DNA of 64,000 nt. It comes from Arenicola marina (Eukaryota > Annelida > Polychaeta > Arenicolidae). The notes beneath the pieces were generated by a model. The model saw nothing but the letters and a program-made list of their open reading frames with translations, did no database searches and was not told where the DNA came from. Within the stretch, counting starts at the first letter, position 1. Every line of letters begins with the position of its first letter. The translations under genes were made by a program, and so were the position numbers. The stretch spans positions 4,836,001 through 4,900,000 of the forward strand of contig OZ025255.1 of the NCBI GenBank assembly GCA_964019135.1, read 5' to 3'. Below, piece after piece: positions 1-64,000 of this stretch.

Positions 1-84
1 TACACTGTGTCACCGCCCCGACGTCAGTACTACATGTACACTGTGTCACCGCCCTGACGTCAGTACTGCATGTACACTGTGTCA

Positions 85-90
85 CCGCCC
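85..90 (-). promoter_or_regulatory. GC-box core beside the CRE (example)
   Basis: On the minus strand the bases next to the CRE read TGACGTCAGGGCGG, so the Sp1/KLF core hexamer GGGCGG follows the CRE directly. The pair is repeated in most units. A few units lose the GC-box by CAACGCCC, CACAGCCC, CACCACCC or CCGTCCTG changes. Function is not shown by the sequence. Confidence 0.45.
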
Positions 91-99
91 TGACGTCAG
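90..99. promoter_or_regulatory. CRE-like palindrome, one per monomer (example)
   Basis: CTGACGTCAG is a perfect 10-bp palindrome that contains TGACGTCA, the full consensus cAMP-response element bound by CREB/ATF and related bZIP proteins. It recurs every 36 bp through the window except in variant units such as TGGCGTCA, TGATGTCA, TGTCGTCA, TGCCGTCA and CGACGTCA. The match is seen directly; binding or any regulatory role is inference, since short motifs in satellites often occur by chance and are then amplified. Confidence 0.55.
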
Positions 100-684
100 T
101 ACTACATGTACACTGTGTCACCGCCCCGACGTCAGTACTACATGTACACTGTGTCACCGCCCTGACGTCAGTACTACATGTACACTGTGTCAACGCCCTG
201 ACGTCAGTACTACATGTACACTGTGTCACCGCCCTGACGTCAGTACTACATGTACAATGTGTCACCGCCCTGACGTCAGTACTATATGCACACTGTGTCA
301 CCGCCCTGACGTCAGTACTACATGTACACTGTGTCACCGCCCTGACGTCAGTACTACATGTACACTGTGTCACCGCCCTGACGTCAGTACTACATGTACA
401 CTGTGTCACCGCCCTGACGTCAGTACTACATGTACAATGTGTCACCGCCCTGATGTCAGTACTGCATGTACACTGTGTCACCGCCCTGATGTCAGTACTA
501 CATGTACTCTGTGTCACCGCCCTGACGTCAGTACTGTATGTACACTGTGTCACCGCCCTGACGTCAGTACTACATGTACAAGGTGTCACCGCCCTGACGT
601 CAGTACTACATGTACACTGTGTCACCGCCCTGACGTCAGTACTATATGTACACTGTGTCACCGCCCTGACGTCAGTACTACATG

Positions 685-755
685 TACAATGTGTCACCGC
701 CCTGACGTCAGACTACATGTACAATGTGTCACCGCTATGACGTCAGTACTACATG
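685..755 (+). repeat. Segment boundary: 35-bp unit plus TATGACG unit (type example)
   Basis: Bases 685-719 form a 35-bp unit lacking one T (GTCAGACTAC at 707-716). The next unit, 720-755, reads CCGCTATGACG where other units read CCGCCCTGACG. This pair recurs 35 times; the TATGACG units begin at the starts of segments S1 to S35 below. Eight of the 35 carry CCGTTATGACG instead (units at 4425, 5719, 11583, 15325, 23203, 33062, 42707 and 62534). The shared lesion points to one ancestral deletion that was then amplified with its neighbours. Confidence 0.95.
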
Positions 756-1618
756 TACAATGTGTCACCGCCCTGACGTCAGTACTACATGTACAACGTG
801 TCACCGCCCTGACGTCAGTACTACATGTACACTGTGTCACCGCCCTGACGTCAGTACTACATGTACAATGTGTCACCGCCCTGACGTCAGTACTACATGT
901 ACACTGTGTCACCGCCCTGACGTCAGTACTGCATGTACAAGGTGTCACCGCCCTGACGTCAGTACTGCATGTACACTGTGTCACCGCCCTGACGTCAGTA
1001 CTACATGTACACTGTGTCACCGCCCCGACGTCAGTACTACATGTACACTGTGTCACCGCCCTGACGTCAGTACTACATGTACACTGTGTCAACGCCCTGA
1101 CGTCAGTACTACATGTACACTGTGTCACCGCCCTGACGTCAGTACTACATGTACAATGTGTCACCGCCCTGACGTCAGTACTATATGCACACTGTGTCAC
1201 CGCCCTGACGTCAGTACTACATGTACACTGTGTCACCGCCCTGACGTCAGTACTACATGTACACTGTGTCACCGCCCTGACGTCAGTACTACATGTACAC
1301 TGTGTCACCGCCCTGACGTCAGTACTACATGTACAATGTGTCACCGCCCTGATGTCAGTACTGCATGTACACTGTGTCAACGCCCTGATGTCAGTACTAC
1401 ATGCACTCTGTGTCACCGCCCTGACGTCAGTACTGTATGTACACTGTGTCACCGCCCTGACGTCAGTACTACATGTACAAGGTGCCACCGCCCTGTCGTC
1501 AGTACTACATGTACACTGTGTCACCGCCCTGACGTCAGTACTATATGTACACTGTGTCACCGCCCTGACGTCAGTACTACATGTACAATGTGTCACCGCC
1601 CTGACGTCAGACTACATG
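720..1618. repeat. S1: T3 segment, 25 units
   Basis: It is 899 bp long and follows a T2 tail. The head is the CCGCTATGACG unit, then units with ACAATG, ACAACG, ACACTG and ACAATG, then a GCATGTACAAGG unit. The tail carries two GATGTCAG units, ATGCACTCTG at about 1402, and the T3 signature GTGCCACCGCCCTGTCGTC at about 1481-1499. S20, S24 and S27 have the same length and landmarks. Confidence 0.8.
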
Positions 1619-2985
1619 TACAATGTGTCACCGCTATGACGTCAGTACTACATGTACAATGTGTCACCGCCCTGACGTCAGTACTACATGTACAACGTGT
1701 CACCGCCCTGACGTCAGTACTACATGTACACTGTGTCACCGCCCTGACGTCAGTACTACATGTACAATGTGTCACCGCCCTGACGTCAGTCCTACATGTA
1801 CAATGTGTCACCGCCCTGACGTCAGTACTGCATGTACAAGGTGTCACCGCCCTGACGTCAGTACTACATGTACACTGTGTCACCGCCCTGACGTCAGTAC
1901 TACATGTACAATGTGTCACCGCCCTGACGTCAGTACTACATGTACAATGTGTCACCGCCCTGACGTCAGTACTGCATGTACAAGGTGTCACCGTCCTGAC
2001 GTCAGTACTACATGTACAATGTGTCACCGCCCTGACGTCAATACTACATGTACACTGTATCACCACCCTGACGTCAGTACTACATGTACACTGTGTCACC
2101 GCCCTGACGTCAGTACTACATGTACAATGTGTCACCGCCCTGACGTCAGTACTACATGTACAAGGTGTCACCGCCCTGACGTCAGTACTACATGTACACT
2201 GTGTCACCGCCCTGACGTCAGTACTGCATGTACACTGTGTCACCGCCCTGACGTCAGTACTACATGTACACTGTGTCACCGCCCTGACGTCAGTACTACA
2301 TGTACAATGTGTCACCGCCCTGACGTCAGTACTACATGTACACACTGTCACCGACCTGACGTCAGTACTACATGTACAATGCGTCACCGCCCTGACGTCA
2401 GTACTACATTTACACTGTGTCACCGCCTTAACGTCAGTACAATATGTACAATGTGTCACCGCCCTGACGTCAGTACTACATGTACACTGTGTCACCGCCC
2501 TGACGTCAGTACTGCATGTACAACGTGTCATCGCCCCAACGTCAGTACTACATGTACAAGGTGTCACCGCCCTGTCGTCAGTACTACATGTACAAGCTGT
2601 CACCGCCCTGACGTCAGTACTACATGTACACTGTGTCACCGCCCTGGCGTCAGTACTACATGTACAAGAAGTCACCGCCCTGACGTCAGTACTACATGTA
2701 CACAGTGTCATCGCCCTGACGTCAGTACTAAATGTACAATGTGTCGCCGCCCTGACGTCAGTACTACATGTACACTGTGTCACCGCCCTGACGTCAGTAC
2801 CACATGTACACTGTGTCACCGCCCTGACGTCAGTACTACATGTACAAGGTGCCACCGCCCTGTCGTCAGTACTACATGTACACTGTGTCACCGCCCTGAC
2901 GTCAGTACTATATGTACACTGTGTCACCGCCCTGACGTCAGTACTACATGTACAATGTGTCACCGCCCTGACGTCAGACTACATG
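1619..2985. repeat. S2: T4 head joined to T3 tail, 38 units
   Basis: The head has the T4 marker GTCCTACATG (about 1789). The middle carries the T4 cluster AATGCGTCAC, ACATTTACAC, CCTTAACGTC and GTACAATATG (about 2378-2445). It ends with the T3 tail GTGCCACCGCCCTGTCGTC (about 2849), so it is a T4/T3 hybrid made by exchange. It is followed by another T4 head. Confidence 0.75.
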
Positions 2986-4424
2986 TACAATGTGTCACCG
3001 CTATGACGTCAGTACTACATGTACAATGTGTCACCGCCCTGACGTCAGTACTACATGTACAACGTGTCACCGCCCTGACGTCAGTACTACATGTACACTG
3101 TGTCACCGCCCTGACGTCAGTACTACATGTACAATGTGTCACCGCCCTGACGTCAGTCCTACATGTACAATGTGTCACCGCCCTGACGTCAGTACTGCAT
3201 GTACAAGGTGTCACCGCCCTGACGTCAGTACTACATGTACACTGTGTCACCGCCCTGACGTCAGTACTACATGTACAATGTGTCACCGCCCTGACGTCAG
3301 TACTACATGTACAATGTGTCACCGCCCTGACGTCAGTACTGCATGTACAAGGTGTCACCGTCCTGACGTCAGTACTACATGTACAATGTGTCACCGCCCT
3401 GACGTCAATACTAAATGTACACTGTATCACCACCCTGACGTCAGTACTACATGTACACTGTGTCACCGCCCTGACGTCAGTACTACATGTACAATGTGTC
3501 ACCGCCCTGACGTCAGTACTACATGTACAAGGTGTCACCGCCCTGACGTCAGTACTACATGTACACTGTGTCACCGCCCTGACGTCAGTACTGCATGTAC
3601 ACTGTGTCACCGCCCTGACGTCAGTACTACATGTACACTGTGTCACCGCCCTGACGTCAGTACTACATGTACAATGTGTCACCGCCCTGACGTCAGTACT
3701 ACATGTACACACTGTCACCGCCCTGACGTCAGTACTACATGTACAATGCGTCACCGCCCTGACGTCAGTACTACATTTACACTGTGTCACCGCCTTAACG
3801 TCAGTACAATATGTACAATGTGTCACCGCAATGACGTCAGTACTACATGTACACTGTGTCACCGCCCTGACGTCAGTACTGCATGTACAACGTGTCATCG
3901 CCCCAACGTCAGTACTACATGTACAAGGTGTCACCGCCCTGTCGTCAGTACTACATGTACAAGCTGTCACCGCCCTGACGTCAGTACTACATGTACACTG
4001 TGTCACCGCCCTGGCGTCAGTACTACATGTACAAGAAGTCACCGCCCTGACGTCAGTACTACATGTACACAGTGTCATCGCCCTGACGTCAGTACTAAAT
4101 GTACAATGTGTCGCCGCCCTGACGTCAGTACTACATGTACACTGTGTCACCGCCCTGACGTCAGTACCACATGTACACTGTGTCACCGCCCTGACGTCAG
4201 TACTACATGTACAATGTGTCACCGCCCTGACGTCAGTACTACATGTACACTGTGTCACCGCCCTGACGTCAGTACCACATGTACACTGTGTCACCGCCCT
4301 GACGTCAGTACTACATGTACAATGTGTCACCGCCCTGACGTCAGTACTACATGTACAATGTGTCACCGCCCTGACGTCAGTACTACATGTACAATGTGTC
4401 ACCGCCCTGACGTCAGACTACATG
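2986..4424. repeat. S3: T4 segment, 40 units
   Basis: A complete T4 segment of 1,439 bp, the same length as S9 and S17. It has the GTCCTACATG head and the AATGCGTCAC to GTACAATATG cluster, and it ends with the T4 tail of three successive ACAATG units. Private changes are CCGCAATGACG at about 3825, which resembles the boundary TATGACG unit, and ACTAAATGTACACTGTATC near 3410. Confidence 0.8.
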
Positions 4425-5359
4425 TACAATGTGTCACCGTTATGACGTCAGTACTACATGTACAATGTGTCACCGCCCTGACGTCAGTACTACATGTACA
4501 ACGTGTCACCGCCCTGACGTCAGTACTACATGTACACTGTGTCACCGCCCTGACGTCAGTACTACATGTACAATGTGTCACCGCCCTGACGTCAGTACTA
4601 TATGCACACTGTGTCACCGCCCCGACGTCAGTACTACATGTACACTGTGTCACCGCCCTGACGTCAGTACTACATGTACACTGTGTCACCGCCCCGACGT
4701 CGGTACTACATGTACACTGTGTCACCGCCCTGACGTCAGTACTACATGTACACTGTGTCACCGCCCTGACGTCAGTACTACATGTACACTGTGTCACCGC
4801 CCTGACGTCAGTACTACATGTACACTGTGTCACCGCCCCGACGTCAGTACTACATGTACACTGTGTCACCGCCCTGACGTCAGTACTACATGTACACTGT
4901 GTCACCGCCCCGACGTCAGTACTACATGTACACTGTGTCACCGCCCTGACGTCAGTACTACATGTACACTGTGTCACCGCCCTGACGTCAGTACTACATG
5001 TACACTGTGTCACCGCCCTGACGTCAGTACTACATGTACACTGTGTCACCGCCCTGACGTCAGTACTACATGTACAATGTGTCACCGCCCTGATGTCAGT
5101 ACTGCATGTACACTGTGTCACCGCCCTGATGTCAGTACTACATGTACTCTGTGTCACCGCCCTGACGTCAGTACTGTATGTACACTGTGTCACCGCCCTG
5201 ACGTCAGTACTACATGTACAAGGTGTCACCGCCCTGACGTCAGTACTACATGTACACTGTGTCACCGCCCTGACGTCAGTACTATATGTACACTGTGTCA
5301 CCGCCCTGACGTCAGTACTACATGTACAATGTGTCACCGCCCTGACGTCAGACTACATG
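4425..5359. repeat. S4: T1 head joined to T2 tail, 26 units
   Basis: It opens with the T1-type CCGTTATGACG unit, but after about four units it switches to T2 content. That content includes TATATGCACAC at about 4600, GACGTCGGTAC at about 4696 and alternating CCCCGACG units, and it ends with the T2 tail. From about 4550 it matches sequence 56,815 bp downstream in S33. Confidence 0.75.
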
Positions 5360-5718
5360 TACAATGTGTCACCGCTATGACGTCAGTACTACATGTACAA
5401 TGTGTCACCGCCCTGACGTCAGTACTACATGTACAACGTGTCACCGCCCTGACGTCAGTACTACATGTACACTGTGTCACCGCCCTGACGTCAGTACTAC
5501 ATGTACAATGTGTCACCGCCCTGACGTCAGTACTACATGTACAATGTGTCACCGCCCTGACGTCAGTACTACATGTACAAAGTGTCACCGCCCTGTCGTC
5601 AGTACTACATGTACACTGTGTCACCGCCCTGACGTCAGTACTATATGTACACTGTGTCACCGCCCTGACGTCAGTACTACATGTACAATGTGTCACCGCC
5701 CTGACGTCAGACTACATG
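5360..5718. repeat. S5: miniature 10-unit segment
   Basis: At 359 bp this is the joint shortest segment. It has a T3-like head, then an ACAAAGTGTCACC unit with CTGTCGTCAG (about 5577-5598), and a TATATG unit before the closing 35-bp unit. S34 (62175-62533) is its counterpart, of equal length and 56,815 bp away. It probably arose by deletion inside a T3 segment. Confidence 0.8.
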
Positions 5719-7949
5719 TACAATGTGTCACCGTTATGACGTCAGTACTACATGTACAATGTGTCACCGCCCTGACGTCAGTACTACATGTACAACGTGT
5801 CACCGCCCTGACGTCAGTACTACATGTACACTGTGTGACCGCCCTGACGTCAGTACTACATGTACAATGTGTCACCGCCCTGACGTCAGTACTACATGTA
5901 CAATGTGTCACCGCCCTGACGTCAGTACTGCATGTACAAGGTGTCACCGCCCTGACGTCAGTACTACATGTACACTGTGTCACCGCCCTGCCGTCAGTAC
6001 TACATGTACAATGTGTCACCGCCCTGACGTCAGTACTACATGTACAATGTGTCACCGCCCTGACGTCAGTACTGCATGTACAAGGTGTCACCGCCCTGAC
6101 GTCAGTACTACATGTACAATGTGTCACCGCCCTGACGTCAATACTACATGTACACTGTATCACCACCCTGACGTCAGTACTACATGTACACTGTGTCACC
6201 GCCCTGACGTCAGTACTACATGTACAATGTGTCACCGCCCTGACGTCAGTACTACATGTACAAGGTGTCACCGCCCTGACGTCAGTACTACATGTACACT
6301 GTGTCACCGCCCTGACGTCAGTACTGCATGTACACTGTGTCACCGCCCTGACGTCAGTACTACATGTACACTGTGTCACCGCCCTGACGTCAGTACTACA
6401 TGTACAATGTGTCACCGCCCTGACGTCAGTACTACATGTACACTCTGTCACCGCCCTGACGTCAGTACTACATGTACAATGCGTCACCGCCCTGACGTCA
6501 GTACTACATTTACACTGTGTCACCGCCTTGACGTCAGTACAATATGTACAATGTGTCACCGCCCTGACGTCAGTACTACATGTACACTGTGTCACCGCCC
6601 TGACGTCAGTACTGCATGTACAACGTGTCATCGCCCCAACGTCCATACTACATGTACAAGGTGTCACCGCCCTGTCGTCAGTACTACATGTACAAGCTGT
6701 CACCGCCCTGACGTCAGTACTACATGTACACTGTGTCACCGCCCTGGCGTCAGTACTACATGTACAAGAAGTCACCGCCCTGACGTCAGTACTACATGTA
6801 CACAGTGTCATCGCCCTGACGTCAGTACTACATGTACAATGTGTCGCCGCCCTGACGTCAGTACTACATGTACACTGTGTCACCGCCCTGACGTCAGTAC
6901 CACATGTACACTGTGTCACCGCCCTGACGTCAGTACTACATGTACAATGTGTCACCGCCCTGACGTCAGTACTACATGTACAATGTGTCACCGCCCTGAC
7001 GTCAGTACTACATGTACACTGTGTCACCGCCCTGACGTCAGTACTACATATACAATGTGCCACCGCCCTGACGTCAGTACTACATGTACAATGTGTCACC
7101 GCCCTGACGTCAGTACTACATGTACATTGTGTCACCGCCCTGACGTCAGTACTACATGTACACTGTGTCACCGCCCTGACGTCAGTACCACATGTACAAT
7201 GTGTCACCGCCCTGACGTCAGTACTACATGTACATTGTGTCACCGCCCTGACGTCAGTACTACATGTACAATGTGTCACCGCCCTGACGTCAGTACCACA
7301 TGTACACTGTGTCACCGCCCTGACGTCAGTACTACATGTACAATGTGTCACCGCCCTGACGTCAGTACTACATGTACAAGTTGTCACCGACCTGACGTCA
7401 GTACTACATGTACACTGTGTCACCGCCCTGACGTCAGTACTACATGTACACTGTGTCACCGCCCTGGCGTCAGTACTACATGTACACTGTGTCACCGCCC
7501 TGGCGTCAGTACTACATGTACACTGTGTCACCGCCCTGGCGTCAGTACTACATGTACAAGTTGTCACCGACCTGACGTCAGTACTACATGTACACTGTGT
7601 CACCGCCCTGGCGTCAGTACTACATGTACACTGTGTCACCGCCCTGGCGTCAGTACTACATGTACACTGTGTCACCGCCCTGACGTCAGTACTACATGTA
7701 CACTGTGTCACAGCCCTGACGTCAGTACTACATGTACAATGTGTCACCGCCCTGACGTCAGTACTACATGTACACTGTGTCAAAGCCCTGGCGTCAGTAC
7801 TACATGTACACTGTGTCACCGCCCTGACGTCAGTACTACATGTACAAGGTGTCACCGCCCCGACGTCAGTACTACATGTGCAAGATGTCACCGCCCTGAT
7901 GTCAGTACTACATGTACACTGTGTCACCGCCCTGACGTCAGACTACATG
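5719..7949. repeat. S6: T1 segment, 62 units
   Basis: The longest intact T1 segment (2,231 bp). It opens with CCGTTATGACG, then carries CTGCCGTCAG (about 5988), AATGCGTCAC to GTACAATATG (about 6478-6546), ACATATACAATGTGCC (about 7046) and two TTGTCACCGACCTG units 180 bp apart (7381 and 7561). TGGCGTCAG units follow, and the tail has TGTGCAAGATGTC (about 7877) and GATGTCAG. Private variants TGTGTGACCG (about 5834) and AACGTCCATAC (about 6638) recur only in S35. Confidence 0.85.
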
Positions 7950-9172
7950 TACAATGTGTCACCGCTATGACGTCAGTACTACATGTACAATGTGTCACCG
8001 CCCTGACGTCAGTACTACATGTACAAGGTGTCACCGCCCTGGCGTCAGTACTACATGTACAATGTGTCACCGCCCTGACGTCAGTACTACATGTACACTG
8101 TGTCACCGCCCTGACGTCAGTACTATATGCACACTGTGTCACCGCCCTGACGTCAGTACTACATGTACAATGTGTCACCGCCCTGACGTCAGTACTGCAT
8201 GTACAAGGTGTCACCGCCTTGACGTCAGTACTACATGTACACTGTGTCACCGCCCTGACGTCAGTACTACATGTACACTGTGTCACCGCCCCGACGTCAG
8301 TACTACATGTACACTGTGTCACCGCCCTGACGTCAGTACTACATGTACACTGTGTCACCGCCCTGACGTCAGTACTATATGTACACTGTGTCACCGCCCT
8401 GACGTCAGTACTACATGTACACTGTGTCACCGCCCTGACGTCAGTACTATATGTACACTGTGTCACCGCCCCGACGTCAGTACTACATGTACACTGTGTC
8501 ACCGCCCTGACGTCAGTACTGCATGTACACTGTGTCACCGCCCTGACGTCAGTACTACATGTACACTGTGTCACCGCCCCGACGTCAGTACTACATGTAC
8601 ACTGTGTCACCGCCCTGACGTCAGTACTACATGTACACTGTGTCAACGCCCTGACGTCAGTACTACATGTACACTGTGTCACCGCCCTGACGTCAGTACT
8701 ACATGTACAATGTGTCACCGCCCTGACGTCAGTACTATATGCACACTGTGTCACCGCCCTGACGTCAGTACTACATGTACACTGTGTCACCGCCCTGACG
8801 TCAGTACTACATGTACACTGTGTCACCGCCCTGACGTCAGTACTACATGTACACTGTGTCACCGCCCTGACGTCAGTACTACATGTACAATGTGTCACCG
8901 CCCTGATGTCAGTACTGCATGTACACTGTGTCACCGCCCTGATGTCAGTACTACATGTACTCTGTGTCACCGCCCTGACGTCAGTACTGTATGTACACTG
9001 TGTCACCGCCCTGACGTCAGTACTACATGTACAAGGTGTCACCGCCCTGACGTCAGTACTACATGTACACTGTGTCACCGCCCTGACGTCAGTACTATAT
9101 GTACACTGTGTCACCGCCCTGACGTCAGTACTACATGTACAATGTGTCACCGCCCTGACGTCAGACTACATG
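7950..9172. repeat. S7: T2 segment, 34 units
   Basis: It follows a T1 tail. The T2 head is ACAATG, then ACAAGG with TGGCGTCAG (about 8039), then TATATGCACAC and a CCTTGACG unit. The tail has two GATGTCAG units, TACTCTG (about 8959) and an ACAAGG unit followed by normal units. S19 is the same length and order. Confidence 0.85.
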
Positions 9173-10143
9173 TACAATGTGTCACCGCTATGACGTCAGT
9201 ACTACATGTACAATGTGTCACCGCCCTGACGTCAGTACTACATGTACAACGTGTCACCGCCCTGACGTCAGTACTACATGTACACTGTGTCACCGCCCTG
9301 ACGTCAGTACTACATGTACAATGTGTCACCGCCCTGACGTCAGTACTACATGTACACTGTGTCACCGCCCTGACGTCAGTACTGCATGTACAAGGTGTCA
9401 CCGCCCTGACGTCAGTACTGCATGTACACTGTGTCACCGCCCTGACGTCAGTACTACATGTACACTGTGTCACCGCCCCGACGTCAGTACTACATGTACA
9501 CTGTGTCACCGCCCTGACGTCAGTACTACATGTACACTGTGTCAACGCCCTGACGTCAGTACTACATGTACACTGTGTCACCGCCCTGACGTCAGTACTA
9601 CATGTACACTGTGTCACCGCCCTGACGTCAGTACTACATGTACACTGTGTCACCGCCCTGACGTCAGTACTACATGTACACTGTGTCACCGCCCTGACGT
9701 CAGTACTACATGTACACTGTGTCACCGCCCTGACGTCAGTACTACATGTACACTGTGTCACCGCCCTGACGTCAGTACTACATGTACACTGTGTCACCGC
9801 CCTGACGTCAGTACTACATGTACACTGTGTCACCGCCCTGACGTCAGTACTACATGTACAATGTGTCACCGCCCTGATGTCAGTACTGCATGTACACTGT
9901 GTCACCGCCCTGATGTCAGTACTACATGCACTCTGTGTCACCGCCCTGACGTCAGTACTGTATGTACACTGTGTCACCGCCCTGACGTCAGTACTACATG
10001 TACAAGGTGCCACCGCCCTGTCGTCAGTACTACATGTACACTGTGTCACCGCCCTGACGTCAGTACTATATGTACACTGTGTCACCGCCCTGACGTCAGT
10101 ACTACATGTACAATGTGTCACCGCCCTGACGTCAGACTACATG
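9173..10143. repeat. S8: T3 segment, 27 units
   Basis: 971 bp, two units longer than S1 and equal in length to S14 and S16. It has a run of nine ACACTG units near 9550-9850, a paired GATGTCAG marker, ATGCACTCTG (about 9927) and the GTGCCACCGCCCTGTCGTC tail (about 10007). Confidence 0.85.
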
Positions 10144-11582
10144 TACAATGTGTCACCGCTATGACGTCAGTACTACATGTACAATGTGTCACCGCCCTGA
10201 CGTCAGTACTACATGTACAACGTGTCACCGCCCTGACGTCAGTACTACATGTACACTGTGTCACCGCCCTGACGTCAGTACTACATGTACAATGTGTCAC
10301 CGCCCTGACGTCAGTCCTACATGTACAATGTGTCACCGCCCTGACGTCAGTATGGCATGTACAAGGTGTCACCGCCCTGACGTCAGTACTACATGTACAC
10401 TGTGTCACCGCCCTGACGTCAGTACTACATGTACAATGTGTCACCGCCCTGACGTCAGTACTACATGTACAATGTGTCACCGCCCTGACGTCAGTACTGC
10501 ATGTACAAGGTGTCACCGTCCTGACGTCAGTACTACATGTACAATGTGTCACCGCCCTGACGTCAATACTACATGTACACTGTATCACCACCCTGACGTC
10601 AGTACTACATGTACACTGTGTCACCGCCCTGACGTCAGTACTACATGTACAATGTGTCACCGCCCTGACGTCAGTACTACATGTACAAGGTGTCACCGCC
10701 CTGACGTCAGTACTACATGTACACTGTGTCACCGCCCTGACGTCAGTACTGCATGTACACTGTGTCACCGCCCTGACGTCAGTACTACATGTACACTGTG
10801 TCACCGCCCTGACGTCAGTACTACATGTACAATGTGTCACCGCCCTGACGTCAGTACTACATGTACACACTGTCACCATCCTGACGTCAGTACTACATGT
10901 ACAATGCGTCACCGCCCTGACGTCAGTACTACATTTACACTGTGTCACCGCCTTAACGTCAGTACAATATGTACAATGTGTCACCGCCCTGACGTCAGTA
11001 CTACATGTACACTGTGTCACCGCCCTGACGTCAGTACTGCATGTACAACGTGTCATCGCCCCAACGTCAGTACTACATGTACAAGGTGTCACCGCCCTGT
11101 CGTCAGTACTACATGTACAAGCTGTCACCGCCCTGACGTCAGTACTACATGTACACTGTGTCACCGCCCTGGCGTCAGTACTACATGTACAAGAAGTCAC
11201 CGCCCTGACGTCAGTACTACATGTACACAGTGTCATCGCCCTGACGTCAGTACTAAATGTACAATGTGTCGCCGCCCTGACGTCAGTACTACATGTACAC
11301 TGTGTCACCGCCCTGACGTCAGTACCACATGTACACTGTGTCACCGCCCTGACGTCAGTACTACATGTACAATGTGTCACCGCCCTGACGTCAGTACTAC
11401 ATGTACACTGTGTCACCGCCCTGACGTCAGTACCACATGTACACTGTGTCACCGCCCTGACGTCAGTACTACATGTACAATGTGTCACCGCCCTGACGTC
11501 AGTACTACATGTACAATGTGTCACCGCCCTGACGTCAGTACTACATGTACAATGTGTCACCGCCCTGACGTCAGACTACATG
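10144..11582. repeat. S9: T4 segment, 40 units, closing the cleanest super-repeat
   Basis: It has the GTCCTACATG head, the CACCATCCTG variant (about 10874), the AATGCGTCAC to GTACAATATG cluster and the T4 tail of three ACAATG units. With S6 to S8 it completes a T1-T2-T3-T4 super-repeat of 5,864 bp. A private variant CAGTATGGCATG lies at about 10348. Confidence 0.85.
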
Positions 11583-13705
11583 TACAATGTGTCACCGTTA
11601 TGACGTCAGTACTACATGTACAATGTGTCACCGCCCTGACGTCAGTACTACATGTACAACGTGTCACCGCCCTGACGTCAGTACTACATGTACACTGTGT
11701 CACCGCCCTGACGTCAGTACTACATGTACAATGTGTCACCGCCCTGACGTCAGTACTACATGTACAATGTGTCACCGCCCTGACGTCAGTACTGCATGTA
11801 CAAGGTGTCACCGCCCTGACGTCAGTACTACATGTACACTGTGTCACCGCCCTGCCGTCAGTACTACATGTACAATGTGTCACCGCCCTGACGTCAGTAC
11901 TACATGTACAATGTGTCACCGCCCTGACGTCAGTACTGCATGTACAAGGTGTCACCGCCCTGACGTCAGTACTACATGTACAATGTGTCACCGCCCTGAC
12001 GTCAATACTACATGTACACTGTATCACCACCCTGACGTCAGTACTACATGTACACTGTGTCACCGCCCTGACGTCAGTACTACATGTACAATGTGTCACC
12101 GCCCTGACGTCAGTACTACATGTACAAGGTGTCACCGCCCTGACGTCAGTACTACATGTACACTGTGTCACCGCCCTGACGTCAGTACTGCATGTACACA
12201 GTGTCACCGCCCTGACGTCAGTACTACATGTACACTGTGTCACCGCCCTGACGTCAGTACTACATGTACAATGTGTCACCGCCCTGACGTCACTACTACA
12301 TGTACACTCTGTCACCGCCCTGACGTCAGTACTACATGTACAATGCGTCACCGCCCTGACGTCAGTACTACATTTACACTGTGTCACCGCCTTGACGTCA
12401 GTACAATATGTACAATGTGTCACCGCCCTGACGTCAGTACTACATGTACACTGTGTCACCGCCCTGACGTCAGTACTGCATGTACAACGTGTCATCGCCC
12501 CAACGTCAGTACTACATGTACAAGGTGTCACCGCCCTGTCGTCAGTACTACATGTACAAGCTGTCACCGCCCTGACGTCAGTACTACATGTACACTGTGT
12601 CACCGCCCTGGCGTCAGTACTACATGTACAAGAAGTCACCGCCCTGACGTCAGTACTACATGTACACAGCGTCATCGCCCTGACGTCAGTACTACATGTA
12701 CAATGTGTCGCCGCCCTGACGTCAGTACTACATGTACACTGTGTCACCGCCCTGACGTCAGTACCACATGTACACTGTGTCACCGCCCTGACGTCAGTAC
12801 TACATGTACAATGTGTCACCGCCCTGACGTCAGTACTACATGTACACTGTGTCACCGCCCTGACGTCAGTACTACATGTACACTGTGTCACCGCCCTGAC
12901 GTCAGTACTACATATACAATGTGCCACCGCCCTGACGTCAGTACTACATGTACAATGTGTCACCGCCCTGACGTCAGTACTACATGTACATTGTGTCACC
13001 GCCCTGACGTCAGTACTACATGTACACTGTGTCACCGCCCTGACGTCAGTACCACATGTACAATGTGTCACCGCCCTGACGTCAGTACTACATGTACATT
13101 GTGTCACCGCCCTGACGTCAGTACTACATGTACAATGTGTCACCGCCCTGACGTCAGTACCACATGTACACTGTGTCACCGCCCTGACGTCAGTACTACA
13201 TGTACAATGTGTCACCGCCCTGACGTCAGTACTACATGTACAAGTTGTCACCGACCTGACGTCAGTACTACATGTACACTGTGTCACCGCCCTGACGTCA
13301 GTACTACATGTACACTGTGTCACCGCCCTGGCGTCAGTACTACATGTACACTGTGTCACCGCCCTGGCGTCAGTACTACATGTACACTGTGTCACCGCCC
13401 TGGCGTCAGTACTACATGTACAAGTTGTCACCGACCTGACGTCAGTACTACATGTACACTGTGTCACCGCCCTGGCGTCAGTACTACATGTACACTGTGT
13501 CACCGCCCTGGCGTCAGTACTACATGTACACTGTGTCAAAGCCCTGGCGTCAGTACTACATGTACACTGTGTCACCGCCCTGACGTCAGTACTACATGTA
13601 CAAGGTGTCACCGCCCCGACGTCAGTACTACATGTGCAAGATGTCACCGCCCTGATGTCAGTACTACATGTACACTGTGTCACCGCCCTGACGTCAGACT
13701 ACATG
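11583..13705. repeat. S10: T1 segment, 59 units
   Basis: A T1 segment three units shorter than S6. It carries GTCACTACTAC (about 12289) and GCATGTACACAG (about 12189), both shared with S12 at an offset of exactly 3,742 bp. By eye it differs from S12 by very few bases, one being ACAGCGTCATC at about 12665. Confidence 0.85.
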
Positions 13706-15324
13706 TACAATGTGTCACCGCTATGACGTCAGTACTACATGTACAATGTGTCACCGCCCTGACGTCAGTACTACATGTACAAGGTGTCACCGCCCTGGCG
13801 TCAGTACTACATGTACAATGTGTCACCGCCCTGACGTCAGTACTACATGTACACTGTGTCACCGCCCTGACGTCAGTACTATATGCACACTGTGTCACCG
13901 CCCTGACGTCAGTACTACATGTACAATGTGTCACCGCCCTGACGTCAGTACTGCATGTACAAGGTGTCACCGCCTTGACGTCAGTACTACATGTACACTG
14001 TGTCACCGCCCTGACGTCAGTACTACATGTACACTGTGTCACCGCCCCGACGTCAGTACTACATGTACACTGTGTCACCGCCCTGACGTCAGTACTACAT
14101 GTACACTGTGTCACCGCCCTGACGTCAGTACTACATGTACACTGTGTCACCGCCCTGACGTCAGTACTACATGTACAATGTGTCACCGCCCTGACGTCAG
14201 TACTACATGTACAATGTGTCACCGCCCTGACGTCAGTACTGCATGTACAAGGTGTCACCGTCCTGACGTCAGTACTACATGTACAATGTGTCACCGCCCT
14301 GACGTCAATACTACATGTACACTGTATCACCACCCTGACGTCAGTACTACATGTACACTGTGTCACCGCCCTGACGTCAGTACTACATGTACAATGTGTC
14401 ACCGCCCTGACGTCAGTACTACATGTACAAGGTGTCACCGCCCTGACGTCAGTACTACATGTACACTGTGTCACCGCCCTGACGTCAGTACTGCATGTAC
14501 ACTGTGTCACCGCCCTGACGTCAGTACTACATGTACACTGTGTCACCGCCCTGACGTCAGTACTACATGTACAATGTGTCACCGCCCTGACGTCAGTACT
14601 ACATGTACACACTGTCACCATCCTGACGTCAGTACTACATGTACAATGCGTCACCGCCCTGACGTCAGTACTACATTTACACTGTGTCACCGCCTTAACG
14701 TCAGTACAATATGTACAATGTGTCACCGCCCTGACGTCAGTACTACATGTACACTGTGTCACCGCCCTGACGTCAGTACTGCATGTACAACGTGTCATCG
14801 CCCCAACGTCAGTACTACATGTACAAGGTGTCACCGCCCTGTCGTCAGTACTACATGTACAAGCTGTCACCGCCCTGACGTCAGTACTACATGTACACTG
14901 TGTCACCGCCCTGGCGTCAGTACTACATGTACAAGAAGTCACCGCCCTGACGTCAGTACTACATGTACACAGTGTCATCGCCCTGACGTCAGTACTAAAT
15001 GTACAATGTGTCGCCGCCCTGACGTCAGTACTACATGTACACTGTGTCACCGCCCTGACGTCAGTACCACATGTACACTGTGTCACCGCCCTGACGTCAG
15101 TACTACATGTACAATGTGTCACCGCCCTGACGTCAGTACTACATGTACACTGTGTCACCGCCCTGACGTCAGTACCACATGTACACTGTGTCACCGCCCT
15201 GACGTCAGTACTACATGTACAATGTGTCACCGCCCTGACGTCAGTACTACATGTACAATGTGTCACCGCCCTGACGTCAGTACTACATGTACAATGTGTC
15301 ACCGCCCTGACGTCAGACTACATG
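13706..15324. repeat. S11: T2 head joined to T4 tail, 45 units
   Basis: It begins as T2 (ACAAGG with TGGCGTCAG) and switches near 14.13-14.17 kb into T4, shown by GCATGTACAAGG with CCGTCCTG at 14241 and CACCATCCTG at about 14614. The rest of T2, all of T3 and the T4 head are missing. The T4 part aligns with S9 at an offset of 3,742 bp, so this junction is the seam of the 3,742-bp duplication. Confidence 0.8.
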
Positions 15325-17447
15325 TACAATGTGTCACCGTTATGACGTCAGTACTACATGTACAATGTGTCACCGCCCTGACGTCAGTACTACATGTACA
15401 ACGTGTCACCGCCCTGACGTCAGTACTACATGTACACTGTGTCACCGCCCTGACGTCAGTACTACATGTACAATGTGTCACCGCCCTGACGTCAGTACTA
15501 CATGTACAATGTGTCACCGCCCTGACGTCAGTACTGCATGTACAAGGTGTCACCGCCCTGACGTCAGTACTACATGTACACTGTGTCACCGCCCTGCCGT
15601 CAGTACTACATGTACAATGTGTCACCGCCCTGACGTCAGTACTACATGTACAATGTGTCACCGCCCTGACGTCAGTACTGCATGTACAAGGTGTCACCGC
15701 CCTGACGTCAGTACTACATGTACAATGTGTCACCGCCCTGACGTCAATACTACATGTACACTGTATCACCACCCTGACGTCAGTACTACATGTACACTGT
15801 GTCACCGCCCTGACGTCAGTACTACATGTACAATGTGTCACCGCCCTGACGTCAGTACTACATGTACAAGGTGTCACCGCCCTGACGTCAGTACTACATG
15901 TACACTGTGTCACCGCCCTGACGTCAGTACTGCATGTACACAGTGTCACCGCCCTGACGTCAGTACTACATGTACACTGTGTCACCGCCCTGACGTCAGT
16001 ACTACATGTACAATGTGTCACCGCCCTGACGTCACTACTACATGTACACTCTGTCACCGCCCTGACGTCAGTACTACATGTACAATGCGTCACCGCCCTG
16101 ACGTCAGTACTACATTTACACTGTGTCACCGCCTTGACGTCAGTACAATATGTACAATGTGTCACCGCCCTGACGTCAGTACTACATGTACACTGTGTCA
16201 CCGCCCTGACGTCAGTACTGCATGTACAACGTGTCATCGCCCCAACGTCAGTACTACATGTACAAGGTGTCACCGCCCTGTCGTCAGTACTACATGTACA
16301 AGCTGTCACCGCCCTGACGTCAGTACTACATGTACACTGTGTCACCGCCCTGGCGTCAGTACTACATGTACAAGAAGTCACCGCCCTGACGTCAGTACTA
16401 CATGTACACAGTGTCATCGCCCTGACGTCAGTACTACATGTACAATGTGTCGCCGCCCTGACGTCAGTACTACATGTACACTGTGTCACCGCCCTGACGT
16501 CAGTACCACATGTACACTGTGTCACCGCCCTGACGTCAGTACTACATGTACAATGTGTCACCGCCCTGACGTCAGTACTACATGTACACTGTGTCACCGC
16601 CCTGACGTCAGTACTACATGTACACTGTGTCACCGCCCTGACGTCAGTACTACATATACAATGTGCCACCGCCCTGACGTCAGTACTACATGTACAATGT
16701 GTCACCGCCCTGACGTCAGTACTACATGTACATTGTGTCACCGCCCTGACGTCAGTACTACATGTACACTGTGTCACCGCCCTGACGTCAGTACCACATG
16801 TACAATGTGTCACCGCCCTGACGTCAGTACTACATGTACATTGTGTCACCGCCCTGACGTCAGTACTACATGTACAATGTGTCACCGCCCTGACGTCAGT
16901 ACCACATGTACACTGTGTCACCGCCCTGACGTCAGTACTACATGTACAATGTGTCACCGCCCTGACGTCAGTACTACATGTACAAGTTGTCACCGACCTG
17001 ACGTCAGTACTACATGTACACTGTGTCACCGCCCTGACGTCAGTACTACATGTACACTGTGTCACCGCCCTGGCGTCAGTACTACATGTACACTGTGTCA
17101 CCGCCCTGGCGTCAGTACTACATGTACACTGTGTCACCGCCCTGGCGTCAGTACTACATGTACAAGTTGTCACCGACCTGACGTCAGTACTACATGTACA
17201 CTGTGTCACCGCCCTGGCGTCAGTACTACATGTACACTGTGTCACCGCCCTGGCGTCAGTACTACATGTACACTGTGTCAAAGCCCTGGCGTCAGTACTA
17301 CATGTACACTGTGTCACCGCCCTGACGTCAGTACTACATGTACAAGGTGTCACCGCCCCGACGTCAGTACTACATGTGCAAGATGTCACCGCCCTGATGT
17401 CAGTACTACATGTACACTGTGTCACCGCCCTGACGTCAGACTACATG
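15325..17447. repeat. S12: T1 segment, 59 units, copy of S10
   Basis: Same length as S10 and the same landmark order, including GTCACTACTAC (about 16031), ACATATACAATGTGCC (about 16650) and two TTGTCACCGACCTG units 180 bp apart (about 16987 and 17167). The tail is the T1 TGTGCAAGATGTC form. Confidence 0.85.
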
Positions 17448-18598
17448 TACAATGTGTCACCGCTATGACGTCAGTACTACATGTACAATGTGTCACCGCC
17501 CTGACGTCAGTACTACATGTACAAGGTGTCACCGCCCTGGCGTCAGTACTACATGTACAATGTGTCACCGCCCCGACGTCAGTACTACATGTACACTGTG
17601 TCACCGCCCTGACGTCAGTACTATATGCACACTGTGTCACCGCCCTGACGTCAGTACTACATGTACAATGTGTCACCGCCCTGACGTCAGTACTGCATGT
17701 ACAAGGTGTCACCGCCTTGACGTCAGTACTACATGTACACTGTGTCACCGCCCTGACGTCAGTACTACATGTACACTGTGTCACCGCCCCGACGTCAGTA
17801 CTACATGTACACTGTGTCACCGCCCTGACGTCAGTACTACATGTACACTGTGTCACCGCCCTGACGTCAGTACTATATGTACACTGTGTCACCGCCCTGA
17901 CGTCAGTACTACATGTACACTGTGTCACCGCCCTGACGTCAGTACTATATGTACACTGTGTCACCGCCCCGACGTCAGTACTACATGTACACTGTGTCAC
18001 CGCCCTGACGTCAGTACTGCATGTACACTGTGTCACCGCCCTGACGTCAGTACTACATGTACACTGTGTCACCGCCCCGACGTCAGTACTACATGTACAC
18101 TGTGTCACCGCCCTGACGTCAGTACTACATGTACACTGTGTCAACGCCCTGACGTCAGTACTACATGTACACTGTGTCACCGCCCTGACGTCAGTACTAC
18201 ATGTACAATGTGTCACCGCCCTGATGTCAGTACTGCATGTACACTGTGTCACCGCCCTGATGTCAGTACTACATGTACTCTGTGTCACCGCCCTGACGTC
18301 AGTACTGTATGTACACTGTGTCACCGCCCTGATGTCAGTACTGCATGTACACTGTGTCACCGCCCTGATGTCAGTACTACATGTACTCTGTGTCACCGCC
18401 CTGACGTCAGTACTGTATGTACACTGTGTCACCGCCCTGACGTCAGTACTACATGTACAAGGTGTCACCGCCCTGACGTCAGTACTACATGTACACTGTG
18501 TCACCGCCCTGACGTCAGTACTATATGTACACTGTGTCACCGCCCTGACGTCAGTACTACATGTACAATGTGTCACCGCCCTGACGTCAGACTACATG
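17448..18598. repeat. S13: T2 segment with 108-bp internal duplication, 32 units
   Basis: It has a T2 head. The GATGTCAG/GATGTCAG/CTGTATG three-unit marker appears twice, starting at 18221 and 18329, exactly 108 bp apart. Compared with S7, the units holding the second TATATGCACAC and following ACACTG units are absent. Confidence 0.8.
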
Positions 18599-19569
18599 TA
18601 CAATGTGTCACCGCTATGACGTCAGTACTACATGTACAATGTGTCACCGCCCTGACGTCAGTACTACATGTACAACGTGTCACCGCCCTGACGTCAGTAC
18701 TACATGTACACTGTGTCACCGCCCTGACGTCAGTACTACATGTACAATGTGTCACCGCCCTGACGTCAGTACTACATGTACACTGTGTCACCGCCCTGAC
18801 GTCAGTACTGCATGTACAAGGTGTCACCGCCCTGACGTCAGTACTGCATGTACACTGTGTCACCGCCCTGACGTCAGTACTACATGTACACTGTGTCACC
18901 GCCCCGACGTCAGTACTACATGTACACTGTGTCACCGCCCTGACGTCAGTACTACATGTACACTGTGTCAACGCCCTGACGTCAGTACTACATGTACACT
19001 GTGTCACCGCCCTGACGTCAGTACTACATGTACAATGTGTCACCGCCCTGACGTCAGTACTACATGTACACTGTGTCACCGCCCTGACGTCAGTACTACA
19101 TGTACACTGTGTCACCGCCCTGACGTCAGTACTACATGTACACTGTGTCACCGCCCTGACGTCAGTACTACATGTACACTGTGTCACCGCCCTGACGTCA
19201 GTACTACATGTACACTGTGTCACCGCCCTGACGTCAGTACTACATGTACACTGTGTCACCGCCCTGACGTCAGTACTACATGTACAATGTGTCACCGCCC
19301 TGATGTCAGTACTGCATGTACACTGTGTCACCGCCCTGATGTCAGTACTACATGCACTCTGTGTCACCGCCCTGACGTCAGTACTGTATGTACACTGTGT
19401 CACCGCCCTGACGTCAGTACTACATGTACAAGGTGCCACCGCCCTGTCGTCAGTACTACATGTACACTGTGTCACCGCCCTGACGTCAGTACTATATGTA
19501 CACTGTGTCACCGCCCTGACGTCAGTACTACATGTACAATGTGTCACCGCCCTGACGTCAGACTACATG
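18599..19569. repeat. S14: T3 segment, 27 units
   Basis: 971 bp with the T3 tail GTGCCACCGCCCTGTCGTC (about 19433). By eye it is the same as S16, which lies 2,194 bp downstream. Confidence 0.85.
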
Positions 19570-20792
19570 TACAATGTGTCACCGCTATGACGTCAGTACT
19601 ACATGTACAATGTGTCACCGCCCTGACGTCAGTACTACATGTACAACGTGTCACCGCCCTGACGTCAGTACTACATGTACACTGTGTCACCGCCCTGACG
19701 TCAGTACTACATGTACAATGTGTCACCGCCCTGACGTCAGTCCTACATGTACAATGTGTCACCGCCCTGACGTCAGTACTGCATGTACAAGGTGTCACCG
19801 CCCTGACGTCAGTACTACATGTACACTGTGTCACCGCCCTGACGTCAGTACTACATGTACAATGTGTCACCGCCCTGACGTCAGTACTACATGTACAATG
19901 TGTCACCGCCCTGACGTCAGTACTGCATGTACAAGGTGTCACCGTCCTGACGTCAGTACTACATGTACAATGTGTCACCGCCCTGACGTCAATACTACAT
20001 GTACACTGTATCACCACCCTGACGTCAGTACTACATGTACACTGTGTCACCGCCCTGACGTCAGTACTACATGTACAATGTGTCACCGCCCTGACGTCAG
20101 TACTACATGTACAAGGTGTCACCGCCCTGACGTCAGTACTACATGTACACTGTGTCACCGCCCTGACGTCAGTACTGCATGTACACTGTGTCACCGCCCT
20201 GACGTCAGTACTACATGTACACTGTGTCACCGCCCTGACGTCAGTACTACATGTACAATGTGTCACCGCCCTGACGTCAGTACTACATGTACACACTGTC
20301 ACCATCCTGACGTCAGTACTACATGTACACTGTGTCAACGCCCTGACGTCAGTACTACATGTACACTGTGTCACCGCCCTGACGTCAGTACTACATGTAC
20401 AATGTGTCACCGCCCTGATGTCAGTACTGCATGTACACTGTGTCACCGCCCTGATGTCAGTACTACATGTACTCTGTGTCACCGCCCTGACGTCAGTACT
20501 GTATGTACACTGTGTCACCGCCCTGATGTCAGTACTGCATGTACACTGTGTCACCGCCCTGATGTCAGTACTACATGTACTCTGTGTCACCGCCCTGACG
20601 TCAGTACTGTATGTACACTGTGTCACCGCCCTGACGTCAGTACTACATGTACAAGGTGTCACCGCCCTGACGTCAGTACTACATGTACACTGTGTCACCG
20701 CCCTGACGTCAGTACTATATGTACACTGTGTCACCGCCCTGACGTCAGTACTACATGTACAATGTGTCACCGCCCTGACGTCAGACTACATG
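19570..20792. repeat. S15: T4 head joined to T2 tail, 34 units
   Basis: It starts as T4 (GTCCTACATG at about 19740, CACCATCCTG at about 20300) and switches at about 20.31-20.33 kb into the T2 tail of S13. That tail includes the doubled 108-bp GATGTCAG marker. The switch is the seam of the 2,194-bp duplication. Confidence 0.85.
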
Positions 20793-21763
20793 TACAATGT
20801 GTCACCGCTATGACGTCAGTACTACATGTACAATGTGTCACCGCCCTGACGTCAGTACTACATGTACAACGTGTCACCGCCCTGACGTCAGTACTACATG
20901 TACACTGTGTCACCGCCCTGACGTCAGTACTACATGTACAATGTGTCACCGCCCTGACGTCAGTACTACATGTACACTGTGTCACCGCCCTGACGTCAGT
21001 ACTGCATGTACAAGGTGTCACCGCCCTGACGTCAGTACTGCATGTACACTGTGTCACCGCCCTGACGTCAGTACTACATGTACACTGTGTCACCGCCCCG
21101 ACGTCAGTACTACATGTACACTGTGTCACCGCCCTGACGTCAGTACTACATGTACACTGTGTCAACGCCCTGACGTCAGTACTACATGTACACTGTGTCA
21201 CCGCCCTGACGTCAGTACTACATGTACAATGTGTCACCGCCCTGACGTCAGTACTACATGTACACTGTGTCACCGCCCTGACGTCAGTACTACATGTACA
21301 CTGTGTCACCGCCCTGACGTCAGTACTACATGTACACTGTGTCACCGCCCTGACGTCAGTACTACATGTACACTGTGTCACCGCCCTGACGTCAGTACTA
21401 CATGTACACTGTGTCACCGCCCTGACGTCAGTACTACATGTACACTGTGTCACCGCCCTGACGTCAGTACTACATGTACAATGTGTCACCGCCCTGATGT
21501 CAGTACTGCATGTACACTGTGTCACCGCCCTGATGTCAGTACTACATGCACTCTGTGTCACCGCCCTGACGTCAGTACTGTATGTACACTGTGTCACCGC
21601 CCTGACGTCAGTACTACATGTACAAGGTGCCACCGCCCTGTCGTCAGTACTACATGTACACTGTGTCACCGCCCTGACGTCAGTACTATATGTACACTGT
21701 GTCACCGCCCTGACGTCAGTACTACATGTACAATGTGTCACCGCCCTGACGTCAGACTACATG
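20793..21763. repeat. S16: T3 segment, 27 units, copy of S14
   Basis: Same length, landmark order and tail as S14, lying 2,194 bp from it. It is followed by a full T4 segment. Confidence 0.85.
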
Positions 21764-23202
21764 TACAATGTGTCACCGCTATGACGTCAGTACTACATGT
21801 ACAATGTGTCACCGCCCTGACGTCAGTACTACATGTACAACGTGTCACCGCCCTGACGTCAGTACTACATGTACACTGTGTCACCGCCCTGACGTCAGTA
21901 CTACATGTACAATGTGTCACCGCCCTGACGTCAGTCCTACATGTACAATGTGTCACCGCCCTGACGTCAGTACTGCATGTACAAGGTGTCACCGCCCTGA
22001 CGTCAGTACTACATGTACACTGTGTCACCGCCCTGACGTCAGTACTACATGTACAATGTGTCACCGCCCTGACGTCAGTACTACATGTACAATGTGTCAC
22101 CGCCCTGACGTCAGTACTGCATGTACAAGGTGTCACCGTCCTGACGTCAGTACTACATGTACAATGTGTCACCGCCCTGACGTCAATACTACATGTACAC
22201 TGTATCACCACCCTGACGTCAGTACTACATGTACACTGTGTCACCGCCCTGACGTCAGTACTACATGTACAATGTGTCACCGCCCTGACGTCAGTACTAC
22301 ATGTACAAGGTGTCACCGCCCTGACGTCAGTACTACATGTACACTGTGTCACCGCCCTGACGTCAGTACTGCATGTACACTGTGTCACCGCCCTGACGTC
22401 AGTACTACATGTACACTGTGTCACCGCCCTGACGTCAGTACTACATGTACAATGTGTCACCGCCCTGACGTCAGTACTACATGTACACACTGTCACCATC
22501 CTGACGTCAGTACTACATGTACAATGCGTCACCGCCCTGACGTCAGTACTACATTTACACTGTGTCACCGCCTTAACGTCAGTACAATATGTACAATGTG
22601 TCACCGCCCTGACGTCAGTACTACATGTACACTGTGTCACCGCCCTGACGTCAGTACTGCATGTACAACGTGTCATCGCCCCAACGTCAGTACTACATGT
22701 ACAAGGTGTCACCGCCCTGTCGTCAGTACTACATGTACAAGCTGTCACCGCCCTGACGTCAGTACTACATGTACACTGTGTCACCGCCCTGGCGTCAGTA
22801 CTACATGTACAAGAAGTCACCGCCCTGACGTCAGTACTACATGTACACAGTGTCATCGCCCTGACGTCAGTACTAAATGTACAATGTGTCGCCGCCCTGA
22901 CGTCAGTACTACATGTACACTGTGTCACCGCCCTGACGTCAGTACCACATGTACACTGTGTCACCGCCCTGACGTCAGTACTACATGTACAATGTGTCAC
23001 CGCCCTGACGTCAGTACTACATGTACACTGTGTCACCGCCCTGACGTCAGTACCACATGTACACTGTGTCACCGCCCTGACGTCAGTACTACATGTACAA
23101 TGTGTCACCGCCCTGACGTCAGTACTACATGTACAATGTGTCACCGCCCTGACGTCAGTACTACATGTACAATGTGTCACCGCCCTGACGTCAGACTACA
23201 TG
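21764..23202. repeat. S17: T4 segment, 40 units
   Basis: 1,439 bp with the GTCCTACATG head, CACCATCCTG (about 22495), the AATGCGTCAC to GTACAATATG cluster and the T4 tail. The next segment opens with CCGTTATGACG, as after every T4 tail in the window. Confidence 0.85.
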
Positions 23203-25361
23203 TACAATGTGTCACCGTTATGACGTCAGTACTACATGTACAATGTGTCACCGCCCTGACGTCAGTACTACATGTACAACGTGTCACCGCCCTGACGTCA
23301 GTACTACATGTACACTGTGTCACCGCCCTGACGTCAGTACTACATGTACAATGTGTCACCGCCCTGACGTCAGTACTACATGTACAATGTGTCACCGCCC
23401 TGACGTCAGTACTGCATGTACAAGGTGTCACCGCCCTGACGTCAGTACTACATGTACACTGTGTCACCGCCCTGCCGTCAGTACTACATGTACAATGTGT
23501 CACCGCCCTGACGTCAGTACTACATGTACAATGTGTCACCGCCCTGACGTCAGTACTGCATGTACAAGGTGTCACCGCCCTGACGTCAGTACTACATATA
23601 CAATGTGTCACCGCCCTGACGTCAATACTACATGTACACTGTATCACCACCCTGACGTCAGTACTACATGTACACTGTGTCACCGCCCTGACGTCAGTAC
23701 TACATGTACAATGTGTCACCGCCCTGACGTCAGTACTACATGTACAAGGTGTCACCGCCCTGACGTCAGTACTACATGTACACTGTGTCACCGCCCTGAC
23801 GTCAGTACTGCATGTACACTGTGTCACCGCCCTGACGTCAGTACTACATGTACACTGTGTCACCGCCCTGACGTCAGTACTACATGTACAATGTGTCACC
23901 GCCCTGACGTCACTACTACATGTACACTCTGTCACCGCCCTGACGTCAGTACTACATGTACAATGCGTCACCGCCCTGACGTCAGTACTACATTTACACT
24001 GTGTCACCGCCTTGACGTCAGTACAATATGTACAATGTGTCACCGCCCTGACGTCAGTACTACATGTACACTGTGTCACCGCCCTGACGTCAGTACTGCA
24101 TGTACAACGTGTCATCGCCCCAACGTCAGTACTACATGTACAAGGTGTCACCGCCCTGTCGTCAGTACTACATGTACAAGCTGTCACCGCCCTGACGTCA
24201 GTACTACATGTACACTGTGTCACCGCCCTGGCGTCAGTACTACATGTACAAGAAGTCACCGCCCTGACGTCAGTACTACATGTACACAGTGTCATCGCCC
24301 TGACGTCAGTACTACATGTACAATGTGTCGCCGCCCTGACGTCAGTACTACATGTACACTGTGTCACCGCCCTGACGTCAGTACCACATGTACACTGTGT
24401 CACCGCCCTGACGTCAGTACTACATGTACAATGTGTCACCGCCCTGACGTCAGTACTACATGTACACTGTGTCACCGCCCTGACGTCAGTACTACATGTA
24501 CACTGTGTCACCGCCCTGACGTCAGTACTACATATACAATGTGCCACCGCCCTGACGTCAGTACTACATGTACAATGTGTCACCGCCCTGACGTCAGTAC
24601 TACATGTGCATTGTGTCACCGCCCTGACGTCAGTACTACATGTACACTGTGTCACCGCCCTGACGTCAGTACCACATGTACAATGTGTCACCGCCCTGAC
24701 GTCAGTACTACATGTACATTGTGTCACCGCCCTGACGTCAGTACTACATGTACAATGTGTCACCGCCCTGACGTCAGTACCACATGTACACTGTGTCACC
24801 GCCCTGACGTCAGTACTACATGTACAATGTGTCACCGCCCTGACGTCAGTACTACATGTACAAGTTGTCACCGACCTGACGTCAGTACTACATGTACACT
24901 GTGTCACCGCCCTGACGTCAGTACTACATGTACACTGTGTCACCGCCCTGGCGTCAGTACTACATGTACACTGTGTCACCGCCCTGGCGTCAGTACTACA
25001 TGTACACTGTGTCACCGCCCTGGCGTCAGTACTACATGTACAAGTTGTCACCGACCTGACGTCAGTACTACATGTACACTGTGTCACCGCCCTGGCGTCA
25101 GTACTACATGTACACTGTGTCACCGCCCTGGCGTCAGTACTACATGTACACTGTGTCACCGCCCTGGCGTCAGTACTACATGTACACTGTGTCACCGCCC
25201 TGGCGTCAGTACTACATGTACACTGTGTCACCGCCCTGACGTCAGTACTACATGTACAAGGTTTCACCGCCCCGACGTCAGTACTACATGTGCAAGATGT
25301 CACCGCCCTGATGTCAGTACTACATGTACACTGTGTCACCGCCCTGACGTCAGACTACATG
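23203..25361. repeat. S18: T1 segment, 60 units
   Basis: It shares GTCACTACTAC (about 23909) with S10 and S12 but has GCATGTACACTG where they have GCATGTACACAG. It has one more TGGCGTCAG unit near the end than S10, and a private GTTTCACCGCC at about 25261 in the T1 tail. Confidence 0.85.
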
Positions 25362-26584
25362 TACAATGTGTCACCGCTATGACGTCAGTACTACATGTAC
25401 AATGTGTCACCGCCCTGACGTCAGTACTACATGTACAAGGTGTCACCGCCCTGGCGTCAGTACTACATGTACAATGTGTCACCGCCCTGACGTCAGTACT
25501 ACATGTACACTGTGTCACCGCCCTGACGTCAGTACTATATGCACACTGTGTCACCGCCCTGACGTCAGTACTACATGTACAATGTGTCACCGCCCTGACG
25601 TCAGTACTGCATGTACAAGGTGTCACCGCCTTGACGTCAGTACTACATGTACACTGTGTCACCGCCCTGACGTCAGTACTACATGTACACTGTGTCACCG
25701 CCCCGACGTCAGTACTACATGTACACTGTGTCACCGCCCTGACGTCAGTACTACATGTACACTGTGTCACCGCCCTGACGTCAGTACTATATGTACACTG
25801 TGTCACCGCCCTGACGTCAGTACTACATGTACACTGTGTCACCGCCCTGACGTCAGTACTATATGTACACTGTGTCACCGCCCCGACGTCAGTACTACAT
25901 GTACACTGTGTCACCGCCCTGACGTCAGTACTGCATGTACACTGTGTCACCGCCCTGACGTCAGTACTACATGTACACTGTGTCACCGCCCCGACGTCAG
26001 TACTACATGTACACTGTGTCACCGCCCTGACGTCAGTACTACATGTACACTGTGTCAACGCCCTGACGTCAGTACTACATGTACACTGTGTCACCGCCCT
26101 GACGTCAGTACTACATGTACAATGTGTCACCGCCCTGACGTCAGTACTATATGCACACTGTGTCACCGCCCTGACGTCAGTACTACATGTACACTGTGTC
26201 ACCGCCCTGACGTCAGTACTACATGTACACTGTGTCACCGCCCTGACGTCAGTACTACATGTACACTGTGTCACCGCCCTGACGTCAGTACTACATGTAC
26301 AATGTGTCACCGCCCTGATGTCAGTACTGCATGTACACTGTGTCACCGCCCTGATGTCAGTACTACATGTACTCTGTGTCACCGCCCTGACGTCAGTACT
26401 GTATGTACACTGTGTCACCGCCCTGACGTCAGTACTACATGTACAAGGTGTCACCGCCCTGACGTCAGTACTACATGTACACTGTGTCACCGCCCTGACG
26501 TCAGTACTATATGTACACTGTGTCACCGCCCTGACGTCAGTACTACATGTACAATGTGTCACCGCCCTGACGTCAGACTACATG
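25362..26584. repeat. S19: T2 segment, 34 units
   Basis: Same length and landmark order as S7. It ends in the T2 tail. The boundary unit that follows carries a private GTTTCACCGCTATG change at about 26591. Confidence 0.85.
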
Positions 26585-27483
26585 TACAATGTTTCACCGC
26601 TATGACGTCAGTACTACATGTACAATGTGTCACCGCCCTGACGTCAGTACTACATGTACAACGTGTCACCGCCCTGACGTCAGTACTACATGTACACTGT
26701 GTCACCGCCCTGACGTCAGTACTACATGTACAATGTGTCACCGCCCTGACGTCAGTACTACATGTACACTGTGTCACCGCCCTGACGTCAGTACTGCATG
26801 TACAAGGTGTCACCGCCCTGACGTCAGTACTGCATGTACACTGTGTCACCGCCCTGACGTCAGTACTACATGTACACTGTGTCACCGCCCCGACGTCAGT
26901 ACTACATGTACACTGTGTCACCGCCCTGACGTCAGTACTACATGTACACTGTGTCAACGCCCTGACGTCAGTACTACATGTACACTGTGTCACCGCCCTG
27001 ACGTCAGTACTACATGTACAATGTGTCACCGCCCTGACGTCAGTACTATATGCACACTGTGTCACCGCCCTGACGTCAGTACTACATGTACACTGTGTCA
27101 CCGCCCTGACGTCAGTACTACATGTACACTGTGTCACCGCCCTGACGTCAGTACTACATGTACACTGTGTCACCGCCCTGACGTCAGTACTACATGTACA
27201 ATGTGTCACCGCCCTGATGTCAGTACTGCATGTACACTGTGTCACCGCCCTGATGTCAGTACTACATGCACTCTGTGTCACCGCCCTGACGTCAGTACTG
27301 TATGTACACTGTGTCACCGCCCTGACGTCAGTACTACATGTACAAGGTGCCACCGCCCTGTCGTCAGTACTACATGTACACTGTGTCACCGCCCTGACGT
27401 CAGTACTATATGTACACTGTGTCACCGCCCTGACGTCAGTACTACATGTACAATGTGTCACCGCCCTGACGTCAGACTACATG
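26585..27483. repeat. S20: T3 segment, 25 units
   Basis: 899 bp, matching S1, S24 and S27 in length and in the order of the TATATGCACAC, GATGTCAG and GTGCCACCGCCCTGTCGTC landmarks. Confidence 0.85.
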
Positions 27484-29390
27484 TACAATGTGTCACCGCT
27501 ATGACGTCAGTACTACATGTACAATGTGTCACCGCCCTGACGTCAGTACTACATGTACAACGTGTCACCGCCCTGACGTCAGTACTACATGTACACTGTG
27601 TCACCGCCCTGACGTCAGTACTACATGTACAATGTGTCACCGCCCTGACGTCAGTCCTACATGTACAATGTGTCACCGCCCTGACGTCAGTACTGCATGT
27701 ACAAGGTGTCACCGCCCTGACGTCAGTACTACATGTACACTGTGTCACCGCCCTGACGTCAGTACTACATGTACAATGTGTCACCGCCCTGACGTCAGTA
27801 CTACATGTACAATGTGTCACCGCCCTGACGTCAGTACTGCATGTACAAGGTGTCACCGTCCTGACGTCAGTACTACATGTACAATGTGTCACCGCCCTGA
27901 CGTCAATACTACATGTACACTGTATCACCACCCTGACGTCAGTACTACATGTACACTGTGTCACCGCCCTGACGTCAGTACTACATGTACAATGTGTCAC
28001 CGCCCTGACGTCAGTACTACATGTACAAGGTGTCACCGCCCTGACGTCAGTACTACATGTACACTGTGTCACCGCCCTGACGTCAGTACTGCATGTACAC
28101 TGTGTCACCGCCCTGACGTCAGTACTACATGTACACTGTGTCACCGCCCTGACGTCAGCACTACATGTACAATGTGTCACCGCCCTGACGTCAGTACTAC
28201 ATGTACACACTGTCACCGCCCTGACGTCAGTACTACATGTACAATGCGTCACCGCCCTGACGTCAGTACTACATTTACACTGTGTCACCGCCTTAACGTC
28301 AGTACAATATGTACAATGTGTCACCGCCCTGACGTCAGTACTACATGTACACTGTGTCACCGCCCTGACGTCAGCACTGCATGTACAACGTGTCATCGCC
28401 CCAACGTCAGTAATACATGTACAAGGTGTCACCGCCCTGTCGTCAGTACTACATGTACAAGCTGTCACCGCCCTGACGTCAGTACTACATGTACACTGTG
28501 TCACCGCCCTGGCGTCAGTACTACATGTACAAGAAGTCACCGCCCTGACGTCAGTACTACATGTACACAGTGTCATCGCCCTGACGTCAGTACTAAATGT
28601 ACAATGTGTCGCCGCCCTGACGTCAGTACTACATGTACACTGTGTCACCGCCCTGACGTCAGTACCACATGTACACTGTGTCACCGCCCTGACGTCAGTA
28701 CTACATGTACAATGTGTCACCGCCCTGACGTCAGTACTACATGTACAACGTGTCACCGCCCTGACGTCAGTACTACATGTACACTGTGTCACCGCCCCGA
28801 CGTCAGTACTACATGTACACTGTGTCACCGCCCTGACGTCAGTACTACATGTACACTGTGTCAACGCCCTGACGTCAGTACTACATGTACACTGTGTCAC
28901 CGCCCTGACGTCAGTACTACATGTACAATGTGTCACCGCCCTGACGTCAGTACTATATGCACACTGTGTCACCGCCCTGACGTCAGTACTACATGTACAC
29001 TGTGTCACCGCCCTGACGTCAGTACTACATGTACACTGTGTCACCGCCCTGACGTCAGTACTACATGTACACTGTGTCACCGCCCTGACGTCAGTACTAC
29101 ATGTACAATGTGTCACCGCCCTGATGTCAGTACTGCATGTACACTGTGTCACCGCCCTGATGTCAGTACTACATGCACTCTGTGTCACCGCCCTGACGTC
29201 AGTACTGTATGTACACTGTGTCACCGCCCTGACGTCAGTACTACATGTACAAGGTGCCACCGCCCTGTCGTCAGTACTACATGTACACTGTGTCACCGCC
29301 CTGACGTCAGTACTATATGTACACTGTGTCACCGCCCTGACGTCAGTACTACATGTACAATGTGTCACCGCCCTGACGTCAGACTACATG
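27484..29390. repeat. S21: T4 head joined to T3 tail, 53 units
   Basis: It is T4 up to about 28.74 kb and then, from an ACAACG unit, continues as the second part of a T3 segment with CCCCGACG, CAACGCCC, TATATGCACAC and the T3 tail. From 27839 on it aligns with the interior of S25 at an offset of 9,824 bp. Confidence 0.8.
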
Positions 29391-32300
29391 TACAATGTGT
29401 CACCGCTATGACGTCAGTACTACATGTACAATGTGTCACCGCCCTGACGTCAGTACTACATGTACAACGTGTCACCGCCCTGACGTCAGTACTACATGTA
29501 CACTGTGTCACCGCCCTGACGTCAGTACTACATGTACAATGTGTCACCGCCCTGACGTCAGTCCTACATGTACAATGTGTCACCGCCCTGACGTCAGTAC
29601 TGCATGTACAAGGTGTCACCGCCCTGACGTCAGTACTACATGTACACTGTGTCACCGCCCTGACGTCAGTACTACATGTACAATGTGTCACCGCCCTGAC
29701 GTCAGTACTACATGTACAATGTGTCACCGCCCTGACGTCAGTACTGCATGTACAAGGTGTCACCGTCCTGACGTCAGTACTACATGTACAATGTGTCACC
29801 GCCCTGACGTCAATACTACATGTACACTGTATCACCACCCTGACGTCAGTACTACATGTACACTGTGTCACCGCCCTGACGTCAGTACTACATGTACAAT
29901 GTGTCACCGCCCTGACGTCAGTACTACATCTACAAGGTGTCACCGCCCTGACGTCAGTACTACATGTACACTGTGTCACCGCCCTGACGTCAGTACTGCA
30001 TGTACACTGTGTCACCGCCCTGACGTCAGTACTACATGTACACTGTGTCACCGCCCTGACGTCAGTACTACATGTACAATGTGTCACCGCCCTGACGTCA
30101 GTACTACATGTACACACTGTCACCGCCCTGACGTCAGTACTACATGTACAATGCGTCACCGCCCTGACGTCAGTACTACATTTACACTGTGTCACCGCCT
30201 TAACGTCAGTACAATATGTACAATGTGTCACCGCCCTGACGTCAGTACTACATGTACACTGTGTCACCGCCCTGACGTCAGCACTGCATGTACAACGTGT
30301 CATCGCCCCAACGTCAGAACTACATGTACAAGGTGTCACCGCCCTGTCGTCAGTACTACATGTACAAGCTGTCACCGCCCTGACGTCAGTACTACATGTA
30401 CACTGTGTCACCGCCCTGGCGTCAGTACTACATGTACAAGAAGTCACCGCCCTGACGTCAGTACTACATGTACACAGTGTCATCGCCCTGACGTCAGTAC
30501 TAAATGTACAATGTGTCGCCGCCCTGACGTCAGTACTACATGTACACTGTGTCACCGCCCTGACGTCAGTACCACATGTACACTGTGTCACCGCCCTGAC
30601 GTCAGTACTACATGTACAATGTGTCACCGCCCTGACGTCAGTACTACATGTACACTGTGTCACCGCCCTGACGTCAGTACCACATGTACACTGTGTCACC
30701 GCCCTGACGTCAGTACTACATGTACAATGTGTCACCGCCCTGACGTCAGTACTACATGTACAATGTGTCACCGCCCTGACGTCAGTACTACATGTACACT
30801 GTGTCACCGCCCTGACGTCAGTACTACATGTACAATGTGCCACCGCCCTGACGTCAGTACTACATGTACAATGTGTCACCGCCCTGACGTCAGTACTACA
30901 TGTACATTGTGTCACCGCCCTGACGTCAGTACTACATGTACACTGTGTCACCGCCCTGACGTCAGTACTACATGTACAATGTGTCACCGCCCTGACGTCA
31001 GTACTACATGTACACTGTGTCACCGCCCTGACGTCAGTACTACATGTACAATGTGTCACCGCCCTGACGTCAGTACCACATGTACACTGTGTCACCGCCC
31101 TGACGTCAGTACTACATGTACAATGTGTCACCGCCCTGACGTCAGTACTACATGTACAATGTGTCGCCGCCCTGACGTCAGTACTACATGTACACTGTGT
31201 CACCGCCCTGACGTCAGTACCACATGTACACTGTGTCACCGCCCTGACGTCAGTACTACATGTACAATGTGTCACCGCCCTGACGTCAGTACTACATGTA
31301 CAATGTGCCACCACCCTGACGTCAGTACTACATGTACACTGTGTCACCGCCCTGACGTCAGTACTACATGTACAATGTGCCACCGCCCTGACGTCAGTAC
31401 TACATGTACAATGTGTCACCGTCCTGACGTCAGTACTACATGTACATTGTGTCACCGCCCTGACGTCAGTACTACATGTACACTGTGTCACCGCCCTGAC
31501 GTCAGTACTACATGTACAATGTGTCACCGCCCTGACGTCAGTACTACATGTACACTGTGTCACCGCCCTGACGTCAGTACTACATGTACAAGGTGTCACC
31601 GCCCTGACGTCAGTACTACATGTACACTGTGTCACCGCCCTGACGTCAGTACTGCATGTACACTGTGTCACCGCCCTGACGTCAGTACTACATGTACACT
31701 GTGTCACCGCCCTGACGTCAGTACTACATGTACAATGTGTCACCGCCCTGACGTCAGTACTACATGTACACTCTGTCACCGCCCTAACGTCAGTACTACA
31801 TGTACAATGCGTCACCGCCCTGACGTCAGTACTACATTTACACTGTGTCACCGCCTTGACGTCAGTACAATATGTACAATGTGTCACCGCCCTGACGTCA
31901 GTACTACATGTACACTGTGTCACCGCCCTGGCGTCAGTACTACATGTACAAGAAGTCACCGCCCTGACGTCAGTACTACATGTACACAGTGTCACCGCCC
32001 TGACGTCAGTACTACATGTACAATGTGTCGCCGCCCTGACGTCAGTACTACATGTACACTGTGTCACCGCCCTGACGTCAGTACCACATGTACACTGTGT
32101 CACCGCCCTGACGTCAGTACTACATGTACAATGTGTCACCGCCCTGACGTCAGTACTACATGTACAATGTGTCACCGCCCTGACGTCAGTACTACATGTA
32201 CACTGTGTCACCGCCCTGACGTCAGTACTACATGTACAACGTGTCACCGCCCTGACGTCAGTACTACATGTACACTGTGTCACCGCCCTGACGTCAGTAC

Positions 32301-33061
32301 TACATGTACAATGTGTCACCGCCCTGACGTCAGTACTACATGTACAATGTGTCACCGCCCTGACGTCAGTACTGCATGTACAAAGTGTCACCGCCCTGAC
32401 GTCAGTACTGCATGTAAACTGTGTCACCGCCCTGACGTCAGTACTACATGTACACTGTGTCACCGCCCCGACGTCAGTACTACATGTACACTGTGTCACC
32501 GCCCTGACGTCAGTACTACATGTACACTGTGTCAACGCCCTGACGTCAGTACTACATGTACACTGTGTCACCGCCCTGACGTCAGTACTACATGTACAAT
32601 GTGTCACCGCCCTGACGTCAGTACTATATGCACACTGTGTCACCGCCCTGACGTCAGTACTACATGTACACTGTGTCACCGCCCTGACGTCAGTACTACA
32701 TGTACACTGTGTCACCGCCCTGACGTCAGTACTACATGTACACTGTGTCACCGCCCTCACGTCAGTACTACATGTACAATGTGTCACCGCCCTGATGTCA
32801 GTACTGCATGTACACTGTGTCACCGCCCTGATGTCAGTACTACATGCACTCTGTGTCACCGCCCTGACGTCAGTACTGTATGTACACTGTGTCACCGCCC
32901 TGACGTCAGTACTACATGTACAAGGTGCCACCGCCCTGTCGTCAGTACTACATGTACACTGTGTCACCGCCCTGACGTCAGTACTATATGTACACTGTGT
33001 CACCGCCCTGACGTCAGTACTACATGTACAATGTGTCACCGCCCTGACGTCAGACTACATG
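29391..33061. repeat. S22: extended T4 with T3 tail, 102 units
   Basis: It is T4 up to about 30.75 kb, then an expansion built from T4/T1-like units. The expansion includes a 540-bp internal period (ACATTG units at 30903 and 31443) and ends with a GCATGTACAAAG unit (about 32380), a CATGTAAACTG unit (about 32413) and a T3 tail. It is collinear with S28 at an offset of 16,698 bp as far as about 32.2 kb. A private ACATCTACAAGG lies at about 29927. Confidence 0.8.
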
Positions 33062-35544
33062 TACAATGTGTCACCGTTATGACGTCAGTACTACATGTAC
33101 AATGTGTCACCGCCCTGACGTCAGTACTACATGTACAACGTGTCACCGCCCTGACGTCAGTACTACATGTACACTGTGTCACCGCCCTGACGTCAGTACT
33201 ACATGTACAATGTGTCACCGCCCTGACGTCAGTACTACATGTACAATGTGTCACCGCCCTGACGTCAGTACTGCATGTACAAGGTGTCACCGCCCTGACG
33301 TCAGTACTACATGTACACTGTGTCACCGCCCTGCCGTCAGTACTACATGTACAATGTGTCACCGCCCTGACGTCAGTACTACATGTACAATGTGTCACCG
33401 CCCTGACGTCAGTACTGCATGTACAAGGTGTCACCGCCCTGACGTCAGTACTACATGTACAATGTGTCACCGCCCTGACGTCAATACTACATGTACACTG
33501 TATCACCACCCTGACGTCAGTACTACATGTACACTGTGTCACCGCCCTGACGTCAGTACTACATGTACAATGTGTCACCGCCCTGACGTCAGTACTACAT
33601 GTACAAGGTGTCACCGCCCTGACGTCAGTACTACATGTACACTGTGTCACCGCCCTGACGTCAGTACTGCATGTACACTGTGTCACCGCCCTGACGTCAG
33701 TACTACATGTACACTGTGTCACCGCCCTGACGTCAGTACTACATGTACAATGTGTCACCGCCCTGACGTCAGTACTACATGTACACTGTGTCACCGCCCT
33801 GACGTCAGTACTACATGTACAATGCGTCACCGCCCTGACGTCAGTACTACATTTACACTGTGTCACCGCCTTGACGTCAGTACAATATGTACAATGTGTC
33901 ACCGCCCTGACGTCAGTACTACATGTACACTGTGTCACCGCCCTGACGTCAGTACTGCATGTACAACGTGTCATCGCCCCAACGTCAGTACTACATGTAC
34001 AAGGTGTCACCGCCCTGTCGTCAGTACTACATGTACAAGCTGTCACCGCCCTGACGTCAGTACTACATGTACACTGTGTCACCGCCCTGGCGTCAGTACT
34101 ACATGTACAAGAAGTCACCGCCCTGACGTCAGTACTACATGTACACAGTGTCATCGCCCTGACGTCAGTACTACATGTACAATGTGTCGCCGCCCTGACG
34201 TCAGTACTACATGTACACTGTGTCACCGCCCTGACGTCAGTACCACATGTACACTGTGTCACCGCCCTGACGTCAGTACTACATGTACAATGTGTCACCG
34301 CCCTGACGTCAGTACTACATGTACAAGGTGTCACCGCCCTGGCGTCAGTACTACATGTACAATGTGTCACCGCCCTGACGTCAGTACTACATGTACACTG
34401 TGTCACCGCCCTGACGTCAGTACTATATGCACACTGTGTCACCGCCCTGACGTCAGTACTACATGTACAATGTGTCACCGCCCTGACGTCAGTACTGCAT
34501 GTACAAGGTGTCACCGCCTTGACGTCAGTACTACATGTACACTGTGTCACCGCCCTGACGTCAGTACTACATGTACACTGTGTCACCGCCCCGACGTCAG
34601 TACTACATGTACACTGTGTCACCGCCCTGACGTCAGTACTACATGTACACTGTGTCACCGCCCTGACGTCAGTACTATATGTACACTGTGTCACCGCCCT
34701 GACGTCAGTACTACATGTACACTGTGTCACCGCCCTGACGTTAGTACTATATGTACACTGTGTCACCGCCCTGACGTCAGTACTACATGTACAATGTGTC
34801 ACCGCCCTGACGTCAGTACTACATGTACACTGTGTCCCCGCCCTGACGTCAGTACTACATGTACAATGTGTCACCGCCCTGACGTCAGTACTGCATGTAC
34901 ACTGTGTCACCGCCCTGACGTCAGTACTACATGTACACTGTGTCACCGCCCCGACGTCAGTACTACATGTACACTGTGTCACCGCCCTGACGTCAGTACT
35001 ACATGTACACTGTGTCAACGCCCTGACGTCAGTACTACATGTACACTGTGTCACCGCCCTGACGTCAGTACTACATGTACAATGTGTCACCGCCCTGACG
35101 TCAGTACTATATGCACACTGTGTCACCGCCCTGACGTCAGTACTACATGTACACTGTGTCACCGCCCTGACGTCAGTACTACATGTACACTGTGTCACCG
35201 CCCTGACGTCAGTACTACATGTACACTGTGTCACCGCCCTGACGTCAGTACTACATGTACAATGTGTCACCGCCCTGATGTCAGTACTGCATGTACACTG
35301 TGTCACCGCCCTGATGTCAGTACTACATGTACTCTGTGTCACCGCCCTGACGTCAGTACTGTATGTACACTGTGTCACCGCCCTGACGTCAGTACTACAT
35401 GTACAAGGTGTCACCGCCCTGACGTCAGTACTACATGTACACTGTGTCACCGCCCTGACGTCAGTACTATATGTACACTGTGTCACCGCCCTGACGTCAG
35501 TACTACATGTACAATGTGTCACCGCCCTGACGTCAGACTACATG
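33062..35544. repeat. S23: T1 fused to T2 without a boundary, 69 units
   Basis: It opens as T1 (CCGTTATGACG, CTGCCGTCAG) and near 34.32 kb passes into a T2 head (ACAAGG with TGGCGTCAG). No 35-bp unit lies between them, so a boundary has been lost by exchange. Further markers are GACGTTAGTAC (about 34736) and TGTCCCCGCC (about 34836). S26 is its copy, 9,645 bp downstream. Confidence 0.85.
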
Positions 35545-36443
35545 TACAATGTGTCACCGCTATGACGTCAGTACTACATGTACAATGTGTCACCGCCCTG
35601 ACGTCAGTACTACATGTACAACGTGTCACCGCCCTGACGTCAGTACTACATGTACACTGTGTCACCGCCCTGACGTCAGTACTACATGTACAATGTGTCA
35701 CCGCCCTGACGTCAGTACTACATGTACACTGTGTCACCGCCCTGACGTCAGTACTGCATGTACAAGGTGTCACCGCCCTGACGTCAGTACTGCATGTACA
35801 CTGTGTCACCGCCCTGACGTCAGTACTACATGTACACTGTGTCACCGCCCCGACGTCAGTACTACATGTACACTGTGTCACCGCCCTGACGTCAGTACTA
35901 CATGTACACTGTGTCAACGCCCTGACGTCAGTACTACATGTACACTGTGTCACCGCCCTGACGTCAGTACTACATGTACAATGTGTCACCGCCCTGACGT
36001 CAGTACTATATGCACACTGTGTCACCGCCCTGACGTCAGTACTACATGTACACTGTGTCACCGCCCTGACGTCAGTACTACATGTACACTGTGTCACCGC
36101 CCTGACGTCAGTACTACATGTACACTGTGTCACCGCCCTGACGTCAGTACTACATGTACAATGTGTCACCGCCCTGATGTCAGTACTGCATGTACACTGT
36201 GTCACCGCCCTGATGTCAGTACTACATGCACTCTGTGTCACCGCCCTGACGTCAGTACTGTATGTACACTGTGTCACCGCCCTGACGTCAGTACTACATG
36301 TACAAGGTGCCACCGCCCTGTCGTCAGTACTACATGTACACTGTGTCACCGCCCTGACGTCAGTACTATATGTACACTGTGTCACCGCCCTGACGTCAGT
36401 ACTACATGTACAATGTGTCACCGCCCTGACGTCAGACTACATG
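35545..36443. repeat. S24: T3 segment, 25 units
   Basis: 899 bp T3 segment with the usual tail. S27 lies exactly 9,645 bp downstream and has the same length. Confidence 0.85.
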
Positions 36444-39400
36444 TACAATGTGTCACCGCTATGACGTCAGTACTACATGTACAATGTGTCACCGCCCTGA
36501 CGTCAGTACTACATGTACAACGTGTCACCGCCCTGACGTCAGTACTACATGTACACTGTGTCACCGCCCTGACGTCAGTACTACATGTACAATGTGTCAC
36601 CGCCCTGACGTCAGTCCTACATGTACAATGTGTCACCGCCCTGACGTCAGTACTGCATGTACAAGGTGTCACCGTCCTGACGTCAGTACTACATGTACAA
36701 TGTGTCACCGCCCTGACGTCAGTACTGCATGTACAACGTGTCATCGCCCCAACGTCAGTACTACATGTACAAGGTGTCACCGCCCTGTCGTCAGTACTAC
36801 ATGTACAAGCTGTCACCGCCCTGACGTCAGTACTACATGTACACTGTGTCGCCGCCCTGACGTCAGTACTACATGTACACTGTGTCACCGCCCTGACGTC
36901 CGTACCACATGTACACTGTGTCACCGCCCTGACGTCAGTACTACATGTACAATGTGTCACCGCCCTGACGTCAGTACTACATGTACACTGTGTCACCGCC
37001 CTGACGTCAGTACCACATGTACACTGTGTCACCGCCCTGACGTCAGTACTACATGTACAATGTGTCACCGCCCTGACGTCAGTACTACATGTACAATGTG
37101 TCACCGCCCGGACGTCAGTACTACATGTACACTGTGTCACCGCCCTGACGTCAGTACTACATGTACAATGTGCCACCGCCCTGACGTCAGTACTACATGT
37201 ACAATGTGTCACCGCCCTGACGTCAGTACTACATGTACATTGTGTCACCGCCCTGACGTCAGTACTACATGTACACTGTGTCACCGCCCTGACGTCAGTA
37301 CTACATGTACAATGTGTCACCGCCCTGACGTCAGTACTACATGTACACTGTGTCACCGCCCTGACGTCAGTACTACATGTACAATGTGTCACCGCCCTGA
37401 CGTCAGTACCACATGTACACTGTGTCACCGCCCTGACGTCAGTACTACATGTACAATGTGTCACCGCCCTGACGTCAGTACTACATGTACAATGTGTCGC
37501 CGCCCTGACGTCAGTACTACATGTACACTGTGTCACCGCCCTGACGTCAGTACCACATGTACACTGTGTCACCGCCCTGACGTCAGTACTACATGTACAA
37601 TGTGTCACCGCCCTGACGTCAGTACTACATGTACAATGTGCCACCGCCCTGACGTCAGTACTGCATGTACAAGGTGTCACCGTCCTGACGTCAGTACTAC
37701 ATGTACAATGTGTCACCGCCCTGACGTCAATACTACATGTACACTGTATCACCACCCTGACGTCAGTACTACATGTACACTGTGTCACCGCCCTGACGTC
37801 AGTACTACATGTACAATGTGTCACCGCCCTGACGTCAGTACTACATGTACAAGGTGTCACCGCCCTGACGTCAGTACTACATGTACACTGTGTCACCGCC
37901 CTGACGTCAGTACTGCATGTACACTGTGTCACCGCCCTGACGTCAGTACTACATGTACACTGTGTCACCGCCCTGACGTCAGCACTACATGTACAATGTG
38001 TCACCGCCCTGACGTCAGTACTACATGTACACACTGTCACCGCCCTGACGTCAGTACTACATGTACAATGCGTCACCGCCCTGACGTCAGTACTACATTT
38101 ACACTGTGTCACCGCCTTAACGTCAGTACAATATGTACAATGTGTCACCGCCCTGACGTCAGTACTACATGTACACTGTGTCACCGCCCTGACGTCAGCA
38201 CTGCATGTACAACGTGTCATCGCCCCAACGTCAGTACTACATGTACAAGGTGTCACCGCCCTGTCGTCAGTACTACATGTACAAGCTGTCACCGCCCTGA
38301 CGTCAGTACTACATGTACACTGTGTCACCGCCCTGGCGTCAGTACTACATGTACAAGAAGTCACCGCCCTGACGTCAGTACTACATGTACACAGTGTCAT
38401 CGCCCTGACGTCAGTACTAAATGTACAATGTGTCGCCGCCCTGACGTCAGTACTACATGTACACTGTGTCACCGCCCTGACGTCAGTACCACATGTACAC
38501 TGTGTCACCGCCCTGACGTCAGTACTACATGTACAATGTGTCACCGCCCTGACGTCAGTACTACATGTACAACGTGTCACCGCCCTGACGTCAGTACTAC
38601 ATGTACACTGTGTCACCGCCCCGACGTCAGTACTACATGTACACTGTGTCACCGCCCTGACGTCAGTACTACATGTACACTGTGTCAACGCCCTGACGTC
38701 AGTACTACATGTACACTGTGTCACCGCCCTGACGTCAGTACTACATGTACAATGTGTCACCGCCCTGACGTCAGTACTATATGCACACTGTGTCACCGCC
38801 CTGACGTCAGTACTACATGTACACTGTGTCACCGCCCTGACGTCAGTACTACATGTACACTGTGTCACCGCCCTGACGTCAGTACTACATGTACACTGTG
38901 TCACCGCCCTGACGTCAGTACTACATGTACAATGTGTCACCGCCCTGATGTCAGTACTGCATGTACACTGTGTCACCGCCCTGATGTCAGTACTACATGC
39001 ACTCTGTGTCACCGCCCTGACGTCAGTACTGTATGTACACTGTGTCACCGCCCTGACGTCAGTACTACATGTACAAGGTGCCACCGCCCTGTCGTCAGTA
39101 CTACATGTACACTGTGTCACCGCCCTGACGTCAGTACTACATGTACACTGTGTCACCGCCCTGACGTCAGTACTACATGTACAATGTGTCACCGCCCTGA
39201 CGTCAGTCCTACATGTACAATGTGTCACCGCCCTGACGTCAGTACTGCATGTACAAGGTGTCACCGCCCTGACGTCAGTACTACATGTACACTGTGTCAC
39301 CGCCCTGACGTCAGTACTACATGTACAATGTGTCACCGCCCTGACGTCAGTACTACATGTACAATGTGTCACCGCCCTGACGTCAGTACTGCATGTACAA

Positions 39401-42400
39401 GGTGTCACCGTCCTGACGTCAGTACTACAAGTACAATGTGTCACCGCCCTGACGTCAATACTACATGTACACTGTATCACCACCCTGACGTCAGTACTAC
39501 ATGTACACTGTGTCACCGCCCTGACGTCAGTACTACATGTACAATGTGTCACCGCCCTGACGTCAGTACTACATGTACAAGGTGTCACCGCCCTGACGTC
39601 AGTACTACATGTACACTGTGTCACCGCCCTGACGTCAGTACTGCATGTACACTGTGTCACCGCCCTGACGTCAGTACTACATGTACACTGTGTCACCGCC
39701 CTGACGTCAGTACTACATGTACAATGTGTCACCGCCCTGACGTCAGTACTACATGTACACACTGTCACCGCCCTGACGTCAGTACTACATGTACAATGCG
39801 TCACCGCCCTGACGTCAGTACTACATTTACACTGTGTCACCGCCTTAACGTCAGTACAATATGTACAATGTGTCACCGCCCTGACGTCAGTACTACATGT
39901 ACACTGTGTCACCGCCCTGACGTCAGCACTGCATGTACAACGTGTCATCGCCCCAACGTCAGAACTACATGTACAAGGTGTCACCGCCCTGTCGTCAGTA
40001 CTACATGTACAAGCTGTCACCGCCCTGACGTCAGTACTACATGTACACTGTGTCACCGCCCTGGCGTCAGTACTACATGTACAAGAAGTCACCGCCCTGA
40101 CGTCAGTACTACATGTACACAGTGTCATCGCCCTGACGTCAGTACTAAATGTACAATGTGTCGCCGCCCTGACGTCAGTACTACATGTACACTGTGTCAC
40201 CGCCCTGACGTCAGTACCACATGTACACTGTGTCACCGCCCTGACGTCAGTACTACATGTACAATGTGTCACCGCCCTGACGTCAGTACTACATGTACAC
40301 TGTGTCACCGCCCTGACGTCAGTACCACATGTACACTGTGTCACCGCCCTGACGTCAGTACTACATGTACAATGTGTCACCGCCCTGACGTCAGTACTAC
40401 ATGTACAATGTGTCACCGCCCTGACGTCAGTACTACATGTACACTGTGTCACCGCCCTGACGTCAGTACTACATGTACAATGTGCCACCGCCCTGACGTC
40501 AGTACTACATGTACAATGTGTCACCGCCCTGACGTCAGTACTACATGTACATTGTGTCACCGCCCTGACGTCAGTACTACATGTACACTGTGTCACCGCC
40601 CTGACGTCAGTACTACATGTACAATGTGTCACCGCCCTGACGTCAGTACTACATGTACACTGTGTCACCGCCCTGACGTCAGTACTACATGTACAATGTG
40701 TCACCGCCCTGACGTCAGTACCACATGTACACTGTGTCACCGCCCTGACGTCAGTACTACATGTACAATGTGTCACCGCCCTGACGTCAGTACTACATGT
40801 ACAATGTGTCGCCGCCCTGACGTCAGTACTACATGTACACTGTGTCACCGCCCTGACGTCAGTACCACATGTACACTGTGTCACCGCCCTGACGTCAGTA
40901 CTACATGTACAATGTGTCACCGCCCTGACGTCAGTACTACATGTACAATGTGCCACCGCCCTGACGTCAGTACTACATGTACACTGTGTCACCGCCCTGA
41001 CGTCAGTACTACATGTACAATGTGCCACCGCCCTGACGTCAGTACTACATGTACAATGTGTCACCGTCCTGACGTCAGTACTACATGTACATTGTGTCAC
41101 CGCCCTGACGTCAGTACTACATGTACACTGTGTCACCGCCCTGACGTCAGTACTACATGTACAATGTGTCACCGCCCTGACGTCAGTACTACATGTACAC
41201 TGTGTCACCGCCCTGACGTCAGTACTACATGTACAAGGTGTCACCGCCCTGACGTCAGTACTACATGTACACTGTGTCACCGCCCTGACGTCAGTACTGC
41301 ATGTACACTGTGTCACCGCCCTGACGTCAGTACTACATGTACACTGTGTCACCGCCCTGACGTCAGTACTACATGTACAATGTGTCACCGCCCTGACGTC
41401 AGTACTACATGTACACTCTGTCACCGCCCTAACGTCAGTACTACATGTACAATGCGTCACCGCCCTGACGTCAGTACTACATTTACACTGTGTCACCGCC
41501 TTGACGTCAGTACAATATGTACAATGTGTCACCGCCCTGACGTCAGTACTACATGTACACTGTGTCACCGCCCTGGCGTCAGTACTACATGTACAAGAAG
41601 TCACCGCCCTGACGTCAGTACTACATGTACACAGTGTCACCGCCCTGACGTCAGTACTACATGTACAATGTGTCGCCGCCCTGACGTCAGTACTACATGT
41701 ACACTGTGTCACCGCCCTGACGTCAGTACCACATGTACACTGTGTCACCGCCCTGACGTCAGTACTACATGTACAATGTGTCACCGCCCTGACGTCAGTA
41801 CTACATGTACAATGTGTCACCGCCCTGACGTCAGTACTACATGTACACTGTGTCACCGCCCTGACGTCAGTACTACATGTACAACGTGTCACCGCCCTGA
41901 CGTCAGTACTACATGTACACTGTGTCACCGCCCTGACGTCAGTACTACATGTACAATGTGTCACCGCCCTGACGTCAGTACTACATGTACAATGTGTCAC
42001 CGCCCTGACGTCAGTACTGCATGTGCAAAGTGTCACCGCCCTGACGTCAGTACTGCATGTAAACTGTGTCACCGCCCTGACGTCAGTACTACATGTACAC
42101 TGTGTCACCGCCCCGACGTCAGTACTACATGTACACTGTGTCACCGCCCTGACGTCAGTACTACATGTACACTGTGTCAACGCCCTGACGTCAGTACTAC
42201 ATGTACACTGTGTCACCGCCCTGACGTCAGTACTACATGTACAATGTGTCACCGCCCTGACGTCAGTACTATATGCACACTGTGTCACCGCCCTGACGTC
42301 AGTACTACATGTACACTGTGTCACCGCCCTGACGTCAGTACTACATGTACACTGTGTCACCGCCCTGACGTCAGTACTACATGTACACTGTGTCACCGCC

Positions 42401-42706
42401 CTCACGTCAGTACTACATGTACAATGTGTCACCGCCCTGATGTCAGTACTGCATGTACACTGTGTCACCGCCCTGATGTCAGTACTACATGCACTCTGTG
42501 TCACCGCCCTGACGTCAGTACTGTATGTACACTGTGTCACCGCCCTGACGTCAGTACTACATGTACAAGGTGCCACCGCCCTGTCGTCAGTACTACATGT
42601 ACACTGTGTCACCGCCCTGACGTCAGTACTATATGTACACTGTGTCACCGCCCTGACGTCAGTACTACATGTACAATGTGTCACCGCCCTGACGTCAGAC
42701 TACATG
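36444..42706. repeat. S25: composite 174-unit segment, longest in window
   Basis: 6,263 bp without an internal 35-bp unit. It reads T4 head, expansion (36.7-37.65 kb), T4 again from 37663, T3 tail near 39.07 kb, T4 from about 39.12 kb, a second expansion, and a T3 tail. The T3-tail to T4 passage near 39.12 kb lacks exactly 179 bp (four 36-bp units plus the 35-bp unit) relative to the S21/S22 junction, so two segments were fused by a deletion that removed the boundary. The expansion near 36.7-37.6 kb aligns with S28 at an offset of 10,365 bp. Confidence 0.8.
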
Positions 42707-45189
42707 TACAATGTGTCACCGTTATGACGTCAGTACTACATGTACAATGTGTCACCGCCCTGACGTCAGTACTACATGTACAACGTGTCACCGCCCTGAC
42801 GTCAGTACTACATGTACACTGTGTCACCGCCCTGACGTCAGTACTACATGTACAATGTGTCACCGCCCTGACGTCAGTACTACATGTACAATGTGTCACC
42901 GCCCTGACGTCAGTACTGCATGTACAAGGTGTCACCGCCCTGACGTCAGTACTACATGTACACTGTGTCACCGCCCTGCCGTCAGTACTACATGTACAAT
43001 GTGTCACCGCCCTGACGTCAGTACTACATGTACAATGTGTCACCGCCCTGACGTCAGTACTGCATGTACAAGGTGTCACCGCCCTGACGTCAGTACTACA
43101 TGTACAATGTGTCACCGCCCTGACGTCAATACTACATGTACACTGTATCACCACCCTGACGTCAGTACTACATGTACACTGTGTCACCGCCCTGACGTCA
43201 GTACTACATGTACAATGTGTCACCGCCCTGACGTCAGTACTACATGTACAAGGTGTCACCGCCCTGACGTCAGTACTACATGTACACTGTGTCACCGCCC
43301 TGACGTCAGTACTGCATGTACACTGTGTCACCGCCCTGACGTCAGTACTACATGTACACTGTGTCACCGCCCTGACGTCAGTACTACATGTACAATGTGT
43401 CACCGCCCTGACGTCAGTACTACATGTACACTGTGTCACCGCCCTGACGTCAGTACTACATGTACAATGCGTCACCGCCCTGACGTCAGTACTACATTTA
43501 CACTGTGTCACCGCCTTGACGTCAGTACAATATGTACAATGTGTCACCGCCCTGACGTCAGTACTACATGTACACTGTGTCACCGCCCTGACGTCAGTAC
43601 TGCATGTACAACATGTCATCGCCCCAACGTCAGTACTACATGTACAAGGTGTCACCGCCCTGTCGTCAGTACTACATGTACAAGCTGTCACCGCCCTGAC
43701 GTCAGTACTACATGTACACTGTGTCACCGCCCTGGCGTCAGTACTACATGTACAAGAAGTCACCGCCCTGACGTCAGTACTACATGTACACAGTGTCATC
43801 GCCCTGACGTCAGTACTACATGTACAATGTGTCGCCGCCCTGACGTCAGTACTACATGTACACTGTGTCACCGCCCTGACGTCAGTACCACATGTACACT
43901 GTGTCACCGCCCTGACGTCAGTACTACATGTACAATGTGTCACCGCCCTGACGTCAGTACTACATGTACAAGGTGTCACCGCCCTGGCGTCAGTACTACA
44001 TGTACAATGTGTCACCGCCCTGACGTCAGTACTACATGTACACTGTGTCACCGCCCTGACGTCAGTACTATATGCACACTGTGTCACCGCCCTGACGTCA
44101 GTACTACATGTACAATGTGTCACCGCCCTGACGTCAGTACTGCATGTACAAGGTGTCACCGCCTTGACGTCAGTACTACATGTACACTGTGTCACCGCCC
44201 TGACGTCAGTACTACATGTACACTGTGTCACCGCCCCGACGTCAGTACTACATGTACACTGTGTCACCGCCCTGACGTCAGTACTACATGTACACTGTGT
44301 CACCGCCCTGACGTCAGTACTATATGTACACTGTGTCACCGCCCTGACGTCAGTACTACATGTACACTGTGTCACCGCCCTGACGTTAGTACTATATGTA
44401 CACTGTGTCACCGCCCTGACGTCAGTACTACATGTACAATGTGTCACCGCCCTGACGTCAGTACTACATGTACACTGTGTCCCCGCCCTGACGTCAGTAC
44501 TACATGTACAATGTGTCACCGCCCTGACGTCAGTACTGCATGTACACTGTGTCACCGCCCTGACGTCAGTACTACATGTACACTGTGTCACCGCCCCGAC
44601 GTCAGTACTACATGTACACTGTGTCACCGCCCTGACGTCAGTACTACATGTACACTGTGTCAACGCCCTGACGTCAGTACTACATGTACACTGTGTCACC
44701 GCCCTGACGTCAGTACTACATGTACAATGTGTCACCGCCCTGACGTCAGTACTATATGCACACTGTGTCACCGCCCTGACGTCAGTACTACATGTACACT
44801 GTGTCACCGCCCTGACGTCAGTACTACATGTACACTGTGTCACCGCCCTGACGTCAGTACTACATGTACACTGTGTCACCGCCCTGACGTCAGTACTACA
44901 TGTACAATGTGTCACCGCCCTGATGTCAGTACTGCATGTACACTGTGTCACCGCCCTGATGTCAGTACTACATGTACTCTGTGTCACCGCCCTGACGTCA
45001 GTACTGTATGTACACTGTGTCACCGCCCTGACGTCAGTACTACATGTACAAGGTGTCACCGCCCTGACGTCAGTACTACATGTACACTGTGTCACCGCCC
45101 TGACGTCAGTACTATATGTACACTGTGTCACCGCCCTGACGTCAGTACTACATGTACAATGTGTCACCGCCCTGACGTCAGACTACATG
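42707..45189. repeat. S26: T1 fused to T2, 69 units, copy of S23
   Basis: Same length as S23 and 9,645 bp from it. It shares the GACGTTAGTAC and TGTCCCCGCC variants. A private change ACAACATGTCATC at about 43609 replaces ACAACGTGTCATC. Confidence 0.85.
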
Positions 45190-46088
45190 TACAATGTGTC
45201 ACCGCTATGACGTCAGTACTACATGTACAATGTGTCACCGCCCTGACGTCAGTACTACATGTACAACGTGTCACCGCCCTGACGTCAGTACTACATGTAC
45301 ACTGTGTCACCGCCCCGACGTCAGTACTACATGTACAATGTGTCACCGCCCTGACGTCAGTACTACATGTACACTGTGTCACCGCCCTGACGTCAGTACT
45401 GCATGTACAAGGTGTCACCGCCCTGACGTCAGTACTGCATGTACACTGTGTCACCGCCCTGACGTCAGTACTACATGTACACTGTGTCACCGCCCCGACG
45501 TCAGTACTACATGTACACTGTGTCACCGCCCTGACGTCAGTACTACATGTACACTGTGTCAACGCCCTGACGTCAGTACTACATGTACACTGTGTCACCG
45601 CCCTGACGTCAGTACTACATGTACAATGTGTCACCGCCCTGACGTCAGTACTATATGCACACTGTGTCACCGCCCTGACGTCAGTACTACATGTACACTG
45701 TGTCACCGCCCTGACGTCAGTACTACATGTACACTGTGTCACCGCCCTGACGTCAGTACTACATGTACACTGTGTCACCGCCCTCACGTCAGTACTACAT
45801 GTACAATGTGTCACCGCCCTGATGTCAGTACTGCATGTACACTGTGTCACCGCCCTGATGTCAGTACTACATGCACTCTGTGTCACCGCCCTGACGTCAG
45901 TACTGTATGTACACTGTGTCACCGCCCTGACGTCAGTACTACATGTACAAGGTGCCACCGCCCTGTCGTCAGTACTACATGTACACTGTGTCACCGCCCT
46001 GACGTCAGTACTATATGTACACTGTGTCACCGCCCTGACGTCAGTACTACATGTACAATGTGTCACCGCCCTGACGTCAGACTACATG
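45190..46088. repeat. S27: T3 segment, 25 units
   Basis: 899 bp, a copy of S24 with minor changes. One is a CCCCGACG unit at about 45313. Another is CCCTCACGTCAG at about 45781, which is also seen in S22 and S25. Confidence 0.85.
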
Positions 46089-49000
46089 TACAATGTGTCA
46101 CCGCTATGACGTCAGTACTACATGTACAATGTGTCACCGCCCTGACGTCAGTACTACATGTACAACGTGTCACCGCCCTGACGTCAGTACTACATGTACA
46201 CTGTGTCACCGCCCTGACGTCAGTACTACATGTACAATGTGTCACCGCCCTGACGTCAGTCCTACATGTACAATGTGTCACCGCCCTGACGTCAGTACTG
46301 CATGTACAAGGTGTCACCGCCCTGACGTCAGTACTACATGTACACTGTGTCACCGCCCTGACGTCAGTACTACATGTACAATGTGTCACCGCCCTGACGT
46401 CAGTACTACATGTACAATGTGTCACCGCCCTGACGTCAGTACTGCATGTACAAGGTGTCACCGTCCTGACGTCAGTACTACATGTACAATGTGTCACCGC
46501 CCTGACGTCAATACTACATGTACACTGTATCACCACCCTGACGTCAGTACTACATGTACACTGTGTCACCGCCCTGACGTCAGTACTACATGTACAATGT
46601 GTCACCGCCCTGACGTCAGTACTACATGTACAAGGTGTCACCGCCCTGACGTCAGTACTACATGTACACTGTGTCACCGCCCTGACGTCAGTACTGCATG
46701 TACACTGTGTCACCGCCCTGACGTCAGTACTACATGTACACTGTGTCACCGCCCTGACGTCAGTACTACATGTACAATGTGTCACCGCCCTGACGTCAGT
46801 ACTACATGTACACACTGTCACCGCCCTGACGTCAGTACTACATGTACAATGCGTCACCGCCCTGACGTCAGTACTACATTTACACTGTGTCACCGCCTTA
46901 ACGTCAGTACAATATGTACAATGTGTCACCGCCCTGACGTCAGTACTACATGTACACTGTGTCACCGCCCTGACGTCAGTACTGCATGTACAACGTGTCA
47001 TCGCCCCAACGTCAGTACTACATGTACAAGGTGTCACCGCCCTGTCGTCAGTACTACATGTACAAGCTGTCACCGCCCTGACGTCAGTACTACATGTACA
47101 CTGTGTCACCGCCCTGGCGTCAGTACTACATGTACAAGAAGTCACCGCCCTGACGTCAGTACTACATGTACACAGTGTCATCGCCCTGACGTCAGTACTA
47201 AATGTACAATGTGTCGCCGCCCTGACGTCAGTACTACATGTACACTGTGTCACCGCCCTGACGTCAGTACCACATGTACACTGTGTCACCGCCCTGACGT
47301 CAGTACTACATGTACAATGTGTCACCGCCCTGACGTCAGTACTACATGTACACTGTGTCACCGCCCTGACGTCAGTACCACATGTACACTGTGTCACCGC
47401 CCTGACGTCAGTACTACATGTACAATGTGTCACCGCCCTGACGTCAGTACTACATGTACAATGTGTCACCGCCCGGACGTCAGTACTACATGTACACTGT
47501 GTCACCGCCCTGACGTCAGTACTACATGTACAATGTGCCACCGCCCTGACGTCAGTACTACATGTACAATGTGTCACCGCCCTGACGTCAGTACTACATG
47601 TACATTGTGTCACCGCCCTGACGTCAGTACTACATGTACACTGTGTCACCGCCCTGACGTCAGTACTACATGTACAATGTGTCACCGCCCTGACGTCAGT
47701 ACTACATGTACACTGTGTCACCGCCCTGACGTCAGTACTACATGTACAATGTGTCACCGCCCTGACGTCAGTACCACATGTACACTGTGTCACCGCCCTG
47801 ACGTCAGTACTACATGTACAATGTGTCACCGCCCTGACGTCAGTACTACATGTACAATGTGTCGCCGCCCTGACGTCAGTACTACATGTACACTGTGTCA
47901 CCGCCCTGACGTCAGTACCACATGTACACTGTGTCACCGCCCTGACGTCAGTACTACATGTACAATGTGTCACCGCCCTGACGTCAGTACTACATGTACA
48001 ATGTGCCACCGCCCTGACGTCAGTACTACATGTACACTGTGTCACCGCCCTGACGTCAGTACTACATGTACAATGTGCCACCGCCCTGACGTCAGTACTA
48101 CATGTACAATGTGTCACCGTCCTGACGTCAGTACTACATGTACATTGTGTCACCGCCCTGACGTCAGTACTACATGTACACTGTGTCACCGCCCTGACGT
48201 CAGTACTACATGTACAATGTGTCACCGCCCTGACGTCAGTACTACATGTACACTGTGTCACCGCCCTGACGTCAGTACTACATGTACAAGGTGTCACCGC
48301 CCTGACGTCAGTACTACATGTACACTGTGTCACCGCCCTGACGTCAGTACTGCATGTACACTGTGTCACCGCCCTGACGTCAGTACTACATGTACACTGT
48401 GTCACCGCCCTGACGTCAGTACTACATGTACAATGTGTCACCGCCCTGACGTCAGTACTACATGTACACTCTGTCACCGCCCTAACGTCAGTACTACATG
48501 TACAATGCGTCACCGCCCTGACGTCAGTACTACATTTACACTGTGTCACCGCCTTGACGTCAGTACAATATGTACAATGTGTCACCGCCCTGACGTCAGT
48601 ACTACATGTACACTGTGTCACCGCCCTGGCGTCAGTACTACATGTACAAGAAGTCACCGCCCTGACGTCAGTACTACATGTACACAGTGTCACCGCCCTG
48701 ACGTCAGTACTACATGTACAATGTGTCGCCGCCCTGACGTCAGTACTACATGTACACTGTGTCACCGCCCTGACGTCAGTACCACATGTACACTGTGTCA
48801 CCGCCCTGACGTCAGTACTACATGTACAATGTGTCACCGCCCTGACGTCAGTACTACATGTACAATGTGTCACCGCCCTGACGTCAGTACTACATGTACA
48901 CTGTGTCACCGCCCTGACGTCAGTACTACATGTACAATGTGCCACCGCCCTGACGTCAGTACTACATGTACAATGTGTCACCGCCCTGACGTCAGTACTA

Positions 49001-49975
49001 CATGTACATTGTGTCACCGCCCTGACGTCAGTACTACATGTACACTGTGTCACCGCCCTGACGTCAGTACTACATGTACAATGTGTCACCGCCCTGACGT
49101 CAGTACTACATGTACACTGTGTCACCGCCCTGACGTCAGTACTACATGTACAATGTGTCACCGCCCTGACGTCAGTACCACATGTACACTGTGTCACCGC
49201 CCTGACGTCAGTACTACATGTACAATGTGTCACCGCCCTGACGTCAGTACTACATGTACACTGTGTCACCGCCCTGACGTCAGTACTACATGTACAATGT
49301 GTCACCGCCCTGACGTCAGTACTACATGTACACTGTGTCACCGCCCTGACGTCAGTACTACATGTACACTGTGTCACCGCCCTGACGTCAGTACTACATG
49401 TACACTGTGTCACCGCCCTGACGTCAGTACTACATGTACAAGGTGTCACCGCCCTGACGTCAGTACTACATGTACACTGTGTCACCGCCTTGACGTCAGT
49501 ACTACATGTACACTGTGTCACCGCCCTGACGTCAGTACTACATGTACAAGTTGTCACCGACCTGACGTCAGTACTACATGTACACTGTGTCACCGCCCTG
49601 ACGTCAGTACTACATGTACAAGGTGTCACCGCCCTGACGTCAGTACTACATGTACACTGTGTCACCGCCTTGACGTCAGTACTACATGTACACTGTGTCA
49701 CCGCCCTGACGTCAGTACTACATGTACAATGTGTCACCGCCCTGACGTCAGTACCACATGTACACTGTGTCACCGCCCTGACGTCAGTACTACATGTACA
49801 CTGTGTCAAAGCCCTGGCGTCAGTACTACATGTACACTGTGTCACCGCCCTGACGTCAGTACTACATGTACAAGGTGTCACCGCCCCGACGTCAGTACTA
49901 CATGTGCAAGATGTCACCGCCCTGATGTCAGTACTACATGTACACTGTGTCACCGCCCTGACGTCAGACTACATG
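46089..49975. repeat. S28: extended T4 with T1 tail, 108 units
   Basis: It has a T4 head and body, then the same expansion as S22 (ACATTG units at 47601 and 48141, 540 bp apart, and a third at 49005). CCTTGACG and TTGTCACCGACCTG units follow near 49.5 kb, and it ends with the T1 tail TGTGCAAGATGTC (about 49902). It is therefore followed by a T2 head, as the order rule predicts. Confidence 0.8.
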
Positions 49976-52900
49976 TACAATGTGTCACCGCTATGACGTC
50001 AGTACTACATGTACAATGTGTCACCGCCCTGACGTCAGTACTACATGTACAAGGTGTCACCGCCCTGGCGTCAGTACTACATGTACAATGTGTCACCGCC
50101 CTGACGTCAGTACTACATGTACAATGTGTCACCGCCCTGACGTCAGTACTACATGTACAATGTGTCACCGCCCTGACGTCAGTACTGCATGTACAAGGTG
50201 TCACCGCCTTGACGTCAGTACTACATGTACACTGTGTCACCGCCCTGACGTCAGTACTACATGTACACTGTGTCACCGCCCCGACGTCAGTACTACATGT
50301 ACACTGTGTCACCGCCCTGACGTCAGTACTACATGTACACTGTGTCACCGCCCTGACGTCAGTACTATATGTACACTGTGTCACCGCCCTGACGTCAGTA
50401 CTACATGTACACTGTGTCACCGCCCTGACGTCAGTACTATATGTACACTGTGTCACCGCCCTGACGTCAGTACTACATGTACACTGTGTCACCGCCCTGA
50501 CGTCAGTACTACATGTACACTGTGTCACCGCCCCGACGTCAGTACTACATGTACACTGTGTCACCGCCCTGACGTCAGTACTGCATGTACACTGTGTCAC
50601 CGCCCTGACGTCAGTACTACATGTACACTGTGTGACCGCCCCGACGTCAGTACTACATGTACACTGTGTCACCGCCCTGACGTCAGTACTACATGTACAC
50701 TGTGTCAACGCCCTGACGTCAGTACTACATGTACACTGTGTCACCGCCCTGACGTCAGTACTACATGTACACTGTGTCACCGCCCTGACGTCAGTACTAT
50801 ATGCACACTGTGTCACCGCCCTGACGTCAGTACTACATGTACACTGTGTCACCGCCCTGACGTCAGTACTACATGTACACTGTGTCAACGCCCTGACGTC
50901 AGTACTACATGTACACTGTGTCACCGCCCTGACGTCAGTACTACATGTACAATGTGTCACCGCCCTGACGTCAGTACTACATGTACACTGTGTCAACCCC
51001 CTGACGTCAGTACTACATGTACACTGTGTCACCGCCCTGACGTCAGTACTACATGTACACTGTGTCACCGCCCTGACGTCAGTACTACATGTACAAGTTG
51101 TCACCGACCTGACGTCAGTACTACATGTACACTGTGTCACCGCCCTGACGTCAGTACTACATGTACAATGTGTCACAGCCCTGACGTCAGTACTACATGT
51201 ACAAGGTGTCACCGCCCTGACGTCAGTACTACATGTACACTGTGTCACCGCCCTGACGTCAGTACTACATGTACAATGTGTCACAGCCCTGACGTCAGTA
51301 CTACATGTACAAGGTGTCACCGCCCTGACGTCAGTACTACATGTACACTGTGTCACCGCCCTGGCGTCAGTACTACATGTACACTGTGTCACCGCCCTGA
51401 CGTCAGTACTACATGTACACTGTGTCACCGCCCTGACGTCAGTACTACATGTACAAGTTGTCACCGACCTGACGTCAGTACTACATGTACACTGTGTCAC
51501 CGCCCTGACGTCAGTACTACATGTACAATGTGTCACAGCCCGGACGTCAGTACTACATGTACAAGTTGTCACCGACCTGACGTCAGTACTACATGTACAC
51601 TGTGTCACGGCCCTGACGTCAGTACTACATGTACACTGTGTCACCGCCCTGACGTCAGTACTACATGTACACTGTGTCACCGCCCTGACGTCAGTACTAC
51701 ATGTACACTGTGTCACCGCCTGGACGTCAGTACTACATGTACACTGTGTCACCGCCCTGGCGTCAGTACTACATGTACAATGTGTCACCGCCCTGGCGTC
51801 AGTACTACATGTACACTGTGTCACCGCCCTGACGTCAGTACTACATGTACACTGTGTCACCGCCCTGACGTCAGTACTACATGTACAAGTTGTCACCGAC
51901 CTGACGTCAGTACTACATGTACACTGTGTCACCGCCCTGACGTCAGTACTACATGTACAATGTGTCACAGCCCTGACGTCAGTACTACATGTACAAGGTG
52001 TCACCGCCCTGACGTCAGTACTACATGTACACTGTGTCACCGCCCTGACGTCAGTACTACATGTACAATGTGTCACAGCCCTGACGTCAGTACTACATGT
52101 ACAAGGTGTCACCGCCCTGACGTCAGTACTACATGTACACTGTGTCACCGCCCTGGCGTCAGTACTACATGTACACTGTGTCACCGCCCTGACGTCAGTA
52201 CTACATGTACACTGTGTCACCGCCTGGACGTCAGTACTACATGTACACTGTGTCACCGCCCTGGCGTCAGTACTACATGTACAATGTGTCACCGCCCTGG
52301 CGTCAGTACTACATGTACACTGTGTCACCGCCCTGGCGTCAGTACTACATGTACACTGTGTCACCGCCCTGACGTCAGTACTACATGTACACTGTGTCAC
52401 CGCCCTGACGTCAGTACTACATGTACACTGTGTCACCGCCCTGGCGTCAGTACTACATGTACACTGTGTCACCGCCCTGGCGTCAGTACTACATGTACAA
52501 GTTGTCACCGACCTGACGTCAGTACTACATGTACACTGTGTCACCGCCCTGGCGTCAGTACTACATGTACACTGTGTCACCGCCCTGGCGTCAGTACAAC
52601 ATGTACACTGTGTCACCGCCCTGGCGTCAGTACTACATGTACAAGTTGTCACCGACCTGACGTCAGTACTGCATGTACACTGTGTCACCGCCCTGACGTC
52701 AGTACTACATGTACAATGTGTCACCGCCCTGACGTCAGTACTACATGTACACTGTGTCACAGCCCTGACGTCAGTACTACATGTACAAGGTGTCACCGCC
52801 CCGACGTCAGTACTACATGTGCAAGATGTCACCGCCCTGACGTCAGTACTACATGTACACTGTGTCACCGCCCTGGCGTCAGTACTACATGTACACTGTG

Positions 52901-53682
52901 TCACCGCCCTGACGTCAGTACTACATGTACACTGTGTCACCGCCCTGACGTCAGTACTACATGTACACTGTATCACCGCCCTGACGTCAGTACTACATGT
53001 ACACTGTGTCACCGCCCTGACGTCAGTACTACATGTACACTGTGTCACCGCCCTGGCGTCAGTACTACATGTACACTGTGTCACCGCCCTGACGTCAGTA
53101 CTACATATACAAGGTGTCACAGCCCTGGCGTCGGTACTACATGTACACTGTGTCACCGCCCTGACGTCAGTACTACATGTACAACGTGTCACCGCCCTGA
53201 CGTCAGTACTACATGTACAATGTGTCACCGCCCTGACGTCAGTACTACATGTACAATGTGTCACCGCCCTGACGTCAGTACTATATGCACACTGTGTCAC
53301 CGCCCTGACGTCAGTACTACATGTACACTGTGTCACCGCCCTGGCGTCAGTACTACATGTACACTGTGTCACCGCCCTGGCGTCAGTACTACATGTACAC
53401 TGTGTCACCGCCCTGACGTCAGTACTACATGTACACTGTGTCACAGCCCTGACGTCAGTACTACATGTACAATGTGTCACCGCCCTGACGTCAGTACTAC
53501 ATGTACACTGTGTCAAAGCCCTGGCGTCAGTACTACATGTACACTGTGTCACCGCCCTGACGTCAGTACTACATGTACAAGGTGTCACCGCCCCGACGTC
53601 AGTACTACATGTGCAAGATGTCACCGCCCTGATGTCAGTACTACATGTACACTGTGTCACCGCCCTGACGTCAGACTACATG
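49976..53682. repeat. S29: T2 head, T5 block, T1 tail, 103 units
   Basis: It is T2 up to about 51.0 kb, then a T5 block of CACAGCCCTG, TTGTCACCGACCTG, TGGCGTCAG and CGCCTGGACG units. The block has a 108-bp period (51171 and 51279) nested in a 792-bp period (51171 and 51963). It ends in a T1 tail. A private GGCGTCGGTAC lies at about 53127. Confidence 0.8.
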
Positions 53683-55193
53683 TACAATGTGTCACCGCTA
53701 TGACGTCAGTACTACATGTACAATGTGTCACCGCCCTGACGTCAGTACTACATGTACAAGGTGTCACCGCCCTGGCGTCAGTACTACATGTACAATGTGT
53801 CACCGCCCTGACGTCAGTACTACATGTACAATGTGTCACCGCCCTGACGTCAGTACTACATGTACAATGTGTCACCGCCCTGACGTCAGTACTGCATGTA
53901 CAAGGTGTCACCGCCTTGACGTCAGTACTACATGTACACTGTGTCACCGCCCTGACGTCAGTACTACATGTACACTGTGTCACCGCCCCGACGTCAGTAC
54001 TACATGTACACTGTGTCACCGCCCTGACGTCAGTACTACATGTACACTGTGTCACCGCCCTGACGTCAGTACTATATGTACACTGTGTCACCGCCCTGAC
54101 GTCAGTACTACATGTACACTGTGTCACCGCCCTGACGTCAATACTATATGTACACTGTGTCACCGCCCGGACGTCAGTACTACATGTACACTGTGTCACC
54201 GCCCTGACGTCAGTACTGCATGTACACTGTGTCACCGCCCTGACGTCAGTACTACATGTACACTGTGTCACCGCCCCGACGTCAGTACTACATGTACACT
54301 GTGTCACCGCCCTGACGTCAGTACTACATGTACACTGTGTCAACGCCCTGACGTCAGTACTACATGTACACTGTGTCACCGCCCTGACGTCAGTACTACA
54401 TGTACAATGTGTCACCGCCCTGACGTCAGTACTATATGCACACTGTGTCACCGCCCCGACGTCAGTACTACATGTACACTGTGTCACCGCCCTGACGTCA
54501 GTACTACATGTACACTGTGTCACCGCCCCGACGTCGGTACTACATGTACACTGTGTCACCGCCCTGACGTCAGTACTACATGTACACTGTGTCACCGCCC
54601 TGACGTCAGTACTACATGTACACTGTGTCACCGCCCTGACGTCAGTACTACATGTACACTGTGTCACCGCCCCGACGTCAGTACTACATGTACACTGTGT
54701 CACCGCCCTGACGTCAGTACTACATGTACACTGTGTCACCGCCCCGACGTCAGTACTACATGTACACTGTGTCACCGCCCTGACGTCAGTACTACATGTA
54801 CACTGTGTCACCGCCCTGACGTCAGTACTACATGTACACTGTGTCACCGCCCTGACGTCAGTACTACATGTACACTGTGTCACCGCCCTGACGTCAGTAC
54901 TACATGTACAATGTGTCACCGCCCTGATGTCAGTACTGCATGTACACTGTGTCACCGCCCTGATGTCAGTACTACATGTACTCTGTGTCACCGCCCTGAC
55001 GTCAGTACTGTATGTACACTGTGTCACCGCCCTGACGTCAGTACTACATGTACAAGGTGTCACCGCCCTGACGTCAGTACTACATGTACACTGTGTCACC
55101 GCCCTGACGTCAGTACTATATGTACACTGTGTCACCGCCCTGACGTCAGTACTACATGTACAATGTGTCACCGCCCTGACGTCAGACTACATG
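53683..55193. repeat. S30: long T2 segment, 42 units
   Basis: It has a T2 head with three ACAATG units, GTCAATACTATATG (about 54137), GCCCGGACG (about 54165), GACGTCGGTAC (about 54532) and the T2 tail. S33 has the same length and landmarks at an offset of 6,981 bp. Confidence 0.85.
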
Positions 55194-58072
55194 TACAATG
55201 TGTCACCGCTATGACGTCAGTACTACATGTACAATGTGTCACCGCCCTGACGTCAGTACTACATGTACACTGTGTCACCGCCCTGACGTCAGTACTACAT
55301 GTACACTGTGTCACCGCCCTGACGTCAGTACTACATGTACAAGTTGTCACCGACCTGACGTCAGTACTACATGTACACTGTGTCACCGCCCTGACGTCAG
55401 TACTACATGTACAATGTGTCACAGCCCTGACGTCAGTACTACATGTACAAGGTGTCACCGCCCTGACGTCAGTACTACATGTACACTGTGTCACCGCCCT
55501 GACGTCAGTACTACATGTACAATGTGTCACAGCCCTGACGTCAGTACTACATGTACAAGGTGTCACCGCCCTGACGTCAGTACTACATGTACACTGTGTC
55601 ACCGCCCTGGCGTCAGTACTACATGTACACTGTGTCACCGCCCTGACGTCAGTACTACATGTACACTGTGTCACCGCCCTGACGTCAGTACTACATGTAC
55701 AAGTTGTCACCGACCTGACGTCAGTACTACATGTACACTGTGTCACCGCCCTGACGTCAGTACTACATGTACAATGTGTCACAGCCCTGACGTCAGTACT
55801 ACATGTACAAGTTGTCACCGACCTGACGTCAGTACTACATGTACACTGTGTCACGGCCCTGACGTCAGTACTACATGTACACTGTGTCACCGCCCTGACG
55901 TCAGTACTACATGTACACTGTGTCACCGCCCTGACGTCAGTACTACATGTACACTGTGTCACCGCCTGGACGTCAGTACTACATGTACACTGTGTCACCG
56001 CCCTGGCGTCAGTACTACATGTACAATGTGTCACCGCCCTGGCGTCAGTACTACATGTACACTGTGTCACCGCCCTGACGTCAGTACTACATGTACACTG
56101 TGTCACCGCCCTGACGTCAGTACTACATGTACAAGTTGTCACCGACCTGACGTCAGTACTACATGTACACTGTGTCACCGCCCTGACGTCAGTACTACAT
56201 GTACAATGTGTCACAGCCCTGACGTCAGTACTACATGTACAAGGTGTCACCGCCCTGACGTCAGTACTACATGTACACTGTGTCACCGCCCTGACGTCAG
56301 TACTACATGTACAATGTGTCACAGCCCTGACGTCAGTACTACATGTACAAGGTGTCACCGCCCTGACGTCAGTACTACATGTACACTGTGTCACCGCCCT
56401 GGCGTCAGTACTACATGTACACTGTGTCACCGCCCTGACGTCAGTACTACATGTACACTGTGTCACCGCCTGGACGTCAGTACTACATGTACACTGTGTC
56501 ACCGCCCTGGCGTCAGTACTACATGTACAATGTGTCACCGCCCTGGCGTCAGTACTACATGTACACTGTGTCACCGCCCTGGCGTCAGTACTACATGTAC
56601 ACTGTGTCACCGCCCTGACGTCAGTACTACATGTACACTGTGTCACCGCCCTGACGTCAGTACTACATGTACACTGTGTCACCGCCCTGGCGTCAGTACT
56701 ACATGTACACTGTGTCACCGCCCTGGCGTCAGTACTACATGTACAAGTTGTCACCGACCTGACGTCAGTACTACATGTACACTGTGTCACCGCCCTGGCG
56801 TCAGTACTACATGTACACTGTGTCACCGCCCTGGCGTCAGTACAACATGTACACTGTGTCACCGCCCTGGCGTCAGTACTACATGTACAAGTTGTCACCG
56901 ACCTGACGTCAGTACTGCATGTACACTGTGTCACCGCCCTGACGTCAGTACTACATGTACAATGTGTCACCGCCCTGACGTCAGTACTACATGTACACTG
57001 TGTCACAGCCCTGACGTCAGTACTACATGTACAAGGTGTCACCGCCCCGACGTCAGTACTACATGTGCAAGATGTCACCGCCCTGACGTCAGTACTACAT
57101 GTACACTGTGTCACCGCCCTGGCGTCAGTACTACATGTACACTGTGTCACCGCCCTGACGTCAGTACTACATGTACACTGTGTCACCGCCCTGACGTCAG
57201 TACTACATGTACACTGTATCACCGCCCTGACGTCAGTACTACATGTACACTGTGTCACCGCCCTGACGTCAGTACTACATGTACACTGTGTCACCGCCCT
57301 GGCGTCAGTACTACATGTACACTGTGTCACCGCCCTGACGTCAGTACTACATATACAAGGTGTCACAGCCCTGGCGTCAGTACTACATGTACACTGTGTC
57401 ACCGCCCTGACGTCAGTACTACATGTACAACGTGTCACCGCCCTGACGTCAGTACTACATGTACACTGTGTCACCGCCCTGGCGTCAGTACTACATGTAC
57501 ACTGTGTCACCGCCCTGACGTCAGTACTACATGTACACTGTGTCACCGCCTGGACGTCAGTACTACATGTACACTGTGTCACCGCCCTGGCGTCAGTACT
57601 ACATGTACAATGTGTCACCGCCCTGGCGTCAGTACTACATGTACACTGTGTCAACGCCCTGACGTCAGTACTACATGTACACTGTGTCACCGCCCTGACG
57701 TCAGTACTACATGTACAATGTGTCACCGCCCTGACGTCAGTACTATATGCACACTGTGTCACCGCCCCGACGTCAGTACTACATGTACACTGTGTCACCG
57801 CCCTGACGTCAGTACTACATGTACACTGTGTCACCGCCCCGACGTCGGTACTACATGTACACTGTGTCACCGCCCTGACGTCAGTACTACATGTACACTG
57901 TGTCACCGCCCTGACGTCAGTACTACATGTACACTGTGTCACCGCCCTGACGTCAGTACTACATGTACACTGTGTCACCGCCCCGACGTCAGTACTACAT
58001 GTACACTGTGTCACCGCCCTGACGTCAGTACTACATGTACAATGTGTCACCGCCCTGACGTCAGACTACATG
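55194..58072. repeat. S31: T5 segment, 80 units
   Basis: The head differs from all other types except S32: ACAATG, two ACACTG units, then TTGTCACCGACCTG. The body copies the T5 block of S29 (offset 4,246 bp, measured at CGCCTGGACG), including the 108-bp and 792-bp periods. From about 57.65 kb it changes to T2-like CCCCGACG units, ending in an unusual short tail. Confidence 0.8.
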
Positions 58073-60663
58073 TACAATGTGTCACCGCTATGACGTCAGT
58101 ACTACATGTACAATGTGTCACCGCCCTGACGTCAGTACTACATGTACACTGTGTCACCGCCCTGACGTCAGTACTACATGTACACTGTGTCACCGCCCTG
58201 ACGTCAGTACTACATGTACAAGTTGTCACCGACCTGACGTCAGTACTACATGTACACTGTGTCACCGCCCTGACGTCAGTACTACATGTACAATGTGTCA
58301 CAGCCCTGACGTCAGTACTACATGTACAAGGTGTCACCGCCCTGACGTCAGTACTACATGTACACTGTGTCACCGCCCTGACGTCAGTACTACATGTACA
58401 ATGTGTCACAGCCCTGACGTCAGTACTACATGTACAAGGTGTCACCGCCCTGACGTCAGTACTACATGTACACTGTGTCACCGCCCTGGCGTCAGTACTA
58501 CATGTACACTGTGTCACCGCCCTGACGTCAGTACTACATGTACACTGTGTCACCGCCCTGACGTCAGTACTACATGTACAATGTGTCACAGCCCTGACGT
58601 CAGTACTACATGTACAAGTTGTCACCGACCTGACGTCAGTACTACATGTACACTGTGTCACGGCCCTGACGTCAGTACTACATGTACACTGTGTCACCGC
58701 CCTGACGTCAGTACTACATGTACACTGTGTCACCGCCCTGACGTCAGTACTACATGTACACTGTGTCACCGCCTGGACGTCAGTACTACATGTACACTGT
58801 GTCACCGCCCTGGCGTCAGTACTACATGTACAATGTGTCACCGCCCTGGCGTCAGTACTACATGTACACTGTGTCACCGCCCTGACGTCAGTACTACATG
58901 TACACTGTGTCACCGCCCTGACGTCAGTACTACATGTACAAGTTGTCACCGACCTGACGTCAGTACTACATGTACACTGTGTCACCGCCCTGACGTCAGT
59001 ACTACATGTACAATGTGTCACAGCCCTGACGTCAGTACTACATGTACAAGGTGTCACCGCCCTGACGTCAGTACTACATGTACACTGTGTCACCGCCCTG
59101 ACGTCAGTACTACATGTACAATGTGTCACAGCCCTGACGTCAGTACTACATGTACAAGGTGTCACCGCCCTGACGTCAGTACTACATGTACACTGTGTCA
59201 CCGCCCTGGCGTCAGTACTACATGTACACTGTGTCACCGCCCTGACGTCAGTACTACATGTACACTGTGTCACCGCCTGGACGTCAGTACTACATGTACA
59301 CTGTGTCACCGCCCTGGCGTCAGTACTACATGTACAATGTGTCACCGCCCTGGCGTCAGTACTACATGTACACTGTGTCACCGCCCTGGCGTCAGTACTA
59401 CATGTACACTGTGTCACCGCCCTGACGTCAGTACTACATGTACACTGTGTCACCGCCCTGACGTCAGTACTACATGTACACTGTGTCACCGCCCTGGCGT
59501 CAGTACTACATGTACACTGTGTCACCGCCCTGGCGTCAGTACTACATGTACAAGTTGTCACCGACCTGACGTCAGTACTACATGTACACTGTGTCACCGC
59601 CCTGGCGTCAGTACTACATGTACACTGTGTCACCGCCCTGGCGTCAGTACAACATGTACACTGTGTCACCGCCCTGGCGTCAGTACTACATGTACAAGTT
59701 GTCACCGACCTGACGTCAGTACTGCATGTACACTGTGTCACCGCCCTGACGTCAGTACTACATGTACAATGTGTCACCGCCCTGACGTCAGTACTACATG
59801 TACACTGTGTCACAGCCCTGACGTCAGTACTACATGTACAAGGTGTCATCGCCCCGACGTCAGTACTACATGTGCAAGATGTCACCGCCCTGACGTCAGT
59901 ACTACATGTACACTGTGTCACCGCCCTGGCGTCAGTACTACATGTACACTGTGTCACCGCCCTGACGTCAGTACTACATGTACACTGTGTCACCGCCCTG
60001 ACGTCAGTACTACATGTACACTGTATCACCGCCCTGACGTCAGTACTACATGTACACTGTGTCACCGCCCTGACGTCAGTACTACATGTACACTGTGTCA
60101 CCGCCCTGGCGTCAGTACTACATGTACACTGTGTCACCGCCCTGACGTCAGTACTACATATACAAGGTGTCACAGCCCTGGCGTCAGTACTACATGTACA
60201 CTGTGTCACCGCCCTGACGTCAGTACTACATGTACAACGTGTCACCGCCCTGACGTCAGTACTATATGCACACTGTGTCACCGCCCTGACGTCAGTACTA
60301 CATGTACACTGTGTCACCGCCCTGGCGTCAGTACTACATGTACACTGTGTCACCGCCCTGGCGTCAGTACTACATGTACACTGTGTCACCGCCCTGACGT
60401 CAGTACTACATGTACACTGTGTCACAGCCCTGACGTCAGTACTACATGTACAATGTGTCACCGCCCTGACGTCAGTACTACATGTACACTGTGTCAAAGC
60501 CCTGGCGTCAGTACTACATGTACACTGTGTCACCGCCCTGACGTCAGTACTACATGTACAAGGTGTCACCGCCCCGACGTCAGTACTACATGTGCAAGAT
60601 GTCACCGCCCTGATGTCAGTACTACATGTACACTGTGTCACCGCCCTGACGTCAGACTACATG
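58073..60663. repeat. S32: T5 segment with T1 tail, 72 units
   Basis: It has the same head and body as S31 at an offset of 2,807 bp after an early two-unit loss, so the 792-bp period becomes 720 bp (58296 and 59016). It ends in the T1 tail TGTGCAAGATGTC (about 60594), followed by a T2 head. CATCGCCCCG at about 59847 is a private change. Confidence 0.8.
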
Positions 60664-62174
60664 TACAATGTGTCACCGCTATGACGTCAGTACTACATGT
60701 ACAATGTGTCACCGCCCTGACGTCAGTACTACATGTACAAGGTGTCACCGCCCTGGCGTCAGTACTACATGTACAATGTGTCACCGCCCTGACGTCAGTA
60801 CTACATGTACAATGTGTCACCGCCCTGACGTCAGTACTACATGTACAATGTGTCACCGCCCTGACGTCAGTACTGCATGTACAAGGTGTCACCGCCTTGA
60901 CGTCAGTACTACATGTACACTGTGTCACCGCCCTGACGTCAGTACTACATGTACACTGTGTCACCGCCCCGACGTCAGTACTACATGTACACTGTGTCAC
61001 CGCCCTGACGTCAGTACTACATGTACACTGTGTCACCGCCCTGACGTCAGTACTATATGTACACTGTGTCACCGCCCTGACGTCAGTACTACATGTACAC
61101 TGTGTCACCGCCCTGACGTCAATACTATATGTACACTGTGTCACCGCCCGGACGTCAGTACTACATGTACACTGTGTCACCGCCCTGACGTCAGTACTGC
61201 ATGTACACTGTGTCACCGCCCTGACGTCAGTACTACATGTACACTGTGTCACCGCCCCGACGTCAGTACTACATGTACACTGTGTCACCGCCCTGACGTC
61301 AGTACTACATGTACACTGTGTCAACGCCCTGACGTCAGTACTACATGTACACTGTGTCACCGCCCTGACGTCAGTACTACATGTACAATGTGTCACCGCC
61401 CTGACGTCAGTACTATATGCACACTGTGTCACCGCCCCGACGTCAGTACTACATGTACACTGTGTCACCGCCCTGACGTCAGTACTACATGTACACTGTG
61501 TCACCGCCCCGACGTCGGTACTACATGTACACTGTGTCACCGCCCTGACGTCAGTACTACATGTACACTGTGTCACCGCCCTGACGTCAGTACTACATGT
61601 ACACTGTGTCACCGCCCTGACGTCAGTACTACATGTACACTGTGTCACCGCCCCGACGTCAGTACTACATGTACACTGTGTCACCGCCCTGACGTCAGTA
61701 CTACATGTACACTGTGTCACCGCCCCGACGTCAGTACTACATGTACACTGTGTCACCGCCCTGACGTCAGTACTACATGTACACTGTGTCACCGCCCTGA
61801 CGTCAGTACTACATGTACACTGTGTCACCGCCCTGACGTCAGTACTACATGTACACTGTGTCACCGCCCTGACGTCAGTACTACATGTACAATGTGTCAC
61901 CGCCCTGATGTCAGTACTGCATGTACACTGTGTCACCGCCCTGATGTCAGTACTACATGTACTCTGTGTCACCGCCCTGACGTCAGTACTGTATGTACAC
62001 TGTGTCACCGCCCTGACGTCAGTACTACATGTACAAGGTGTCACCGCCCTGACGTCAGTACTACATGTACACTGTGTCACCGCCCTGACGTCAGTACTAT
62101 ATGTACACTGTGTCACCGCCCTGACGTCAGTGCTACATGTACAATGTGTCACCGCCCTGACGTCAGACTACATG
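60664..62174. repeat. S33: long T2 segment, 42 units, copy of S30
   Basis: 1,511 bp, same as S30. From about 61.36 kb it also matches S4 at an offset of 56,815 bp, including TATATGCACAC (61416) and GACGTCGGTAC (about 61511). One clear difference from S4 is CAGTGCTACATG at about 62129. Confidence 0.85.
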
Positions 62175-62533
62175 TACAATGTGTCACCGCTATGACGTCA
62201 GTACTACATGTACAATGTGTCACCGCCCTGACGTCAGTACTACATGTACAACGTGTCACCGCCCTGACGTCAGTACTACATGTACACTGTGTCACCGCCC
62301 TGACGTCAGTACTACATGTACAATGTGTCACCGCCCTGACGTCAGTACTACATGTACAATGTGTCACCGCCCTGACGTCAGTACTACATGTACAAAGTGT
62401 CACCGCCCTGTCGTCAGTACTACATGTACACTGTGTCACCGCCCTGACGTCAGTACTATATGTACACTGTGTCACCGCCCTGACGTCAGTACTACATGTA
62501 CAATGTGTCACCGCCCTGACGTCAGACTACATG
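62175..62533. repeat. S34: miniature 10-unit segment, copy of S5
   Basis: 359 bp, with the ACAAAGTGTCACC and CTGTCGTCAG pair, in the same order as S5 and 56,815 bp from it. Confidence 0.85.
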
Positions 62534-64000
62534 TACAATGTGTCACCGTTATGACGTCAGTACTACATGTACAATGTGTCACCGCCCTGACGTCAGTACT
62601 ACATGTACAACGTGTCACCGCCCTGACGTCAGTACTACATGTACACTGTGTGACCGCCCTGACGTCAGTACTACATGTACAATGTGTCACCGCCCTGACG
62701 TCAGTACTACATGTACAATGTGTCACCGCCCTGACGTCAGTACTGCATGTACAAGGTGTCACCGCCCTGACGTCAGTACTACATGTACACTGTGTCACCG
62801 CCCTGCCGTCAGTACTACATGTACAATGTGTCACCGCCCTGACGTCAGTACTACATGTACAATGTGTCACCGCCCTGACGTCAGTACTGCATGTACAAGG
62901 TGTCACCGCCCTGACGTCAGTACTACATGTACAATGTGTCACCGCCCTGACGTCAATACTACATGTACACTGTATCACCACCCTGACGTCAGTACTACAT
63001 GTACACTGTGTCACCGCCCTGACGTCAGTACTACATGTACAATGTGTCACCGCCCTGACGTCAGTACTACATGTACAAGGTGTCACCGCCCTGACGTCAG
63101 TACTACATGTACACTGTGTCACCGCCCTGACGTCAGTACTGCATGTACACTGTGTCACCGCCCTGACGTCAGTACTACATGTACACTGTGTCACCGCCCT
63201 GACGTCAGTACTACATGTACAATGTGTCACCGCCCTGACGTCAGTACTACATGTACACTCTGTCACCGCCCTGACGTCAGTACTACATGTACAATGCGTC
63301 ACCGCCCTGACGTCAGTACTACATTTACACTGTGTCACCGCCTTGACGTCAGTACAATATGTACAATGTGTCACCGCCCTGACGTCAGTACTACATGTAC
63401 ACTGTGTCACCGCCCTGACGTCAGTACTGCATGTACAACGTGTCATCGCCCCAACGTCCATACTACATGTACAAGGTGTCACCGCCCTGTCGTCAGTACT
63501 ACATGTACAAGCTGTCACCGCCCTGACGTCAGTACTACATGTACACTGTGTCACCGCCCTGGCGTCAGTACTACATGTACAAGAAGTCACCGCCCTGACG
63601 TCAGTACTACATGTACACAGTGTCATCGCCCTGACGTCAGTACTACATGTACAATGTGTCGCCGCCCTGACGTCAGTACTACATGTACACTGTGTCACCG
63701 CCCTGACGTCAGTACCACATGTACACTGTGTCACCGCCCTGACGTCAGTACTACATGTACAATGTGTCACCGCCCTGACGTCAGTACTACATGTACAATG
63801 TGTCACCGCCCTGACGTCAGTACTACATGTACACTGTGTCACCGCCCTGACGTCAGTACTACATATACAATGTGCCACCGCCCTGACGTCAGTACTACAT
63901 GTACAATGTGTCACCGCCCTGACGTCAGTACTACATGTACATTGTGTCACCGCCCTGACGTCAGTACTACATGTACACTGTGTCACCGCCCTGACGTCAG
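62534..64000. repeat. S35: T1 segment, first 40.75 units (cut by window edge)
   Basis: It opens with CCGTTATGACG and follows S6 unit by unit at an offset of 56,815 bp. It includes the variants TGTGTGACCG (about 62649) and AACGTCCATAC (about 63453), which occur in no other T1 copy of the window, and ACATATACAATGTGCC at 63861. The segment continues beyond the window. Confidence 0.85.

Follow-up and report, generated by a model that had tools for sequence, protein, structure and literature searches.

Recurrence of an identical one-base loss in a 36-bp satellite array of Arenicola marina is most likely ordinary spread of a founder variant by block duplication

The analysed window, a stretch of 64,000 nucleotides, consists entirely of one 36-bp satellite whose near-identical units lie head-to-tail and continue past both window ends. 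It is the inner part of a single-orientation array of about 0.93 Mb, which lies on one contig of this 867-Mb animal genome: all matches of five search patterns (complete lists) fall on that contig, and so do the at least 100 consensus places listed. As a long tandem array of a short unit, the locus is satellite DNA. Centromeric satellites are bound by the centromeric histone and are typically common to most chromosomes. The CENP-B-box pattern is absent from the doubled 36-bp unit. No relatives were found in plasmids (blastn, 301-base query) or in the genome_contigs and viral_contigs collections (one exact pattern each); the collections searched comprise records from bacteria, archaea, viruses and plasmids and are hardly informative on animals. 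The array was not found among the matches listed in literature searches on 36-bp satellites, annelid satellites, array turnover and deletion-bearing monomers.

Aligned cyclically to the 36-bp consensus, the 64,000 bases show 2,451 substitutions (3.8%) and 35 indels, each of which is the identical one-base deletion. The T at this column is kept in 1,735 of 1,778 full window units. A first-pass annotation had reported 35 boundaries sharing this loss and a following TATGACG unit, and both marks were recovered: the window holds 35 exact copies of GTCAGACTAC (the one-base loss, hereafter the lesion) and 35 exact copies of TATGACG, which starts 29 bases past its GTCAGACTAC at every site (Table 1). 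The reported spacing of 36n-1 likewise holds for all 34 successive window spacings (n = 10 to 174). This regularity arises because the one-base loss is the sole indel in the window and occurs exactly once per interval; it is automatic given a single indel type and therefore provides no separate evidence. The boundaries had further been ascribed to a single unit type, which is correct for the uniform one-base loss but not strictly so for the lesion unit and the unit following it. In the window and the 4 kb flanking it at either end, unit position 5 of the lesion unit is A in 32 and C in 9 of 41 cases, and the unit after the lesion reads CTATGACG in 30 cases, CTATGACG bearing one additional change in one case and TTATGACG in 10.

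Table 1. Positions in the window of the satellite array, the 35 lesion pairs (each from the one-base loss GTCAGACTAC through the end of TATGACG) and the longest duplicated block.
Feature	Position	Strand	Remarks
36-bp satellite array	1..64000	.	consensus TACACTGTGTCACCGCCCTGACGTCAGTACTACATG, about 1,779 units
Lesion pair 1 of 35	707..742	+	
Lesion pair 2	1606..1641	+	
Lesion pair 3	2973..3008	+	
Lesion pair 4	4412..4447	+	TTATGACG subvariant
Lesion pair 5	5347..5382	+	
Lesion pair 6	5706..5741	+	TTATGACG subvariant
Lesion pair 7	7937..7972	+	C at unit position 5
Lesion pair 8	9160..9195	+	
Lesion pair 9	10131..10166	+	
Lesion pair 10	11570..11605	+	TTATGACG subvariant
Lesion pair 11	13693..13728	+	C at unit position 5
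Lesion pair 12	15312..15347	+	TTATGACG subvariant
Lesion pair 13	17435..17470	+	C at unit position 5
Lesion pair 14	18586..18621	+	
Lesion pair 15	19557..19592	+	
Lesion pair 16	20780..20815	+	
Lesion pair 17	21751..21786	+	
Lesion pair 18	23190..23225	+	TTATGACG subvariant
Lesion pair 19	25349..25384	+	C at unit position 5
Lesion pair 20	26572..26607	+	G>T between both marks, unique among the 35
Lesion pair 21	27471..27506	+	
Lesion pair 22	29378..29413	+	
Lesion pair 23	33049..33084	+	TTATGACG subvariant
Lesion pair 24	35532..35567	+	
Lesion pair 25	36431..36466	+	
Lesion pair 26	42694..42729	+	TTATGACG subvariant
Lesion pair 27	45177..45212	+	
Lesion pair 28	46076..46111	+	
Lesion pair 29	49963..49998	+	C at unit position 5
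Lesion pair 30	53670..53705	+	C at unit position 5
Lesion pair 31	55181..55216	+	
Lesion pair 32	58060..58095	+	
Lesion pair 33	60651..60686	+	C at unit position 5
Lesion pair 34	62162..62197	+	
Lesion pair 35	62521..62556	+	TTATGACG subvariant
Longest duplicated block, 199 units	29499..36659; copy 39144-46304	.	7 mismatched bases, 3 lesions within

A search of the whole genome for the lesion, along the lines proposed in the first-pass annotation, gave at least 401 matches, all forward and none reverse (a lower bound, with one flanking form searched), and the lesion with an ordinary CCCT unit after it had no match genome-wide. TATGACG without the lesion has only six copies genome-wide; these, together with about six lesions of neither known form, require extra events. 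Nested within the lesion family are two regional subfamilies. All 25 copies of a C>T subfamily lie at 4,833-4,989 kb (156 kb), and an 18-bp deletion in the unit after the lesion is present in 87 copies, 84 of them at 4,423-4,799 kb and three at 5,000-5,007 kb, with none of the 87 inside the window. The junction of this deletion is identical at all 19 inspected sites, out of 24 among the first 100 lesion places listed. Spacings between these first 100 lesions (4,305-4,599 kb) obey 36n-1 in 57 of 99 cases and depart from it in 42; the rule is local to the window. Boundaries with unrelated lesions elsewhere, which the annotation had named as evidence against its reading, exist insofar as other parts of the array contain local families of recurrent indels unrelated to the lesion; a column-15 deletion has five copies, and a two-base deletion at that column is found in two further units.

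Near-identical duplicated blocks in the window reach 199 units, contain 0-3 lesions apiece and occur at many different lags. The 199-unit block with its three lesions is an example of lesion transport. Compared pairwise, units flanking the lesion have an identity of 1.0 at +2 and of 0.59 at +1, which drops to 0.07-0.11 at -30, -40 and +40 units, against a baseline of 0.094; flank identity of other recurrent unit types decays in a similar manner. Unit-lag autocorrelation detected no fixed higher-order period in the window (20% identical units at the best lag, baseline 12%), which is not a higher-order repeat with one fixed period. Rare variants, shared flanks decaying with distance and nested sub-variants clustered regionally, by which we define a mosaic array in which block duplication has spread founder variants, are all present.

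We consider it very probable that the recurrent lesion descends from one founder haplotype that block duplication has spread within one array: the 35 occurrences of the identical one-letter loss would go back to one old mutation carried along during growth of the array. An old founder mutation carried by amplification was among the explanations offered in the first-pass annotation, and it is well supported by the linked neighbour change, the nested regional sub-mutations and the decay of flank identity. We infer a single origin, in which one T would have dropped out of one satellite unit and the neighbour to its right, on the same DNA stretch, would have gained CC>TA, in either order. Unequal exchange or segmental duplication inside the array would have recopied this stretch as part of larger blocks of tens to about 200 units, leaving the at least 401 descendants; candidate molecular routes include unequal crossing over, replication slippage and conversion-like copying. 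Some descendants would then have gained the C>T change or the 18-bp deletion in the neighbouring unit, both marks spreading only regionally.

Alternatively, the pair might be a favoured exchange site, with breaks or strand exchange starting at or beside it, which would account for a position at block boundaries. Near-identical unit segments were collected on all diagonals in the window extended by 4 kb at either end, and segment ends, taken as breakpoints, were compared with rotated lesion positions, 21 control unit types, 80 neutral simulations and a second array region. Across three thresholds, window breakpoints show a 1.30-1.49-fold enrichment at -5..+7 units from the lesion (rotation fractions 0.035, 0.004 and 0.001) and a weaker one at -10..+12 units (0.026, 0.010 and 0.012). 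When the lesion pair is masked, the ratio to the rotation mean for -5..+7 units is 1.37 (rotation fraction about 0.001), a level that none of the 21 control unit types reaches on distinct breakpoints; of the 80 simulations, 2 reach it on hazard, 9 on distinct breakpoints and none on both measures. The simulation is a rough one, with 2,000 units, a single distribution of event sizes and parameters chosen by hand following an initial trial, and the 80 runs are those of 2,493 that contained 35-50 marker copies; simulated and observed values are 0.10 and 0.094 for median identity, 230 (median) and 343 for duplicated blocks, 4.1 and about 8 for coverage, and 210 and 110 for unit types. Such enrichment is unexpected under a purely neutral founder history, and greater age of the lesion might be its source. 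However, there is no significant excess at the lesion itself (-1..+3; hazards of 0.050, 0.046 and 0.053, where the rotation means are 0.096, 0.065 and 0.044), the same hazard ratio is reached by 3 of the 21 controls, and 162 of 257 duplicated blocks contain the lesion internally. The second region (110 kb, 18 lesions, less power) lacks the enrichment, with a ratio of 0.89 (0.73 of rotations as high), or 0.43 by distinct breakpoints. Breakpoints are thus not reproducibly concentrated as in a recombination hotspot element; a hotspot is suggestive in the window, and since the enrichment was not reproduced, it is rejected as the main explanation. We regard a favoured exchange site as very unlikely, and a one-base register shift that steers block copying, with exchange favoured within about 5-10 units of the pair in mid-array, as slightly less credible still.

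The remaining alternatives concern function and artefact. A functional higher-order mark maintained by selection at intervals, such as a site for protein binding or phasing, would be in line with the spread of the copies over about 0.9 Mb, the identical +2 unit at all 41 lesions of the window with its flanks and at all 18 of the left region, and a fairly even spacing. With a coefficient of variation (CV) of 0.65, the lesion lies at the even end of the 0.64-2.01 of 23 other recurrent unit types, only one of which is as even, and is spaced more evenly than 22 of them and than 75 of 80 neutral simulations (CV 0.64-1.64, 5-95%); a CV inside both ranges speaks for the founder reading, its place near the even end against it. 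Yet the window spacings span 10 to 174 units, the neighbour unit lacks 18 bases in the 87 copies noted above, and the left region has one 31-kb gap without a lesion. Nor is the fixed punctuation mark proposed in the first-pass annotation supported in an array in which the 23 other unit types equally recur irregularly, other indel families coexist and 36n-1 fails outside the window; a selected mark appears exceedingly improbable. Satellite arrays are prone to assembly error, and the missing T could be a context-specific polishing error. Such an error should also hit ordinary units, which nearly all keep the T; moreover, at every one of the 35 window sites the loss is accompanied by a two-base change at a distance of 29 bases, it never matched with an ordinary neighbour, and nested regional variants exist. 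On the indirect evidence of the doublet and these variants, a consensus error seems unlikely, and to an artefact of assembly we would give next to no credence. Most likely, the recurrent lesion is real but reflects ordinary behaviour of repetitive DNA, a special punctuation signal being unlikely.

The founder reading has parallels in known systems. In the review PMC5615363, single-unit variants of satellite arrays expand to other repeats, adjacent units co-amplify and homogenisation can be local; variant expansion, multi-unit amplification and local homogenisation, treated there under unequal crossing over and concerted evolution, are shared by the present array, which differs in its irregular block lengths, the lack of a single fixed period in the window and its short 36-bp unit. 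A 1993 study, as cited in PMC3694981, likewise addresses the location of exchange between array variants, whereas here the exchange enrichment around the lesion was not reproduced in the second region. PMC3694981 places CENP-B-box-like motifs of Meloidogyne satellites at monomer junctions of higher-order units and thus raises the common question of whether a short motif promotes array rearrangement; here, in contrast, the lesion is mostly inside duplicated blocks, and the unit lacks the CENP-B-box pattern.

As a signal, the lesion pair is of little importance. As a clean natural pedigree marker, comprising one deletion and two later nested marks in a single assembly, it shows that an array of about 0.93 Mb has grown as blocks of tens to about 200 units were copied regionally, and these block-size figures could be of use in calibrating satellite turnover models.

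The array of 36-bp units that fills the entire 64-kb window as a single tandem repeat aligned cyclically to the consensus TACACTGTGTCACCGCCCTGACGTCAGTACTACATG as about 1,779 units, with 2,451 substitutions (3.8%) and 35 indels, all of them the identical single-base deletion. The first-pass annotation had counted 35 such lesions (a missing T, GTCAGACTAC) and 35 TATGACG units, with every complete spacing equal to 36n-1. Its counts are exact, the two marks standing constantly 29 bases apart, and the spacing rule holds for 34 of 34 intervals, with n from 10 to 174. Since the deletion is the only indel in the 64 kb and occurs exactly once per interval, this regularity requires no further cause. What calls for a cause is a single indel present 35 times, each time with the same neighbour.

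The lesion has at least 401 forward and no reverse matches in the whole genome, a lower bound obtained with one fixed flanking form. With a slightly different pattern, 308 lesions are followed by TATGACG; 87 are followed by a neighbour unit lacking 18 bases, about six fit neither form, and none is followed by the ordinary CCCT unit. Among the first 100 lesions listed, 24 adjoin the 18-bp deletion, and its junction was identical at all 19 of these that were fetched; no copy of this deletion lies in the window. Only six copies of TATGACG occur genome-wide without the lesion. Five were read: three (loci L037-L039) share similar surroundings, a fourth (L040) sits two units past a lesion pair, and the fifth (L060) differs again. 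The first 99 spacings among the lesions listed comprise 57 of 36n-1 and 42 others; each of the 24 whose first pair has the 18-bp deletion leaves residue 17 (18 spacings) or 16 (6 spacings), because of the extra 18 bases and, in the latter six, one further base.

Coordinates of features of the 36-bp array and its borders on contig OZ025255.1 (G000:C8)
Feature	Position	Observation
Window	G000:C8:4836001-4900000	
Left array border	about 4,254,462	sharp
Right array border	somewhere in 5,181,000-5,190,000	
C>T sub-mark TTATGACG	4,833-4,989 kb	all 25 copies
18-bp deletion	4,423-4,799 kb	84 copies
18-bp deletion	5,000-5,007 kb	3 copies
18-bp deletion, full range	G000:C8:4423218-5006602	exactly half a unit, adjoining lesion; register shift of half a unit plus one base
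Two-base insertion and column-15 loss	4,296-4,387 kb	all genome-wide matches (13 and 5)
Another, different column-15 loss	5,100,450	
Compensating indel pairs	G000:C8:4293252, 4370509, 4388364	36-base unit length restored
Short tandem repeat beyond left border	G000:C8:4253252-4253440	unit ~30 bp; 5 copies of octamer TGACGTCA; otherwise dissimilar to 36-bp unit (by eye)
G-rich tandem repeat, different, right of array	from G000:C8:5190001	unit ~56 bp (by eye)

The array is about 0.93 Mb long in a genome of 867 Mb; the stretches at 4,285-4,395 kb and 4,832-4,904 kb and short samples were read through, and continuity between them comes from pattern matches. The mitochondrial contig of this genome carries COX1, apparently within the order ND3-ND2-COX1-COX2-ATP8-COX3 (genes other than COX1 named by eye from translated frames), an arrangement similar to that of annelids. 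The exact consensus has 7,356 forward versus 0 reverse matches. This contig holds all matches of five patterns (C>T sub-mark, lone TATGACG, 18-bp deletion, two-base insertion and column-15 loss); for the consensus, the lesion and the lesion with TATGACG, locations come from the first 100 matches listed for each, and matches on other contigs are possible. No match to the satellite was found in the paper listings searched or in plasmid, bacterial/archaeal and viral contig collections, whose scope lies outside animal genomes. The unit contains a 10-bp palindrome, CTGACGTCAG, enclosing the CRE-like TGACGTCA, and further palindromes (TACATGTA, AGTACT and TGTACA). Positions 23-25 and 34-35, and likewise 1, 3, 4, 11 and 29, are variable in no more than 1-3 of the 175 unit types, and positions 5-7 in 21 to 78 of 175; judged from these unit types, constraint is possibly unequal along the unit.

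The lesion is not unique as a recurrent indel of the array. Beside its 18 lesions, the left 110 kb (columns numbered from 0) carries a two-base insertion 13 times, a one-base loss at column 15 five times, a two-base loss twice, a one-base loss at column 18 twice, and compensated indel pairs twice and once. The compensated units suggest either that register is maintained or that small local replacements occur.

The lesion had also been proposed as a favoured exchange site. At the lesion itself (units -1 to +3), breakpoints of duplicated blocks showed no significant enrichment at three thresholds in the window: block-end hazard was 0.050, 0.046 and 0.053 versus rotation means of 0.096, 0.065 and 0.044, with 0.997, 0.918 and 0.209 of rotations as high. 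Over -5 to +7, breakpoint enrichment relative to the rotation mean was 1.49-, 1.36- and 1.30-fold (0.001, 0.004 and 0.035 of rotations as high), and it was weaker over -10 to +12 (0.012, 0.010 and 0.026). With the pair masked, the -5 to +7 ratio was 1.37. Of the 21 control unit types, 3 equalled this for hazard and 0 for distinct breakpoints, some types with raised values themselves lying near the lesion; among 80 neutral simulations, 2 reached it by hazard, 9 by distinct breakpoints and none by both. This enrichment is absent from the left region (18 lesions), where 0.73 of rotations were at least as high as the ratio of 0.89, and 0.996 as high as that of 0.43 for distinct breakpoints. We take it that there is no reproducible hotspot; marker age may lie behind part of the enrichment in the window. 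A consensus error as the source of the missing T is very unlikely, because the loss is linked to a second change at a distance of 29 bases, no match was found for a lone lesion, and nested variants exist.

Another proposal, a founder mutation spread by amplification, is well supported by the nested regional marks, by duplicated blocks carrying lesions and by the decay of flank identity. Regionally confined nested marks are the expectation of descent with regional copying. The window contains 21 pairs of long near-identical blocks (the longest of 199 units with 7 mismatched bases), each block carrying 0 to 3 lesions; comparison across unit lags revealed no single higher-order period (best lag, 20% identical units versus a baseline of 12%). 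Across the 41 lesion sites of the window and its 4-kb flanks, pairwise identity between units is 0.65 at the lesion unit, peaks at 1.0 at +2, is 0.47-0.59 at -2, -1, +1, +3 and +4 and 0.27 at -3, and reaches 0.11 (-40), 0.07 (-30), 0.19 (+30) and 0.08 (+40) versus a baseline of 0.094. The same kind of decay surrounds other recurrent unit types, in many cases more slowly, and the decay around the lesion is consistent with an old marker that has several flank haplotypes. Spread of this kind is a standard process in satellites (PMC5615363). The lesion is a real, ordinary founder mutation, propagated by block copying within the satellite array.
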